This document shows, one piece after another, positions 1 to 64,000 of a stretch of 64,000 nucleotides of DNA; position 1 is the first letter of the stretch, and each line of letters starts with the position of its first letter. This DNA is from Methylotenera mobilis 13. GTDB taxonomy: Bacteria; Pseudomonadota; Gammaproteobacteria; Burkholderiales; Methylophilaceae. Where the stretch lies: assembly GCF_000384255.1 (NCBI RefSeq), contig NZ_KB913035.1:2185093-2249092 (forward strand), in the 5' to 3' direction. A model generated the notes under the pieces. The model made no database searches and was not told where the DNA came from. It saw only the letters and a list, made by a program, of their open reading frames with translations. A program made the translations under genes and the position numbers.

Positions 1-579
1 GATATTGGCCAATACTTATTAGCGATTCGATTAGACGCCTCTGCATTGAATTTAAGTAAAAAAGATCAAAATCTACATGCATCTACTACTCTTTATGCAA
101 AAAGAATTTTAGCTAATGCTCAACATATACAAGAGATGACCAGAACACTGATGCGTCGTCTAAGACCAGCACCAACCAGTAGCCAAGACTGTACAGCAGC
201 TATCAGCATATTGATTAAAGAATGGCACGAGCAACAACCTCATATTCAGTTAGATATCAACGTTGAAGCATGCTCATCCTTATTTACAGAACAAATTAAC
301 ATCACCATTTATAGATTCATTCAAGAAGCACTCACCAATATCTCAAAACATGCTGACGCGCTAAATGTCAGCATTTCGCTCAAGTCAATCTCAAATGAAC
401 GTGGTCGGTTGCTATGTATAGAAATCATCGACGATGGCGTTGGATTTAAAGCTGAAGAAACTTCATATGGAATGGGAATCATCGGGATGCGCGAACGTAT
501 AGATGCAGTGAATGGTACCTTCATTGCAAAAAACAATACCAGCAAAGGTGTAACCATCAGCGCACAAATCCCTATCTAG
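1..579 (+). CDS. sensor histidine kinase, NarX/UhpB type (3' part only)
   Basis: This is the C-terminal part of a two-component sensor kinase whose beginning lies left of the window. The reading frame is open from base 1. The first residues, DIGQYLLAIRLDASAL, match the stretch just after the phospho-accepting histidine of HisKA_3 dimerisation domains, so that histidine is just outside the window. The HATPase_c domain follows: an N-box around FIQEALTNISKHA, a G1 box DDGVGF and a G2 box GMGIIGMRERI. A TTG at 46 is an internal codon, not the start. The response regulator starts 63 bases after the stop, so the two probably form a pair. The signal sensed cannot be told because the input domain is missing. 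Confidence 0.93.
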   Translation, partial: DIGQYLLAIRLDASALNLSKKDQNLHASTTLYAKRILANAQHIQEMTRTLMRRLRPAPTSSQDCTAAISILIKEWHEQQPHIQLDINVEACSSLFTEQINITIYRFIQEALTNISKHADALNVSISLKSISNERGRLLCIEIIDDGVGFKAEETSYGMGIIGMRERIDAVNGTFIAKNNTSKGVTISAQIPI

Positions 580-642
580 ACTTTTTTAAAATACATAAAG
601 CGATTAAAAATCAATGTCACAGAAATTACTTGGGGTAAATGA

Positions 643-1281
643 ATGAATAAAACAATTCTATTAGTGGATGACCATGCAGTAGTAAGACAAGGCTTAAAAA
701 GTCTATTAGGTCAATGGGGATATCGTGTGGTGGCAGAAGCATCCAGCGGCGAGTCCGCAATATTGTTATGGCAAGAACATCAGCCCAGCTTAGTACTCAT
801 GGACCTAGACATGCCAGGACTAGGTGGCCTAGAGGCATTACAAAGAATTTTAGCGCGTAGCAAAGATGCAAAAGTGCTCATCTACAGTATGCATGATGAC
901 AACATCTATGCAATGCGTGCCATCCAAGCAGGTGCAAAAGGCTATGTGGTAAAGACAGATGACGTCAATATTTTATTAGAAGCGGTTGATAAAATCATGA
1001 AAGGTGGAAAATTTATAGAACAAAAACTAGCACAACATCTCGCCATCGATTTAATCAATGAAGCCAACAAACCTTTAGAAAAACTTTCCCCTAGAGAGTT
1101 TGAAGTATTTAGGCAACTAGCATCAGGTAACTCTCTTACTATCATTTCGGATAGTTTAAACATTAGCTATAAAACTGTTGCCAACATTCAAACCCAAATT
1201 AGACAAAAGCTTAACGTACATACAACCGCTAATCTTGTTCATCTCGCCATTCAGTTTGGCGTTACTCAGAGCAAAATCTAA
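643..1281 (+). CDS. response regulator, NarL/FixJ (LuxR-HTH) family
   Basis: A DNA-binding response regulator of 212 residues. The receiver domain spans about residues 3-120, with acidic residues D9 and D10, probable phosphoacceptor D54 in MDLDMPG, and conserved K near 104 in YVVKTD. A LuxR-type HTH occupies about 148-205, starting LSPREFEVFRQLASGNS. The start is ATG in a gene directly behind the kinase, which is the likely partner. The recognition helix region (SYKTVANIQTQIRQKL) departs slightly from the usual KTV-x-x-H pattern, with N replacing H. Targets are unknown; the three small genes just downstream in the same direction are plausible members of the same transcript or regulon. Confidence 0.95.
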   Translation: MNKTILLVDDHAVVRQGLKSLLGQWGYRVVAEASSGESAILLWQEHQPSLVLMDLDMPGLGGLEALQRILARSKDAKVLIYSMHDDNIYAMRAIQAGAKGYVVKTDDVNILLEAVDKIMKGGKFIEQKLAQHLAIDLINEANKPLEKLSPREFEVFRQLASGNSLTIISDSLNISYKTVANIQTQIRQKLNVHTTANLVHLAIQFGVTQSKI

Positions 1282-1307
1282 CTATCAACCATTCAAGGAT
1301 CATCATT

Positions 1308-1688
1308 TTGAAAAATACAAAAACATTTTTAACACTGGCAATGACCAGTCTGATTATCGGTATTTTTATCAGCAACGTAAGCTTTGCAGAAAACACCAAA
1401 CCAAATAACACTTACCAAGAAATGGAGTTTATTCAAACATTCAAAGGTAAAAATAAAGCGTTTGTACTGCAAACACTAGGCCAGCCAACTAAAAAAAGTA
1501 AACCTGTCAAACCATCTAATGCAGACAGCATCGTAGGCCAATCAAATGGTCCGGCTAATTTAAAGAAGGATGAAATTGAGATGTGGTACTACTTTAATCT
1601 AGTCAAATACAACTCAAAAAATACTTATAAACAAACTGAAATTACCTTCATCAATGATGCTGCAACCAATATGATGTTTCTCAACTAA
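1308..1688 (+). CDS. small exported protein, SmpA/BamE-like fold
   Basis: A 126-residue protein with a clear signal peptide (hydrophobic residues about 8-24, cleavage likely after SFA). The mature part contains a segment like that of SmpA/OmlA (BamE-type) domains: a helix ending VLQTLGQPTKK, an insert, then EMWYYFN and a closing strand TEITFIND. The start is TTG at 1308, supported by an AAGGA ribosome site about 8 bases upstream. It lacks an obvious lipobox cysteine, unlike true BamE. It sits 26 bases behind the response regulator and 45 before a thioredoxin-like gene. A periplasmic role in envelope maintenance is an inference; the fold call is moderate. Confidence 0.75.
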   Translation: MKNTKTFLTLAMTSLIIGIFISNVSFAENTKPNNTYQEMEFIQTFKGKNKAFVLQTLGQPTKKSKPVKPSNADSIVGQSNGPANLKKDEIEMWYYFNLVKYNSKNTYKQTEITFINDAATNMMFLN

Positions 1689-1733
1689 ACATTCATGCAT
1701 CATAAAAACTAACCAATTAGGCAGACTATCAAC

Positions 1734-2096
1734 ATGGCAATTACTAATCTGACACAAGATAACTTCAAAACAGTGATTGAATCCAATCCTTTTGTCGTGA
1801 TCGACTTCTGGGCACAATGGTGTGAACCATGTTTAATGTTCAGTAATACTTTTAAAAATGCAGCTTCTAAACATCCAGATGTCATGTTCTGTATGCTAGA
1901 TACAGAAACCAATGCCGAGATTGCTGCTTACTTTAATATCGAGCAGATTCCATGCGTGCTAGCGATTAAAAACAAAATCGTGATTGATGGCATTGTCGGA
2001 GTCATGCCAAGTCAATCATTTGAAGAAAGCCTACAACAATGGAGAGATTTTGACACAACAGAAATTAATCGTCATTTCGCAGAACAAGATGCATGA
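1734..2096 (+). CDS. thioredoxin-family protein (WCEPC)
   Basis: A 120-residue single-domain thioredoxin fold without a signal peptide, so probably cytoplasmic. The active site is W29-C30-E31-P32-C33, within IDFWAQWCEPC. The cis-proline loop reads QIPCVL and carries an extra cysteine. It is clearly paralogous to the gene at 47735-48106 on the other strand: both share the N-terminal F-x-x-x-I-E-x-NPF-V pattern, DFWAQWC-x-PC, a TET-x-x-EI-x-x-YF segment and a WxRDFD near the C-terminus. These shared extensions mark a subfamily distinct from classical TrxA (WCGPC). Its stop overlaps the start of the next gene (ATGA), so the two are translationally coupled. Confidence 0.88.
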   Translation: MAITNLTQDNFKTVIESNPFVVIDFWAQWCEPCLMFSNTFKNAASKHPDVMFCMLDTETNAEIAAYFNIEQIPCVLAIKNKIVIDGIVGVMPSQSFEESLQQWRDFDTTEINRHFAEQDA

Positions 2097-2806
2097 AAAT
2101 ATTCGTCATGACCATACGCTGCTTAGCTGTAATCACCGCACTATGCCTGAATAATCAGGTATGCCTAGCTGGAGAACAAACAAAACAAGAAAACACCACT
2201 AAAAAAGCTAAAGTGCATCATTTATCGCCTATCGCACCAAAGGCTAGCGAAGCTTTCAAACGACAAAATGATGACCTCAGAAAATTGATGTTACAGCTAT
2301 ATCAATGCAATCAAAAAGACTTATTAAAAAGCACAAAAGTCAGTGCAGAAGAACTCGTACAATGGGTTTTTGAAGGCCCATTCGGTTGGAAGTTTGAAGC
2401 CATCAGACGAGTGCAATCTGTAGATGCTTTATCATTAAGCTTCAATGAACAATATCAAGGTGACCGTATCCTTCCCTTAATCACAGGCTTGCATACCATG
2501 CTTGTAAGCGCTTATGGGGGAGAGAACGACTTTAAATTCACAAAAACCATCTCACCAAAACATTTATATGATGCCGCTCACAATATTGAAATGACACGAT
2601 TAAAACTCATCAACCCATCGAACGATGTTCATCACTTCAACGCCAATTGCTCAAGCGAGCAAATAAATGAAATTGAAACTACGTTTACAAACATCATTAA
2701 ACGTACTAATCAATATGTGCAAAGTATAGATCATGCTGGCTCGATGAGAGAAAGCATAGTATCTGTAGATTATAGCTCAGCCGATTTTATAAAAATGGCT
2801 TACTAA
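2093..2806 (+). CDS. exported protein of unknown function
   Basis: A 237-residue protein I do not recognise. It begins with a probable signal peptide (hydrophobic stretch about residues 5-25, cleavage likely after CLA). The mature part is mostly helical in character, with the conserved-looking segments WVFEGPFGWKFEAIRRVQ and LITGLHTMLVSAYGGENDF, and two cysteines (YQCNQ, ANCSS) that could pair in the periplasm. The start overlaps the stop of the thioredoxin-like gene by four bases, suggesting a coupled operon. A hairpin lies about 80 bases after the stop. The neighbours suggest an envelope role, but nothing in the sequence proves a function. Confidence 0.8.
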   Translation: MKIFVMTIRCLAVITALCLNNQVCLAGEQTKQENTTKKAKVHHLSPIAPKASEAFKRQNDDLRKLMLQLYQCNQKDLLKSTKVSAEELVQWVFEGPFGWKFEAIRRVQSVDALSLSFNEQYQGDRILPLITGLHTMLVSAYGGENDFKFTKTISPKHLYDAAHNIEMTRLKLINPSNDVHHFNANCSSEQINEIETTFTNIIKRTNQYVQSIDHAGSMRESIVSVDYSSADFIKMAY

Positions 2807-2886
2807 AGGCACAACAAGAGAGTGCAATCTTAATTAAGCACAAGATACTTTAAATAGTTGGATATGACTTCACAAAATAAGAACAT

Positions 2887-2921
2887 CCCTTATTTAAGGG
2901 CTTGGTAGCGTTAAATAAGGG
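2887..2921 (+). terminator. hairpin, possible terminator after the 643-2806 gene run
   Basis: A perfect 11-bp inverted repeat, CCCTTATTTAA at 2887-2897 and TTAAATAAGGG at 2911-2921, with a 13-base loop, followed by TTATTT. It lies 80 bases after the stop of the last gene of the rightward run. The stem is AT-rich near the loop and the T-run is weak, so a terminator is likely but not certain. Confidence 0.5.
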
Positions 2922-3037
2922 TTATTTCTGGAGTAAACACAAATATAAATGTGGCGGAGTGGCTGCTGGCAAAGATACAGCTCTTTATATATTCAACCTT
3001 AGTAGCAAAGTATAAAAAATCTTTTTGTAACATCAAG

Positions 3038-3298
3038 TTATGCGCCATTTTCACGTTGAGCACTTAAACACTTTAAAAAGTCAGCGATATCCCACTCACA
3101 ACCACCACAACCTGAGAGCGCCCCAGTCCATTGCGAGATTTGTTCCATATCCATACCGCGCTCAAAGTATTTTTGTATTTCGGCTCGCGTGGTGCCGCTA
3201 CATTGGCACATTACCTCATCTGCAGCGCTATTATTCTGTGTACTCATTGGTGCATTAGCTTCAAGATTAAAAACAACAGATAGTTTAGCATCATCCAT
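3038..3298 (-). CDS. BFD-like [2Fe-2S]-binding protein
   Basis: An 86-residue protein with the cysteine pattern of BFD/Bfd-type [2Fe-2S] domains: C-x-C in MCQCSGTTRAEI, then C-x-x-C in SGCGGCEWDI about 33 residues later. Bfd proteins deliver electrons for iron release from bacterioferritin; related domains also occur in NirB and in molybdenum-enzyme partners. No bacterioferritin gene lies nearby, so the partner is unknown. Two starts are possible: the upstream ATG at 3298, or an internal ATG at 3247 (MSTQNN), which would remove 17 residues outside the domain. Neither has a clear ribosome site. Confidence 0.82.
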   Translation of the reverse strand: MDDAKLSVVFNLEANAPMSTQNNSAADEVMCQCSGTTRAEIQKYFERGMDMEQISQWTGALSGCGGCEWDIADFLKCLSAQRENGA

Positions 3299-3392
3299 TT
3301 ACGATGCTTAATCAAGCATTACACATTCATCAATGATTAGTGCGATGAATATATCTCCAAAGCCATCCAAAATGATTGATTGCCAGCATCAC

Positions 3393-4280
3393 TCAAGGCA
3401 CAAGCACCTCAATAGGTGTATTCAGCGATTCATCCACTGTGAAGAAGTCTGGTTCAGTACTGCCAGCTGGTGCAGATATTTTGATCGATGTTAAGGCTTG
3501 TGCGATAAAGGCAGAAGATTGTTTCACCCATTCTGGACGTTCCTTATCTTTAGGGTAACGGCTTGCGGTGTAGGGGGCACGTACTATTAATCGAATGTAA
3601 CTGTTTTCTGATACGCCAGTGTAATAGGTATCTACCGTTTCCTCGGGCAAATCTACGATAGCTACTTTTTCGTAATGCTCTCGTGCCCATTGGCGTCCAT
3701 TGATCACCACCACATCTCTTGAGATTTCTTTTCTACCTAGGCGGTTACCTTTAGCGTCGTATATATAATTAAAACCTTTCGTCTTTTCCACCAGACTTTC
3801 TAAGGTTCTATAGTCCGCCCACATCCATGCTTTATCTGAGGTGCGGTCTATTTTTGATTCCCACTCTTCAGCTAGATAAAGGCTAGCACCAATCCCAGTT
3901 TCCCCATAGGTACTCACGAATGGCCATATGCCAGTCTGATCTTTACGCCGAAAGCCAATCAAACCTAACATGCGCTGGTATTGATGATTGTCCAATACTT
4001 TAATTGCCTCGGAGATTTGCTCTCGATAATTTTGAGTATCTATGTCTTTCCGGTTGTAGCTTGCTGCCGTCCTGCCTTGTGGGATAGTCATACTAAAGGT
4101 GCGATCATCAATTCGGAGGGTGTAATCGCCTGGTGGAACAGGATTATTCACATCTGCCCAATGTTGACGAACTTCTTCATGAATGCGTTTTTCTCTTTGC
4201 TCGTAGTCTTCAGCAAGCAAAGTATTGGGAAGAGAGGCCAAGATCACGAATAGTATTACGGGGAGTGAGCAATATTTCAT
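3393..4280 (-). CDS. exported protein of unknown function
   Basis: A 295-residue protein that I cannot place in a named family. The N-terminus is a good signal peptide (MKYCSLPVILFVILASLP, cleavage probably after LLA). The mature protein starts with a charged helical segment, then reads as mixed alpha/beta with repeated aromatic motifs (YTLRIDDRTFSMTIP, IGFRRKDQTGIWPFVSTYG) and a C-terminal helix before a proline-rich end. There is one cysteine, within the signal sequence. It stands alone, with about 80-95 bases on either side. The layout is that of a periplasmic or surface protein; nothing points to an enzyme activity. Confidence 0.78.
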   Translation of the reverse strand: MKYCSLPVILFVILASLPNTLLAEDYEQREKRIHEEVRQHWADVNNPVPPGDYTLRIDDRTFSMTIPQGRTAASYNRKDIDTQNYREQISEAIKVLDNHQYQRMLGLIGFRRKDQTGIWPFVSTYGETGIGASLYLAEEWESKIDRTSDKAWMWADYRTLESLVEKTKGFNYIYDAKGNRLGRKEISRDVVVINGRQWAREHYEKVAIVDLPEETVDTYYTGVSENSYIRLIVRAPYTASRYPKDKERPEWVKQSSAFIAQALTSIKISAPAGSTEPDFFTVDESLNTPIEVLVP

Positions 4281-4359
4281 GGTGTTTTTTATATGGTGTG
4301 ATATAGCGTGGTGGCTCTACGACATAACCGAATACCAAAGTACTTGGTTGCCATTATCT

Positions 4360-4755
4360 TTATATTAGATTGATTAATAAAAGTCCTATGATAATGTTAA
4401 TCATCACAATCACAACAAATGAAGCAGCGTTATTCACCATGCTATTTCTTAGCATTTTCCCCGTTTCATTTAGATACCTGTCTGAAAAAGCTAATGGTGA
4501 TAACACGAATACAGTTGATAAAAATATTGCTTCATTTTTGTGATGAATCATCTTTAAAAAATCGCCATACCCTTGTGACAAAAAGCGTATAGCGAGTGCA
4601 ATATTGCATATTAAAAAACTAGTATCTAGTCCCAAAACAATCCTAAACAAAACTGAGTTTGATACGTTCTCTATGGCAAAAAATACTGTAATTGACACAA
4701 AGCATAAAACACATACAAACGCGCTATTCAATAACTTATTACTCATAAAACTCAT
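4360..4755 (-). CDS. small integral membrane protein, unknown
   Basis: About 131 residues with four likely membrane segments (near residues 6-26, 34-55, 75-90 and 105-130) and short loops. I chose ATG at 4755 because AAGGA sits about 7 bases upstream; an in-frame TTG at 4761 would add two residues. No family recognised. The gene is AT-rich compared with its neighbours and stands alone. The 436 bases upstream are non-coding and contain a three-armed inverted repeat. Confidence 0.65.
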   Translation of the reverse strand: MSFMSNKLLNSAFVCVLCFVSITVFFAIENVSNSVLFRIVLGLDTSFLICNIALAIRFLSQGYGDFLKMIHHKNEAIFLSTVFVLSPLAFSDRYLNETGKMLRNSMVNNAASFVVIVMINIIIGLLLINLI

Positions 4756-4947
4756 TCTCAATCCTTAACCACTTCTACACTTTTAACTCGTACCAAAGTA
4801 GTACCGTGTTTTATTCATCAAACAAACCACCTTTTTACTTGGTAGTCACACTTTTCAATACACCCTTGCCAATTGAACTACAAAGCCAAACTTCTAACAT
4901 AATTGATTAAACGTATATGCTACTAAACTCTTTAATCCATTACTGTA

Positions 4948-4994
4948 AATTGTTGTTAACTGAATAGTTAACAACAACGCTATTAACAACAATT
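4948..4994. repeat. three-armed inverted repeat around TTAACAACAA
   Basis: The arm AATTGTTGTTAAC at 4948-4960 can pair with GTTAACAACAA at 4967-4977 (11 bp, 6-base loop) or with TTAACAACAATT at 4983-4994 (12 bp). The two pairings exclude each other. It lies in the 436-base non-coding stretch 4762-5197, which otherwise holds only a tRNA terminator. It could be an operator with three half-sites for the membrane-protein gene or a small switch; which one cannot be told. Confidence 0.5.
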
Positions 4995-5155
4995 GTCCTC
5001 GGCAGAATACAAAAAATTTCAGACAAAGCGTTTAATGAATAATAAAATAGGACAAGCAGGGGTGAGCTGGTAAAAGTTTTTTAGTGTGGGATATTTCAAG
5101 CACAGATAAAACCTGTCATATGTATAAACAGGTACAGGGAATTATTTTTGAAATG

Positions 5156-5191
5156 AAAAACGGCGAATACATGACTGTATTCGCCGTTTTT
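5156..5191 (-). terminator. terminator of the tRNA transcript
   Basis: A 15-bp perfect stem (arms 5156-5170 and 5177-5191, core CGGCGAATAC, 6-base loop) with flanking A and T runs, six bases beyond the 3' end of the last tRNA-Gly on the minus strand. A classic Rho-independent terminator. Confidence 0.9.
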
Positions 5192-5197
5192 AATGTT

Positions 5198-5273
5198 TGG
5201 AGCGGGAAACGAGGCTCGAACTCGCGACCTCAACCTTGGCAAGGTTGCGCTCTACCAGCTGAGCTATTCCCGC
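5198..5273 (-). tRNA. tRNA-Gly (GCC), copy 1
   Basis: A 76-base cloverleaf on the minus strand with acceptor stem GCGGGAA/TTCCCGC, D-arm GCTCAGCTGGTAGAGC, anticodon loop TTGCCAA (anticodon GCC), T-arm with GTTCGAGC, and an encoded CCA end. It is identical to the copy at 5517-5592 apart from the flanks. It is the last gene of the pgsA-tRNA run and is followed directly by a strong terminator. Confidence 0.97.
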
Positions 5274-5328
5274 CTAACTAAAACCAATTAAAGCTGCCAA
5301 ATTAATACAAAAAACCACTACAAAACAC

Positions 5329-5402
5329 TGGAGGCGCGAGCCGGAGTCGAACCGGCCTAAACGGCTTTGCAGGCCGCGGCATAACCGCTTTGCTATCGCG
5401 CC
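5329..5402 (-). tRNA. tRNA-Cys (GCA)
   Basis: A 74-base cloverleaf on the minus strand with acceptor stem GGCGCGA/TCGCGCC, anticodon loop CTGCAAA (anticodon GCA), T-loop GTTCGACTC and encoded CCA. It sits between two identical tRNA-Gly genes. The order uvrC-pgsA-Gly-Cys is the same as in enteric bacteria (uvrC-pgsA-glyW-cysT), which supports both the tRNA calls and the neighbouring gene calls. Confidence 0.97.
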
Positions 5403-5479
5403 AATGTTGGCATTATATACCATACAACAGAAGTACATTCATTGATGATAAAACCAAAGAGGCATACTTTTTAAAACTA

Positions 5480-5510
5480 AAACGGCGAAGCATTTATGCA
5501 TTCGCCGTTT
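5480..5510 (-). terminator. hairpin between tRNA-Gly copy 2 and tRNA-Cys
   Basis: Arms AAACGGCGAA (5480-5489) and TTCGCCGTTT (5501-5510), with inner GCAT/ATGC pairing. The same CGGCGAA core is found in the terminator after the other tRNA-Gly, so gene and terminator seem to have been copied together. If it terminates fully, tRNA-Cys needs its own promoter or read-through. Confidence 0.6.
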
Positions 5511-5516
5511 ATTATT

Positions 5517-5592
5517 TGGAGCGGGAAACGAGGCTCGAACTCGCGACCTCAACCTTGGCAAGGTTGCGCTCTACCAGCTGAGCTATTCCCGC
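5517..5592 (-). tRNA. tRNA-Gly (GCC), copy 2
   Basis: A 76-base tRNA identical to the copy at 5198-5273: anticodon GCC, encoded CCA. It lies 74 bases downstream of the pgsA stop on the same strand, the position occupied by glyW in enteric bacteria, so this is probably the ancestral copy and the other the duplicate. Confidence 0.97.
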
Positions 5593-5666
5593 GTGTCGTT
5601 AAGACAGGCGCCATTATAGAGGGTTTGAAGATATCGTCAAGTACTAGATGCGCATTTTTCACTAAA

Positions 5667-6263
5667 TTATTTGCGGTTTATTTTCGGCATTGCAGCACGT
5701 AAATAATAAGCCATTGATAGCAATGTTAAAAATGCTGCGATCACGATTAGTACCTGTCCAAATAATTTTGTAGGGAACATGCCAAGGTTTGCCACCTCAA
5801 TACCATCCCAGTACAATAAAAATAAAATTGCGACCATTTGTACAGCTGTTTTCACTTTACCTATCATTGCCACACCGACGCTACTGCGCTGACCTTCCCC
5901 TGCCATCCACTCACGCAATGCACTGATCGCAATTTCGCGGCCAATAATAATCAAAGCCACCACAGCACCTACACGCTCAAACTCAACTAACACGATTAAT
6001 GCAGCCGCTACCATTAATTTATCAGCAACAGGGTCTAGAAAAGCCCCAAATGAAGAGATTTGATTTAGCTTTCGTGCCAAGTATCCATCAAGCCAGTCCG
6101 TCAATGCAGCGACGGCAAAAATCGCTGTTGCTGTTAAATTTACCCAATGTGCTGGAATAGCACCGAACGCCTGCGGATTTGTGGGCAAATAAAAAATAAT
6201 GACAAATACTGGTATCAACAAGATACGTAGCCATGTCAGCATGGTTGGGATGTTGCAAGTCAT
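5667..6263 (-). CDS. pgsA: CDP-diacylglycerol--glycerol-3-phosphate 3-phosphatidyltransferase
   Basis: Membrane enzyme that joins CDP-diacylglycerol and glycerol-3-phosphate to give phosphatidylglycerol phosphate, the first committed step to phosphatidylglycerol. The CDP-alcohol phosphotransferase signature D-x2-DG-x2-AR-x8-G-x3-D-x3-D is complete in DWLDGYLARK and FGAFLDPVADK. Several hydrophobic segments follow. I start it at the ATG at 6263 (MTCNIPTMLTWLRIL), which has AGAGA about 8 bases upstream and matches the family's usual N-terminus; a TTG at 6305 would add 14 atypical residues. It lies 83 bases downstream of uvrC and upstream of the tRNA genes, the classical order. Confidence 0.95.
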   Translation of the reverse strand: MTCNIPTMLTWLRILLIPVFVIIFYLPTNPQAFGAIPAHWVNLTATAIFAVAALTDWLDGYLARKLNQISSFGAFLDPVADKLMVAAALIVLVEFERVGAVVALIIIGREIAISALREWMAGEGQRSSVGVAMIGKVKTAVQMVAILFLLYWDGIEVANLGMFPTKLFGQVLIVIAAFLTLLSMAYYLRAAMPKINRK

Positions 6264-6346
6264 ATAGTTAATCTCTAAAAAGTAACGATTTCTATCAATC
6301 GCCAACTACTTATTGCCTAATTGCTAATTGCATTAGTTAATTGCAA

Positions 6347-8146
6347 TTAGTGTAGTTCGCCGTATATTTTCTCAGCCAAACTTTGGCTAATGCCTTCAAC
6401 ATTGGCAAGTTCGTCAATACTAGCATTTTTTACGCCATCTAAACCGCCAAAACGCGTTAGAAGCGCTTTACGGCGCTTAGCACCAATCCCCTCTATATCT
6501 TCTAAGCTCGAGTGCAATCTGGCTTTCGCGCGCTTCGCACGGTGACCGGTAATGGCAAATCGATGTGCTTCATCACGAATCTGTTGCAGCAAATGCAAAC
6601 CTTTGTTGTCTTTTTCCAGATTAATCATTTCACCCGTATCAGAAAATATCATGGTTTCCAATCCTGGTTTGCGGTCCTCACCTTTGGCAATACCAACCAA
6701 CAGAATGTCATCTAGCCCAACTTCAGCCATGACTTCAATCGCCACGCCAAGTTGGCCTTTGCCGCCATCAATAAATACCAAATCTGGACGCTTCCCCTCA
6801 CCCGCCGCCACTTTCTTATAGCGTCTGGTGAGCACATCTCGCATCGCCGCATAGTCATCACCGGGGGTGATACCTGTGATGTTATAACGTCGATATTCAC
6901 TATTCTGCATATCGCCACGGTCAAATACGACACAGCTGGCAACGGTGGCCTCGCCCATCGTATGGCTAATGTCAAAGCACTCCATACGTTCTGTGCTATC
7001 TGGCAGGTTCAATGCTTCTCGCAGCGCAATCAGTTTAGCTGCTTGATTGGCAGAGGTTGCAGCACGCTGGCTTAACGCTAACTCCGCATTGGTTTGCGCC
7101 ATTTTTAACCATACGCGCTTATCGCCAATAGGATTAGTGTTAATCTTGACCTTACGGCCCGCTTGCTCGCTCAACACCTCTTCAATTAGGTCTGTTTCAA
7201 TTTTAATGCCAATCACAATAAGTGGTGGTGTATTCTGCGCCACATAATGCTGTGTTAGAAAGGCTTCCATACTCGTTTCTAAAGTCTCACCTTCAGAATT
7301 TTTCGGCATATAGCTTCTATCACCTAAATGCCTTCCACCTCGTATCATCACTAAGTTAATACAATGTTGTCCTTGTAGCTCAGTACAAGCAATCACATCA
7401 GCATCAGATACATTAAAATCACTGACAAACTGCTTAGCTTGCACTTGGCGTAACGCCTGAATGCGATCCCTAAACACGGCAGCTAGCTCGTAATCTTGAT
7501 TAGTTGCGGCCATATTCATTTGTTCAGCAATGGTATCCATTACTTCTGTTGTTTTACCCTGCAAAAACATCGCGGCCTGATGCACGTCATTGCGATAATC
7601 ATCAGCCGTAATAAAACCTACGCAAGGCGCTGTGCAACGCTCGATTTGATGCTGTAAACATGGACGGCTACGGTTGGAAAATACGGTATTTTCGCAAGTA
7701 CGTAATTTAAAAACTTTCTGGAGTAACTGGATACTTTCACGAACAGCGACAGAGTTAGGGAATGGCCCGAAATACTGGTTGCCTTTGCGTTGTGAGCCCC
7801 GATGAAATGCTAAACGTGAATATTCATCGCCTGTCAGCGTGATGTAAGGGTAAGATTTGTCGTCTCGAAACAACACGTTGTAACGTGGCATCAACCCCTT
7901 AATCAGGTTATTTTCGAGCAACAAGGCTTCTGCTTCACTGCGCGTGACGGTTGTTTCCAAGCGCACGATGTTGCTCACCATCATTCGCGTACGTGGGCTT
8001 GGTAGATTCTTATTGAAATAAGAGGAAACTCGTTTTTTGAGATCTTTGGCTTTACCGACGTAAATAACCTCGTCACTCGCGTTAATCATGCGATAAACGC
8101 CTGGCAAGTTAGGTAAGTTTTTTAAGATGGGTTTGGGGTCGAACAT
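6347..8146 (-). CDS. uvrC: excinuclease ABC subunit C
   Basis: Nuclease subunit of nucleotide excision repair, which cuts on both sides of a lesion after UvrA and UvrB have marked it. At 599 residues it has the usual length. The order of domains is standard: GIY-YIG nuclease at the N-terminus (GVY at 16-18, YVG at 29-31, K32, R39), a UVR motif for UvrB binding (YELAAVFRDRIQALR), an RNase-H-like second nuclease domain including CFDISHTMGE and FIDGGKGQL, and a C-terminal helix-hairpin-helix pair (DIEGIGAKRRKALL). It heads the uvrC-pgsA-tRNA transcript. ATG at 8146. Confidence 0.97.
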   Translation of the reverse strand: MFDPKPILKNLPNLPGVYRMINASDEVIYVGKAKDLKKRVSSYFNKNLPSPRTRMMVSNIVRLETTVTRSEAEALLLENNLIKGLMPRYNVLFRDDKSYPYITLTGDEYSRLAFHRGSQRKGNQYFGPFPNSVAVRESIQLLQKVFKLRTCENTVFSNRSRPCLQHQIERCTAPCVGFITADDYRNDVHQAAMFLQGKTTEVMDTIAEQMNMAATNQDYELAAVFRDRIQALRQVQAKQFVSDFNVSDADVIACTELQGQHCINLVMIRGGRHLGDRSYMPKNSEGETLETSMEAFLTQHYVAQNTPPLIVIGIKIETDLIEEVLSEQAGRKVKINTNPIGDKRVWLKMAQTNAELALSQRAATSANQAAKLIALREALNLPDSTERMECFDISHTMGEATVASCVVFDRGDMQNSEYRRYNITGITPGDDYAAMRDVLTRRYKKVAAGEGKRPDLVFIDGGKGQLGVAIEVMAEVGLDDILLVGIAKGEDRKPGLETMIFSDTGEMINLEKDNKGLHLLQQIRDEAHRFAITGHRAKRAKARLHSSLEDIEGIGAKRRKALLTRFGGLDGVKNASIDELANVEGISQSLAEKIYGELH

Positions 8147-8186
8147 GAGCGTATTTTAACAGCCCATTAATTGAATTGGCTTAAAT

Positions 8187-8228
8187 CAGTGACGGTAAAT
8201 ATAACAAGACCAATATTAACCGTCACTG
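8187..8228 (-). terminator. hairpin terminator after the SRPBCC gene
   Basis: Arms CAGTGACGGT (8187-8196) and ACCGTCACTG (8219-8228) pair perfectly, extended inside by AATAT/ATATT. It lies about 17 bases beyond the stop of the SRPBCC gene and before uvrC, so it probably separates the two transcripts. Confidence 0.6.
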
Positions 8229-8244
8229 TTACTGCTGAAGCGCG

Positions 8245-8766
8245 TTATTCTGAGATTTTTTTAATATTTTCTAAACCTGATTTAAAAATACCCAAAATTG
8301 CCGCTTTAGCTGCAGCATCATCTTGGCCAGCTGCACCTGGGTTAGCTGGGTCTTTGCGCTTAAAGTTTGCACTCCAAACAACGGTCGTTTTACCGTCTGC
8401 ACTTTCTTTAATCTTTAAAGTGGCACCATACTCACGCACAGGTAATACGCTTTCAGTGATTTCATACTTCATTGTTTTTGTAGCGGCATCAAAACTAGTG
8501 AGCACTTCATTAATTTTGCCGCCATCTTGTGTAGTTAATACACGCGTAGCGCCAACTTCATCAGCTTTACCGCTAGTGATTTCAGTTTTAGCAATCGCTG
8601 GGTGCCAACTCATGTCTGCAAAACTACCAATTTTTGCCCACACTTTGTCAGCTGGCGCATTAATTTCAACGGTTTCTTTCAAACGGATTGTTTCATCAAT
8701 CGCAGCAGATGCTTGGTTAGTAAATGCAAACAATGAAACCAACATTGCTGTAAAAAATTTACTCAT
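8245..8766 (-). CDS. periplasmic SRPBCC protein, MxaD-like
   Basis: A 173-residue exported protein: signal peptide about residues 1-21 (cleavage after ASA), then one SRPBCC (START-like) domain with the typical start ETVEINAPADKVWAKIGSF and the closing helix AAILGIFKSGLENIKKI. MxaD, encoded in methanol-dehydrogenase clusters, belongs to this group and has been proposed to help electron transfer from methanol dehydrogenase to cytochrome cL. Here the gene stands alone, without mxaF, xoxF or a cytochrome nearby, so a role in methanol oxidation is only an inference from similarity. The family also contains lipid or polyketide binders. Confidence 0.85.
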   Translation of the reverse strand: MSKFFTAMLVSLFAFTNQASAAIDETIRLKETVEINAPADKVWAKIGSFADMSWHPAIAKTEITSGKADEVGATRVLTTQDGGKINEVLTSFDAATKTMKYEITESVLPVREYGATLKIKESADGKTTVVWSANFKRKDPANPGAAGQDDAAAKAAILGIFKSGLENIKKISE

Positions 8767-8903
8767 AAAAACCTCAAAATGTTAATAATTAAGAATACGC
8801 TCGTCTTAATACGAGCCGGTAAGAATATACATGATAATTTAAGCAAGATGTATGCAAAATAACAGCGCCTCTAAGGATGCCTCTAAGAACTAGAGCTTTG
8901 ACG

Positions 8904-9086
8904 CTAGGCATCCAGCAACTCACCTGCTATCGCCCAATCCTCATAGGCAATCTCTTCAAAAGTGATGTAAGTATAAGATTTTGGCTTATGTGCAACACGC
9001 TCTAATGTTTCTGTAATTTCTTTAGCGATTTGCGCCTTTTGCTCACGAGTTACTTCCCCTGCTAATTTAATATTCACATATGGCAT
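8904..9086 (-). CDS. 4-oxalocrotonate tautomerase family protein
   Basis: A 60-residue member of the tautomerase superfamily. The sequence begins MPYVNIKLAG, so removal of Met would expose the catalytic Pro1; the family's helix REQKAQIAKEITETL and strand KSYTYITFEEI follow. Length and layout match 4-OT monomers, which usually assemble as hexamers. A good ribosome site (AGGAGAAT) precedes the ATG. It is not in an aromatic meta-cleavage operon, so the substrate is unknown. Confidence 0.9.
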   Translation of the reverse strand: MPYVNIKLAGEVTREQKAQIAKEITETLERVAHKPKSYTYITFEEIAYEDWAIAGELLDA

Positions 9087-9153
9087 GCTTATTCTCCTTT
9101 GGTTTACAAAAGTGACGGTTTATTGTTGAAGTATGATAATACTGAGATAGTGC

Positions 9154-9846
9154 TTAATGATCGTGATTATGGTGATGTCCGTGGTCATCTGCATGTTGAT
9201 GATATTTAGTATGCTGGCCTTTTAATGTAGACCATATATCTCGTATGAGGTTTAAAGTAAGCATCAATAGCAAAAATGAAATCAATATCGACAAAATAGG
9301 ATCAATCAGCATCCAGCCTGTAAAATAAATCACGACACCGGCGACCACTGCAGCAACAGAGCCTAGTAAATCACCTAAGACGTGCAAAAAAGCAGCACTA
9401 TTATTTAAACTCTCACCATGCTCATGTGCTTGATGATGTAATTGCTTAGCCACAACCAGATTAACAATTAGTCCGACGCTTGCAATAATGATCAAACCAA
9501 ATCCTTGTACATGATGCGGCTGTTTGAACCTAGAAATTGCCTCAACCACGATAAAAATAACGACCACTAACATAGTGACAGCATTGATGATTGAAACAAC
9601 AAGTTCTGCATAACTTACACCAGATTGATGACGCGAAACATTGGATTTCTTACTCATCACAGAGGCCATCCATGCTAACCCAAGCGCTGCAACATCAGAG
9701 AACATATGCCCAGCATCACTTAAAAGTGCTAATGATCCTGTGTACCAACTACCGATGGCTTCGACGACAGCGAAAATAAGAATAAGTAAAAAAGGAAGGA
9801 AATAATGATCGTGATCATCATGGTTGTTGTGTGTTGATGTATTCAT
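9154..9846 (-). CDS. cation diffusion facilitator (Zn/Co/Cd exporter)
   Basis: A CDF-family metal/proton antiporter of 230 residues, like CzcD and ZitB. It has six membrane segments, metal-site motif SDAGHMFSD in the second and a matching VLGDLLGS region in the fifth (HVLGD). Both termini are rich in histidine (HNNHDDHDH at the start; a longer His/Asp tail at the end), as is the loop HHQAHEHGE, which suits binding of zinc or similar ions. The C-terminal cytoplasmic domain is nearly absent, making it shorter than typical 300-residue members; such short forms are known. Metal specificity cannot be told from sequence. Confidence 0.93.
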   Translation of the reverse strand: MNTSTHNNHDDHDHYFLPFLLILIFAVVEAIGSWYTGSLALLSDAGHMFSDVAALGLAWMASVMSKKSNVSRHQSGVSYAELVVSIINAVTMLVVVIFIVVEAISRFKQPHHVQGFGLIIIASVGLIVNLVVAKQLHHQAHEHGESLNNSAAFLHVLGDLLGSVAAVVAGVVIYFTGWMLIDPILSILISFLLLMLTLNLIRDIWSTLKGQHTKYHQHADDHGHHHNHDH

Positions 9847-9921
9847 AAGCTAAATGCTAACCCAAAAATATAGGATAATGTCGGCTTACCACTACTTTTA
9901 ATCATCCTTATTTAATACGCT

Positions 9922-10767
9922 ATGCTCAGTTATCGCCACGCATTCCATGCAGGCAACCACGCCGATGTACTTAAGCATTATGTACTAGGCCTAGTGCTTG
10001 CCCACACCAAACAAAAAGATAAACCATTTTGGTACATAGACACGCATGCAGGTGCTGGCATGTATAGCCTGCAAGATGGCTATGCAACACAAAACCAAGA
10101 GTTTAAAGAAGGTATCAGCAAATTATTATCTGCTAAAAACTTATCGCAACCCTTAGCAGATTATGTGGCACAGATTCAATCTTTCAACACTGGTAGTGAG
10201 TTGAGCTTTTACCCCGGGTCACCCATGGTTGCTGAATCATTTATGCGCGCAGATGACAGAATGCGTCTGTTTGAATTGCACCCAAACGACTACAAGCTAT
10301 TGTCAGAAAACTTTGAAGGCTTTGGCAAACAAGCTAAAGTTGAAATGCAAAATGGCTTTAAAGGTCTAAAATCATGTTTACCGCCACCACCGCGCCGAGC
10401 AGTAGTGCTGATAGACCCCCCCTATGAAGATAAACAAGATTATCACTATGTAGTAGATGCAATTAAAGATAGCTTAAAACGATTCCCTACTGGCACCTAT
10501 ATCGTTTGGTATCCCTTACTACAGCGCCCAGAACCCGCTGAGATGTTAGATGAGCTATTAGCACTCAATGTACCAGACTGGCTACATGTGACTTTATCTG
10601 TTGAAGCCCCGTCGGAAGAGGGATTTGGCATGTATGGCAGCGGATTATTTATCATCAACCCTCCATGGACGCTACCCAAAACCTTAGCAGAAACAATGCC
10701 TGTTTTAACAGCGCTACTTGCACTGGATGAAACGGCAAGTTTCACTTTAGATAGCCAGATTGAATAA
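9922..10767 (+). CDS. rlmJ: 23S rRNA (adenine(2030)-N6)-methyltransferase
   Basis: Methylates N6 of A2030 in 23S rRNA using S-adenosylmethionine. The 281-residue sequence opens with the family hallmark MLSYRHAFHAGNHADVLKH, then DTHAGAGMY for cofactor binding and the catalytic N6-methyltransferase motif DPPYE in VVLIDPPYEDK. A single gene, divergent from the metal exporter, with its own short upstream region. Confidence 0.96.
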   Translation: MLSYRHAFHAGNHADVLKHYVLGLVLAHTKQKDKPFWYIDTHAGAGMYSLQDGYATQNQEFKEGISKLLSAKNLSQPLADYVAQIQSFNTGSELSFYPGSPMVAESFMRADDRMRLFELHPNDYKLLSENFEGFGKQAKVEMQNGFKGLKSCLPPPPRRAVVLIDPPYEDKQDYHYVVDAIKDSLKRFPTGTYIVWYPLLQRPEPAEMLDELLALNVPDWLHVTLSVEAPSEEGFGMYGSGLFIINPPWTLPKTLAETMPVLTALLALDETASFTLDSQIE

Positions 10768-10804
10768 AAAACAGTCGTTCAAACTGCTACAATACACACG
10801 TTCT

Positions 10805-10907
10805 ATTCCAAATTCTTAATCATTCGTGTCTAGGCGATGAGGCGAAGACAGTGCTGTAGCATGGCAAGCCGAAGGTAACAACGACAGGAATGGTTTAGAA
10901 TTGGAAT
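10805..10907. repeat. imperfect inverted-repeat element
   Basis: The left arm 10805-10830 (starts ATTCCAAATTCTTAATCATT) and right arm 10883-10907 (ends AGAATTGGAAT) are imperfect reverse complements of about 25 bases. They enclose a GC-richer core with a small hairpin TGCT/AGCA. The whole unit of 103 bases fills most of the gap between rlmJ and the next gene. It looks like a small dispersed element or structured RNA; only one full copy is seen in the window. Confidence 0.5.
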
Positions 10908-10937
10908 TACGTTATTTATTTAAAGGTTTTACACACT

Positions 10938-11483
10938 ATGCAAGAAAAAACTAAACAACATGCGACCGTATATAAACAAGGTAGCATTATGACCAATATT
11001 TTATTTGGTAGCCGCTGGTTACAACTACCGCTTTATTTAGGGTTAATAGTAGCGCAGGCTGTCTACGTGTTCTTTTTTGGCGTTGAGCTTATCCACTTAG
11101 TATCAACTGCACACAAGATTGTTGAAGCGGACATTATGCTGATTGTATTAGGCCTGATTGACGTAGTGATGATTTCAAACTTGCTGATTATGGTAATTGT
11201 TGGTGGCTATGAAACGTTTGTTTCGCGCCTGAACTTAGAAGGCCATCCAGATGAACCGGATTGGCTCTCTCACGTTAATGCCAACCTGTTGAAAGTAAAA
11301 CTAGCGACAGCCATCATTGGCATTTCATCGATTCACCTGCTCAAAACCTTTATCAATGCGCACAATCTATCCGATAGAGTATTAATTGCACAAACCGTGA
11401 TTCACATGGCTTTTGTACTTTCTGCTGTGGCGATTGCTTATATCGACAAACTGATGGCACATTCAGAACCTACACAACACTAA
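10938..11483 (+). CDS. UPF0114 (YqhA) family membrane protein
   Basis: A 181-residue inner-membrane protein of the YqhA family, function unknown. The family pattern is clear: FGSRWLQLPLYLGLIVAQ near the N-terminus, four membrane segments, the loop NLLIMVIVGGYETFVSRL and the segment VKLATAIIGISSIHLLKTF. The ATG at 10938 gives about 16 residues before the conserved region; an internal ATG at 10989 (MTNILFG) also fits, so the start is uncertain. It is convergent with the next gene, and a strong hairpin lies just behind the stop. Confidence 0.92.
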   Translation: MQEKTKQHATVYKQGSIMTNILFGSRWLQLPLYLGLIVAQAVYVFFFGVELIHLVSTAHKIVEADIMLIVLGLIDVVMISNLLIMVIVGGYETFVSRLNLEGHPDEPDWLSHVNANLLKVKLATAIIGISSIHLLKTFINAHNLSDRVLIAQTVIHMAFVLSAVAIAYIDKLMAHSEPTQH

Positions 11484-11489
11484 AAATCA

Positions 11490-12584
11490 CTAATACAACA
11501 GCACCACTCTAGGTGGTGCTGTATCTACATGGTGTACTGAAAACTTATGTACGGTAATCGTTTTTTCGTTTTCAGTTTCCACACTGACACGCCAATCACC
11601 CGCTGCCAAATTATTTTTATAAGTGTACCCTCTAAAGCCCTCATAACGACCGCCAGACAATTCAAAACCAATGCGTGATTGCGTTACCCAGCCTTGCTTT
11701 TTATTGTAATGCTGCCAGCGATGGAACAATTTTGCTTCAAGGCCCGGTGGCGCGAATATCGAAGAAAAACAATAAACACGCTGTCCCGCTACCATGTCTA
11801 AATCATTGCTAGTTTTACGCCAAAACACCCACCAAGGTGATGCCTGTTGTGATAATCGATATTGACCATTGGCTTTATCCAACTCAAATGCCACCACCAC
11901 ATCACGCTTAACTAAAGGCACAGGCGGAATCATATCAGCTGCATAAGCCGCCATGAGCAATGCCGCAATACCAGCCACAGGCTTAATACTACCTAAATGA
12001 TTAGGTGTTTTTTTGTAGAGCCAAAAAGCCAGACTAGCACCAAGTAAGGTACTTAAATAAAACCATACAGCATGAATACTGCCTAGCAAAAATGGCAATG
12101 CAAAGTTAAACAACAACATTGCGCACAAACCAAACATAGACCAGCTTAATGTAAAACGTTTATATTTGTCTTCTAAAAACTCATTCGCTACCAATAATAT
12201 CGCCAGTGCTAGCGACATTAGCCATGACAGCCAGTGGCTAGAACTTTTAAAATACAAGATAAATAACGCACTGAAAAGACTACCAAACAGGAACTGAAGT
12301 AAGAAATAAGGGAGCCGTGGCGAGTAGTGTCGTTTAAAGACCGACACTAACCTACCCTCACTATTTTCGATTGGTATTGGACGGCCGATTAAATAGAGAA
12401 TAATTGCGGCGCAAAGAAGATATCCAGCAAATATCCATAAATCCGAAGCGACAACGTTGTGGCCTATCGTCAATGCATCCCACACGAAACCTGCAACAAA
12501 GAATATAGCTGGTAAAAAATCAGTAAGTCTGCGTACGCGTTGCATACTTACCTGCACCCAAGAAGGATTGGTTAAAGTGTTCAT
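11490..12584 (-). CDS. DUF2914-domain membrane protein
   Basis: A 364-residue protein with about seven hydrophobic segments in residues 20-220 and a C-terminal extracytoplasmic DUF2914 domain. The domain is recognised by RVYCFSSIFAPPG, the motif HRWQHYNKKQGW and the closing GDWRVSVETENEKTITVHKFSV. Function of the domain is unknown; it is often attached to membrane or signal-sequence proteins in Proteobacteria. The upstream gene (12604-13008, 19 bases away) is also a small membrane protein, so they probably form a two-gene operon. Confidence 0.85.
   Translation of the reverse strand: MNTLTNPSWVQVSMQRVRRLTDFLPAIFFVAGFVWDALTIGHNVVASDLWIFAGYLLCAAIILYLIGRPIPIENSEGRLVSVFKRHYSPRLPYFLLQFLFGSLFSALFILYFKSSSHWLSWLMSLALAILLVANEFLEDKYKRFTLSWSMFGLCAMLLFNFALPFLLGSIHAVWFYLSTLLGASLAFWLYKKTPNHLGSIKPVAGIAALLMAAYAADMIPPVPLVKRDVVVAFELDKANGQYRLSQQASPWWVFWRKTSNDLDMVAGQRVYCFSSIFAPPGLEAKLFHRWQHYNKKQGWVTQSRIGFELSGGRYEGFRGYTYKNNLAAGDWRVSVETENEKTITVHKFSVHHVDTAPPRVVLLY
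11498..11522. terminator. hairpin between convergent genes
   Basis: A perfect 10-bp stem, ACAGCACCAC (11498-11507) and GTGGTGCTGT (11513-11522), loop of five bases. It starts 15 bases after the yqhA-like stop and overlaps the last codons of the convergent DUF2914 gene. It could end the rightward transcript, but no long T-run follows. Confidence 0.5.
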
Positions 12585-12603
12585 ACAATACTAGCAATGA
12601 AGC

Positions 12604-13008
12604 CTATAAAAAATGGCCGAGTACATAGCCAATGATAATACCGATGATTAACGCGATGGTAAGCCCACGATAGGTGAGCACATCTTTTGAATAACCGCGC
12701 TTAATGGCGACAAACGAGACGATATAACCAATCGCATTTAACAGCCAAATGATAGATAAGCTCAGCACCTTGACGATCAATGGACCGATGACAGGCACTA
12801 AGCCAATCACACCTAGCAACCAGACAAATACATTAGAGACAACGCCAAATAACAAAATACCCGCGGTTACAGCTTTAGCATCCCAGCCGAAGTGCCACGC
12901 GGCGAAAACCACCACGACCAACACAATGCTAAGTGGCAACATCCATTTCCATGTGCCTCGTTTCGGAGGCTTGATGATATCACTATCAAAAATGTGTTTT
13001 TCGTCCAT
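12604..13008 (-). CDS. small membrane protein, unknown
   Basis: 134 residues with a charged N-terminus (MDEKHIFDSDIIKPPKRGTW) and four hydrophobic segments, the last ending VLGHFL. No family recognised. It lies 19 bases upstream of the DUF2914 gene in the same direction. ATG at 13008. Codon and residue use look like those of a real protein: the acidic-basic start followed by regular membrane helices is unlikely to be chance. Confidence 0.7.
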   Translation of the reverse strand: MDEKHIFDSDIIKPPKRGTWKWMLPLSIVLVVVVFAAWHFGWDAKAVTAGILLFGVVSNVFVWLLGVIGLVPVIGPLIVKVLSLSIIWLLNAIGYIVSFVAIKRGYSKDVLTYRGLTIALIIGIIIGYVLGHFL

Positions 13009-13197
13009 GGGATAATCAAGGTAGTTTAGGATGAGATGATTTTAGCATTGAACCGTGTTTTCGATGTTGCTAAACCTAAAGTAATCAAGTATGCGCACCT
13101 ACGACTTTACAAGTGCTTTAGCGATTAGCAAGTCGAAATAACTTGCGGTGCGTTAGCGGTAATTCACCTGTGACTAGATAATTTACAATGCAACCGC

Positions 13198-13217
13198 GTG
13201 GGTAACAAGTTACCCAC
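13198..13217. repeat. short perfect palindrome
   Basis: GTGGGTAAC and GTTACCCAC around AA, followed by CCTACGGGGC. It is the first of three hairpins in the 536-base non-coding stretch 13009-13544, which contains no credible gene. Confidence 0.6.
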
Positions 13218-13304
13218 CCTACGGGGCAGAGCTTGAAAAAATAACGGCAAGTTCAGATGGTTTTGACCTTAATCCCTTTCTGCTGCGCCTATGTTGATTG
13301 GGTT

Positions 13305-13372
13305 TAATGGGGGAAGTCGGCAAGCGGTTGTTTGAGTGCTTAAAGCACGAGTTTCCGCTTGCCGCCCATTAA
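13305..13372. repeat. long interrupted palindrome
   Basis: Nested arms pair across about 68 bases: TTAATGGG with CCCATTAA, CGGCAAGCGG (13318-13327) with CCGCTTGCCG (13355-13364), and GTGCTT with AAGCAC at the tip. Short open frames that cross it have compositions typical of translated intergenic repeats. It is probably a dispersed palindromic element, although only this copy is in view. Confidence 0.6.
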
Positions 13373-13420
13373 GGCTAAACAACACAGGAAACAAGCAGCA
13401 GGGGGGTAGCTTTTTCTTTG

Positions 13421-13454
13421 GTTTCTTTCTTTTGGCTACACAAAAGAAAGAAAC
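13421..13454. repeat. perfect 14-bp hairpin in a palindrome-rich element
   Basis: GTTTCTTTCTTTTG (13421-13434) and CAAAAGAAAGAAAC (13441-13454) with a 6-base loop, followed by a smaller GTCGG/CCGAC hairpin at 13461-13476. Together with the palindrome at 13305-13372 this looks like one composite extragenic element ending just before the gene at 13545. Confidence 0.65.
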
Positions 13455-13544
13455 TCGCCGGTCGGGCGAGACCGACAAACTAACTAAGGAGAAGTGGCGT
13501 GAGCAAACAAGTTGCCTACCCTATAGAGCTGCTACGAGGTTAAT

Positions 13545-14189
13545 TCATTTTGATTTCAATATCGAACTAAAGACGTAGCTAACTTGGGAGTGGTCTTCTA
13601 CTATTGTGCGATGAAAATTGTCGAGCGCTACACACGTCCTGAAGCTAAGGACTGCTATGAGCTTTTGGCTTGAAGAACCATAGGTCATCTCATACATACT
13701 GGTTTTTCCAGCATCTAACCCCATAAGAATTGGGTAGACAGCAGACCAGATGTCGAATGAAGGCGGAAGAAGTTCGTGTATGTTGGCTGCTAGTTGCCGA
13801 AGGTTTTCGTTGTCGAGCGCAGAAATATGATCTGGTAGGAAATTCTCATGAAGCACTTCACGCAGCGTTTTTCCGGGAAGCGCCATTGCATTCATGGCTT
13901 CAGCTACTTGCTTGCTATAAAACTCGATGTCTGTTCTTGCTTGTTGTAAGTACGCTTGATCGAACTCATGCGTATTCAGTGATTGTTGAAGCACCAACTG
14001 CCAGAATAAGACAGAAAGAGTCAGAAGCGCGACTATTGGTGAATAAATTCCACCGATAGCTGAGCCGAATTCAGCCCATCTAGCGTGATTCGAAGAGAGC
14101 TTCCATCCAAAAATCAATATGTAGGTTCCTACAGGTGCCGCTATTGTAGCTATGGCAAAGAAAGCAAGAATACAAGTTCTGCGAATCAT
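13545..14189 (-). CDS. membrane protein with AbiC-like N-terminus, probable cassette gene
   Basis: 214 residues. Two N-terminal membrane helices flank the segment WAEFGSAIGGIYSPIVALLTL, followed by a helix starting WQLVLQQ. This layout resembles the putative phage abortive-infection (AbiC-like) membrane family, where W-x-x-FG-x-x-x-GG-x-x-x-P sits between the helices and a long cytoplasmic helical domain follows. The likeness is from memory and covers only the N-terminal third. The ATG at 14189 is 9 bases past an attC-like site and has no clear ribosome site, as is common for genes in integron cassettes. Downstream lies the palindromic element instead of a second attC, so the cassette may be truncated. 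Confidence 0.65.
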   Translation of the reverse strand: MIRRTCILAFFAIATIAAPVGTYILIFGWKLSSNHARWAEFGSAIGGIYSPIVALLTLSVLFWQLVLQQSLNTHEFDQAYLQQARTDIEFYSKQVAEAMNAMALPGKTLREVLHENFLPDHISALDNENLRQLAANIHELLPPSFDIWSAVYPILMGLDAGKTSMYEMTYGSSSQKLIAVLSFRTCVALDNFHRTIVEDHSQVSYVFSSILKSK

Positions 14190-14197
14190 GGCTTAAG

Positions 14198-14255
14198 GCC
14201 TAACGTTTGAATTAAGGAATGCAGTTAGGCATCCCGCCTGAATGATGCGTTAGGC
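14198..14255 (-). other. integron attC-like recombination site
   Basis: On the minus strand the site begins GCCTAAC and ends GTTAGGC, matching the R'' (RYYYAAC) and R' (GTTRRRY) boxes, 58 bases apart. Inside are L-box-like stretches: CATTCAGG after R'' and CCTTAATTCAAAC before R'. The orientation is standard, with the site following the stop of the gene at 14265-14576. A related TTTAGGCC lies upstream of that gene at about 14596-14604 and would be the other boundary of a cassette of about 400 bp. No integrase gene is in the window. Confidence 0.65.
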
Positions 14256-14264
14256 CTATATATT

Positions 14265-14576
14265 TCATTTTAGAAAATTGATGATAAGCAATACTATAAA
14301 TGCCACCATCAGAACTTTTATATATCGTAGTGAACGGTTAATTTCCGTAATTTCCGCTAGACTCTTTGGCAAATAACTCATACGGTCTTCATAACAAAAC
14401 TTTCTCTCTGCCTCAAACCCTTCTTCAAGCCTTTCTAAACTGTCAGAAATCCGTGTAATACCATTCGACATTTCTTTGACTTCACACTCGATTGAAAAAA
14501 GGGCATGTGCATGCTGCAACGGATCACGTAAATTTTGCTCACGAAGATCGTCAAGACCATCGTTATATTGCTTCAT
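14265..14576 (-). CDS. small protein with C-terminal membrane anchor, probable cassette gene
   Basis: About 103 residues: a charged helical body with coiled-coil character (MSNGITRISDSLERLEEGFE) and one C-terminal membrane helix (VLMVAFIVLLIINFL). No family recognised. I start it at ATG 14576 because AGGTGAG stands 3 bases upstream; an ATG at 14594 would add six residues. The stop lies ten bases before the attC-like site, the arrangement expected of an integron cassette. The protein is unlike anything in the flanking metabolic genes. Confidence 0.65.
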   Translation of the reverse strand: MKQYNDGLDDLREQNLRDPLQHAHALFSIECEVKEMSNGITRISDSLERLEEGFEAERKFCYEDRMSYLPKSLAEITEINRSLRYIKVLMVAFIVLLIINFLK

Positions 14577-14607
14577 AAGCTCACCTGGTACCATAGGCCT
14601 AAAGTAA

Positions 14608-14658
14608 ATTAGCCATGCTATTTGACCTATACCTCTCTGTCAAACTAGCATGGCTAAT
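14608..14658 (-). terminator. terminator of acnB
   Basis: A 19-bp stem with one bulge: ATTAGCCATGCTA+TTTGAC (14608-14626) pairs with GTCAAAC+TAGCATGGCTAAT (14639-14658), loop of 12. It lies 29 bases beyond the acnB stop and is followed on the minus strand by TTTACTTT. Confidence 0.7.
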
Positions 14659-14687
14659 CATTTCAAATATGATTAAAACTTAATGCT

Positions 14688-17291
14688 TCAAACCGCCTCA
14701 GTAATCGGAATGACTTTTTTACCGTTAGAAAGTGCTTCTAAAGCTGGCGTGTAATCTGTCATTTGATCGAAATTCAGGTATTTGTAGATTTCAGCCGTAT
14801 TCGCAAGTTTATTGCCTACCGTCTCCAAATACTCTGCATGCGTCGGCATGCGGCCTAACTTAGCACAAACTGCTGCCAATTCAGCTGAACCCAAATAAAC
14901 GCGCGCGTCTTTACCCATACGGTTATCAAAGTTACGCGTACTGGTTGAAAACACAGTGGCTTTATCTGCCACACGCGCTTGGTTACCCATACATAATGAA
15001 CAACCTGGCACCTCTGTTCTGGCACCTGCAACACCAAACACAGAGTAAACACCTTCATCACGCAATTGCGCCTCATCCATACGGGTCGGTGGTGCAATCC
15101 ACAAACGTGTTGGAATGCCACCAGAACCTTCTAATACTTTAGCCGCTGCACGGTAATGGCCGATATTCGTCATACAACTGCCGATAAATACTTCGTCAAT
15201 CTTATCGCCAACCACTGCTGTTAATGGTTTGATGTCATCTGGGTCATTCGGGCAAGCGACTAAAGGCTCAGTAATCGTGTTGAGGTCAATTTCAATCACA
15301 TGTGCGTACTCAGCATCTTTATCCGCCTCTAATAACTCAGGCTTAGCCAACCAAGCTTGCATGCTTGCGATACGACGTTGCAGTGTGCGTGGATCTTGGT
15401 AGCCGTTATCAATCATGTTTTGTAGCAACACGATATTTGAAGTCAGGAACTCAATCACAGGTTCTTTATTTAATTTTACGGTACAACCGTTCGCTGAACG
15501 TTCAGCTGAGGCATCGGCAAACTCAAACGCTTGCTCTACTTTCAAATCTGGTAAACCTTCAATTTCCAAGATTCTGCCGTTAAATACATTCTTTTTACCT
15601 TGTTTACCAACGGTTAAAGTGCCTTCTTGGATGGCAGCGTAAGGAATTGCATTCACTAAGTCACGCAAGGTAATGCCAGGTTGCATTTCACCTTTAAAAC
15701 GCACTAAGACAGATTCAGGCATATCAAGCGGCATTACACCCATGGCTGCAGCAAAGGCAACTAAGCCAGATCCAGCCGGGAACGAAATACCAATCGGGAA
15801 ACGGGTATGTGAGTCGCCACCGGTACCAACTGTATCAGGCAACACCATACGGTTTAACCATGAGTGAATCACACCATCGCCTGGGCGTAAGCTGACGCCA
15901 CCACGGCTACTCATAAACTCAGGCAAGCTATGCTGTAATTTAATATCCACTGGTTTTGGATAAGCAGCTGTGTGGCAGAAGCTTTGCATCACTAAATCAG
16001 CACTGAAGCCCAGACACGCCAACTCTTTAAGCTCGTCACGCGTCATACCGCCAGTCGTATCTTGTGAACCAACCGTTGTTGCCTTAGGCTCGCAATATGC
16101 GCCTGGACGCACGCCTGTACCTTCAGGCAGGCCACAAGCTCTACCCACCATTTTCTGCGCCAATGTGTAGCCTTTGCCAGTATCTTTTGGTGCGATGGAT
16201 TGAATAAATAAATCTGATGCTGGCAAACCTAGCGCATGACGTGCATTGGTAGTTAAACCACGACCAATAATCAATGGGATACGGCCGCCAGCACGTACTT
16301 CATCTGGCATTGTCGTTGGTGCTAATTCAAACGTGCTAATCACTTCACCTTGTTCATTTAATACCTGTCCTGCATAAGGTTTAATGGTAATCACGTCACC
16401 CATTTGCATTTTTGATACATCACATTGAATCGGCATCGCGCCAGAATCTTCTGCAGTGTTAAAGAAAATCGGCGCTATTTTGGTGCCTAGAATAACCCCA
16501 CCAGTGCGTTTATTAGGAATATTAGGAATGTCATTACCCATAAACCACTGCACTGAGTTGATCGCTGACTTACGTGATGAGCCAGTACCGACCACGTCAC
16601 CCACATAAGCAAGTGGTAAACCTTTTTCTTTTAAGGCTTCAATGGTTTTTAAACCTTCTGGCATTTTATTCACCAGCATTGCTTTTGCATGTAATGGAAT
16701 ATCTGGGCGGCTCCAAGCCTCTTGCGCAGGGCTTAAATCATCCGTATTAGTTTCACCATCCACTTTAAATACAACGACTTTAATTTCGTCCGCTAATATT
16801 GGCGCATTGGTAAACCATTCGGCATTCGTCCAAGACTCAATGAGTTTTTTAGCATGCGCGTTGCCTGCTTTCATTTTTTCATCAACATCATGGAATGCAT
16901 CAAACATGAGAATCGTTTGAGACAATGCCTTTACAGCTGCGTCTGCCATGGTTGGGTTCGTCGCCGACAGATCTAATAGCCCGACTAATGCTTGAACATT
17001 GTAGCCACCAAGCATGGTGCCCAACAAAGCAACCGCTTGCTCAGCGCTCACTAAAGGCGACGAAGCTTTGCCGTGCGCGATGTCTGACAAAAATGCCGCT
17101 TTCACATAGGCAGCCTGATCCACACCTGCTGGTACGCGATTTTCAAGCAAATCGACCAACAGTTTTTCTTCACCCGCTGGCGGATTTTTAAGTAGCTCGA
17201 CAAGTTGTGCAACTTGTTCTGCTGATAATGGTAATGGAGGAAGTTGTTGTGAAGCACGCTCTTGTACGTGCGCTGCATAGGCTTTTAACAT
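14688..17291 (-). CDS. acnB: aconitate hydratase B / 2-methylisocitrate dehydratase
   Basis: A 4Fe-4S hydro-lyase of 867 residues, the usual AcnB length. It interconverts citrate and isocitrate, and in many bacteria also hydrates 2-methyl-cis-aconitate to 2-methylisocitrate. AcnB domain order is visible: N-terminal HEAT-like region, swivel domain ([17 protein letters not shown]) and catalytic core with DSHTRFPIG, the cluster cysteine in [10 protein letters not shown] and two more in GCSLCMGNQ. It supplies the step between PrpD and PrpB, both encoded about 15 kb away in the same locus. It is 137 bases downstream of a small EF-hand gene and ends in a good terminator. Confidence 0.97.
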
Positions 17292-17428
17292 AACGGTTTT
17301 CTGCTTAGATTTCTAGTTAAATAAAATTGTGATTATTATAAACTAGCTTAACTTAATGTTGATTAGTGCATATATGATGATTCACGCATTGATATTAAGT
17401 GACCATCTATAAAATCAAATCAGCAAAG

Positions 17429-17740
17429 CTAGTTTGTTAAATGTAATGTGCTTGCAAATGGTGTGCCACAGCTAGTGCCTTTAATCGAAGCTTCAAATCT
17501 TTCTAAGACCTCACTCTGATAACCCTTGCCATGTTTAAGCTCTAAAAAGGCACGGACTTCGCTGGCATCAGCAAATCCGTTTTTATCTGTGTCCATCGAC
17601 ACCACATTATCTTCTACTGTGGGACCGATATATTTGCCTTGCGTGTCGGTCAATACATCAAGCACTGTAGCTGCATGCACATGGAACGTCGGTATCAAGC
17701 AAACCAATATCAATAGCTTTGTCATTTGTGATTTCATCAA
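17429..17740 (-). CDS. small exported EF-hand protein
   Basis: 103 residues: signal peptide (about 1-23, ending VHA) and one EF-hand-like calcium loop, MDTDKNGFADASEVRAF, with D, D, N, D and E at the expected liganding spacing. A cysteine lies near the C-terminus. The gene sits between fum and acnB, in the same direction, with gaps of 92 and 137 bases. I see no link between a calcium-binding periplasmic protein and these TCA enzymes; it may simply be lodged here. Confidence 0.75.
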   Translation of the reverse strand: MMKSQMTKLLILVCLIPTFHVHAATVLDVLTDTQGKYIGPTVEDNVVSMDTDKNGFADASEVRAFLELKHGKGYQSEVLERFEASIKGTSCGTPFASTLHLTN

Positions 17741-17832
17741 ACTACTCCTTAATATGAGTTAAGAGTGATAATCCAAGCAATAATTCATTAAAGCATCACT
17801 CATCAAACATAATGTATTCAGTCTATCACTTA

Positions 17833-19374
17833 TTAACTCAATGGATGAATCACTATCACCTCATCTGACGCTTTACGCTGCGCTATTTTATGCTTCCATT
17901 CCGCAGGGCCAGTAGTGTGCACTGAACTACCGCGACTATCAACGGCTACTGTGACTGGCATATCCTGCACAGTAAATTCGTAAATCGCTTCCATGCCTAA
18001 ATCAGCAAAGGCTAGGACTTCAGCTTTTTTAATGGCTTTACTTACCAAGTAAGCCGCTCCACCCACCGCGGTTAAATAAACGGATTGATATTTAGCAATG
18101 GTTGCTATCGTCTCTTCACCTCGCTCAGCTTTGCCAACCATGCCTAACAAGCCTGTTTGGCCCAACATGATTTCTGTAAAATCATCCATACGTGTAGCTG
18201 TGGTAGGGCCTGCTGGACCGACCGCTTCAGCACCGACTGCATCTACCGGGCCTACGTAATAAATAAAACGGTTAGTAAAATCTATTGGTAGCTTTTCGCC
18301 TTTTTGCAACATGTTCACCATACGCTTATGTGCTGCATCTCGGCCTGTTAGCAGTTTGCCATTGAGCAACAACGTCTGCCCTGGTTGCCAAGCATTTATC
18401 TCTTGCTGAGTAATGGTATCGAGATTTACCCGTAAAGACTGATCGCTAGGTGCCCAATTCACATCAGGCCAATCTGCCAAATTCGGCGCTTCTAGTGCGG
18501 CTGGACCACTGCCATCCAACTCAAAATGCACATGTCTAGTGGCCGCGCAATTAGGAATAATCGCCACAGGCAGACTCGCAGCATGGGTAGGATAGTCTAA
18601 TATTTTCACATCCAGCACGGTAGTTAGGCCGCCTAAGCCCTGCGCGCCTACACCTAGATTATTGACTTTCTCAAATATCTCCAACCTCAATGCATCAATC
18701 TTATTTTGTGCACCTTTTGCTTTCAGTTCATGCATATCAATTGGCGCCATCAGTGACTCTTTAGCTAACAGCATGGCTTTCTCAGCGGTACCGCCGATGC
18801 CAATACCTAGCATACCAGGGGGACACCAGCCAGCGCCCATGGTTGGCACTACCTCTAATATCCAATCGACAATGCTGTCGTTAGGGTTAAGCATGGCAAG
18901 CTTTGCTTTATTTTCACTACCGCCGCCTTTGGCTGCAATGCTGACTTCAACCTTATCACCCGCTACCAGTTCTACATGCACCACAGCAGGCGTATTGTCT
19001 TTGGTATTTGCACGCTTACCAGCTGGGTCACTCACAATCGAAGCGCGCAGCTTATTTTCCGGTAACAAATAAGCGCGACGCACACCTTCATTCACCATCT
19101 GCTCCAATGAAAGCTCAGCATCAAAATGTACATTCATGCCGACTTTTACAAACGCCACTACTATGCCAGTATCTTGACACAATGGGCGCTTACCTTCTGC
19201 ACACATGCGTGAGTTGGTCAGTATCTGTGCAATTGCATCTTTTGCCGCTGGTGATTCTTCCTGCGCATAAGCAGCTGCTAATGCTTGGATAAAATCGGCT
19301 GGGTGATAGTAAGAAATATATTGCAAGGCATCTGCAATGCTCGCAATAAAATCTTCTTGTTTAATCTTAGTCAT
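17833..19374 (-). CDS. fumA: fumarate hydratase, class I (4Fe-4S)
   Basis: Iron-sulfur fumarase of 513 residues that hydrates fumarate to malate. The N-terminal domain carries the cluster cysteine in RPLCQDTGIVV and the segment GGGSENKAKLAML; a further conserved cysteine is in WCPPGMLGIGIGG. The C-terminal beta-type domain contains GRDAAHKRM and the motif YVGPVDAVGAEAVGPAGPTT. It follows the acyl-CoA synthetase by 8 bases. In this locus it turns the fumarate made by SdhCDAB into malate, which the malic enzyme at the head of the run can convert to pyruvate. Confidence 0.95.
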   Translation of the reverse strand: MTKIKQEDFIASIADALQYISYYHPADFIQALAAAYAQEESPAAKDAIAQILTNSRMCAEGKRPLCQDTGIVVAFVKVGMNVHFDAELSLEQMVNEGVRRAYLLPENKLRASIVSDPAGKRANTKDNTPAVVHVELVAGDKVEVSIAAKGGGSENKAKLAMLNPNDSIVDWILEVVPTMGAGWCPPGMLGIGIGGTAEKAMLLAKESLMAPIDMHELKAKGAQNKIDALRLEIFEKVNNLGVGAQGLGGLTTVLDVKILDYPTHAASLPVAIIPNCAATRHVHFELDGSGPAALEAPNLADWPDVNWAPSDQSLRVNLDTITQQEINAWQPGQTLLLNGKLLTGRDAAHKRMVNMLQKGEKLPIDFTNRFIYYVGPVDAVGAEAVGPAGPTTATRMDDFTEIMLGQTGLLGMVGKAERGEETIATIAKYQSVYLTAVGGAAYLVSKAIKKAEVLAFADLGMEAIYEFTVQDMPVTVAVDSRGSSVHTTGPAEWKHKIAQRKASDEVIVIHPLS

Positions 19375-19382
19375 CGTATGAT

Positions 19383-21020
19383 TTATCGTGTTGATTTTGC
19401 TATCGCAATGGTTGAGTTAATATCTTTACGTAAGATTTTACCATTCTTAGTACGCGGGAAATCTTTTGCCAGATAAACCGTTTTAGGCGATTTATAAGCC
19501 GCAAGATGCTGTTTACCAAACTGTAATAAGTCATCTGGGGTGACGCTTACTTCTGGTTTCAAAATCACATAAATCACCACGAGTAGTTTATCTTTTTCAA
19601 TTTCCTCGCCAATCGCCGCGCAATCTGCCACATCAGGATGTCCTTTGTACACACGCTCAATTTCATATGGCGATACACGATACCCAAAACTTTTAATGAT
19701 GTCGTCTTTACGTCCTAAAAACCAAATATAACCATCAGCATCGTATTTTGCATAATCTCCGGTAAAAAAGTAGCCATCATGCTTATATTTTTTCGTTTCA
19801 TCGTCTAAATTCCAATAGCGCAAAAACAAGCCTGGATCAGTATCTGTGACGCAAATCATGCCCTCTTCACCTGTTGCAACGGGTTCACGTGTGTCTGGAT
19901 TTAACAATTGAATATCGTGCCCAGGTTGTGGAAACCCTGCTGACCCTGCACGGATAGGGCGAAACTTGCTTTGTGACAAGTAGTATGAAAACTCACTCAT
20001 CCCCACTGCCTCATAGATATCCAAACCAAAACGTTCACGCCATTGGTTTAAAACCTCATCTGACAAATGCTCACCCGCACTCATGTAGTGGCGCATGCTT
20101 GGCAGCTGTTCTTTTGCCGTGGTGGTTTTCTGTAATATCTGGCGATAGATGGTAGGCACGCCAATAAAAATAGTCGCCTGATGTTTTTGTATGAGATCTA
20201 GCCATTTTTGCGCATCATTTTTACCCTCATGCACAATCACAGTTTTACCTAAGTACAAAGGATCCATCAAACCAGTACCTAGCACGTAAGTCCAGTTAAA
20301 CTTGCCAGAGTGCATGATTCTATCTTGCACTTGCTCACTGTAATTAAACCAATACTCTGCTGCAGGCTGACGTCCTAATAAAGCGCGGTGTGCGTGCAGC
20401 ACGCCTTTTGGATAACCTGTAGTCCCTGAGGTGTAAACTAGATAAGCTGGGTCTTCAGCTTTAGTGATGGGCATCTCTTCGACTGCTCCCACGCTTGCCA
20501 TCGTCAACTCAAGGTCATGCACCGCCAGTTTACTAGGCGCAATTGCCTGTGTTAGCTGTGTTAATAGCACATGTTTTAGGTTTGGCGTATTGCCCAAAGC
20601 GCCTTCTAGCTGAGACTGCATCGCACTCCATGCGGTAGCATCCGTCACCAGCACTGCAGCCCCTGAATCTTTGGCTAAATAAGCCACTTCTTCAGCCGTG
20701 AGTAAGGTGGAGGTTGGCACTGAAATGGCACCCATTTTCATGGCACCTAAAAAAGCAATTGGATAATCCAAGCTATTAGGTAGACGAATTAATACACGAT
20801 CGCCGACTTTAACGCCTAAATCACGCAATACTTGCGCAAAAAGATTAGTTTTAAGTGCTAATTCTGCAAAAGTAATCGTAGAGGTACCTAACGCATCATC
20901 TTCTACAATCATGGCAATTTCATTGGCTTGTGCAGTGCCTAAATGCTTATCAGAACAAGCGACACCAATATTAAAATATTCTGGAATTTGCCAATCCCAC
21001 TTTGGAAAGTCAGTCAACAT
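19383..21020 (-). CDS. acyl-CoA synthetase (AMP-forming)
   Basis: A 545-residue adenylate-forming enzyme that would activate a carboxylic acid to its CoA thioester with ATP. Motifs are intact: P-loop YTSGTTGYPKG, the A5 region EAVGMSEFSYYLS, A7 FTGDYAKYDADGYIWFLGRKDD and the catalytic lysine in KNGKILR near the C-terminus. It looks closer to medium-chain or benzoate-type ligases than to acetyl-CoA synthetase or PrpE. Its start overlaps the stop of a CitE-type lyase (TAATG), so the two are coupled and probably act in one pathway. A propionate, methylmalate or mesaconate-like acid is a reasonable guess for substrate; the sequence alone does not decide. Confidence 0.9.
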   Translation of the reverse strand: MLTDFPKWDWQIPEYFNIGVACSDKHLGTAQANEIAMIVEDDALGTSTITFAELALKTNLFAQVLRDLGVKVGDRVLIRLPNSLDYPIAFLGAMKMGAISVPTSTLLTAEEVAYLAKDSGAAVLVTDATAWSAMQSQLEGALGNTPNLKHVLLTQLTQAIAPSKLAVHDLELTMASVGAVEEMPITKAEDPAYLVYTSGTTGYPKGVLHAHRALLGRQPAAEYWFNYSEQVQDRIMHSGKFNWTYVLGTGLMDPLYLGKTVIVHEGKNDAQKWLDLIQKHQATIFIGVPTIYRQILQKTTTAKEQLPSMRHYMSAGEHLSDEVLNQWRERFGLDIYEAVGMSEFSYYLSQSKFRPIRAGSAGFPQPGHDIQLLNPDTREPVATGEEGMICVTDTDPGLFLRYWNLDDETKKYKHDGYFFTGDYAKYDADGYIWFLGRKDDIIKSFGYRVSPYEIERVYKGHPDVADCAAIGEEIEKDKLLVVIYVILKPEVSVTPDDLLQFGKQHLAAYKSPKTVYLAKDFPRTKNGKILRKDINSTIAIAKSTR

Positions 21021-22150
21021 TATAAGAGCACTCCATATGGCCAGTTTTCTCGCACAACCTGTGCAGGTAGCAGTTGTAAAACATGCAAAGCAAATTCCAT
21101 ATCACTGGATTTAAGCGCACGTAATGCATGTGCTCTTAGTAATGTTTGCAAAGCTTTACCAAACATTGGTGGATCTAACATTTCGCCATCAAATTTAATG
21201 GCACCACCAAGCAACGCATCCGCTTCAATCGCCGCTTTTAAAATACTTACCTTTTGTGCAACCTCAGTTGGAGAGGGTGTGTAAGCTGTTTTACAAAGGT
21301 GGATATGTCCAGGGTGAATCACTTGCTTACCAGTTAAACCCATTGCCGACTCTTTGCAAGCATGCTTGTACACAACACGCGACTCGTTATCGCCATGCAA
21401 GTCCAGCCAGCGACGTACATCATGCGGCTCTAGGTATTTTTCTGGCATTGCACTAGCGCCTATAAGTGTTTCCACCCCGCCAATCACGCCCTTACCGGCA
21501 ATCCGTGCTTCAAACATCAATGTATTCATGTAAAACTGCAACTCATCAATCCAGTTTTCTGGTGTGATTTGAATGCCCATCGCTTTGGAAAAGTCATGAA
21601 TCCCGAATACCACATGCTTAACCGTGGTGTACTGCATTAAATCAGGGGCTATCTTTAATGATTTTGGATGCTCAATAATCGGTTGAATCGTAATTTTAGG
21701 ATTCACACTGAGCAAGAAGCTTGATAAATCACGCACCTCTGCTGCACCATAAGCTTCACCTGCTTTGGCTAACATCACCACATCGATGTAATCACCCATG
21801 TCGCGCACCAACTGCATATCTAGCTCGTACTCATCTGTTCTAAATGAATTAGCTCGAATAGCAACAGTGACACGCTCGTTCATTTTGCGTAGCAGAGGTA
21901 ACTCTTGCCGCAACAAATCACGGCTCATTGCTTTTTGGCGGCAACCGTCTTCCAAGTCAAAAATAAGCGTATGTGCATGCGTAAAGTGCGCGTGTTTTTT
22001 CATACGCGCAGACGCTTGCTCCATATCCTCATAAATACCCAAACTAGGCGCATATTTAACTGGCGGATAATATAGCTGTATGCCAGGCCAATAATCGCCT
22101 AGCGCTTTGGCGTCGAAAGTGATTGGCTCTTCACCTATATGCATCATCAT
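21020..22150 (-). CDS. HpcH/HpaI aldolase / CitE-superfamily CoA-ester lyase (1)
   Basis: A 376-residue lyase of the CitE/malyl-CoA-lyase superfamily, longer than CitE itself because of an N-terminal and a C-terminal extension. The metal and substrate residues of the family are present: FDLEDG, the arginine in AIRANS, the glutamate in IIEHPKS and the aspartate in FGIHDFSKAMG. Such enzymes split or form malyl-, methylmalyl- or citramalyl-CoA. The start is ATGATGATG one base after sdhE, and the stop overlaps the acyl-CoA synthetase start. This position, between succinate dehydrogenase and the ligase, argues for a role in a dicarboxylate pathway. Confidence 0.85.
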   Translation of the reverse strand: MMMHIGEEPITFDAKALGDYWPGIQLYYPPVKYAPSLGIYEDMEQASARMKKHAHFTHAHTLIFDLEDGCRQKAMSRDLLRQELPLLRKMNERVTVAIRANSFRTDEYELDMQLVRDMGDYIDVVMLAKAGEAYGAAEVRDLSSFLLSVNPKITIQPIIEHPKSLKIAPDLMQYTTVKHVVFGIHDFSKAMGIQITPENWIDELQFYMNTLMFEARIAGKGVIGGVETLIGASAMPEKYLEPHDVRRWLDLHGDNESRVVYKHACKESAMGLTGKQVIHPGHIHLCKTAYTPSPTEVAQKVSILKAAIEADALLGGAIKFDGEMLDPPMFGKALQTLLRAHALRALKSSDMEFALHVLQLLPAQVVRENWPYGVLL

Positions 22151-22151
22151 C

Positions 22152-22457
22152 TTATTCAGCCTCCTCTAGTTTATTTAATCTGGCAGTCTTTATTTTGTAA
22201 ATCATTGCATTTCTTGCTTTTTCTTTAGCACCAGTTGCCTTAGCAATCTCACTTGTATTGTTAATCAACGCCCAGAACTCATTATCTGGTAATGCGAGCA
22301 AAGCGTCGAACACTTGCAACTCATCTAAGGTCAGTGCATCGTATTGATAGAGCACAAAGTTTTGCAGCACGATATCAAGCTCCAGCAAGCCTCTTCTACA
22401 GCGCCACGCAAAGCGTCTTTGTTCTGCATCTTTTAAGATTTCTGCATTCATCATCAT
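22152..22457 (-). CDS. sdhE: FAD assembly factor SdhE
   Basis: A 101-residue protein of the SdhE/Sdh5 family, which promotes covalent attachment of FAD to the SdhA flavoprotein. The family motif RGxxE is present in RCRRGLLELD. It lies 6 bases downstream of sdhB, the usual neighbourhood. The start consists of three ATG codons in a row followed by AAT; which one is used cannot be seen, and the difference is two residues. Confidence 0.93.
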   Translation of the reverse strand: MMMNAEILKDAEQRRFAWRCRRGLLELDIVLQNFVLYQYDALTLDELQVFDALLALPDNEFWALINNTSEIAKATGAKEKARNAMIYKIKTARLNKLEEAE

Positions 22458-22463
22458 GGCACC

Positions 22464-23201
22464 TCAAATCGCTTTAATTGATACAGTTTTCTTTGTTGCC
22501 TTTGCTTCTTTTGCGCGTTCTATTTTTAAATCTTTAATGCTGGCAATCGCTGCATTCGGGTTCAACTTTTTCGGGCAGACGTCTACACAGTTCATAATAT
22601 TGTGGCAACGATACAAACGGTACGGATCTTCTAGATTTTCGAGACGCTCGGCTTCTGCCTGATCACGAGAATCGACAATAAAACGGTAAGCCTGCATCAA
22701 ACCAGATGGCCCTACGAACTTATCAGGATTCCACCAAAAGCTCGGGCAAGCGGTAGTACATGCACCGCACATAATGCACTCATATAAACCATCTAACTTT
22801 GCACGGTCTTCTGGGCTTTGCAAACGCTCAGTTTCTGGCAACGGATCATCGTTAATTAGATAAGGCTTCACTGAGTTGTAATGCTCAAAGAACTGCGTCA
22901 TATCAACAACTAGGTCACGTATCACAGGCAAACCTGGCATTGGGCGTAGCACCACAGGTTGCTCAAGTTCGGATAGTTTGGTGGTACAGGCCAGACCATT
23001 TTTACCGTTAATATTCATGGCGTCACTACCGCAAACTCCCTCACGGCAAGATTTACGCAGTGACAAAGTGTCGTCGTATTGCTTGATACGGATCAGCGCA
23101 TCCAACAGCATTTGGTCGCCGTCTTGCAATTCAATTTCATAATCTTGCATGTACGGCTTTTTATCTTCATCTGGGTTGTATCTATAAATAGAGAATTTCA
23201 C
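22464..23201 (-). CDS. sdhB: succinate dehydrogenase iron-sulfur subunit
   Basis: Electron-transfer subunit of complex II. Three clusters are coded: [2Fe-2S] in CREGVCGSDAMNINGKNGLAC, [4Fe-4S] in CIMCGACTTACP and [3Fe-4S] in CHNIMNCVDVCPK. I set the start at GTG 23201 (protein MKFSIYRYNP...), because it matches the family N-terminus and GAGG lies 7 bases upstream; the open frame continues 16 codons further into the preceding element without protein-like sequence. That ribosome site belongs to the end of the inverted-repeat element at 23203-23405, which separates sdhB from sdhA. Confidence 0.95.
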   Translation of the reverse strand: MKFSIYRYNPDEDKKPYMQDYEIELQDGDQMLLDALIRIKQYDDTLSLRKSCREGVCGSDAMNINGKNGLACTTKLSELEQPVVLRPMPGLPVIRDLVVDMTQFFEHYNSVKPYLINDDPLPETERLQSPEDRAKLDGLYECIMCGACTTACPSFWWNPDKFVGPSGLMQAYRFIVDSRDQAEAERLENLEDPYRLYRCHNIMNCVDVCPKKLNPNAAIASIKDLKIERAKEAKATKKTVSIKAI

Positions 23202-23202
23202 T

Positions 23203-23405
23203 TGGACACCTCGAAAAACGTTAGATATTGGGATGAAGTGCACCCGCAAGGGGTGTGTCCGTCAAGACGGCTGCTAAAGCAGCTCGGCTTAACGCCAAAG
23301 GCGCACGGAACTTAGTAACTGAGACAGTACAATGGGTACGGCGAGGTTGCGAGTGACGTGCAACGCAGCAATTCGCCCAAGAAATAAGGTTTTTAGAAGT
23401 GTCCA
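23203..23405. mobile_element. 203-bp MITE-like element between sdhA and sdhB
   Basis: The gap between sdhA and sdhB starts TGGACACCTCGAAAAAC and ends with the imperfect complement of the same sequence (GTTTTTAGAAGTGTCCA). The terminal repeats extend about 38 bases with roughly 75 percent identity. The core has four small hairpins in a row at 23241-23303: CACCC/GGGTG, CCGT/ACGG, GCTGC/GCAGC and CGCC/GGCG. No reading frame resembles a transposase and no target duplication is evident. It starts right after the sdhA stop and supplies the ribosome site of sdhB. A structured operon spacer is the alternative. Confidence 0.6.
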
Positions 23406-25166
23406 TTAATAAACCCTCGCTTTAGGTACAAATGGTTCCACCGTTAATGGTTGCAAACGCACAGGCTTATAAAGCAACTGATGGTCTTTTTTATAGTAGA
23501 GTGAATGCGTTAACCAATTTTCATCATCTCGCTCAGAAAAGTCTTCTCGCGCATGTGCTCCTCGGCTTTCTTGTCGATTGTTGGCTGCGTGCATCGTGGC
23601 GACAGCCACCTCAATCAAGTTATCCAACTCTAATGCCTCTACTCGCGCCGTATTAAACACTTGGCTTTTGTCTTTTATTTCAATACGTTGCACACGTTCT
23701 GCAATTTCATTGATGCTTGTCACACCATCTTGCAACAAATCTGGAAACCTAAACACACCGCAATTGGTTTGCATGGTTTTACGCATCGCAGCACCAACTT
23801 CAGCCACATTTTCGCCATTTTTCTGATTATTTAGACGAGAAATTCGTGCCAATGTTTTCCCTGCGGCATCTACTGGCAATGGCTTATGTGCGTGATTTAA
23901 TGCAATCTCTTTCGCCATTTTGTCACCAGCCACTTTACCAAACACCACTAAATCTAACAGTGAGTTTGAGCCTAAGCGATTCGCACCATGCACTGAAACG
24001 CAAGCACACTCGCCCACCGCATATAGGCCATTCACCACTTTTTCACTGCCATTGCTAGGCTCTACTACTTGCCCATCTAAATTGGTTGGTACACCACCCA
24101 TCATGTAATGCGCTGTCGGCACAATCGGAATGGGGTCAACGACGGGGTCAACATTCGCAAAGGTTTTAGCAATTTCACGGATACCTGGCAAACGCTTACT
24201 AATTAGCTCTTCGCCTAAATGGTCGAGTTTTAAATACACCGCATCTTTATTTTTACCAACACCGCGGCCAGCTTTAATTTCTGTGGCAATGGCGCGAGAA
24301 ATCACATCTCGGCTCGCTAAGTCTTTCGCATGAGGAGCATAACGCTCCATAAAGTGCTCGCCTTCAGAGTTAACTAAATACCCCCCTTCACCGCGCACCC
24401 CTTCGGTAATCAGCACGCCTGCGTGTAGAACACCTGTGGGGTGAAACTGCCAGAACTCCATGTCTTGTAACGGCAAACCAGCACGTATTGCCATACCGAG
24501 ACCATCACCGGTGTTAATAAAAGCGTTAGTGCTCGCTTGGAATATGCGTCCTGCGCCACCTGTCGCTAGCAGTGTGGTTTTAGCTTGCAGCACATGAATG
24601 TCACCAGTTTCAATTTCCAAAGCAATCACGCCGAGCACGTCGCCATCAGCGTCACGAATTAAGTCCAGTGCAAACCATTCAACAAAAAATTGAGTATTTG
24701 CACGAATGTTGCGTTGATACAAAGTATGCAACATGGCATGGCCTGTTCTATCAGCCACCGCACAGGTACGTGAAATAGGTTTCTCACCAAAATTCTGCGT
24801 CATCCCACCAAATGGGCGCTGAAATATTTTGCCATTTTCTAAGCGATCAAACGGCATGCCAAAATGCTCAAGCTCGATAATGGCTTTAGCGGCATTTTTG
24901 CACATAAACTCAATGGCATCCTGATCACCTAAATAATCAGAACCTTTAATTGTGTCGTACATATGCCAAAGCCAGTTATCGCCAGACACATTGCCTAAAG
25001 CTGCGGCCACACCGCCTTGCGCAGCCACCGTATGTGATCGGGTAGGAAACACTTTAGACAGCACGGCGACTTTGACGCCCGCTTCCGCCAACTGTAGTGA
25101 AGCACGAAGCCCTGCACCACCACCACCGACAATCACTGCATCAAACTGATGATTTTTTATATTCAT
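23406..25166 (-). CDS. sdhA: succinate dehydrogenase flavoprotein subunit
   Basis: Catalytic subunit of complex II, oxidising succinate to fumarate. At 586 residues it has normal length. Visible are the dinucleotide fold [18 protein letters not shown], the histidine for covalent FAD in [10 protein letters not shown], the substrate region [22 protein letters not shown] and the C-terminal [13 protein letters not shown]. It follows sdhD by 7 bases. On the other side a 204-base spacer with inverted repeats separates it from sdhB, unusual for this operon, whose other junctions are under 12 bases. Confidence 0.97.
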
Positions 25167-25173
25167 ATGAGAC

Positions 25174-25521
25174 TTAAAGCTTCCATAAAATAATGCTTAC
25201 CCAACAGAGGTAACCAATCAACAACATATCAACGACAATCTGCAAAAACGCACGCAACCTTAAGTTAAAGACATAATCTTTAAATACATCGCGTACACCA
25301 AGCCATGCATGTACAAACAGGCTAACAAAAAACACCAGTGTTAATACGCGCCACCACCAAGGTGACATCAAACCTAACCATTCTTCATAATTAGCAGGCT
25401 GCCTAATCACTAGTACTAGCAACATCAGAAACAAATAAACCACCATCACGACTGCTGAAATACGCTGCGTTAGCCATAAACGCATGCCTGGATATTTTTT
25501 TGTCAGTAACTCTATCAACAT
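25174..25521 (-). CDS. sdhD: succinate dehydrogenase membrane anchor subunit D
   Basis: A 115-residue membrane anchor with three helices. The conserved [14 protein letters not shown] start of helix one and the heme-ligand region [14 protein letters not shown] are present, as expected for the b-type heme and quinone site of complex II. I prefer the ATG at 25521 ([12 protein letters not shown]); a TTG at 25539 would add six residues and overlap the sdhC stop. Neither has a strong ribosome site, so the start is uncertain. Confidence 0.9.
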
Positions 25522-25532
25522 AAGCGTGGCTT

Positions 25533-25922
25533 TTACCAAATATAATAAGCAAAAATAAACATCGAACAGACACCTAACACCAACACTATTCGACTAGAAA
25601 ACCGTGCTTTATTTAGTGTAGTCATCCAATGCACATCCTGTCCCAAATGTCTTAAACCTGCATATAGGTGATGAAAGAACGGCCAGGAAAAACCAATTAA
25701 AATCAACTTTAACGTCCAGTGTTGAAACATCTCACCCAGCTCGGCAAAACTCGCCTCACTGCTTAATGAAGCCTGCATTGACCAAATCAGCACAGGAATC
25801 AATATAAACAACAACATGCCACTCATACGATGCAGAATCGACACTACCGCGTTAATAGGTAAACGAATCGTAAAAAGATTAAGATTCTTTGGTCTATTGC
25901 GCACAGGAACTTGCTTCGGCAT
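25533..25922 (-). CDS. sdhC: succinate dehydrogenase cytochrome b556 subunit
   Basis: A 129-residue cytochrome b subunit of complex II with three membrane helices. Motifs SILHRMSGMLLF (quinone site) and HHLYAGLRHLGQD (heme ligand histidine) are those of the SdhC family. Its ATG follows the stop codon of the malic-enzyme gene without any gap (TAAATG), so the two genes are surely on one transcript and possibly coupled in translation. Confidence 0.95.
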   Translation of the reverse strand: MPKQVPVRNRPKNLNLFTIRLPINAVVSILHRMSGMLLFILIPVLIWSMQASLSSEASFAELGEMFQHWTLKLILIGFSWPFFHHLYAGLRHLGQDVHWMTTLNKARFSSRIVLVLGVCSMFIFAYYIW

Positions 25923-27113
25923 TTAAGCTGCTCCAGCCACTGCTTTTGAAACACGTGCCAACAGGCGCGGGTCAAATGGTTTAGGAATAATGTATGTTTT
26001 TCCAAACTCAAGCGATTGGAGATTGTAAGCAGCCAACACTTCAGCTGGCACTGGTTCGCGAGCAAGTTCACTAAGGGCATGTGCCGCGGCAATCTTCATT
26101 GCTTCTGTGATTTGTTTCGCTTTAGCGTCTAATGCACCTCTAAATAAATAAGGAAAGCACAGTGCGTTATTGACCTGATTTGGAAAGTCACTGCGCCCAG
26201 TAGCCATTAAAATATCATCACGAATCGCATGCGCTACACTCGGTAGCACTTCAGGATCAGGGTTAGCCAGCGCAAAAATAATTGGATTTTTTGCCATGCC
26301 TTTTATCAAGCTAGCATCGAGTGCATTTTTGGCAGAGACGCCAATAAACACATCTGCATTTAGCATTGCATCTGCTAATGTTTTTATAGCGCTTGGCACA
26401 ATAGCTAGCTCACGATTATTATCATGTAGGTCAGGCCTGTCAGTATCCAGCACACCTGTTCTATCTACCATCGTGATGTGATTTGCCCCCATACTTTTGA
26501 GTAGTTTGGCACAAGAACACCCTGCCGCACCCGCTCCCAAAAACACGATCTTGGCAGTTGCCAATGTTTTACCTTGCAGTTCAAGCGCATTCAACATGGC
26601 TGCAGCAACAATCACTGCCGTACCGTGCTGATCATCATGAAACACCGGAATATCCAGACGTTTTTTAAGCTCATTCTCTATATAAAAACAATGTGGTGCG
26701 GCAATGTCTTCTAAATTTATGCCGCCAAATGTTGGAGAAATATTTACTACCGTCTGAATAAACTCATCAGGTGTCTTTGCATTAATTTCTATATCAAATA
26801 CATCAATCCCGGCAAAGCGTTTAAACAATACAGCTTTACCTTCCATCACAGGCTTACTCGCTAGAGGCCCCATATTACCTAAGCCCAATACAGCCGTACC
26901 ATCGGTAATCACTGCCACTAGGTTTCCTTTATTGGTGTATTTATAGGCATTACTTGCATCAGCATGAATCTCCCTGACAGGTTCCGCAACACCTGGCGTA
27001 TAGGCAAGCGACAAATCATCCTGTGTTGTGCAAGGCTTTGATGACTCCACACTCAGCTTTCCTGGTATTGGAAACTGATGGTAATCAAGTGCTCGTTTTT
27101 TTAGATCGTCCAT
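25923..27113 (-). CDS. NAD(P)-dependent malic enzyme
   Basis: Oxidative decarboxylation of malate to pyruvate. This 396-residue form has the malic N-terminal domain ([15 protein letters not shown], the [13 protein letters not shown] nucleotide-binding loop, and EDIAAPHCF for metal) and a Rossmann domain ([15 protein letters not shown]), but lacks the phosphotransacetylase-like extension of MaeB. Whether it uses NAD or NADP is not decided here. It stands between the GntR regulator (39 bases upstream) and sdhC (no gap). With sdh and fum it makes a succinate-to-pyruvate route in one operon, which suits the succinate and pyruvate output of the methylcitrate cycle. Confidence 0.93.
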
Positions 27114-27152
27114 TATTTATCTCTTTAAAGTTTTCTGGCTGATGCTTTTAAA

Positions 27153-27887
27153 CTACTCCAACTCACTCATATAATGATGATCATCGGTTAAACACAAACC
27201 TAATCGCCACTCCATCGGCTTATCCCCATAGGTAAACGAAACGCGCTCAATACTTAACAGCGGAAATCCTTCTTTCAGTCCAAGCGCTTTTGCTACTTCT
27301 TGGTCAGCACCAACTGCTTTCAAGCGCTCCTCAGCACGAATCATACGTATGCCAAATTGTGATTCGTACATGCTATACATTGAGCCATTGCAATCTTCGA
27401 CCTTATTACCGTTTAAACCTTTAAAAGTGGCAGCTGGCACAATTAGATGGTCGTAAATGATTGGACGGCCAGAAAAAGTTAATAAGCGCTTCACCTCTAT
27501 CGTTGCTGCGCCCGCTTTAATCTCCAAAATCTTAGCAATATAGTTATCTGCTTTCGACTTAACGCAGGAAATTAGCTCGTTATGTAACAGCTCCTTTTTT
27601 CCATCAACCGCAGTTAACCTTAAAAATCTAAGCTTAGTCACCTCTTCACTATGGGTTGCGACAAAAGTACCTTTTCCTTGCCGGCGAATCAAAATATTTT
27701 CGGCAGAGAGGCTATCAATAGCCTTGCGCACAGTCCCTTGACTCACTTTGTAGCGAGCAGCCAATTCAATTTCACTAGGGATCACATCACCAGGACCCCA
27801 TTCACCACCAATCAAACTCTGTGTAATTAACACTTTAATCTGATCATATAAAGGTCTGTAACTAGGTGAACTCAATTGCTTATCCAT
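27153..27887 (-). CDS. GntR-family regulator with UTRA domain (HutC type)
   Basis: A 244-residue repressor-type regulator. The winged HTH covers about residues 10-77 (GDVIPSEIELAARYKVSQGTVRKAIDSL, then RRQGKGTFVA), and a UTRA ligand domain follows from about 95, with RLLTFSGRPIIYDHLIVP and LLSIERVSFTYGDKPMEWR. I start it at ATG 27887 because this gives the normal N-terminus; a TTG at 27920 would add 11 odd residues. It is divergent from the prp-type run and upstream of the malic enzyme, so it likely controls both directions and itself. The ligand is unknown; a CoA ester or a C3-C7 organic acid would fit. Classical sigma54-type PrpR is absent. Confidence 0.92.
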   Translation of the reverse strand: MDKQLSSPSYRPLYDQIKVLITQSLIGGEWGPGDVIPSEIELAARYKVSQGTVRKAIDSLSAENILIRRQGKGTFVATHSEEVTKLRFLRLTAVDGKKELLHNELISCVKSKADNYIAKILEIKAGAATIEVKRLLTFSGRPIIYDHLIVPAATFKGLNGNKVEDCNGSMYSMYESQFGIRMIRAEERLKAVGADQEVAKALGLKEGFPLLSIERVSFTYGDKPMEWRLGLCLTDDHHYMSELE

Positions 27888-27981
27888 AATTTTTAAACCT
27901 ATGCATTTGGTTGTTATCAACTTGCTTAATTTCCATGATTGAATTTATATCATGCAAAATAAAAATAGTCTAGTGTTTTAT

Positions 27982-28002
27982 ATCTTATATAAGACATAAG
28001 AT
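27982..28002. promoter_or_regulatory. overlapping palindromes, candidate GntR operator
   Basis: TCTTATATAAGA at 27983-27994 is a perfect 12-base palindrome. A second symmetry, ATCTTAT (27982-27988) with ATAAGAT (27996-28002), overlaps it. It sits just upstream of the -35 box of the rightward promoter and about 95 bases upstream of the GntR start, where an autoregulating divergent repressor would bind. Confidence 0.55.
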
Positions 28003-28007
28003 AAATG

Positions 28008-28037
28008 TTGACACTTATTTAATTTCATCTATATAAT
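28008..28037 (+). promoter_or_regulatory. sigma70-type promoter of the rightward prp run
   Basis: TTGACA at 28008-28013 and TATAAT at 28032-28037 are both perfect consensus, with an 18-base spacer. It lies 32 bases before the first start codon. With such a strong core promoter the operon is expected to be held off by a repressor. Confidence 0.75.
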
Positions 28038-28069
28038 CAAATCCACATCTTTAGAAAGTCATATTGATT

Positions 28070-28951
28070 ATGGAATATCACATCAGACCACGGCGCTCTA
28101 TGCTTTACGTACCAGGTTGCAACAAGCATTATCTTGATCGCGCACGCACACTAGCTGCCGACTCTGTCATTTTGGATCTGGGTGACCCGATTCTTGTCGA
28201 TGCAAAAGAGCAATCAAGAGCCAATGTAGTAGAAGCTATCCAACAAGGTGGCTATGGCTCAAGAGAAGTGGTCGTGCGTGTAAACAATCTGGACTCAGCT
28301 TGGGGACATGATGACATTCGCGCTGTCGCCAACATTGGCGCCAATGCGATTTTGTTTCCAAACATAGAGTCTCGTGAAGACGTACTCAAAGCACAATCAT
28401 ATTTAGATGAAGCTGGTGGCAGCCATATGCCTATTATGGTAATGATTGAAAGCCCACTTGCTGTGTTGAATGCTAAAGAAATTGCAGCTGCATCAGACAG
28501 AATCAGCTGCATTGTAATGGCAACCTCAGATTTAATCTCTCAACTACATGCTCATGTGACACATGAGCGCTCTGCCATTCTCACTTCACTATCATTGGTG
28601 ATTTTAGCGGCGCGCGCTTATGGCAGAAGCGTGATAGATGGCATCACTAGCGACTTTAAAAACATGCATTCTTTTGAATATGCATGCAGACTGGGTCGCG
28701 ACATGGGTCTAGATGGAAAGTCTCTCGTTCACCCTGCCCAAATTGCTTACTGCAATGATGCATACACACCAAAAGCGACCGAAGTAGCTAACGCAAGACT
28801 CATTATTACCGCGCTGAAAGAGGCGAATGAAGCAGGCCGCGGCACAGTGGTTGTGAACGATAAATTAGTAGAGCATCACCACATAAAAGCGGCACAACGC
28901 TTAATTAAACTACATGAAGCAATTGTTGAGCTTGAAGAAGAATACATATAA
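28070..28951 (+). CDS. CitE-type CoA-ester lyase (2), with altered DLED motif
   Basis: A 293-residue protein closest in layout to citrate lyase beta subunit (CitE): RPRRSMLYVPGCNKHYLDRA at the start, arginine in VVRVNN, glutamate in MIESPLAVLNA, aspartate in ATSDLIS and the C-terminal VHPAQIAYCNDAYTP. The first acidic motif, normally DLEDAV, reads DLGDPI. The glutamate there is lost, which could change metal or substrate handling. No CitD or CitF is nearby, so it is not part of a citrate lyase complex; malyl-, methylmalyl- or citramalyl-CoA are possible substrates. ATG 28070 is taken; a TTG at 28064 is closer to the AGAAAG site. Confidence 0.85.
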   Translation: MEYHIRPRRSMLYVPGCNKHYLDRARTLAADSVILDLGDPILVDAKEQSRANVVEAIQQGGYGSREVVVRVNNLDSAWGHDDIRAVANIGANAILFPNIESREDVLKAQSYLDEAGGSHMPIMVMIESPLAVLNAKEIAAASDRISCIVMATSDLISQLHAHVTHERSAILTSLSLVILAARAYGRSVIDGITSDFKNMHSFEYACRLGRDMGLDGKSLVHPAQIAYCNDAYTPKATEVANARLIITALKEANEAGRGTVVVNDKLVEHHHIKAAQRLIKLHEAIVELEEEYI

Positions 28952-30031
28952 ATGGCGACCATCATGCACGCAAACAAAACCTCATCAGGACGCTTTTTTG
29001 AACATTTCACTTTAAATGAAGTGATTCAACACGCCACCCCACGTACCATTACTGAAGGCGATGTTGCGCTTTACATCGCATTAACCGGCAGTCGCAACCC
29101 ATTACATTGTAGCGAGCCATTTGCGCAAAGCGTGGGCTACCAATCTGCGCCGATAGATGACTTACTTACGTTTCATATCGCTTTTGGAAAAACAGTCCCT
29201 GATATTTCAGTGAACGCAGTGGCAAATTTAGGGTACGCGGATGTACGTTTCTTACAACCTGTATCAGTAGGGGATACATTAAGCACGTCGAGCCAAGTAA
29301 TAGGGCTTAAACAAAACTCCAATGGCAAAAATGGAGTGGTCTATGTACGGTCAACCTCAGTGAATCAGCATCATCAACCAGTTTTAAGCTGGGTCCGCTG
29401 GGTAATGGTACATAAAAACGACGCCAATGCGCCAGCGCCCGAGACCACAATCCCTGAATTACCAACATTTGTTGCAGCAAATCAATTAAACATCCCAGCA
29501 TACTTAACTGCTAGCAACTTTGACCAACAAGCAACAGGTGGCCAATTCTATTGGGATGACTACCAAGCAGGCGAACGTATTAATCACGCAGCAGGCATGA
29601 CCATCAACCAAAGTGACCATTCATTAGCTACGCGTCTTTATCAAAATAACGCCCGTTTGCACTTTGATGCACATTTAATGCAATCCTCCTCATTCGGCAA
29701 ACGTTTAGTGTACGGCGGTATTGTCATTTCCGCATGTAGGGCCCTGAGTTATGAAGGACTAGAAAATGCCATCAGTATTGTTGCCATTAACGCTGGCACC
29801 CATGCCAACCCGTGCTTTACTGGCGACACCATCTATACGTTTACCGAAGTATTAGACTGCTGGGAACTGCCCAATAGAAGCGACATTGGCGCACTCAGGT
29901 TGCGCATGGTTGGCATCAAAAACATGAGCTCAGCCGATTTAGCAGAAACCAAACAATTTAATAGTTACCACCCTAATGTAGTACTTGATCTTGATTACAC
30001 GGTACTTATGCCACGCAAAGGAAATCAATAA
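28952..30031 (+). CDS. MaoC-type double hot-dog hydratase, mesaconyl-CoA hydratase-like
   Basis: A 359-residue protein of two MaoC/hot-dog halves. The N-terminal half closely recalls mesaconyl-CoA hydratase (Mch) of the ethylmalonyl-CoA pathway, from memory: SGRFFEHF, HATPRTITEGDVALY, DDLLTFHIAFGKTVPDIS and NAVANLGYADVRF. The second half has the matching AGMTINQSDHSLATRLYQN and FGKRLVYGGIVISA. Mch interconverts mesaconyl-CoA and beta-methylmalyl-CoA. The gene starts directly after one CitE-type lyase and its stop overlaps the start of another (TAATG). A lyase acting on beta-methylmalyl-CoA is its natural partner, giving propionyl-CoA and glyoxylate. Substrate is inferred, not proven. Confidence 0.85.
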   Translation: MATIMHANKTSSGRFFEHFTLNEVIQHATPRTITEGDVALYIALTGSRNPLHCSEPFAQSVGYQSAPIDDLLTFHIAFGKTVPDISVNAVANLGYADVRFLQPVSVGDTLSTSSQVIGLKQNSNGKNGVVYVRSTSVNQHHQPVLSWVRWVMVHKNDANAPAPETTIPELPTFVAANQLNIPAYLTASNFDQQATGGQFYWDDYQAGERINHAAGMTINQSDHSLATRLYQNNARLHFDAHLMQSSSFGKRLVYGGIVISACRALSYEGLENAISIVAINAGTHANPCFTGDTIYTFTEVLDCWELPNRSDIGALRLRMVGIKNMSSADLAETKQFNSYHPNVVLDLDYTVLMPRKGNQ

Positions 30032-31029
30032 TGGCTGTGACTTTAACCCAAAAACACCCGAATGAAGCGCTGTTTGGCGGCGAAAAACCATTCCCACTCA
30101 TCCCTGCCTGCGAGCACTTTGCCGGCAGTGAAAAACTCATCTTAAAAGCACTATCACTACAAGATAGCATTGGCGCTGTTTTTGATATCACTTGCGACTG
30201 CGAAGATGGCGCAGCTGCTGGACAAGAGCGTGAACATGCAGAAATGATTGTCCGCGTATTAAATTCAGATGTGAATAAACATAAGATGGCTGGGGCACGT
30301 ATTCACGATTACACCCATCCGGGATGGAAGCTAGACATCGACATCTTAGTTGCCGGTGCCGGCAAGGTACTGAGCTATATCACGATTCCTAAATGTACGG
30401 ATATCAGCCAAGCCAGCGAGATGATTCAATATGTTCAGAAAGTGGCTAAAGAAAATAACATTGATCGTGTAATACCAATCCATATACTCATTGAAACCCA
30501 CGGTGCACTCAAACAAGTACATGAAATTGCCGCACTACCATGGTTACAAGTATTGGATTTTGGACTGATGGACTTTGTCAGTGCGCATCACGGCGCAATC
30601 CCTGCAAGCGCGATGCGTAGTCCTGGTCAATTTGAGCACAAGCTATTATCTCGTGCCAAAACGGAAGTAGTCGCTGCGGCCCTTGCCAATGGTGTAGTGC
30701 CAGCACATAACGTGACGCTCGATTTAAAAAATGTAGAGACCACATTAAATGATGCTAGCCGTGCACGCAATGAGTTTGGCTTTATGCGGATGTGGAGCAT
30801 CTATCCCACGCAAATCCAAGCTATTGTGGATGCAATGAAACCTAACTTTGATGAAGTGATTGACGCTGCCAACATCTTGCTTGCTGCACAAAAAGCAGAT
30901 TGGGGACCGATTCAATACAACGGTGAGTTACACGACCGCGCTACCTACAGATACTTTTGGGAAGTACTACAAAAGGCCAGACTCACCAGGGTAGAAATTT
31001 CTGCAGAAGCAACAGCAGCATTTTTCTAA
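30031..31029 (+). CDS. HpcH/HpaI aldolase / CitE-superfamily CoA-ester lyase (3)
   Basis: A 332-residue third member of the CitE/malyl-CoA-lyase superfamily in this locus. Key residues: CDCEDGAAAG for the first acidic motif, arginine in GARIHD, glutamate in HILIETHGAL and aspartate in DFGLMDFVSAHHG. The C-terminal part keeps MWSIYPTQIQAIVDAM in place of the usual IHPxQI. It is coupled to the mesaconyl-CoA-hydratase-like gene by a TAATG overlap, which makes beta-methylmalyl-CoA or malyl-CoA a likely substrate. It is followed by 128 bases with a hairpin before prpB. Confidence 0.85.
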   Translation: MAVTLTQKHPNEALFGGEKPFPLIPACEHFAGSEKLILKALSLQDSIGAVFDITCDCEDGAAAGQEREHAEMIVRVLNSDVNKHKMAGARIHDYTHPGWKLDIDILVAGAGKVLSYITIPKCTDISQASEMIQYVQKVAKENNIDRVIPIHILIETHGALKQVHEIAALPWLQVLDFGLMDFVSAHHGAIPASAMRSPGQFEHKLLSRAKTEVVAAALANGVVPAHNVTLDLKNVETTLNDASRARNEFGFMRMWSIYPTQIQAIVDAMKPNFDEVIDAANILLAAQKADWGPIQYNGELHDRATYRYFWEVLQKARLTRVEISAEATAAFF

Positions 31030-31060
31030 ACAACTAACCATCTTGCTACCTAACACTGAT

Positions 31061-31081
31061 CGGCAGGCACTTCTGCTGCCG
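31061..31081 (+). terminator. hairpin between lyase 3 and prpB
   Basis: CGGCAG (31061-31066) and CTGCCG (31076-31081) form a GC-rich stem with a 9-base loop, 32 bases after the lyase stop. No T-run follows, so it is more likely an mRNA-processing or partial-termination element than a full stop. prpB has its own AAGGAAG ribosome site. Confidence 0.35.
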
Positions 31082-31157
31082 GCAGGATGGATTTGAATGC
31101 AACGCACGCTGAAAAAGCAATCTTGCGTGATTAAATGAACTAAAGGAAGTCAGCAAC

Positions 31158-32042
31158 ATGAGCAAACAAACGACAGCAGGTGCACGTTTCAGAGCCGCAT
31201 TAAGCGCCGAAACACCTTTACAAATCATAGGTGCAATCAACGCTTATCATGCACTACTCGCTACACAAACAGGCTACAAAGCCTTGTACTTATCTGGCGG
31301 CGGAGTTGCTGCAGGCTCATTAGGCATTCCAGATCTGGGCATATCAACCCTTGAAGATGTACTGATTGACGTACGCAGAATCACAGACGTCACCGAAACA
31401 CCTTTACTGGTGGACATTGACACGGGTTTTGGTGGTGCATTTAATATCGCACGCAGCATCAAAAGTATTATTAAAGCAGGCGCGGGCGCAGTGCATATTG
31501 AAGACCAAGTGCAAGCTAAACGCTGTGGACATCGCCCCAACAAGGCGATTGTCAGCCAAGCTGAAATGGTAGACCGCATTAAAGCGGCTGTTGATGCAAA
31601 AACTGACCCTGACTTTGTCATTATGGCGCGAACCGACGCACTGGCTGTCGAAGGCTTGCAATCAGCAATCGACCGTGCATGTGCATGTGTTGAAGCTGGT
31701 GCGGACATGATCTTTCCAGAAGCTATTACTGAGTTAAGTATGTATCAACAATTTGCAGATGCAGTCAAAGTACCAGTACTTGCCAACATTACTGAGTTTG
31801 GCTCCACGCCATTATTCACCGTAGATGAGCTACGCAGCGCCAATGTGAGCATGGTGCTATATCCACTTTCAGCATTTAGAGCAATGAATCAGGCCGCACT
31901 TAACGTATACCAAGCCGTACGCAAAGATGGCACACAAGCAAATGTGGTAAACACGATGCAAACACGTGCAGAACTCTACGAACACCTCAATTATCACGCT
32001 TATGAGCAAAAGCTTGACGAACTATTTAAGGGAGAAAAGTAG
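31158..32042 (+). CDS. prpB: 2-methylisocitrate lyase
   Basis: Last enzyme of the methylcitrate cycle: splits 2-methylisocitrate into pyruvate and succinate. The 294-residue sequence is of the isocitrate-lyase/PEP-mutase superfamily, with the catalytic cysteine C123 in KRCGH, the metal-site DIDTGFGG and the segment [17 protein letters not shown] typical of PrpB. An AAGGAAG ribosome site precedes the ATG. prpC follows after one base. Succinate made here feeds SdhCDAB encoded in the divergent run. Confidence 0.96.
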
Positions 32043-32043
32043 C

Positions 32044-33198
32044 ATGACACACCCCACCACTACTCAAGAACCTAAAAAGAAAAAAGGCGTAGCGCTTGCT
32101 GGCATTTCGGCTGGAACCACTGCGATATGTACTGTTGGCCACACAGGCAACGACCTGCACTACCGCGGCTACGACATTATAGAACTTGCTAAATCTGCAA
32201 CGTTTGAGGAAGTGGCCCACCTCCTGATTCATGGTGAACTGCCTAACAAAGCTGAGCTAGCCGCGTACCACCAAAAACTCAAGAAGTTACGCGGTCTGCC
32301 AGATGGTTTAAAAAAGGTATTAGAGCAAATCCCAGCGAACGCACACCCAATGGATGTGATGCGCACCGGCTGTTCTATGCTAGGTACACTAGAGCCTGAA
32401 GCAAGCAACCGTAATATTGAAGACGCAAAAAACTTGGGCGATAGACTCATTGCCTGTTTTGGCTCTATTTTGATTTATTGGTACCACTTTAGTCACAATC
32501 AACAACGTATTGAAGTGGAAACAGACGAAGATTCTATTGCCGCGCATTTCTTACATTTACTGCATGGTAAAAAACCGTCAGAACTACATATCAGCGCAAT
32601 GAATACATCGCTGGTACTTTACGCAGAGCATGAGTTTAATGCCTCAACATTTACGGCGCGTGTGGTAGCAGGCACCTTATCTGACATGTATTCATGCATC
32701 ACTGGTGCGATTGGTGCGCTACGTGGGCCTAAACACGGAGGCGCAAATGAAGCGGCCATGGAAATCATTGAGCGCTATAAAACAGCCGATGAAGCCGAAG
32801 CCGACATCATGCAACGTATGGCGCGTAAAGAAATCATCATTGGTTTTGGCCACCCCGTCTACACCATAGCCGACCCTAGAAATGAGTCAATCAAGGCTGT
32901 TAGTCGTAAGTTATGTGAAGATAGCGGTAATATGATGCTATTTGATGTTTCAGCACGTATTGAAGAAACCATGTGGCGCGAGAAAAAAATGTTTCCTAAC
33001 TTGGATTGGTATAGCGCGTCCAGTTATCACATGATGGGCATCCCTACTGGCATGTTCACCCCTATTTTTGTGATATCACGTACCACAGGCTGGGTCGCGC
33101 ATGTGATTGAACAGCGTATTGATAACAAAATTATCCGTCCAAACGCTGAATATGTTGGGCCTGATAATCGCCCTTACGTGCCACTAGAAAAACGTTAA
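32044..33198 (+). CDS. prpC: 2-methylcitrate synthase
   Basis: Condenses propionyl-CoA with oxaloacetate. At 384 residues it is of the short citrate-synthase type typical of PrpC. Catalytic regions are in place: [25 protein letters not shown] and [19 protein letters not shown] set the start at ATG 32044 ([10 protein letters not shown]), which has GGGAG upstream; an open frame reaching back to 31966 only overlaps prpB. A gap of 133 bases with alternative hairpins separates it from prpD. A side activity as citrate synthase with acetyl-CoA is common for such enzymes. Confidence 0.95.
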
Positions 33199-33230
33199 CA
33201 CTTAACTTCTATGCTTCTGTCATTTCCGCT

Positions 33231-33279
33231 AAAACTGAATCCAGTTTTTTATCCTCCGTTTAAATATGGATTCAGTTTT
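33231..33279 (+). terminator. alternative hairpins between prpC and prpD
   Basis: A long hairpin pairs AAAACTGAATCCA (33231-33243) with TGGATTCAGTTTT (33267-33279). A shorter one, AAAACTG/CAGTTTT at 33231-33248 with loop AATC and a following T-run, uses the same left arm and looks like a small terminator. The two exclude each other. The site could lower prpD expression relative to prpBC or act as an attenuator. Confidence 0.5.
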
Positions 33280-33331
33280 GGTGGGAGTGACGAACTCAAT
33301 TAAATTACTTTCATATTAAAGGTCCTAAAAT

Positions 33332-34795
33332 ATGTCGTCGCACATCTCAAACGTCCGTCCCGCACCTGACCAAGTCATTGTTGATATTGCTAATTATGTT
33401 GCAGATTTCGAAATCAATAGCGACGAAGCATACGACACTGCACGTAACTGCCTTATGGATACATTAGGTTGTGGGTTTGAAGCGCTAGACTATCCAGCCT
33501 GTACCAAATTACTCGGTCCAGTCATTGCTGGTACAGTTGTGCCAAACGGCGCAAAAGTGCCAGGCACTAACTTTCAGCTCGACCCCATCCTTGCGGCATT
33601 CAATATCGGTGCAATGATTCGCTGGTTAGATTTTAACGACACATGGTTAGCTGCAGAATGGGGGCACCCATCCGATAATCTAGGTGGTATTTTGGCGGTG
33701 GCAGATTATATGTCGCGTAAAAATATTAGCGAAGGAAAAGCACCGCTGACGGTAAAAGACGTACTCACTGCCATGATCAAAGCGCATGAAATTCAAGGCG
33801 TACTTGCCCTTGAAAACAGCTTTAATCGTGTGGGCTTAGATCACGTTATTTTAGTGAAAATCGCCTCTACCGCTGTGGTGACCAAACTACTAGGCGGAAA
33901 TAAAGAGGATATTATCAATGCCGTTTCTAATGCGTTTGTTGACGGCCAAAGCTTACGTACTTATCGCCACAGTCCGAATACCGGCTCGCGTAAGTCTTGG
34001 GCGGCTGGCGATGCCACCTCACGCGCAGTAAGGCTTGCTTGGATGACAATGCAAGGCGAAATGGGCTATCCATCTGCGCTCACCGCAAAAACATGGGGGT
34101 TCTACGACGTGCTGTTTAAAGGCAACGCGTTTAAATTCCAACGTGCTTACGGCTCTTATGTCATGGAACAAGTGCTTTTCAAAATCTCGTTCCCTGCAGA
34201 GTTCCACGCACAAACAGCGGTGGAATGCGCCTTGCAGCTCAATAAAGAAGTCGGCAACCGTTTGCAAACTGTAGAACAAATTGCAGAAATCGACAAAATC
34301 GTCATCACAACCCATGAGTCTGCAATCCGCATTATTGATAAAACAGGGCCACTCGACAACCCTGCCGACCGCGACCATTGCATTCAGTACATGGCAGCCA
34401 TAGGCCTATTAAAAGGCAACCTGACTGCTCAAGATTACGAAGATGAAGCTGCCGCAGACCCACGCATTGATGCGATTCGTAGCAAAATGAGCTGCGTAGA
34501 AAAAGTAGAATACACCCGCGACTACCTAGACCCAGAGAAACGCTCAATCGCCAACGCCATTCAAATCTTTTTCAAAGATGGCACGAGCTCAAGCAACATT
34601 GCCGTAGAGTACCCAATTGGCCACCGCCGTCGCCGTGGCGAAGGCATCCCTGAGTTAGTAAAAAAATTCAAAGTGAATTTAGCACGCAGATTTGATACGA
34701 AGAAACAGGAAGAAATTTTAGCGTTATGCTTAGCGCAGAAAACATTAGAAACGATGCCTGTTAATACTTTTGTAGATATGCTGTGGCAAGGTTAA
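33332..34795 (+). CDS. prpD: 2-methylcitrate dehydratase
   Basis: Iron-independent MmgE/PrpD-family dehydratase of 487 residues, as in enteric PrpD (about 483). It removes water from 2-methylcitrate to give 2-methyl-cis-aconitate. Family signatures: [63 protein letters not shown] and the closing [10 protein letters not shown]. The presence of PrpD rather than AcnD/PrpF means that hydration to methylisocitrate must come from AcnB, which is encoded in the same locus. It is the last gene of the rightward run. Confidence 0.96.
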
Positions 34796-34810
34796 TACCT
34801 TAAAGTACAG

Positions 34811-34836
34811 GTGGGCAAAAGATCACTTTTGCCCAC
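34811..34836. terminator. hairpin between convergent prpD and ung
   Basis: A perfect 11-bp stem, GTGGGCAAAAG (34811-34821) and CTTTTGCCCAC (34826-34836), with tetraloop ATCA, in the 47 bases between two convergent stop codons. It can serve both strands. Confidence 0.65.
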
Positions 34837-34842
34837 AACCGC

Positions 34843-35538
34843 TTAAACTTGCCAATCAATTGGCACTTCACCACGCCTTTTTAGGTACTCATTGATACTC
34901 GAAAATTGGTGGTTACCAAAAAAACCTCGATGTGCTGATAACGGTGATGGATGTACCGATTTCAGTACCAAATGTTTTTTCGGGTCGATCATCCCACCCT
35001 TTTTCTGGGCATAACTCCCCCACAGCACAAACACCAAGCCTTCCCGATACTGGTTTAAAGCTGCAATCGCCGCATCGGTAAAGGTTTCCCAACCCCGTTT
35101 CTGGTGTGAGCCAGCGTTTGCCATCTCCACTGTAAGTGTTGCGTTTAATAACAGCACTCCTTGATTAGCCCAAGGCGTCAAATCGCCTTTTCCTCGCATT
35201 TTAATACCAAGGTCACTTTCTATTTCTTTAAAAATATTGAGTAGCGAAGGTGGCAACGCAACGCCCTCTGGCACTGAAAAGCTCAAACCATGCGCCTGAG
35301 GCTGCCCTTTATCCTGTCCGTGATAAGGATCTTGCCCGATAATTACCACGCGCACCCTATCAAACGGCGTGTGATTAAAGGCATTAAAAATCAATGGGCT
35401 AGGTGGAAATATTGTCTTGCCAGCGGCTTTTTCCTGCTTTAAAAAAAAACGCAGTGATTGCATATAAGGCTTATCAAGCTCGTCACCTATCATCGCTTGC
35501 CATGAAGGGTGAAGTTGACCAGGTTTTTCTAGAGGCAT
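34843..35538 (-). CDS. ung: uracil-DNA glycosylase, family 1
   Basis: Removes uracil from DNA to start base-excision repair. The 231 residues include the water-activating motif GQDPYHG (aspartate D70) and the DNA-intercalation motif [13 protein letters not shown] near the C-terminus; AHGLSFSVP and [17 protein letters not shown] lie between. A single gene, convergent with prpD, with its own upstream region toward purB. Confidence 0.97.
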
Positions 35539-35742
35539 TTTAAAGTCAGAGTGATGAAGATAGAATAATTATAGTCCGAAGTGGCCTGCTCATTTTATGT
35601 GACAAATACTTAGCTAGACTATCCGTCTCTTAAATATTAACTTGCCTACCTGGCGCCGGTAGATAATTTACAACTTACGTACGAAATTCTTAACAATAAA
35701 TCACTAGTATTAAGTAGAGGGTGAGAATAGCTACATAAATAA

Positions 35743-37188
<1,446 letters not shown>

Positions 37189-37210
37189 GTTTAAATGCAT
37201 TTAAAAACTA

Positions 37211-37248
37211 ATGACAAGGCGCTGACTCTTGAATAGGCGCTTTGTCAT
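37211..37248 (+). terminator. hairpin overlapping the tamA start
   Basis: ATGACAAGGCGC (37211-37222) and GCGCTTTGTCAT (37237-37248) pair over 12 bases with one G-U. It lies 22 bases after purB and contains the TTG start of tamA in its loop. It may end part of the purB transcripts or limit tamA translation. Confidence 0.5.
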
Positions 37249-38986
37249 CTACGTGTATTTTTTATACGTGATTTTTTTCTGTGGGGGCGGGGTCGCATAT
37301 GCGGATAATAATAGCTACCAAGTAGAAATTGAAGCACCCTCCCCGCTAGCAACATTGCTAAAGAATCATCTCGATATCATCAAATGGCGTCAAAATCCAC
37401 GCATGTCACCTGGCGAGTGGAAGCGCCTATCCACAGAAGCCCATCAACAAATCAGAGACTTACTGGCAACAGAAGGTTACTTTTCACCAAATATCAACCT
37501 GCAAGCCACACAAAATAACAGCGAACATATTGCTAAATTTATGATTGAGCCGGGCAATCCTGCTGTAATAGACAAGGTAGACATCACTTTCACTGGCGAC
37601 ATTACACAGCAACCAGCTAAATCGTCGCCGAGCCAGCAACAAATTCGTGATGAATGGCTACTAAAATCTGGCATGACATTCACTCAGACCGCTTGGTCAG
37701 ATGCAAAGCGCAACTTACTGAGCAAGCTATTGGTTAACCGTTATCCAAATGCAACCATTACGGACACCAAGGCAATCATCGATGCCAATCAACAAACGGC
37801 ATCATTGCAAATCAGCGTGGATAGTGGAAGCACAGTACATTTTGGCGACATACAAATTGAAGGCCTGCAACGCTACCCTGAAAGCATCATCCACAACCTT
37901 AACCCGATTAAACCTAATGAGGTTTATAGCCAAGCACAGTTACTCACTTTTCAAACCCGTTTACAAGAGAGCGGCTATTTCCGTGTGGTAGAAGTCACCT
38001 CAGATGCTAGAGCTGCTTCTCAAGAAAACAACTTGGCGCCAATTAAAGTAAGAGTTGATGAAAATCAATCCATTAAACTCAGCACAGGCGTGGGTTACAG
38101 CACCAATACTGGCGCACGTACTCAACTGACCGTAGATCACTTAAACTTGTTTAACCGTAATTGGCGGATGACTTCCAGCCTCAGGCTAGAAGAAAAACTA
38201 CAATCGATCTCAGGTGTCATTCGGCTACCAACAACAAAAAATGGTTATCGCGATAGTGCCAACGCCGCCACAACACGCACAGAGATTGAAGGACAAACAA
38301 CCACAGTCACACAAGCAGGTGTGAAGCGCGCGTGGGGAACACTTAAACGTGAGCAATATGTTGGGGCCAATGTACTGTCTGAACACGTTAAGCTAGATAG
38401 TGCAGAATCATCCGATAATTATGCAGCGACGCTAGGCTACGGCATTACATTAAGACGCACTGATAACAACTTAAACCCTTCACGAGGTTATTTATTTAAC
38501 GCTCAGTTTAATGGCGCACCGTTAGCATCGCTTTCCAATGGTACTTTCTTGCAAAGCTACTTTAAAACACAGGCTTATTACCCCATTACCAAAAGCACAC
38601 AACTCATCGCCCGTGCTGAAATAGGGATGGTGAATGGTAAAAATAGCGCACCAGCAGCTTTTCTATTCCGCGCAGGCGGTGATCAATCGGTACGTGGTTA
38701 CGGCTTTCAAAGCTTAGGCGTCACTGAAGGCGATGCGATTGTGGGTGGGCGCTATCTGGCCACTGGCAGTATTGAAATCATTCAATGGCTAACACCCGAG
38801 TGGGGAGCAGCAATATTTACTGACTTTGGTAATGCCGCTAACACCATTAAAGATTTAAAGCCTGTTTATGGATACGGCTTAGGAGCCAGATGGAAAAGCC
38901 CTGTCGGCCCGATTGGTGCTGACATTGCCTACGGACAGGAAACAGACGAATATCGCATGCATTTCAATATCGGGGTGGTATTCTAA
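37229..38986 (+). CDS. tamA: outer-membrane translocation and assembly module TamA
   Basis: A BamA/Omp85-family outer-membrane protein of 585 residues that works with TamB in assembling outer-membrane proteins or moving lipids. A signal peptide covers about residues 1-25 (ending AYA); POTRA domains follow to about residue 260 (the last one contains GDIQIEGLQRYPESIIHNL); the beta-barrel starts near IKLSTGVGYSTNTGART and holds the FRAGGDQSVRGYGFQSLG loop with the VRGY-type motif. The stop overlaps the tamB start (TAATG). The start is taken at TTG 37229, which gives a full signal peptide; no better codon exists. Confidence 0.93.
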   Translation: MNRRFVIYVYFLYVIFFCGGGVAYADNNSYQVEIEAPSPLATLLKNHLDIIKWRQNPRMSPGEWKRLSTEAHQQIRDLLATEGYFSPNINLQATQNNSEHIAKFMIEPGNPAVIDKVDITFTGDITQQPAKSSPSQQQIRDEWLLKSGMTFTQTAWSDAKRNLLSKLLVNRYPNATITDTKAIIDANQQTASLQISVDSGSTVHFGDIQIEGLQRYPESIIHNLNPIKPNEVYSQAQLLTFQTRLQESGYFRVVEVTSDARAASQENNLAPIKVRVDENQSIKLSTGVGYSTNTGARTQLTVDHLNLFNRNWRMTSSLRLEEKLQSISGVIRLPTTKNGYRDSANAATTRTEIEGQTTTVTQAGVKRAWGTLKREQYVGANVLSEHVKLDSAESSDNYAATLGYGITLRRTDNNLNPSRGYLFNAQFNGAPLASLSNGTFLQSYFKTQAYYPITKSTQLIARAEIGMVNGKNSAPAAFLFRAGGDQSVRGYGFQSLGVTEGDAIVGGRYLATGSIEIIQWLTPEWGAAIFTDFGNAANTIKDLKPVYGYGLGARWKSPVGPIGADIAYGQETDEYRMHFNIGVVF

Positions 38987-41900
38987 TGAGACGCTACCTG
39001 CAAATTCTACTGGTGAGCATTGCCTTATTGTTATTTCCCTCTGCGCATAGTGAATCAACCATTAGTGTCAGCACCAGCTTAGATACTTTTAGCTACGACC
39101 TAGACAGCATCCACCTAAAACTAGAAAAACTCAGCACTCGCTGGCAGCTTTCGCCTTTTGGTGAGGGTGATTTACTCATAGAACAATTAAAAGCAAAGCG
39201 CCTGATTATTACCGTTAAAAATAGCGACACTGAATCTACAGAGTCGCCATTACCTAAAAGTATCAAACTGCCGTTTCCCATTACTATTGAACAGTCAGAA
39301 ATCAACGAAGTGATTGTTGTCACAGGGGAAGATAGGCAGATCTTTCATAACGTAAAATTGAATTTTGAGGGTAATGCAAAAACGCTCAAACTGAATTTGT
39401 CTCATGCTACTACCCCGTGGGGAGAAGCATCAGCATACGTCAATATGAGCGCAACCAAACCATTTAACCTATCAGGTGATGTTTCACTCAAAAAAACAAA
39501 TACGGATTACCCTTATGATGTAAAAGCGCAACTTAGTGGTAATCTCAACACCATCAACATCCATTCAACATCATGGTTAGCACTACAAGATGGAAAAATA
39601 AATCTATTAAAATCAGCGACTAAACAAGCAGGTGCACAAATCATCATTGATGCACAGCTTGAGCTGAACAAAAACTATGCAATACATGTACGCGGCCAAC
39701 TTCTGGAGCTATCTCCTGCTCGTTTAGGCAACTATCCAGAGGCATTGCTCAATGTAGATGTAAAGCTAGATGGCGCACTAAAACCATCACTAAATGCAGC
39801 GCTCACCATCACAACACATGATAGCGTTTGGCAACAACAAGCTGTATCAGGTTCAGTAACCGCACAATTAATTGACCAAACACTGGAACAAGTATCGTTT
39901 GCAGTGAGTATTGCCAACAATCAAATGAAAGGCACTGGAAACATTAGTAAAGAAAACATGCACTTAGCATGGCAGGCAGATTTACCTGACATGAGTAAAC
40001 TTGATGAAGCCTACGCTGGGCAAGTAAGTGCAAACGGCACTATTGATGGTGCCATTGATAACCCATCAGCCACACTCAAATTACTCGCCCAGAAACTACG
40101 CCTGTCTAAAGACTTACAGATTGAGCACTTAACAGGTGAAGCGAACATGACAGCTGGTGAAAACGGTACTACAGCCGCAAATATTGAAGCACAAACAATC
40201 AAGTACGGGAGCTACGCCCCTATCAATGGCAATATCTCACTGAAGGGCACACAAGCTGACCATACCATCACCATTACCGCAGAAAACAAAGACAATAAAT
40301 TACAAAGCACACTCAAAGGTGGCATTCAACTTAATCAATCCACAGCAAAAAAACAGTGGTTAGGGTTATTGCAACAACTTGATTACGTAGGAGGCACACC
40401 TATCAAACTTAAAGACCCTGCCCCGCTCAGTGCGGATATTGAGCAGGTATCACTCAAACAAGCATTACTCACACTGAAAAATGGCGCTATTAATATCGAA
40501 CACCTACATATAGGCAACGGCATATTAGAAAGCAAAGGTTCTCTAGAGAAGATAACTTTAGATGACTTACCGCCTAACATATTGCAACTACCAACTACGC
40601 TGAGCAGTAATGCAGTATTTTCAGGAAAATGGTCACTTGAAACTAGAGAGACAATCAATGCTCACTTCAGTTTGTGGCGTGATAGTGGCGATATCACTTT
40701 TAAAAAATCAGACGGCACATCGTTACCATTGGGCTTATCAGAGGTAAAAGCAGAACTTAATGTTACCAACAATGCGTTAGCTGCTAAGGTCAATTTAAAT
40801 GGTAAAAATATTGGCACACTGAATGCTGAAACATCAACCCGACTCACCAAAACGGATTCAGGCTTTAGCTTACACAATAACGCACCTTTTAAATTAACTA
40901 GCAATGCCCAACTCAATACATTGCTGTGGCTTCCCATGCCATCATCCATGTTGGATGCCGACCTTGATGGCAAAATAACGCTCACCGCAAACGCGAACGG
41001 CACAATTGAACATCCTAATCTGAGTGGCAGCATTGATGGCGAAAAAATCAGTTTCAACCTGCCCTCAGAGGGGATTCAATTAAGCAATGGTATATTTCAA
41101 GCACGCTTTGAAAATGAGCAGCTACACATTGAACAAATGATCTGGCAAGGCGGCTCAGGCAACCTAAGTGCAAACGGCTGGTTAAGGCTTAACCATGGCA
41201 AACCAACCATAGACCTCGCTTGGACAGCAGATCAATTTACGATACTTTCCAGAGCAGATCGTCTGCTCACGCTTAGCGGTACAGGTAAAACCATGCTCGC
41301 TGACAGCTTACTCAACATTTCGGGTGATTTCACCGTCAACAAAGGCCTGATCGAACTCGCACAAGAAGATACGCCTACGCTAGGTGATGATGTTGTGATT
41401 TTAGGACAAGCCGTTGTAGAAAAAGAAACCTCATTACAAATTCTACTCAATGGTTTACATATCAAATTAGGTAATGACTTTACCCTGCGTGGACGTGGTT
41501 TAGACGCACAATTAACAGGTGAGTTAACACTAACAGGCCTCACCGAATATAGACCTTATACCGAAGGTAGCATCAATGTCGAAAAAGGCACATTCATGGC
41601 TTACGGCCAGATTTTAACGATTGAACGCGGCATTTTAAATTTCAATGGTCCAATGGATAACCCAGGCCTCAATATCCGCGCTATGCGTAATAGTAAACCA
41701 GTCAATGCAGGGGTTGAAATAACAGGGAGTGCAACCATTCCGATAGTGAAACTAGTCTCAGATCCCAACGTACCAGAAACAGATAAGCTCGCATGGTTAG
41801 TATTAGGGCATGGCACAGAACAAGCAGGTAAAAATGATTTTGCAATACTCTCACTCGCCGCTGGTGCACTATTCTCACAAGGACAATCTGTACCGCTACA

Positions 41901-42144
41901 AAGCCAAATAGCGCGCGCTGCGGGGCTAGATGAGTTTAGCTTTGCTGGTGGAGATGCAGAAAACGCATCACTTACACTAGGTAAACGACTCAGCTCACAA
42001 CTGTATCTCAGTTACGCAAAAAGTATCAGCAGCTTACAAGATGTCGCCAGACTCACCTTCAACATCACGCCACGCTGGGCATTACGTGCTGAAGCTGGCA
42101 ATGAAAGTGCTGTCGATGTGTTATATACTTTCAGCTTCAAGTAA
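38986..42144 (+). CDS. tamB: translocation and assembly module TamB
   Basis: Partner of TamA: an AsmA/DUF490-type protein anchored in the inner membrane and reaching through the periplasm as a beta-taco fold. At 1052 residues it is on the short side of the family (E. coli has about 1260). The N-terminus is a signal anchor (LQILLVSIALLLFPSAHS); the middle is repetitive beta-sheet; the C-terminal DUF490 domain is clear from ERGILNFNGPMDNPGLNI, KLVSDPNVPETDKLAWLVLG and the final LYLSYAKSI...VLYTFSFK. Coupled to tamA by a TAATG overlap. Confidence 0.93.
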   Translation: MRRYLQILLVSIALLLFPSAHSESTISVSTSLDTFSYDLDSIHLKLEKLSTRWQLSPFGEGDLLIEQLKAKRLIITVKNSDTESTESPLPKSIKLPFPITIEQSEINEVIVVTGEDRQIFHNVKLNFEGNAKTLKLNLSHATTPWGEASAYVNMSATKPFNLSGDVSLKKTNTDYPYDVKAQLSGNLNTINIHSTSWLALQDGKINLLKSATKQAGAQIIIDAQLELNKNYAIHVRGQLLELSPARLGNYPEALLNVDVKLDGALKPSLNAALTITTHDSVWQQQAVSGSVTAQLIDQTLEQVSFAVSIANNQMKGTGNISKENMHLAWQADLPDMSKLDEAYAGQVSANGTIDGAIDNPSATLKLLAQKLRLSKDLQIEHLTGEANMTAGENGTTAANIEAQTIKYGSYAPINGNISLKGTQADHTITITAENKDNKLQSTLKGGIQLNQSTAKKQWLGLLQQLDYVGGTPIKLKDPAPLSADIEQVSLKQALLTLKNGAINIEHLHIGNGILESKGSLEKITLDDLPPNILQLPTTLSSNAVFSGKWSLETRETINAHFSLWRDSGDITFKKSDGTSLPLGLSEVKAELNVTNNALAAKVNLNGKNIGTLNAETSTRLTKTDSGFSLHNNAPFKLTSNAQLNTLLWLPMPSSMLDADLDGKITLTANANGTIEHPNLSGSIDGEKISFNLPSEGIQLSNGIFQARFENEQLHIEQMIWQGGSGNLSANGWLRLNHGKPTIDLAWTADQFTILSRADRLLTLSGTGKTMLADSLLNISGDFTVNKGLIELAQEDTPTLGDDVVILGQAVVEKETSLQILLNGLHIKLGNDFTLRGRGLDAQLTGELTLTGLTEYRPYTEGSINVEKGTFMAYGQILTIERGILNFNGPMDNPGLNIRAMRNSKPVNAGVEITGSATIPIVKLVSDPNVPETDKLAWLVLGHGTEQAGKNDFAILSLAAGALFSQGQSVPLQSQIARAAGLDEFSFAGGDAENASLTLGKRLSSQLYLSYAKSISSLQDVARLTFNITPRWALRAEAGNESAVDVLYTFSFK

Positions 42145-42161
42145 GATTTGGATTCAAACGT

Positions 42162-43579
<1,418 letters not shown>

Positions 43580-43581
43580 AA

Positions 43582-44307
43582 ATGGCCAATTTACATCTAG
43601 ATGCTAGGCAGTTTTTGAGAAGCACGCGAACCGCTATACTCTCAACTCATTCGGCAAAATTTGAAGGCTATCCATTTGGCTCGGTCGCACCGTTTGTATT
43701 AGATCACCAATGCCAACCCATCATATTAATTAGCAACATTGCAGAACACACCAAAAATATCGCCGCTAATCCTAAAGTATCATTACTAGTCTTTGCAGGG
43801 GCCGAAGACTTACAAGCGAATGCAAGGCTCACGTTGCTAGGTAGCGCCAATGCAATCGATAAAAACGAAGATGCTAACTTACGCGAGCGGTATTTACGTT
43901 ACCTACCACAAGCGAGCGGCTATTTTGATATGCATGATTTTGCTTTTTATCGTATAAAAATTGAAACAGCGCGCTATATCGCTGGTTTTGGAAAGATGGG
44001 CTGGATATCGGGTGATGATTTAATTAATGACATCCCTACAGAGGCATTACTCGCGAATCAGGAAGCACAAATTATTGCACACATGAATGCTGACCATGCC
44101 GATAGCCTAGTCCGTTATTGTCAGCACGTGCACGGTGTCAAAGCCCAAAATGCAACCATGCTAGGAATAGATTGCGATGGCTTTGATGTCAACGCCACTG
44201 TTGGCGAGAAAACGACGACTTTGCGCTTTGACTTTGAAACAAAAATCCATGATGCCCAATCTGCCAGAGCGGCATTAGTGAGCCTCTCAAAATCAGTCAA
44301 CCTTTAA
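43582..44307 (+). CDS. HugZ-like split-barrel protein with DUF2470
   Basis: 241 residues: an N-terminal FMN-binding split-barrel of the pyridoxamine-phosphate-oxidase-related type (LRSTRTAILSTHSAKFEGYPFGSVAPF) and a C-terminal DUF2470 domain (EAQIIAHMNADHADSLVRYC). This layout is that of HugZ/HutZ haem oxygenases and related proteins. Some relatives bind FMN rather than haem, and no haem-uptake gene is near, so degradation of haem is a possibility only. It follows wrbA by two bases, which suggests a redox setting. Confidence 0.88.
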   Translation: MANLHLDARQFLRSTRTAILSTHSAKFEGYPFGSVAPFVLDHQCQPIILISNIAEHTKNIAANPKVSLLVFAGAEDLQANARLTLLGSANAIDKNEDANLRERYLRYLPQASGYFDMHDFAFYRIKIETARYIAGFGKMGWISGDDLINDIPTEALLANQEAQIIAHMNADHADSLVRYCQHVHGVKAQNATMLGIDCDGFDVNATVGEKTTTLRFDFETKIHDAQSARAALVSLSKSVNL

Positions 44308-44312
44308 AAAAC

Positions 44313-44681
44313 GTGAATAAAATCAACATGCTTAACAAACTTCAACTGGGTGCTTCGATTAGCCTCATCTCACTTATTTTACTCACACTCGCATGGGAAA
44401 CTATTTTAGCGCCATTAAAACCTGGCGGCTCACTACTCATGCTCAAGACTTTACCGCTATTACTGCCTTTGTTTGGCATTTTGCGAGGCAAACGCTACAC
44501 CTACCAATGGTCGTGTATGTTCATCTTATTTTACTTCACTGAAGGTGCGGTTCGCGCTTGGGCTGATACAGGTCTTTCTGCCAAACTTGCCCTACTAGAA
44601 GTTATCCTAACAATCTTATTTTTTACATGTACGATTTTTTACGCACGACTAACACGTCAACCGAAGCAAATCAGTGTATAA
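44313..44681 (+). CDS. DUF2069 membrane protein
   Basis: 122 residues with four membrane helices and the family's features: LAWETILAPL, then LPLLLPLFGILRGKRYTYQW and LFYFTEGAVRAWAD. DUF2069 genes are commonly found beside wrbA, as here, but their function is unknown. The start is taken at GTG 44313; ATG 44328 would remove five residues. Neither has a clear ribosome site. Confidence 0.85.
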   Translation: MNKINMLNKLQLGASISLISLILLTLAWETILAPLKPGGSLLMLKTLPLLLPLFGILRGKRYTYQWSCMFILFYFTEGAVRAWADTGLSAKLALLEVILTILFFTCTIFYARLTRQPKQISV

Positions 44682-44778
44682 ATCATGTCAACAAGCATAA
44701 GTTTTTATATCCATACCGCGCCAAACATGCCGTCTTCTACTATAATTTAGTCATGAATATACTATTAGCAAGTTACGC

Positions 44779-45522
44779 ATGAAAATACTGCTCTCAAACG
44801 ATGATGGCTACTTCGCACCAGGCTTAAATATACTGGCAGAACATATTGCAAAAATTGCAGATATTACAGTCGTAGCCCCTGAAAGAAACAGGAGTGGCGC
44901 AAGCAACTCCCTCACGCTTGATCGTCCATTAAGCGTAAAAAAAGCATCTAACGGCTTCTTTTATGTCAACGGCACACCAACAGACTGTGTACATATTGCA
45001 CTAACAGGGCTTATGGATACCATGCCAGACATGGTGATTAGTGGGATTAATGATGGTGCCAATATGGGAGACGATACGATCTACTCAGGCACTGTTGCTG
45101 CGGCCATGGAAGGCTATTTACTTGGTATACCATCCATTGCAGTATCAATGTCCCAACACAACTCGACACACTTTGAAACCGCAGCAAGAGTTGCTGTTGA
45201 ACTTATTCAGCACTATCAAAAAACTGGATTCAGCTCACCAACTTTGCTTAATGTGAATGTGCCTGACATCCCTTATGAAGCACTGCAAGGTAGAACGGTA
45301 ACACGCTTAGGAAAACGCCACAAAGCAGAGCCGGTTGTTCAGCTCAAAACGCCTCGTAACGAAACAGTCTACTGGGTTGGTGCTGCTGGCCAACCAAATG
45401 ACGGCGGTTTAGGCACAGACTTTCATGCGATTGCAAACCAACAAGTGTCTATTTCTCCCATTCAAGTTGATCTAACCTGCCATGCACAGCTGAATGATAT
45501 AAAACAATGGTTATCTAGCTAA
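44779..45522 (+). CDS. surE: 5'/3'-nucleotidase SurE
   Basis: A metal-dependent phosphatase for nucleoside monophosphates and short polyphosphates, linked to stationary-phase survival. 247 residues; the N-terminus [15 protein letters not shown] has the metal-binding D8-D9 pair; [19 protein letters not shown] and [19 protein letters not shown] are family hallmarks. It heads the surE-pcm-nlpD run. Confidence 0.97.
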
Positions 45523-45541
45523 CAACACTGGAAATAAAATC

Positions 45542-46216
45542 TTGGCACTCATTAGATCATCACAAGCTGGTATTGGCATGACATCACAACGTACGCGTGA
45601 TCGCATGCTAAATCGTCTGCGTGAACAAGGCATTAAAGATGAGGTGGTACTCTCAGCGATAGGTAGTATTCCTCGTCATATATTTGTAGATGAAGCGCTC
45701 TCTATTCGCGCCTATGAAGACGTATCGTTGCCAATTGGATTTGGTCAAACTATTTCCCAACCCTACATTGTCGCACGCATGTCTGAACTGCTACGCAATG
45801 GTCAATCGATAGAAAAAGCACTAGAAATTGGAACAGGCTGCGGCTATCAAACGGCAGTTTTGTCAAAATTGGCAAAAGAAGTCTACTCGGTAGAACGCAT
45901 TCGGCCTTTGGTTTTAAAAGCACGCGACCATCTACGCCAACTAAAATGCATCAACGTTAAGCTAGACCACGCTGACGGCAACATGGGACTTGCACAATTA
46001 GCACCGTTTGATGCCATTATCGTCACAGCGGCAGCGAGCCATATTCCGCAAGAGTTATTAACACAGCTAGCGATTGGCGGTCGCTTGGTCATTCCTGTCG
46101 GCACTGATGAACAAATTTTATATCTGGTAGAGCGCGTCTCTACAAACGATTACCATCAAACACAATTAGAGCCTGTAAAGTTTGTTCCATTACTAGGTGG
46201 CACCAGTTCACAATGA
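45542..46216 (+). CDS. pcm: protein-L-isoaspartate O-methyltransferase
   Basis: Repairs isoaspartyl damage by methylating the abnormal carboxyl with S-adenosylmethionine. 224 residues with [13 protein letters not shown] at the start, the substrate loop [10 protein letters not shown] and the cofactor motif [26 protein letters not shown]. The start is TTG 45542, with GGAAAT upstream; an ATG at 45578 would trim 12 residues but has no ribosome site. It overlaps nlpD by four bases (ATGA). surE-pcm-nlpD is the enteric order. Confidence 0.96.
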
Positions 46217-47226
46217 ATGTAATACGTTATTTTATCATCCTACTAATTTCATCACTTAACTTCGCTTGTAGCACGACCCCAGCACCTGTGATTGACAGAA
46301 TGCCGCACGGTAAATCAAATAAGTCACAACCCGCATCTATCTCACACAAATCAGGCAGTGACTGGCGACCATCAAGCTATGTTGTCAAAAAAGGCGACAC
46401 GCTCTATAGCATTGGACTTGAGCATGGTTATGACTACAAAGAAATCGCTCAAGCCAACAACATCAGCGCACCTTACCTCATTAAGATTGGCCAAACACTT
46501 AAGTTTTCTACTTTAAATGAAACACCTGCTAATGTAGATACCAGTTCAGCAACTGATAATGCCAATGGCGTAGTCACCTACGCCATTAGCAACGACAGCC
46601 CTCAAGAATCCAGCACTACTTCAACAGTTGCCCCACCCAAAACAGTGGCAATTAGTGAACCTAAAGCACTACGTGAACCTTATAGTGATGAGGCCTATAA
46701 AAAGCCACTACCAACAGCAAAAACAGTCGCTACGTCACAACCCACCACTAGTGATGCGGTGAAGAAGTCAACTGTAGAAAAAGCAAACGCCGACCCAAAA
46801 GCAGAGATAAAAACAGCTGAACCAAAAGTTGAAACAAAACTTAAACTGGAGCCTAATGGCCAAGTAAGTTGGGCATGGCCAACCAAAGGTAAAGTGATTG
46901 CCAACTTTAACGATGCTGGTAATAAAGGTATTGATATATCAGGAAAAATGGGACAAGCGATTCATGCTGCTGCCCCCGGTAAAGTCATTTACAGCGGCTC
47001 TGACTTGCGTGGCTATGGTAAATTAGTCATCATCAAACATAATGCTACTTACTTGTCTGTGTATGCTAACAATAGTCTGATTTTAGTCAAGGAAGGTCAG
47101 CAAGTAAGTAGTGGTCAAAAAATTGCAGAGATGGGTGATACTGATAGCAACACAGTAAAACTACACTTTGAAATTAGGCAACAAGGTAAATCTACAGATC
47201 CCATGAAATTTCTCAGTGCGGATTAA
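46213..47226 (+). CDS. nlpD: NlpD-like lipoprotein (LysM + degenerate M23)
   Basis: Envelope lipoprotein of 337 residues. A lipobox cysteine lies in SLNFACS at about residue 19; one LysM domain binds peptidoglycan ([23 protein letters not shown]); a Pro/Ala/Lys-rich linker follows; the C-terminal M23 fold reads [18 protein letters not shown] and [14 protein letters not shown]. The metal-binding residues of active M23 peptidases are missing (NKGID where a His is needed, YANN instead of H-x-H), as in E. coli NlpD, which activates the amidase AmiC instead of cutting. In enterics and pseudomonads rpoS follows; here it does not. Confidence 0.93.
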
Positions 47227-47248
47227 GTAAATACCCAAGGAGTAGCAT

Positions 47249-47605
47249 ATGGCAAATATTGAACCCAACAAATATCTGAAAAATAAAGACATTAAGCCGG
47301 AAAGTAAAGCGAGCGTGCTCTTTGCTACTATACGAATGGGGCTGATGATTATAGGGATTGTAGGCATCGCCCTAGAGCTGTTTCGCGAAGATGGCTTGAT
47401 ATCAAAAGCGATAGGCAGTCTGTTTGAATCAACCACCAGTATGTTGATGATACCTGTGATTATTTTTGGATTATGGTTAATCAACAGGTGGATTAGTACT
47501 CCTAATAAATCAGAAACCAAAAAAAGTGGTGACTTACCAATGTATGTAATGATGGCAATTGGTGTTTTCTTCTTAATCAGGTTTTACATGACGGGGTCTT
47601 TTTAG
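47249..47605 (+). CDS. small membrane protein, unknown
   Basis: 118 residues with a charged N-terminus (ANIEPNKYLKNKDIKPESK) and three membrane helices. A good AAGGAG site 8 bases upstream supports the ATG. No family recognised. It lies 22 bases behind nlpD, in the place where rpoS is found in many gammaproteobacteria, and is followed by a strong terminator. Confidence 0.75.
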   Translation: MANIEPNKYLKNKDIKPESKASVLFATIRMGLMIIGIVGIALELFREDGLISKAIGSLFESTTSMLMIPVIIFGLWLINRWISTPNKSETKKSGDLPMYVMMAIGVFFLIRFYMTGSF

Positions 47606-47673
47606 ATCAATAACAGCCAAACTTTCGTCACCACACATTAGATATGTCCCAGATGTAACTTACTACATATAAT

Positions 47674-47700
47674 AAAAAAGCGGCTTGAAGCCGCTTTTTT
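47674..47700. terminator. bidirectional terminator
   Basis: AAAAAAGCGGCTT-GA-AGCCGCTTTTTT: a GC-rich stem flanked by A and T runs, between the convergent genes ending at 47605 and 47735. It fits Rho-independent termination on both strands. Confidence 0.92.
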
Positions 47701-47734
47701 ATTATTATTACTGCAAGAAATAAATCATCAGCTT

Positions 47735-48106
47735 TTAGTTAGCCGCTTTCGCTTGCTCTTTATAGTACTCACGCACAGGAGTCATATCAAAATCACGCGC
47801 CCATTTGATAATTTCATCAAATGCTGGGGCACCAATTTCACCCACTTGCGCATGGATACCAGCTTGCTCACGAATCACCAAAATACCTGGAATTTGCGTT
47901 ACTTCGAAATATTCGCCAATTTCTGGGTCTGTTTCTGTATTGACCATACCAAACACGATATCTGGGTTTTTTTCTGCCGCAGCTTCGAATGTAGGCGTGA
48001 ACGCAACACATGGATCACACCATTGAGCCCAAAAATCAACAATCACAAAAGGATTATTTTCTATCGTTTCTTTAAAATTAGCTTTGGTAAGTGCAATAAC
48101 TGCCAT
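47735..48106 (-). CDS. thioredoxin-family protein (WCDPC), paralogue of the 1734 gene
   Basis: A 123-residue cytoplasmic thioredoxin-fold protein with active site W29-C30-D31-P32-C33 and the cis-proline loop TQIPGILVI. It shares with the protein at 1734-2096 the same active-site numbering and the segments DFWAQWC, TET-x-x-EI and RDFD, so both stem from one duplication. The start is ATG 48106, with AAGG about 8 bases upstream; the frame continues ten codons further without support. It stands alone, upstream of a shared terminator. Variation of the residue pair between the cysteines (DP versus EP) should shift redox potential. Confidence 0.9.
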   Translation of the reverse strand: MAVIALTKANFKETIENNPFVIVDFWAQWCDPCVAFTPTFEAAAEKNPDIVFGMVNTETDPEIGEYFEVTQIPGILVIREQAGIHAQVGEIGAPAFDEIIKWARDFDMTPVREYYKEQAKAAN

Positions 48107-48198
48107 AATTTTGCCTTTAATTGAATAAGGTAACACCTAAAGATAGCAGTTTATCAGAAGCCATATATTTCGTTAAGTTTTACATTCGCATGCATTAC

Positions 48199-48801
48199 TC
48201 ACGCTTTAATAGAGTTACCCCAGGCAGCATCAAAAAACAAATCTGACAAAGGCTTTCTCACGCGTTCAGCAGTCTCTTTTGCTAAGGCCTCACCCGCTAA
48301 AGTTGCAATATCAGCAGGATATCCAACCGCTACCATTGCCATCAAAGTGTACTGTTCTGGAATATTAAATTCCTTTCGTGTCTTATCCGCATCAAACCCA
48401 CCCATTTGGTGCGCCATCAGACCCATGCTAGATGCTTGCAAACATAAGTTTTCTGCTGCTGCACCTGTGTCATATTGTGCCCAACGATTTGGCTTTTGAT
48501 TGTGGCCAAACAAGGTGTCTGCGCAAATCAACAGTAACAATGGTGAGTTCTTTACCCAATCCTGATTACCAGGGACAAGACAATCAAATGCCTGTTGCCA
48601 GCTTGCTGCATCTGAGCCTTTATTCCAGACAACAAATCGCCAAGGTTGATCGCCAAAACATGATGGTGCCCATCTTGCGGCCTCAAGTAATGTAATCACT
48701 TGCGCGTGTGTAACGCCTTTCGCTGCATCGTAAGCGCGACCACTCCAACGATTAGCAAGCGTAGTATCAATTGGTAATTGGGTAATAGCAGGTTTATGCA
48801 T
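48199..48801 (-). CDS. nitroreductase-family flavoprotein
   Basis: A 200-residue NAD(P)H-dependent FMN enzyme of the nitroreductase family. FMN-binding arginine and serine residues lie in RWSGRAYD near the N-terminus; EAARWAPSCFGDQPWRFVVW is the typical second motif and LMAMVAVGYPAD the C-terminal one. It is 6 bases downstream of an Old Yellow Enzyme, so both reductases are co-transcribed. Substrates of the family are nitroaromatics, quinones and flavins. Confidence 0.92.
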   Translation of the reverse strand: MHKPAITQLPIDTTLANRWSGRAYDAAKGVTHAQVITLLEAARWAPSCFGDQPWRFVVWNKGSDAASWQQAFDCLVPGNQDWVKNSPLLLLICADTLFGHNQKPNRWAQYDTGAAAENLCLQASSMGLMAHQMGGFDADKTRKEFNIPEQYTLMAMVAVGYPADIATLAGEALAKETAERVRKPLSDLFFDAAWGNSIKA

Positions 48802-48807
48802 GGTTAT

Positions 48808-49887
48808 TTAAGCCTCAATAAATGGGTAATCGGTATAGCCCTTTTCTGTGCCGCCGTAGAATGTTGATGAGTCCGCCTCATTTAAAGGCGCATCTGTTCT
48901 AAAACGTTCAACTAAATCAGGATTAGCAATGAATGGTACACCATAAGCCACTACATCTGCATGGCCACTTGCAACAACGGCATTACCACGGGCTTTATCA
49001 TAAGCTAGATTAGCCATGTAAGGGCCTTTGAACAACTTGCGCAACGCATCAAAGTCAAATGGGTCTGCAATACCACCACCGTGAATACCACCTTCGACCA
49101 CGTGCAGATAAGCAAGATTAAACTGATTTAATGACTCAGTCACAAAGTTAAACAAGGCTTGCGGATTGCTATCTTTCATATCATTGAAAGGATTCACAGG
49201 TGAAATACGCACACCCACTTTATCTGAACCAGCTACATCCACCACAGCTTTTGTCACTTCCAACAAAAATCTCGCACGGTTCTCAAAGCTACCACCATAC
49301 TGATCAGTACGTTGATTAGTACCATCGCGTAAAAACTGATCAAGTAAATATCCGTTAGCCGCATGAATCTCTACACCATCAAAACCAGCTGCGAGCGCAG
49401 ATTTAGTCGCATGCACGTAGTCAGCCACAATGCTTGATAACTCATTTGCATCTAATGCACGTGGCTCAACATAATCGACCAGACCTTGATAAGTGAATGC
49501 TTTGCCAGCTGGTTTAATTGCGGATGGCGCAACAGGCAATGCGCCATCAGGTAGCAGTGTTGGATGAGAAATACGGCCTACATGCCATAACTGAATCACA
49601 ATCTTCCCACCTTTTGCATGCACCGCATCGGTAATTTTTTTCCAACCAGCGACTTGAGCATCAGTGTAAATGCCCGGCAATGCAGGGTAGCCATGTGCCA
49701 TCGCTGATATTGGTGTTGCTTCAGTCACAATCAGCCCAGCGCTTGCACGTTGCTCGTAATATGTCACATTGAGTGGCTGTGGTACGCCGTGCTCACCAGC
49801 TCTATTACGTGTCAGTGGAGCCATTACAATACGGTTACTCAATTGCATACTTCCCAGCTTTACTGGGCTAAATAAGTCTAATGCCAT
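48808..49887 (-). CDS. Old Yellow Enzyme family alkene reductase (NemA-like)
   Basis: An FMN TIM-barrel ene-reductase of 359 residues, like N-ethylmaleimide reductase. Motifs: LSNRIVMAPLTRNRAG for FMN, IQLWHVGRISHP, the HAANGYLLDQFLRDGTNQRTDQYGGS barrel strand with substrate-binding H-x-x-N, and the C-terminal DYPFIEA. A strong AGGAG site precedes the ATG. It detoxifies electrophilic alkenes, quinones and nitro compounds. It lies in the run yceI-OYE-nitroreductase, divergent from a LysR regulator. Confidence 0.94.
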   Translation of the reverse strand: MALDLFSPVKLGSMQLSNRIVMAPLTRNRAGEHGVPQPLNVTYYEQRASAGLIVTEATPISAMAHGYPALPGIYTDAQVAGWKKITDAVHAKGGKIVIQLWHVGRISHPTLLPDGALPVAPSAIKPAGKAFTYQGLVDYVEPRALDANELSSIVADYVHATKSALAAGFDGVEIHAANGYLLDQFLRDGTNQRTDQYGGSFENRARFLLEVTKAVVDVAGSDKVGVRISPVNPFNDMKDSNPQALFNFVTESLNQFNLAYLHVVEGGIHGGGIADPFDFDALRKLFKGPYMANLAYDKARGNAVVASGHADVVAYGVPFIANPDLVERFRTDAPLNEADSSTFYGGTEKGYTDYPFIEA

Positions 49888-49946
49888 TATTACTCCTAAT
49901 ATTCCCGAACGCTCAACCTTAATTGATTGAATAATTTATTTTTTGA

Positions 49947-50558
49947 TTATTTCTTTGGTTTTTCAGCAGAAGGCTTTACTGCCTCAATCAATAACGTAAC
50001 TTCGATATCATCACCAACTGGTGCATTTGGTTTTACACCCCAACCAAAACCGTAATCAGAGGCCTTAAGTGATGTTTTAGCCTCAAAACCACTGCGCTCA
50101 CCACCCCATGGATCATTACCAAAACCCAAGACTTTAAACGGCAACACTATTTCTTTAGTCACGCCATTCATGGTGAACTTGCCAGTCATCATACCTACTG
50201 TAGCACTCTTTGCTTCAATTTTTGTGCTAACAAAACGCATCTCTGCAAACTGACCCGCGTTCAAGTAATCCTTCTCCTTGATATGCGCATCACGCTTAGC
50301 CAACCCACTGTTGACACTAAGTACGTTAATTTTTGCATCAACTGATGAGTTTGCTAAATTGTCGGCATCGATAGAAATATTGCCTGTAATTTCGTTAAAT
50401 GTGCCAGACGCCTTTGCGACTACGTGACGAACACTCCAGTTAGCAAAACTATGTGCCGTATCAATCTTGTAAGTGACTGGTGCTGCAACGGCCGCATTCA
50501 TGCCTGAAAATAGTACACCAAACAATAGTGCTGTCGTTTTTAAATGTGAGTATTTCAT
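49947..50558 (-). CDS. periplasmic YceI-family protein
   Basis: 203 residues: signal peptide about 1-25 (ending VAA) and a YceI lipocalin-like domain (YKIDTAHSFANWSVRHVVAK, then DSSVDAKI-type and KEKDYLNAGQFAEMRFVSTKI). YceI proteins bind polyisoprenoid or other hydrophobic molecules and are often induced by stress. AAGGA stands 6 bases before the ATG. It heads the run leading to the ene-reductase and nitroreductase and faces a LysR regulator across 328 bases. Confidence 0.92.
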   Translation of the reverse strand: MKYSHLKTTALLFGVLFSGMNAAVAAPVTYKIDTAHSFANWSVRHVVAKASGTFNEITGNISIDADNLANSSVDAKINVLSVNSGLAKRDAHIKEKDYLNAGQFAEMRFVSTKIEAKSATVGMMTGKFTMNGVTKEIVLPFKVLGFGNDPWGGERSGFEAKTSLKASDYGFGWGVKPNAPVGDDIEVTLLIEAVKPSAEKPKK

Positions 50559-50775
50559 ATCGTATCCTTTTTCTAGACTTGGTTTTTTATCGCAATTTTT
50601 AATAAAATTTAGTAGTTATCTATGATTAAACAGTACACTATTCTTCAGTGTAACTTCACCTTGAATGGTTTTTCCAATTCATCACGAGCTATGGTGTTGG
50701 TCAAACATGATGGCATAAAGTTGCACACACTGACTCAATGCGGAACATAATATCCCATTGCAAATTAACACCATC

Positions 50776-50792
50776 ATTCAAGTTAATTGAAT
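50776..50792. promoter_or_regulatory. candidate LysR-type binding site
   Basis: ATTCAA-GTTAA-TTGAAT is a perfect inverted repeat of the T-N11-A form, 95 bases before the LysR start, in the 328-base divergent region 50559-50886. The rest of that region holds no gene that I can see. Confidence 0.45.
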
Positions 50793-50886
50793 AATTAAGA
50801 GCATGTTATTACTAATGAGAATATACTAATAGCAAATAATTTTGCATGATTTGTTCAAAAAAATTGACTAAGATTCACCAACCCCT

Positions 50887-51801
50887 ATGTCGATAAAACT
50901 TTCTTTAGAATCACTTGAAGTTTTAGATGCGATCGCCCGTAAAGGAAGCTTTGCAGCTGCCGCAGAATCACTGTTCCGCGTGCCTTCTGCAGTTACTTAT
51001 ACAGTAAGAAAGCTTGAAGAAGACCTAAACATCAAACTGTTCAACCGTAGCGGCCATCGTGCAGAACTTACTTTAGCTGGAGCAGAGCTGCTCAAAGAAG
51101 GTCGTATCCTACTGAACGCAGCCAGTGAGCTAGAATCTAGGGTGAAACGTGTTGCAAAAGGCGTAGAAACTGAATTAACCATCGCTGTCAGTGATTTATT
51201 TGATATCACAAGTGTCTATCCTATTCTAGAGAAATTCTATGCCCAGCATTTCGGCACCAGAATAAGATTATCGCAAGAAGTATATGGGGGCAGTTGGGAT
51301 GCACTCATCAGCGGACGTGCGGACATTGCCTTAGGCGCACCCGGCGACGCACCGCCTAACGCAGGATTTATGACAAAACCAATTGGCACGCTGATGTTTA
51401 GCTATGCCGTGGCGCCGCACCACCCGCTTGCCAAATTGGCAGAGCCATTGCAAAATCAAGACATTATCCAATACCGTTCAGTTTCAGCTGCAGATAGCTC
51501 ACGCAACTTGCCGCCACGCACATCTGGCATTTTAACTGGGCAAGATATGCTATCCGTGCCTAATATGCATTTAAAATTACAAGCGCAAATTGCTGGTCTG
51601 GGTGCTGGGTACATCCCACATCAGCTAGCAGAGCAATACGCTAGCAAAGGCCTGCTAATGATTAAACAGGTTGCAGAACCAAAGCATGAAGTCACCATTT
51701 TTCTAGCTTGGCGGAGTGACGGCGGCAAAGCACAACAATGGCTCATTAAACAATTCCAATTATTGAACATCAATGATATTTTGTTATCACCAGCACAATG
51801 A
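50887..51801 (+). CDS. LysR-family transcriptional regulator
   Basis: 304 residues. N-terminal winged HTH (LESLEVLDAIARKGSFAAAAESLFRVPSAVTYTVRKLE) and a C-terminal ligand domain of the periplasmic-binding type. It is divergent from yceI-OYE-nitroreductase, so control of that reductase set is the obvious inference, with an electrophile or quinone as possible inducer. The ATG has no clear ribosome site. Its stop overlaps the next start by four bases (ATGA). Confidence 0.94.
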   Translation: MSIKLSLESLEVLDAIARKGSFAAAAESLFRVPSAVTYTVRKLEEDLNIKLFNRSGHRAELTLAGAELLKEGRILLNAASELESRVKRVAKGVETELTIAVSDLFDITSVYPILEKFYAQHFGTRIRLSQEVYGGSWDALISGRADIALGAPGDAPPNAGFMTKPIGTLMFSYAVAPHHPLAKLAEPLQNQDIIQYRSVSAADSSRNLPPRTSGILTGQDMLSVPNMHLKLQAQIAGLGAGYIPHQLAEQYASKGLLMIKQVAEPKHEVTIFLAWRSDGGKAQQWLIKQFQLLNINDILLSPAQ

Positions 51802-52265
51802 AAGAAATTAGCATGTCACAAGAACAATTACCAAAGAACTTTTCCACGATCAACAACTTCGCCATCAAGGCGATGCAGTGGCTAAATGGGTTTGCTCACG
51901 TCATCATCGGGCTTGCGCTTGCCACCTCAGTCATCATGTTTACTTGGTTGTTTTTTAAGGATGTTTATGCGGCCGCAACTGCACATAACCTTGTGCATGG
52001 CTTTTTACATGCACTTGGCACACTGATGTTGCTATGGTCAATTTCCGCACTGATTTCTGCAGAAATACGCTACCTGCAAGGTAGCAAGCTATTAGTAGAA
52101 ACGTTTGTTGAAGTTGTACTGGTACTATTTTTACGTAAATTAATTGTGATGCCAGTGCAGGATCTTTCACCAACTACAGAAGAGATTGCAACATGGGTAG
52201 GTGGCGCTTTTGTGCTAGGTTTAATTTATGTATTAATCCGCTGGGGTCAAAAGCAAAAAGACTAA
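51798..52265 (+). CDS. PsiE-family membrane protein
   Basis: 155 residues with four membrane helices in the pattern of phosphate-starvation-inducible PsiE: an N-terminal soluble part, GFAHVIIGLALATSVIMFTWLF, then the conserved loop SAEIRYLQGSKLLVETFVEVVLVLFLRKLIV. Function unknown in any organism to my knowledge. It overlaps the LysR gene by four bases, so it shares that regulator's transcript. The likely start ATGAAAGAAATTAGC is followed by a second ATG five codons later. Confidence 0.88.
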   Translation: MKEISMSQEQLPKNFSTINNFAIKAMQWLNGFAHVIIGLALATSVIMFTWLFFKDVYAAATAHNLVHGFLHALGTLMLLWSISALISAEIRYLQGSKLLVETFVEVVLVLFLRKLIVMPVQDLSPTTEEIATWVGGAFVLGLIYVLIRWGQKQKD

Positions 52266-52277
52266 GCAATTGATTGA

Positions 52278-52805
<528 letters not shown>

Positions 52806-52837
52806 TTACACCCAACAGCTGAACATAGCTTGCATAA

Positions 52838-52863
52838 AAAAAACCCGCCGAAGCGGGTTTTTT
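52838..52863 (+). terminator. terminator between tadA and the BI-1 gene
   Basis: AAAAAACCCGC (52838-52848), tetraloop CGAA, GCGGGTTTTTT (52853-52863). A classic Rho-independent terminator after tadA that can also serve the convergent gene. Confidence 0.95.
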
Positions 52864-52892
52864 AATCTAAACGTATGTATTAACAATCGTTA

Positions 52893-53582
52893 TTAGTCGT
52901 TACCACCCATCAAACCCATTAACAAATGTAACAAGCTTGTAAATAGGTTATAGATGCTTAAATAAAGACCTAGTGTTGCCATGACGTAATTGGTTTCACC
53001 ACCGTTTACGATACGGCTAACATCGTACAAAATAAAGCCAGAGAATAAGATGACACCAACTGCTGACAAAGCAAGTGCCATGGCTGGAATTTGTAGAAAG
53101 ATATTAGCTAATGAAGCAACAATTAGTAAAATAATACCAACCAATAAGAACTTGCCCATGAAGCTAAAGTCTTTTTTGGTAGTCGTTGCAATACCAGCTA
53201 ACGTCATCAGAATAATACCTGTACCGCCAGCCGCTAAACCAACGATTTGTGCACCATTACTCAGGTTAAGTGCATGTTGTAGAATTGGGCCAAGCAACAT
53301 CCCCATTAAGAATGTTAGGCCTAATAAAAGTACCACACCAAAACTGCTGTTACGGTTAGCTGAAATTGCTGCAAATAGACCGTACATCACAGCCATTGCA
53401 CCAATTGCAAAAATAAATGGATGTTGCTGTGCAATCGCAAAATTCATGCTCATGCCGATAAAAGCACCAATCACTGTTGGAATCATTGTCAAACCCAACA
53501 GCGCGTATGTATTACGCAAGACTCGATTCGTCGCTAACTGTGCCGACTCTGAACGACCTAATACTGGGGTGTTGTCTAACAT
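52893..53582 (-). CDS. Bax-inhibitor-1 (BI-1/YccA) family protein
   Basis: 229 residues and seven membrane helices. Family signs are an N-terminal RVLRNTYALLGLTMIPT, the central helices rich in Gly/Leu, and the SGFILYDVSRIVNGGETNYVMATLGLYLSIYNLF end with the conserved D and N. Bacterial members act as pH-dependent calcium leak channels or interact with FtsH; which applies here is not visible. Confidence 0.93.
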   Translation of the reverse strand: MLDNTPVLGRSESAQLATNRVLRNTYALLGLTMIPTVIGAFIGMSMNFAIAQQHPFIFAIGAMAVMYGLFAAISANRNSSFGVVLLLGLTFLMGMLLGPILQHALNLSNGAQIVGLAAGGTGIILMTLAGIATTTKKDFSFMGKFLLVGIILLIVASLANIFLQIPAMALALSAVGVILFSGFILYDVSRIVNGGETNYVMATLGLYLSIYNLFTSLLHLLMGLMGGND

Positions 53583-53671
53583 TATTTATTTCCTTTATAT
53601 TAAAAATACTACTAACACTAAGATACCTATTAAGGCTATAAGTTTCAAGTAAAATTTATAGTTGAAACAGT

Positions 53672-54064
53672 CTAAAACGGGAAACCCATAGCTGAAAGTA
53701 TGTAAGCCATTAATAACAACATAGCCCATACAAAAACTGTCATTGATATGCTTCTTTCGCTTTCTGAATTTGTATAGAAAAAGTGTCCATATAAAGTTGT
53801 AAACCTATTCATACCCAACATAAAACCTATTATTGCAGGCAAGATTATAGACACTAGCAATAAATAATTACCTGGTACGCCATAAAGTAAACGGACAGGA
53901 TTCTTAAAGTAAAGAATATACTTTCTTGCTCCACTGAATATTAAGGACAGTACGATGATGATGCTAAAATTAAAAGCGATAGGCGCCAATATCGCTGTAC
54001 CCAACCTATCTAATAGACTAGGTTTTTCGTCATCTTGTAAGTGATTGGCTTTATTTTGCATCAC
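53672..54064 (-). CDS. small membrane protein, unknown
   Basis: 130 residues with a polar N-terminus (MMQNKANHLQDDEKPSLL) and three or four membrane helices. No family recognised. It is AT-rich, lies between two unrelated genes and has an ordinary ATG. The regular helix pattern speaks for a real gene. Confidence 0.65.
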   Translation of the reverse strand: MMQNKANHLQDDEKPSLLDRLGTAILAPIAFNFSIIIVLSLIFSGARKYILYFKNPVRLLYGVPGNYLLLVSIILPAIIGFMLGMNRFTTLYGHFFYTNSESERSISMTVFVWAMLLLMAYILSAMGFPF

Positions 54065-54113
54065 ATTATTTTTAATAGCTTATTTCATTGTTGGCTTGGA
54101 TTAGTCTATTCAC

Positions 54114-55160
54114 CTAAGTAAACAGCTCACCCTCTACAACACCAACCTGTGCGACTTGATGCACTGCCCGAACAAACTCAGCACTTTCATGCAGTGCATC
54201 CATCGTTAATGGGTGCCTATGCCCATGCATACGTGCTAATCGGCTCAGGCTTTGTGCGGAGATAGTCCAGTTTAGATTGTCCAACAGCTCATCTGCCATG
54301 GCTGGCTGATTGCATAACAACACCATATCACACCCTGCATTAAGTGCTTCTAAAGCACGTGTTGTGACATCACCGCCTGCGGTTGCTGCTTCCATGCTTA
54401 AATCGTCACTAAAAATCACACCATTAAAGCCTAAGCGTTCTCGCAATATTTTTTGCAACCAGCGCAGTGAAAATCCAGCAGGTTTATTATCCACTTTAGC
54501 GTAAATCACATGGGCAGGCATAATCGCCTGAATACCATCATCAATCAGCATTCTAAACGGTTGCATATCGTGCTGTGCAATCTGGTCAAACTCACGCTCA
54601 TCCACTGGCATACTCACATGCGAATCTGCGACCACAAAACCGTGCCCTGGAAAGTGCTTACCAACGGCCGCCATGCCGCCTTTTTTTAAACCTTGCATTA
54701 GTGCATACGCTAAATCACTAATCGCTTGTGAATTTAGATGAAACGCACGGTCGCCAATGACTAAGCTATCCCCATAATCCATGTCCAGCACTGGCGTGAA
54801 GCTAAAATCCACACCATGTGCACGTAGCTCTGCCGCTAAAATCCAACCCGCTTCTGTGGCTAGCTCTTTGGCTTTTTTAGGATTTTTATCCCAAATCTTA
54901 CCGAACTCGCGCATGGGTGGAATTTTAGTAAAGCCATCTCTGAAACGCTGTACACGTCCGCCTTCATGATCAACTGCAATCAACAAGGGCGGTTGACGTA
55001 CTGCATGAATACTTGCAGTAAGCGCTTTAAGCTGTGCATTATTTTCATAATTACGTTTAAATAGAATTACACCACCAACGAGTGGGTGCTTTAAACGTCG
55101 TATGTCGTCATCGGTTAACTCTGTGCCAACAACATCTAACATGACTGGACCTAAACTCAT
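54114..55160 (-). CDS. nagZ: beta-N-acetylhexosaminidase
   Basis: Glycoside hydrolase family 3 enzyme of peptidoglycan recycling: it removes GlcNAc from GlcNAc-anhydroMurNAc peptides in the cytoplasm. 348 residues; the catalytic loop KHFPGHGFVVADSH and the nucleophile aspartate in IFSDDLSMEA are present. I start it at ATG 55160 (MSLGPVMLDVVG), with AGAGA upstream and the family's N-terminus; the frame extends 11 codons further into the permease gene end. It is the last gene of a run with two peptide-ABC permeases. Confidence 0.96.
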   Translation of the reverse strand: MSLGPVMLDVVGTELTDDDIRRLKHPLVGGVILFKRNYENNAQLKALTASIHAVRQPPLLIAVDHEGGRVQRFRDGFTKIPPMREFGKIWDKNPKKAKELATEAGWILAAELRAHGVDFSFTPVLDMDYGDSLVIGDRAFHLNSQAISDLAYALMQGLKKGGMAAVGKHFPGHGFVVADSHVSMPVDEREFDQIAQHDMQPFRMLIDDGIQAIMPAHVIYAKVDNKPAGFSLRWLQKILRERLGFNGVIFSDDLSMEAATAGGDVTTRALEALNAGCDMVLLCNQPAMADELLDNLNWTISAQSLSRLARMHGHRHPLTMDALHESAEFVRAVHQVAQVGVVEGELFT

Positions 55161-55173
55161 GCAATCTCTTTTC

Positions 55174-55965
55174 TTAATCTGGTTTTCTAACATCTAAAGC
55201 GTCGCGCAAATAGTCTCCGCCTAGATTAATGGCTAAAATCAAACTCATCAAGCATCCGCCTACAATTAATACATAATGCGGCGCAATTAACATATAGCGC
55301 ACAGCATCTCGCAACATCGCGCCCCACGACGCATCTGGCGCCTGTATCCCTAAACCAAGAAATGACAAGCTAGCCTCTGCAATCATGACGCTCGCTAAGC
55401 TATAAGTGGCTTCTACCACTAAAATAGAAGCTAATAAAGGCAATATATGCCGAAACAGTAATCGCGGCACCCCTGCACCTAATGACTCTGCGGCCTGCAC
55501 GTGTTGGCGATGACGCAAACTTAAGGTCTGTCCACGCGTTAATCGCGCATAACTGACCCAACCTGTTAGACATAAAGCCATGATTAAGTTGCCAAGCCCA
55601 GGGCCAAGCACGGCAGCAAAAGCGATGGCTAATAAAATACCAGGGAACGCTAAAAAAATATCGGTTATTTGCATCAGCACGGCATCTACCCTGCCCCCGT
55701 AGAATCCAGCCAGTAAGCCGACAAGCACGCCGATTGTCATCGTCACGCCAGTGACGATGAGCGCGACCAAGAACGATACTTCAACCCCACTTAACACGCG
55801 CGCTAAAATATCACGGCCTAAATCATCAGCGCCAAACCAATGCTGGGCAGTAGGTGATTGTAAAATCACCTTGAGATCAATCGCATTAGGGTTAAGCTGA
55901 AGTACATTGCCAAGCAACACAGCGATAAGCCAAAACGCTAAAATTGAATAGGAAGTAAATTTCAT
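55174..55965 (-). CDS. peptide ABC transporter permease (DppC/OppC type)
   Basis: 263 residues; an inner-membrane permease with the ABC-transporter EAA loop (SLGAGVPRLLFRHILPLLASILVVEA) and the LSFLGLGIQAPDASWGAML motif typical of DppC/OppC. Together with the DppB-like gene 24 bases upstream it forms the channel for peptides captured by the lipoprotein at 57480. No ATPase gene is in the run. nagZ follows after 13 bases, hinting that cell-wall peptides are the cargo. Confidence 0.93.
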   Translation of the reverse strand: MKFTSYSILAFWLIAVLLGNVLQLNPNAIDLKVILQSPTAQHWFGADDLGRDILARVLSGVEVSFLVALIVTGVTMTIGVLVGLLAGFYGGRVDAVLMQITDIFLAFPGILLAIAFAAVLGPGLGNLIMALCLTGWVSYARLTRGQTLSLRHRQHVQAAESLGAGVPRLLFRHILPLLASILVVEATYSLASVMIAEASLSFLGLGIQAPDASWGAMLRDAVRYMLIAPHYVLIVGGCLMSLILAINLGGDYLRDALDVRKPD

Positions 55966-55989
55966 TGAATAGTCTTACGATTAACGTCC

Positions 55990-56904
55990 TTAAGCATGGC
56001 GAACTCTTGGGTCGGCCAATCGATATAAAACATCCGTAGCCAGATTCACCAGCACATAACTTAAAGCAACAATCAGCACGCAAGCTTGTGTGACAGGATA
56101 ATCACGTTTTTCTATACTCTCCACCAGTAATCGCCCCACACCATCCCAGCTAAAAATGGTTTCGGTAATTACCGTACCAGCAAGCAAGCTACCCATCTGC
56201 AAACCAACAATCGTAATAATCGGCAACAATGCTGCACGCAAGGCATGACGCAATATCACGGTTTGCTCACTTAAGCCTTTAGCGCGTGCAGTACGAATAT
56301 AATCATCGTTTAACACCTCTAGTAAACTGGTGCGTGTCATCCGCGTAAGAATTGCGCTTAAGCCAAAACCCAAAGTGACGGCGGGTAAAATAATGGATGA
56401 GCCTGAGTCCATCCCACTCACTGGCAACCAACCCAACCAGACTGCGAATATGAGCATCAATACTGGCCCAAGCCAGAATGCAGGCATCGCTGACAAACGC
56501 ACAGAAACGATGGTCACTATAAAATCTTGCCAGTGCCCAGCTTTAAGCGCGGCAAAAATACCTAGTGGCACACCCACCACAATACCAATCAATAAGGATA
56601 GCAAGGCCAGTTTCAAAGTGGCAGGATAACGTGCTTGAATCAGATCAATAATCGGGGTTTGCGTATGAATAGATTTGCCAAGGTCACCTTGCGCCAGCTT
56701 TGCCAAATAGCTGCCAAACTGCTTAACCAGTGGCTGGTCCAGCCCTAAGTCCGCACGTAACGCTTCTCTATCTGCCATGTTTGCCGACTCGCCCAACATG
56801 ACATCGACAGGATCGCCTGGTACCAAATGAATCAGCAAGAAAGTAAGTAGCAATACGCCAAAAATGACTGTCAACAAGCTCGTTAAACGTTTGATGATAT
56901 TCAT
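55990..56904 (-). CDS. peptide ABC transporter permease (DppB/OppB type)
   Basis: 304 residues; the DppB-type permease partner. LTFLLIHLVPGDPVDVMLGESA near the N-terminus, the EAA loop ARAKGLSEQTVILRHALRAALLPIITI and six membrane helices are those of the family. It is 106 bases downstream of the L,D-transpeptidase and 24 upstream of the DppC-like gene. Confidence 0.93.
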   Translation of the reverse strand: MNIIKRLTSLLTVIFGVLLLTFLLIHLVPGDPVDVMLGESANMADREALRADLGLDQPLVKQFGSYLAKLAQGDLGKSIHTQTPIIDLIQARYPATLKLALLSLLIGIVVGVPLGIFAALKAGHWQDFIVTIVSVRLSAMPAFWLGPVLMLIFAVWLGWLPVSGMDSGSSIILPAVTLGFGLSAILTRMTRTSLLEVLNDDYIRTARAKGLSEQTVILRHALRAALLPIITIVGLQMGSLLAGTVITETIFSWDGVGRLLVESIEKRDYPVTQACVLIVALSYVLVNLATDVLYRLADPRVRHA

Positions 56905-57010
56905 CGACGTTGCTCACCATATCGATAGTGATGATTGATTAATGACATACACACTAAATAATACTGTTTCAGCACTTGGCATGCTATAGTAACCCTTAAA
57001 AAAATCAGCA

Positions 57011-57490
57011 TTACTCAGCAATCATCACAGAAGTGCCTACTGGCACCATATTAAACAACTCAACGATGTCAGTATTGCGCATACGGATGCATCCGTGCGA
57101 GTCAGGACTTCCAACGGCAACACTATCAGGCGTGCCATGGATATAAATATAGCGTTGCATCGTGTCTACATTGCCTAATCTATTTTTACCTAGCTCGTTA
57201 CCAGATAGCCACAAGATGCGGGTCAGTATCCAGTCTCGCTCAGGAAATTCCGCCATCAATTCCGGTGTACAGATTTCACCTGTTGGCCTACGGCCGACAA
57301 ATACGGCATTGAGTGGCTGCTGATCGCCGATTCTGGCGCGAATGATATGTGCGCCTAGTGGCGTACAACCGCTATTTTTCTCGCAACCTACGCCATTAGC
57401 CGCGCTGGATATCGCGTATTGCGCTTTCACCTTACCCGACTCATCAAGCAAGGTTAGTTTCTGTTGCAGAATAGAAATATTAATGTGCAT
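57011..57490 (-). CDS. L,D-transpeptidase (YkuD) domain protein without signal peptide
   Basis: A 159-residue YkuD-fold enzyme with the catalytic stretch HGTPDSVAVG...SHGCIRMR, giving His, His and the nucleophile Cys (near residue 135). Such enzymes form 3-3 crosslinks or act as L,D-carboxypeptidases on murein peptides. No signal peptide is visible, so this protein may act in the cytoplasm on recycled peptides, or be exported by another route. Its ATG overlaps the end of the peptide-binding lipoprotein gene by 11 bases, tying it to that transporter. Confidence 0.9.
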   Translation of the reverse strand: MHINISILQQKLTLLDESGKVKAQYAISSAANGVGCEKNSGCTPLGAHIIRARIGDQQPLNAVFVGRRPTGEICTPELMAEFPERDWILTRILWLSGNELGKNRLGNVDTMQRYIYIHGTPDSVAVGSPDSHGCIRMRNTDIVELFNMVPVGTSVMIAE

Positions 57491-58949
57491 ATTTACGTAT
57501 TGTAGCTAAATCGTCCCAGTTGCCATCTGATTTTGGTAAGTAGTTGCTGATTTCTTTATTAAACACCGCAAACTGCCCCTCATACCATAGTGGAATATAA
57601 GGCAATTGTTCATGAATTCTGTCGGTTGCCGCCTGCCAGTCCTCTTTTGCAAGCAAGCTATCTAACTTTGCATCTGAAAACCGACCACGATTAAACCCAT
57701 TAGGCGGAAAATGATTGGTACTAAATACTTTGGTATAGATTTCAGGTGTTTTGATACCCACCCAAGTGAGCCCAAACAATTGGAAATTGCCTTGTTGGAC
57801 ATCTTCAAAAAATGTACCCCAGTCTAAACTCCGAATCTCCAACTCTATCCCAGCAGGGCGCATTTGCGCTTGCAATATTGTTGCGATACGCACGCGTTGC
57901 GCATCTGTAGAAGTTTTATAGACAAGCTTGATTGGCAAACTAAGCCCAGCTTCAGTGAGTAAGCGTTTAGCAAGCTCGGGGTTGTAATCATAAGCTTTTA
58001 AATGATGGTTACCAGCATAATGCTCTGGCGGCAAAATGGCACCTGCAATACGCGTGTGATTAACCATGACTTTATCAATTAAAGCTTGTCGATCAATCGC
58101 ATGTGCAATGGCTTGCCTTACTTTAAGGTTGCTTAGCACAGGGTCTTGCATATTCAGGCCCAAATAGGAGTAATTGGCGCCTAGGCCAGTCTTTACAGTG
58201 ACCTCAGGCTTGGTTTGCAGGTACTTTACCAGTTCAGCAGGTAGCTCGCCTTGCAACAAATCAGTTTCACCGCGTAATAACTTCAGCACACGCACAGTCG
58301 GATCTTTCACTTCACTGAGTGTAATAATTTGCCCATCAGCGACTCTACGCAACACTAACTTGTTATTCTTTTCAACAAAAGCCAGTGGGCCACTCCCTAT
58401 TGGGTAGCGCGCAAAGTCATGCTGTTGTTCAAGTAACCGTTTCGGCATAATCCCGATAATCAATTTCTCTGCAAAATAGGGGTCTGGCTGTTTAAGATAA
58501 AAAGTCAGATGGTCTTGATCGTGCACGGTGATTTTTTGAATATTGGCATACTCAGCGCTGAGTGGTGAATTAGCCAATTGGATAATCGCATCATAAGTCG
58601 CTTTTACGTCCTCAGCATTAAGCGGCTGTTCATTGTGAAATAGTGGGCGCGGTGACCTTAAAGAAACAAGATATTCAGTTGCACTGACCATCTGCCATGA
58701 TGCCAATTTAGGGGTTGGTTTAAAGTGTTGATCAAAATCGACCAGGGGCTGATAAATTAATCGAATCACACGCTCAGATGCTGCATCTGTCGCCACTCTG
58801 GGATCTAAACTTAACGGCGCTTGAGATAGCGCAAAGTGAATAGGTGCTAATTGATGCACACTCGCATCTTTACTTGTATCTTCTCTTGCAAAATCACAGG
58901 CAGTAAGCTGCAAAAAACAGATTACCAATAAAAAATTCAATACTTTCAT
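57480..58949 (-). CDS. peptide ABC transporter substrate-binding lipoprotein
   Basis: A 489-residue family-5 solute-binding protein (DppA/OppA/MppA type). The signal peptide ends in a lipobox (LQLTAC) giving a lipidated cysteine. Core features: LDPRVATDAASERVIRLIYQPLVDF, the RSPRPLFHNEQPLNAEDVKATYD region and VRQAIAHAIDRQALIDKVM. I start it at ATG 58949; an open frame begins 16 codons earlier without protein-like sequence. The next genes are an L,D-transpeptidase, two permeases and nagZ, so murein peptides are a good guess for ligand. Confidence 0.92.
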   Translation of the reverse strand: MKVLNFLLVICFLQLTACDFAREDTSKDASVHQLAPIHFALSQAPLSLDPRVATDAASERVIRLIYQPLVDFDQHFKPTPKLASWQMVSATEYLVSLRSPRPLFHNEQPLNAEDVKATYDAIIQLANSPLSAEYANIQKITVHDQDHLTFYLKQPDPYFAEKLIIGIMPKRLLEQQHDFARYPIGSGPLAFVEKNNKLVLRRVADGQIITLSEVKDPTVRVLKLLRGETDLLQGELPAELVKYLQTKPEVTVKTGLGANYSYLGLNMQDPVLSNLKVRQAIAHAIDRQALIDKVMVNHTRIAGAILPPEHYAGNHHLKAYDYNPELAKRLLTEAGLSLPIKLVYKTSTDAQRVRIATILQAQMRPAGIELEIRSLDWGTFFEDVQQGNFQLFGLTWVGIKTPEIYTKVFSTNHFPPNGFNRGRFSDAKLDSLLAKEDWQAATDRIHEQLPYIPLWYEGQFAVFNKEISNYLPKSDGNWDDLATIRKYAH

Positions 58950-59067
58950 GTGCGGTAGTTTACTTGATTTACAAAAGTTAGGATTCAAACTAGCCAATGA
59001 AAACAGCCTTTTCTAAAAATTTTTGAGTTCTATTCATCTACATTTAATTTTTTGAATCGCAAACGAT

Positions 59068-59081
59068 TTGATTTGAATCAA
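59068..59081 (+). promoter_or_regulatory. FNR/ANR box upstream of ccoN
   Basis: TTGAT-TTGA-ATCAA is a perfect match to the FNR/ANR consensus (TTGAT-N4-ATCAA), 92 bases before the ccoN ATG. At about -41.5 it would place the transcript start near 59116. Oxygen-dependent control of a high-affinity oxidase is the expected role. Confidence 0.85.
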
Positions 59082-59172
59082 ATGCCATAAACCAAAGCTG
59101 CGACAAAATGCCACGTGTAAACTCGCAATAAATTATTAATGGCATTTTAAAAGCACTTTGGGGGAGAACTAA

Positions 59173-60609
59173 ATGCAAGTCTCGAATTCGCAATCAAACA
59201 CGTATAACGACTCCGTTATACGGCAATTTTCTATCATGGCCGTGGTTTGGGGCGTGGTCGGCATGTTGGTAGGCGTGATTATCGCCGCCCAACTCGTTTG
59301 GCCTGAACTTAACCTAGGCTTACCTTGGACCAGTTTTGGTCGCTTACGTCCACTACATACGAATGCAGTAATTTTTGCATTTGGTGGCTCCACCTTATTT
59401 GCTACTTCATATTATGTGGTGCAAAGAACTTGTCATACAACTCTATTCCTACCATCGTTAGCCAAGTTTACATTCTGGGGTTGGCAATTAGTCATTGTCG
59501 CCGCTGCTATTTCTTTACCGTTAGGCTTCACACAAGGTAAAGAGTATGCAGAGCTAGAGTGGCCAATTGATTTGCTAATTGCAGTTGTATGGGTGTCTTA
59601 TGCGATTGTGTTCTTTGGCACGATTGGTACACGTAAAGTAAAGCATATTTATGTTGCAAACTGGTTCTTTGGTGCGTTTATTCTGACCGTTGCTTTATTA
59701 CACATTGTGAACAGCGCGGCAATGCCAGCTAGCATGATGAAATCATACTCAGCTTACGCTGGTGTACAAGATGCAATGGTGCAGTGGTGGTATGGTCATA
59801 ACGCGGTTGGTTTCTTCTTAACCGCTGGTTTCTTGGGCATTATGTATTACTTTGTGCCGAAACAAGCAGACCGTCCTGTGTATTCATACAGTTTATCTAT
59901 TGTGCACTTCTGGGCATTGATTTTTACTTATATGTGGGCGGGTCCTCACCACTTACATTACACCGCTTTGCCTGACTGGACACAGTCATTAGGGATGGCG
60001 TTCTCATTGATTTTATTAGCACCAAGCTGGGGCGGCATGATTAACGGCATGATGACCTTATCAGGCGCATGGCACAAATTACGTACAGACCCGATTTTAC
60101 GTTTCATGATTGTTTCATTGTCTTTTTACGGTATGAGTACGTTTGAAGGCCCAATGATGGCGATTAAAACTGTTAACTCACTTTCACACTACACAGACTG
60201 GACAGTTGGTCACGTTCACTCAGGTGCTTTAGGTTGGGTTGGCTTGGTTTCAATGGGTGCAATCTACTACATGATTCCACGCTTATTTGGTCAAAAACAA
60301 ATGCATAGCATTAAAGCGATTGAGTTGCACTTCTGGCTTGCAACAGTAGGTATTGTGCTTTACATCGCAGCACTTTGGATTTCTGGCGTGATGGAAGGTT
60401 TAATGTGGCGCGCTATCAATACAGACGGCACACTTACTTACACATTTGTTGAGTCTGTGAAAGCAAAACAACCTTACTACATCATTCGTATGTTGGGTGG
60501 TCTGCTCTATCTAAGCGGTATGACTATCATGTTGTGGAACGTTATTAAAACAGCAACCAGTGGTAAAGCTGCTACAGCCACTATTCCACCAGTTGCTGCT
60601 CACGCTTAA
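59173..60609 (+). CDS. ccoN: cbb3-type cytochrome c oxidase subunit I
   Basis: Catalytic subunit of the high-affinity oxidase, with two haems b and CuB. 478 residues and twelve membrane helices. Recognisable are [12 protein letters not shown] with a haem ligand, [23 protein letters not shown] with the CuB/active-site His and Tyr region, [13 protein letters not shown], and [14 protein letters not shown] with the last haem ligands. GGGGGAG stands 6 bases before the ATG. First gene of ccoNOQP-ccoG, under an FNR box. Confidence 0.97.
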
Positions 60610-60620
60610 GGAAAACAATC

Positions 60621-61247
60621 ATGTCTAATCAAGATAAAAATACTGGCTTCAGCCACGAAAAAATTGAAACCAGCAACTTTCTGATGATTGTGCTGATATT
60701 GGTCGTCGTTGCGTTTGGCGGGTTGGTAGAAATCGTACCGTTGTTCTACCAAAAATCAACGACTGAGCCAATTAAAGGTTTAGAGCCATACACACCAGTG
60801 CAACTTGCTGGACGAGATATATACATTCGTGAAGGCTGCTATAACTGCCACTCACAAATGATTCGTCCGTTCCGTGCTGAAACATTGCGCTATGGCCATT
60901 ACTCTGTCGCTGGCGAATTTGTTTACGATCACCCATTCCAATGGGGTAGCAAACGTACTGGACCAGACCTACACCGCGTAGGTGGTAAATATAGTAATGA
61001 ATGGCAACGTATTCACTTAATTAACCCACGTGATCTTGTACCTGAGTCAATTATGCCAGCTTACCCTTGGTTGGAAACAACCAAAGTAGATGCGGCCTCG
61101 CTTGCACCAAATATGCGTGCATTACGTGCAGTTGGTGTGCCATACACAGACGAGCAAATTGCAGGTGCGGCTGAAGAAGCCAAGGATGTATCAGAGTTAG
61201 ATGCGGTGATTGCTTACTTGCAAGTATTAGGCACACATCTTAAATAA
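60621..61247 (+). CDS. ccoO: cbb3-type cytochrome c oxidase subunit II (monohaem)
   Basis: Membrane-anchored monohaem cytochrome c of 208 residues. One N-terminal helix ([21 protein letters not shown]) and a haem motif C-x-x-C-H in [12 protein letters not shown]; a methionine axial ligand in [10 protein letters not shown]. It passes electrons to CcoN. It is 11 bases downstream of ccoN. Confidence 0.97.
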
Positions 61248-61276
61248 CTTATCTTAAATATTAAGGGAGCAATACC

Positions 61277-61414
61277 ATGGATATCAATACACTACGGATT
61301 CTTGCCACTATTGCTAGCTTTGTTGTGTTTCTGGGCATCATGGGTTGGGCTTGGAAACGCCGCAATACATCAGACTTTAAAGAAGCAGCTAATCTGCCCT
61401 TTACTAATGATTAA
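61277..61414 (+). CDS. ccoQ: CcoQ/FixQ-type small subunit of cbb3 oxidase
   Basis: A 45-residue protein from ATG 61277 to TAA 61412-61414. It has one membrane helix (ILATIASFVVFLGIMGWAW) followed by KRRNTSDFKEAANLPFTND, the usual CcoQ layout of helix, basic patch and ENLPF-like acidic tail. GGGAG lies 7 bases upstream. CcoQ stabilises the complex. Its place between ccoO and ccoP is standard. Confidence 0.92.
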   Translation: MDINTLRILATIASFVVFLGIMGWAWKRRNTSDFKEAANLPFTND

Positions 61415-61476
61415 AGTTTAAAAGACAAAATAAACACTTTTTAAAACTTCGTTTTAGAAGTTTAGAGGAAAACAAA

Positions 61477-62391
61477 ATGAGCGACTTTACCAGTAGTTTT
61501 TGGCCAATATTCATTACGGTGATCTCTTTGGCCGGTGTATTTGGTTGTGCATTGTTACTATGGGTAACTAGCAAAATTAAAGCTAGTAGCCCAAATGGCG
61601 ACAATACCAACGGCCATGTGTGGGATGAAAACCTACGCGAAATGAACAACCCATTACCGCGTTGGTGGGTATGGATGTTTATTATCACGATTGTGTTCTC
61701 ATTGTTTTATTTCTTAGCTTACCCGGCACTGGGTGGCTATACTGGCAAGTTGGGCTGGTCACAAGTAGGTCAATATGAGCAAGAAATGGCTGCAGCCAAT
61801 GCAAAAGTTGCACCGATTTATGCCAAATTTGCGGCAATGCCAATTGAAGAGCTTGCTACAAATAAAGAAGCGCAAGCGATTGGTGAGCGTTTATTTATGA
61901 ACAACTGTGCGCTATGTCATGGCTCTGATGCACATGGTAGCAAGGGTTTTCCCAATTTGACTGATAACGATTGGATTCACGGCGGTAGCGCTGAGAAAAT
62001 CAATGAAACCATCACTAATGGTCGAATTGGCATGATGCCTCCAATGGCTGCTGCAGTTGGTAATGAAGAAGATGTGAAAAATGTAGCTAACTACGTACTT
62101 AGTCTTTCATCCAGCAAACATGACACTGCACGCGCTGCGCTCGGTAAAGAGAAGTTTGCAGCCTGTGCAGCCTGCCATGGTGCAGATGGAACAGGTAATC
62201 AAGCAGTAGGTGCACTTAACTTAAGTGACAACATCTGGTTACATGGTGCTGGCGAAGAAGCGATTATTAAACGCATCAATCTTGGCGTAACAAACCAAAT
62301 GCCTGCACAGTCAACTAAATTCTCACCTGAGCAAATTCATGTATTAACTGCTTATGTATGGAGTTTATCTAACAACGCTAGTCAACAATAA
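61477..62391 (+). CDS. ccoP: cbb3-type cytochrome c oxidase subunit III (dihaem)
   Basis: Dihaem cytochrome c subunit of 304 residues. Two N-terminal hydrophobic segments, the family segment NNPLPRWWVWMFIITIVFSLFYFLAYPALGGY, and two haem motifs, CALCHG and CAACHG, each with a downstream methionine ligand (GMMPPM and NQMPAQ). It receives electrons from soluble cytochromes and passes them to CcoO. 17 bases separate it from ccoG. Confidence 0.97.
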   Translation: MSDFTSSFWPIFITVISLAGVFGCALLLWVTSKIKASSPNGDNTNGHVWDENLREMNNPLPRWWVWMFIITIVFSLFYFLAYPALGGYTGKLGWSQVGQYEQEMAAANAKVAPIYAKFAAMPIEELATNKEAQAIGERLFMNNCALCHGSDAHGSKGFPNLTDNDWIHGGSAEKINETITNGRIGMMPPMAAAVGNEEDVKNVANYVLSLSSSKHDTARAALGKEKFAACAACHGADGTGNQAVGALNLSDNIWLHGAGEEAIIKRINLGVTNQMPAQSTKFSPEQIHVLTAYVWSLSNNASQQ

Positions 62392-62408
62392 AGGTATTCA
62401 CATTTAAT

Positions 62409-63857
62409 ATGAGCAATACTAAAGACCCGAAGGCCTCAACAAGTGCATTAAATGCGCCTAGCGAGACAACTGTGATTAATTTGTACGCTGCTGCTGAGAA
62501 AATATATCCGCGCAGCACCTTCGGGTTCTTTACTAAATGGCGCTGGGTCATGATATGGCTCACGCAAATAGTTTTTTACGGCATTCCTTGGATTGAATGG
62601 GGTAGCCGCCAAGCTTTATTATTTGATTTAGAAGCGAAACGCTTTTATATCTTTAACTTAGTCTTATATCCGCAAGATCTGATTTACCTCACTGCAATTC
62701 TCATCATTTCTGCCTTATCATTATTTTTATTCACAGCGATTGCTGGTCGGTTATGGTGCGGCTATACATGCCCACAAACGGTCTATACCGAAATATTTCT
62801 TTGGATTGAAGCAAAAATAGAAGGTGACCGCGCCGCGCGAATGAAGTTAGATGGTGCTGGAATGTCCAGCAAGAAACTCATTAAAAAAGGGGCGAAGCAT
62901 TTTGTATGGATTGCTTTTGCCTTATGGACTGGCTTTACATTTGTAGGCTACTTCACACCAATTCGTGAATTAAGCACTTCAGTAATGAATATGAGCCTTG
63001 GGCCATGGGAAACATTCTGGATTGGATTTTACGGGTTCGCAACATACGGTAACGCAGGATTCATGCGTGAACAAGTATGTAAGTATATGTGTCCTTACGC
63101 ACGGTTCCAAAGTGCAATGTTCGACGATGATACGCTAATCGTCACTTATGATGAAGCACGCGGTGAACCTCGCGGTAGCCGTTCACGGAAGGCTGATTTA
63201 ACCAATCAAAACTTAGGTTCCTGTATCGATTGCAGCATGTGTGTGCAAGTGTGCCCTACTGGCATTGATATCCGTAAGGGATTGCAATATGAGTGTATTG
63301 GTTGTGGCGCATGTGCCGACGTTTGCGACACCGTCATGGATAAAATGGGCTATGCACGTGGATTAGTTAAATACTCAACACAAACCGCAATGACCAATGG
63401 TTGGTCACATGCTCAAATGTTAAAACGTATTTTACGCCCGCGTGTGATGATTTATGCAACCGTACTGGTTTTACTAGTGGTCACTTTATTAACGAGTTTA
63501 TGGTTACGCTCTCCATTTAAAGTAGATGTCATTCGTGACCGTGGTGTCATGGCGCGTTTAGCTGAAGGTGGAATGTTGGAAAATGTATATCGACTACAGA
63601 TTATGAATGCAACAGAATCTACTCAGCATTACCAACTCAATGCTACGGGCCTTGATCAACTCGTGATTCAGTCAGATGTGTTAGACATCAATCATACGGT
63701 AGCAGTTAATCCTGCTGAGTCCCGTGGGGTTCCTGTCAGGTTGCAGATTCCAGATGGATCAATGAAGTCTGGCTCACATACAGTCACATTTGAAATAAAA
63801 GCCACAGAGAGCGATGATGTTGTCACTGAGAAATCTATATTTCTAGTGCCAAGATAA
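62409..63857 (+). CDS. ccoG: cytochrome c oxidase accessory protein CcoG (FixG/RdxA)
   Basis: 482-residue membrane ferredoxin-like protein needed for assembly of the cbb3 oxidase; it is thought to reduce copper for the CuB site. Membrane helices frame two [4Fe-4S] motifs, CIDCSMCVQVCPTG and CIGCGACADVCD; the region GRLWCGYTCPQTVYTE is another family mark with a cysteine pair. The C-terminal part is an extracytoplasmic beta domain (FixG C-term). It closes the visible cco run. Confidence 0.96.
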   Translation: MSNTKDPKASTSALNAPSETTVINLYAAAEKIYPRSTFGFFTKWRWVMIWLTQIVFYGIPWIEWGSRQALLFDLEAKRFYIFNLVLYPQDLIYLTAILIISALSLFLFTAIAGRLWCGYTCPQTVYTEIFLWIEAKIEGDRAARMKLDGAGMSSKKLIKKGAKHFVWIAFALWTGFTFVGYFTPIRELSTSVMNMSLGPWETFWIGFYGFATYGNAGFMREQVCKYMCPYARFQSAMFDDDTLIVTYDEARGEPRGSRSRKADLTNQNLGSCIDCSMCVQVCPTGIDIRKGLQYECIGCGACADVCDTVMDKMGYARGLVKYSTQTAMTNGWSHAQMLKRILRPRVMIYATVLVLLVVTLLTSLWLRSPFKVDVIRDRGVMARLAEGGMLENVYRLQIMNATESTQHYQLNATGLDQLVIQSDVLDINHTVAVNPAESRGVPVRLQIPDGSMKSGSHTVTFEIKATESDDVVTEKSIFLVPR

Positions 63858-63956
63858 TCAGTATTAAATAATCAGTCCCTAAGTATCAATATTTAGATAA
63901 AAATTATTTAGGCCAACAGCACTTAGAAAAGCAGCATTTAGATAAATAGGCATAAA

Positions 63957-64000
63957 GTGAATATTTTCATCACGTCAGTGATGTCAATCAAACAATATAA
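63957..64000 (+). CDS. possible start of the next gene (partial)
   Basis: A frame opens at GTG 63957 (MNIFITSVMSIKQY) with AGG about 8 bases upstream and is still open at the window edge; an in-frame ATG lies at 63981. After ccoG the next gene is often fixH/ccoH, but only 14 residues are visible and they prove nothing. The 99 bases between ccoG and this point are AT-rich and non-coding. Confidence 0.25.
   Translation, partial: MNIFITSVMSIKQY

Follow-up and report, generated by a model that had tools for sequence, protein, structure and literature searches.

Methylophilaceae carry a methylcitric acid cycle gene cluster that has been published, with a structure described as strongly conserved (PMC4109929, PMC3728764, PMC6794327). 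The cluster itself is already known, and its function is left open in the available parts of these reports; as of 2013, it was stated that neither the role nor the substrate of this highly expressed Methylotenera cluster was known. Also in the available text, chemistry the same as that considered below was proposed in 2007 for a citramalate-cycle segment in Arcobacter; neither acetate nor propionate reportedly supported growth of Arcobacter butzleri, and the authors ran the segment in reverse, two points that count against our reading below (PMC2147049).

We analyzed the corresponding locus of Methylotenera mobilis 13 in a window of 64,000 nucleotides, the whole stretch of DNA studied (contig NZ_KB913035.1, positions 2,185,093 to 2,249,092). 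We tentatively read it, at somewhat less than even confidence, as an SdhR-controlled methylcitrate cluster whose core interconverts acetyl-CoA and pyruvate with propionyl-CoA and glyoxylate. The analysis shows which genes make up the movable core, and its result is a concrete, assayable proposal for the cluster's extra genes.

Gene content and the shared operator

The first-pass annotation had described two divergent runs, and the open reading frames and Pfam/NCBIfam profile matches confirmed every gene it named, with its position (Table 1). PrpC, PrpD, AcnB and PrpB, which make up the 2-methylcitrate cycle it had called, all score above curated equivalog cut-offs, as does SdhA. Its description of the spacing as mostly under 12 bases is only just correct: of 16 same-strand gaps, overlaps counted, nine do not exceed 8 bases and seven span 28-156 bases. 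This count takes in a putative ORF at 17429-17740; with that ORF left out, it becomes 9/15 and the acnB-fum gap is 541 bases. The likely starts of cyl1 and gntR are the in-frame ATG codons at 28070 and 27887 rather than the upstream TTG codons. The prpC family match starts at codon 36 (~32071). The three CitE-like proteins of the locus are the only PF03328 proteins in the whole genome (E<=0.001).

Table 1. Features of the locus (positions in the window)
Feature	Position	Strand	Basis
acnB	14688..17291	-	TIGR00117 1500.7 bits, cut-off 1287.2
fum, single-chain class I (Fe-S) fumarase, possible mesaconase	17833..19374	-	PF05681 + PF05683; class I fumarase homologues in PDB
acs, AMP-forming acyl-CoA synthetase	19383..21020	-	PF00501/PF13193
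cyl3, CitE-like lyase	21020..22150	-	PF03328 38.1 bits
sdhE, succinate dehydrogenase flavinator	22152..22457	-	PF03937
sdhB	22464..23249	-	PF13085, TIGR00384
sdhA	23406..25166	-	TIGR01816 953.7 bits, cut-off 727.35
sdhD	25174..25539	-	PF01127
sdhC	25533..25922	-	PF01127
mae, malic enzyme, 396 aa	25923..27113	-	PF00390 + PF03949
gntR, HutC-subfamily regulator, SdhR-like	27153..27920	-	PF00392 + UTRA PF07702
SdhR-type operator (predicted)	27976..28001	.	24/26 bases as published
Sigma-70-type promoter (predicted), reads into cyl1	28008..28037	+	12/12 consensus positions
cyl1, CitE-like, malyl-CoA thioesterase subgroup	28064..28951	+	PF03328 153.8 bits
mch, MaoC/mesaconyl-CoA-hydratase-like	28952..30031	+	4e3e E=5.7e-130; 8hgn E=3.5e-114
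cyl2, CitE-like lyase	30031..31029	+	3qqw E=6.7e-154, 223/327 identical
prpB, methylisocitrate lyase	31158..32042	+	NF008455 548.3 bits, cut-off 353
prpC, 2-methylcitrate synthase	31966..33198	+	NF009006 686.7 bits, cut-off 550
prpD, 2-methylcitrate dehydratase	33332..34795	+	NF006943 888.1 bits, cut-off 575

A single regulator for both runs had been suggested, and a predicted SdhR-type operator between the runs agrees with this. The GntR protein has HutC-type domains, like SdhR, and the site shares 24 of 26 bases with the SdhR operator TCTTATGTCTTATATAAGACATAAGA as given in the available text (PMC4494728). Within it, positions 27983-27994 form a perfect 12-bp core palindrome. The window holds no other site within two mismatches of this core. 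In another family (f23), where cyl3 and acs are unlinked from mch, the exact core lies 64-170 bases ahead of the first aligned cyl3 codon in 9/10 genomes, compared with 0 sites in 200 shuffled sequences. This recurrence suggests a single regulon that comprises both gene sets under an SdhR-like protein. Counted against our best reading, locus L154 lacks any operator with at most one mismatch. Of 48 relatives scored, 25 have all 12 consensus positions in the predicted cyl1 promoter. The gene families, residues, shared operator and absences reported here are read directly from the sequence.

Hydratase, ligase, fumarase and CitE-like proteins

The sequence comparisons support mch as a mesaconyl-CoA hydratase homologue, as first annotated. 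Its ~350 residues show full-length double-hotdog similarity to two solved members, 4e3e (198/350 identical, 57%), which we take to be the Chloroflexus enzyme, and 8hgn ('Beta-methylmalyl-CoA dehydratase'). With the haloarchaeal 2-methylfumaryl-CoA hydratase model NF041625 it scored 78.9 of 560 bits and was not filed there.

For acs, no equivalog cut-off was reached among the best 25 of 106 NCBIfam families. The PrpE models TIGR02316 and NF007815 are not among these 25; therefore they score below ~195 bits, against cut-offs of 827 and 955, and acs was not classed as PrpE. The nearest solved structures are benzoate-CoA ligases. We suggest that acs is a mesaconate (or citramalate) CoA ligase, though no model predicts its substrate. 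Class I fumarases are reported in print to hydrate mesaconate, and Burkholderia xenovorans uses one for growth on it. The fum product belongs to this class and its gene adjoins cyl3-acs in other genomes. From this literature, a mesaconase activity of fum is possible; the enzyme may also serve fumarate only.

Three CitE-type lyases had been annotated, which holds for cyl2 and cyl3; cyl1 is no plain lyase. The Arg, Glu-Asp pair, Glu, Asp and lid Asp of CitE-type CoA-ester lyases are kept in 27/27 rows for cyl3 and, for cyl2, do not vary among the 39-41 rows (of 42) that have letters at those positions. We suggest that cyl3 is a citramalyl-CoA lyase and cyl2 a β-methylmalyl-CoA lyase. In cyl1, Glu270 aligns with Asp299 of 4l9y, and such a lid-domain Glu in place of Asp marks the malyl-CoA thioesterase (Mcl2) subgroup (PMC3832036). 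However, Gly40 replaces the Glu of the Glu-Asp pair in 29/29 rows of the cyl1 clade, and this Glu is kept in 43/43 rows of the other group. The pair orders Mg water molecules, and its Glu has been described as absolutely conserved. Because Gly40 occurs in all 29 rows, cyl1 was not filed under Mcl2 by function. Its AlphaFold2 model (pLDDT 93.2) is nearest in fold to the malyl-CoA lyases 5ugr and 4l9y. The usual name 'lyase' is probably wrong for cyl1, which may lack activity or have a different one.

The subgroup placement of cyl1 bears on a different assignment, in which fum makes malate, acs malyl-CoA, and cyl3 acetyl-CoA and glyoxylate in a serine-cycle-like branch, or a lyase and a cyl1 thioesterase together give apparent malate synthase activity, with mch-cyl2 serving a separate need. 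The adjacent malyl-CoA thioesterase and mesaconyl-CoA hydratase genes of Rhodospirillum rubrum (Rru_A1200-1201) and the absence of malate synthase from 7/7 Methylophilaceae tested would also fit. However, Gly40 in cyl1 argues against it, the linkage to mch is left unexplained, and an acs-cyl1 fusion in locus L127 (848-aa frame) would couple a malyl-CoA-making with a malyl-CoA-hydrolysing activity. We consider a malate branch rather unlikely.

Distribution, proposed route and its alternatives

Among 187 family genomes, 111 have both the hydratase and prpD, five have the hydratase alone and three prpD alone; the remaining 68 have neither and manage without the cluster, which we count against our best reading. 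The eight exceptions are drafts of 76-91% completeness, and the 187 genomes are related and hence not 187 independent tests. The arrangement is not due to chance. The first-pass inference that relatives lack it was wrong: the cluster is present in 16 of the family's 24 genera, as well as in print. Nine stretches of 12-21 kb (L054, L055, L058, L074, L076, L077, L080, L081 and L127) hold cyl3-acs-cyl1-mch-cyl2 without prp genes, four of them with fum; the module therefore stands as a separate unit. In the ten f23-family genomes, cyl3-acs stay together apart from the mch locus (at least 98 kb away or on another contig; 10/10), joined by fum in nine. All ten carry the same genes plus malate synthase; the module is therefore not simply a malate synthase replacement. 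In a Cupriavidus locus (L123), mch-cyl2 lie near a protein whose best NCBIfam match is succinyl-CoA:mesaconate CoA-transferase (465 of 700 bits).

These distributions bear on two further explanations. The locus could serve plain propionate catabolism; acs would then be a propionate-CoA ligase, matching its printed name prpE, and the cyl and mch genes would be minor accessories. That the cluster was published under the methylcitric acid cycle, and that hydratase and prpD co-occur almost perfectly, would agree, but acs-cyl3 and mch-cyl2 are found without prp genes and the PrpE models are missing from the best 25 acs matches, which makes this very unlikely. The first-pass annotation had proposed a self-contained route for a C5 branched dicarboxylate, or for joining propionyl-CoA with glyoxylate. 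On the former view, an external C5 dicarboxylate (mesaconate, citramalate or itaconate) would be taken up, activated by acs and degraded via mch-cyl2 and the methylcitrate cycle. Every enzyme needed is in the locus, and there is the precedent of B. xenovorans growing on mesaconate via its fumarase. However, the locus has no transporter to support such growth, and in the flanks of the stand-alone module (10 proteins, five loci) the sole transport-type match is an ABC ATPase in L077, where it lies 1.2 kb away from acs. The cluster is also conserved in obligately autotrophic-type lineages (labels Gallionella and Thiobacillus), and the RipB and RipC models score far under cut-off (118.5 of 340; 48-118 of 375, the RipC/Ccl citramalyl-CoA lyase model NF038242 giving cyl1 117.7, cyl2 54.2 and cyl3 48.1 bits). 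An external substrate thus seems improbable. Overall, the earlier interpretation is partly supported.

The genome encodes no match to 2-oxoglutarate dehydrogenase E1 (sucA), in line with the incomplete cycle first suspected, nor to Mdh-type NAD-malate dehydrogenase, malate synthase or CoA_transf_3 (PF02515, family III CoA-transferase). The lack of PF02515 means that there is no Chloroflexus-type (CaiB-type) mesaconyl-CoA transferase, and the glyoxylate assimilation half of the 3-hydroxypropionate bi-cycle was rejected. In 25 genomes, crotonyl-CoA carboxylase/reductase (Ccr) gave matches only below cut-off and methylaspartate ammonia-lyase (methylaspartase, PF07476) none above it; the ethylmalonyl-CoA pathway and the methylaspartate cycle were rejected on these grounds. 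Oxaloacetate supply had been noted as missing from the locus. NAD-malate dehydrogenase is indeed not found, but a malate:quinone oxidoreductase (Mqo) is encoded at 1.76 Mb, so the gap can be filled. The first-pass path also had no intracellular source of mesaconyl-CoA, which the class I fumarase and acyl-CoA synthetase could supply from citramalate.

In our preferred reading, the core comprises cyl3-acs-fum plus cyl1-mch-cyl2, a citramalate-cycle-like segment. Cyl3 would condense acetyl-CoA and pyruvate to citramalyl-CoA, from which CoA would be released, possibly by cyl1. Fum, as a mesaconase, would form mesaconate, acs would activate it, mch would convert the product to β-methylmalyl-CoA and cyl2 would cleave this to propionyl-CoA and glyoxylate. 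PrpC, PrpD, AcnB and PrpB would turn propionyl-CoA and oxaloacetate into pyruvate and succinate; Sdh, Fum and the chromosomal Mqo would restore oxaloacetate, and malic enzyme would connect malate to pyruvate. Since pyruvate and oxaloacetate would both be regenerated, the loop would by our own arithmetic net acetyl-CoA to glyoxylate plus four electrons. We infer every substrate and direction and the CoA-release step, as well as the assignment of citramalate formation to cyl3. If the loop runs as proposed, it would allow methylotrophs that are abundant in fresh and marine waters to oxidise or assimilate acetyl-CoA although their citric acid cycle is incomplete. It is doubtful, if conceivable, that Methylophilaceae have in it a closed acetyl-CoA-oxidising cycle that dispenses with 2-oxoglutarate dehydrogenase, NAD-malate dehydrogenase and malate synthase as well as with an isocitrate-lyase bypass and a B12-dependent propionyl-CoA route and, jointly, that the SdhR-linked Cyl1 clade, with its putatively remodelled metal site (Gly40, Ser130, Ala153, His272), represents a new activity such as a citramalyl-CoA hydrolase.

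Malyl-CoA lyase reactions are reversible, and the segment could instead consume propionyl-CoA and glyoxylate as a second propionyl-CoA outlet beside the methylcitrate cycle. Cyl2 would then form β-methylmalyl-CoA, mch mesaconyl-CoA, and fum, acs and cyl3 would lead to acetyl-CoA and pyruvate. This direction was preferred for Arcobacter by its authors in the available text (PMC2147049), and no canonical malate synthase is present here to take glyoxylate. However, the Chloroflexus-type transferase is missing, the route would have free mesaconate as an intermediate and cost ATP at the acs step, and two adjacent propionyl-CoA outlets look redundant. We regard the reverse direction as unlikely.

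Comparison with known systems

The available descriptions of the Methylophilaceae cluster list the same genes as ours (prpCBD, cyl1, maoC, cyl2, gntR, mdh, sdhABCD, cyl3, prpE, fum, can), except that the gntR neighbor named mdh is here a malic enzyme and the ligase named prpE matches no PrpE model among its best 25 of 106 families. The second half of the ethylmalonyl-CoA pathway likewise has a mesaconyl-CoA hydratase adjoining a malyl-CoA-thioesterase-type protein, a pair often near sdh (23/80 loci; also Rru_A1200-1205), but that pathway needs the crotonyl-CoA carboxylase/reductase not found above cut-off in 25/25 genomes. The citramalate cycle proposed for R. rubrum runs, as here, from acetyl-CoA and pyruvate through citramalate, mesaconate, mesaconyl-CoA and methylmalyl-CoA to propionyl-CoA and glyoxylate; in the available text, activation is by a CoA-transferase rather than an AMP-forming ligase, and propionyl-CoA is processed via methylmalonyl-CoA instead of the methylcitrate cycle (PMC8307300). 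In A. butzleri, ab1917-ab1921 encode CitE, ligase, hydratase, CitE and class I fumarase together with a methylcitrate pathway, as here, and the fusion of the AB1918 ligase to a CitE domain agrees with the L127 acs-cyl1 fusion. The available part of that report describes no divergent SdhR arrangement, has AcnD/PrpF instead of PrpD, and lists 2-oxoglutarate:acceptor oxidoreductase/dehydrogenase and malate dehydrogenase (PMC2147049). With putative substrates and a putative direction, our locus is best read as a citramalate-cycle segment, like the one put forward for Arcobacter in 2007, that feeds into or draws on the methylcitrate cycle.

Gene content and gene order of the cluster

The window occupies positions 2,185,093-2,249,092 of a single-contig genome of 2.80 Mb. 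Open reading frames and domain and family profiles returned the two divergent runs around a GntR regulator exactly as described in the first-pass annotation; 9 of the 16 same-strand gaps in them measure 8 bases or less. Its interpretation, a methylcitrate cycle joined to a mesaconyl-CoA/methylmalyl-CoA module, held in part and is sharpened here. The methylcitrate cluster itself is already known. The 'Methylcitric acid cycle genes' of nine Methylophilaceae genomes are given in the available text of one study as prpCBD, cyl1, maoC, cyl2, gntR, mdh, sdhABCD, cyl3, prpE, fum and can; the same text terms the cluster strongly conserved (PMC4109929). The accessible part of another reports high in situ expression, gntR being one of the genes over-expressed most strongly, and states that the metabolite of the cluster is unknown (PMC3728764); excerpts of a third give the cluster distribution (PMC6794327). 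A literature search, with much subscription literature outside its reach, found no published mesaconyl-CoA reading for Methylophilaceae.

Some match occurs in 162 of 399 genomes of the order; full-length relatives at E<1e-100 are few. In a gene-order comparison based on 20 fetched stretches and 80 named loci, the Methylophilaceae form one type.

Gene-order types; labels of MAG records may be wrong, and absence of prp is stated for the 12-21 kb stretch examined
Type	Group	Arrangement	Remark
(a)	Methylophilaceae	that of the window	
(b)	family f23	prpDCB-cyl2-mch-cyl1 divergent from gntR-sdh-gltA-like	sdh in 9/10 stretches
(c)	Gallionella-type	acs-cyl3-gntR divergent from cyl1-mch-cyl2	stretch without prp
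(d)	Thiobacillus-, Tepidiphilus- and Sulfurospirillum-labelled records	cyl3-acs-cyl1-mch-cyl2 without gntR	fum often present
(e)	Methylophaga-labelled records	acs-cyl3-mae-gntR divergent from cyl1-mch-cyl2-prpBCD	stretch without sdh
(f)	mostly Alphaproteobacteria	cyl1-mch-sdh	23/80 loci

Two Cupriavidus loci (L114, L123) carry mch-cyl2 and lack cyl1, cyl3 and acs; they supplied a single substrate hint, the mesaconate-CoA-transferase-like protein of L123, which scores under its cut-off. In plasmid records, cyl1 matches (321 records) are all below 60% identity, and there was no cyl3 match at E<=1e-30. The flanks of stand-alone modules, inspected for a substrate clue, hold mostly housekeeping and signalling genes (10 proteins, five loci).

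Coordinates of features in the window and in comparison loci (L-numbers)
Feature	Record	Position	Observation
cyl1	window (+)	28064-28951	CitE-like protein
mch	window (+)	28952-30031	mesaconyl-CoA-hydratase-like protein
cyl2	window (+)	30031-31029	CitE-like protein
cyl3	window (-)	21020-22150	CitE-like protein
ORF	window	17429-17740	103 aa, TTG start, between acnB and fum; no NCBIfam match; gene status doubtful
acs-cyl1	L127, labelled Sulfurospirillum sp. UBA6810	7426-9972	both in one 848-aa frame
TIGR00645-family protein of unknown function	L156; L161 (f23)	6983-7657; 12386-13159	between acs and fum in cyl3 unit
malate dehydrogenase gene	L057 (family f12)	10587-11570	at expected cyl1 place, beside mch-cyl2-prpBCD and sdh
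CaiB-type protein	L123 (Cupriavidus)	13172-15178	near mch-cyl2; best model succinyl-CoA:mesaconate CoA-transferase, 465 of 700 bits (under cut-off)
two exact SdhR cores	L082; L084 (Methylophaga-labelled)	8842, 9005; 8837, 9001	about 163 bases apart, gntR-cyl1 gap
cyl1 homologue	L075	8948-9883	very long branch; substitutions at both active-site positions (LHES, lid Gln); may be decayed

Active-site residues of the CitE-like proteins

According to the available portion of PMC3832036, the entire CitE-like superfamily retains an Asp in the lid domain and a Glu-Asp pair, the sole exception being the malyl-CoA thioesterase cluster, with Glu for the lid Asp. Of the three lyases originally claimed, cyl2 and cyl3 keep the lyase residues: in cyl2 the lid Asp, the Glu-Asp pair and the other conserved residues are present in every row with letters there (39-41 of 42 rows), and in cyl3 in 27/27 rows. 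The predicted structure of cyl3 had a mean pLDDT of 64.3 and was left unused. The lyase assignment is probably wrong for cyl1, in which the lid position is the Glu of the thioesterase subgroup (Glu270). The same Glu is found in Alphaproteobacteria homologues adjoining mch, and in Rhodospirillum rubrum Rru_A1200 is named malyl-CoA thioesterase (neighbour Rru_A1201, mesaconyl-CoA hydratase; SdhB, Rru_A1205). By its residues and neighbours, cyl1 is therefore a descendant of the malyl-CoA thioesterase subgroup. A fold search with cyl1 returned the malyl-CoA lyase fold only, as expected.

Within a cyl1 clade of 29 rows, the Glu of the Glu-Asp pair is replaced by Gly in all 29. It is present in 43/43 rows outside the clade, which were picked by that very Glu, so the clade result is the actual test. 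Ser130, Ala153 and His272 changed along with the Gly, each in 29/29 rows; the comparison group has Thr (43/43), Gly (43/43) and Leu (42/43) at these positions. The clade has an SH-aLRT support of 99, also in a tree rebuilt without the two trait columns and with one short row omitted, where its 29 rows were unchanged. A divergent gntR is present at 27 of the 29 loci, which are all those whose stretch extends far enough. These replacements suggest that proteins of the clade may have acquired an altered specificity or may have lost activity.

A candidate SdhR operator before both halves of the module

The 12-bp palindrome TCTTATATAAGA lies in the gntR-cyl1 gap of 60/62 stretches. With 13 known duplicates removed, and further duplicates among the compared genomes possible, it is found in 48/49, the remaining one having a single mismatch. 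The published SdhR operator, as given in the accessible text of PMC4494728, has this palindrome at its centre, and the candidate operator in the window matches that operator at 24/26 bases. A consensus sigma-70 promoter lies 13 bases past the core; promoter-like sites in this gap are not more numerous than in shuffles, though this one matches 12/12 consensus positions.

The ten genomes of family f23 carry their cyl3-acs(-fum) unit apart from the mch locus; in the three sets typed, this unit has an acsA gene next to it. An exact SdhR core stands 64-170 bases before cyl3 in 9 of the ten (shuffled-sequence control, 0 in 200), linking the two halves independently of adjacency. The cyl3-acs(-fum) and cyl1-mch-cyl2 halves thus appear, from these predicted sites, to form one regulon. 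No description of this in-trans linkage or of the cyl1 clade change was found in the literature searched, the 2012 SdhR paper lying outside it.

A proposed route and its known relatives

The Methylophilaceae are described as having no 2-oxoglutarate dehydrogenase (PMC4109929, available text), and sucA (TIGR00239) has no match in the M. mobilis 13 genome. The same genome gave no match to the Ldh/Mdh C-terminal domain or malate synthase and encodes Mqo. Three frames were rejected: the ethylmalonyl-CoA pathway and the methylaspartate cycle because crotonyl-CoA carboxylase (Ccr) and methylaspartase gave only matches below cut-off in the 25 genomes searched, with many weak superfamily matches for both, M. 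mobilis 13 included, and the 3-hydroxypropionate bi-cycle because CoA_transf_3 (PF02515) has no match in the M. mobilis 13 genome, the only one tested for it. Of 25 genomes searched for malate synthase, 11 lack it (7 Methylophilaceae, 4 having a stand-alone module) and 14 have it. Replacement of malate synthase by cyl3-acs was dropped, since 10 of these 14 (all f23) have cyl3 too.

The mch product is identical to 4e3e at 198/350 residues (57%) and is matched across its length by 8hgn, named beta-methylmalyl-CoA dehydratase; it falls below the cut-offs of the haloarchaeal and RipB NCBIfam profiles. In the route we propose, cyl3 would be a citramalyl-CoA lyase, fum a mesaconase and acs a mesaconate ligase, and the mch step would be followed by cyl2 as beta-methylmalyl-CoA lyase. 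With these assignments, the module may correspond to the citramalate-cycle segment taken for comparison from the available part of PMC8307300. The methylcitrate cycle and Mqo would close a forward loop. By our own arithmetic, the loop would convert acetyl-CoA to glyoxylate plus four electrons, with pyruvate and oxaloacetate regenerated.

The acs-cyl1 fusion in L127 resembles that described for Arcobacter AB1918. As far as the accessible text of PMC2147049 goes, Arcobacter butzleri did not grow on acetate or propionate, and for ab1917-1921 together with the methylcitrate pathway its authors proposed exactly this segment, run in the propionyl-CoA-consuming direction, opposite to the forward loop.
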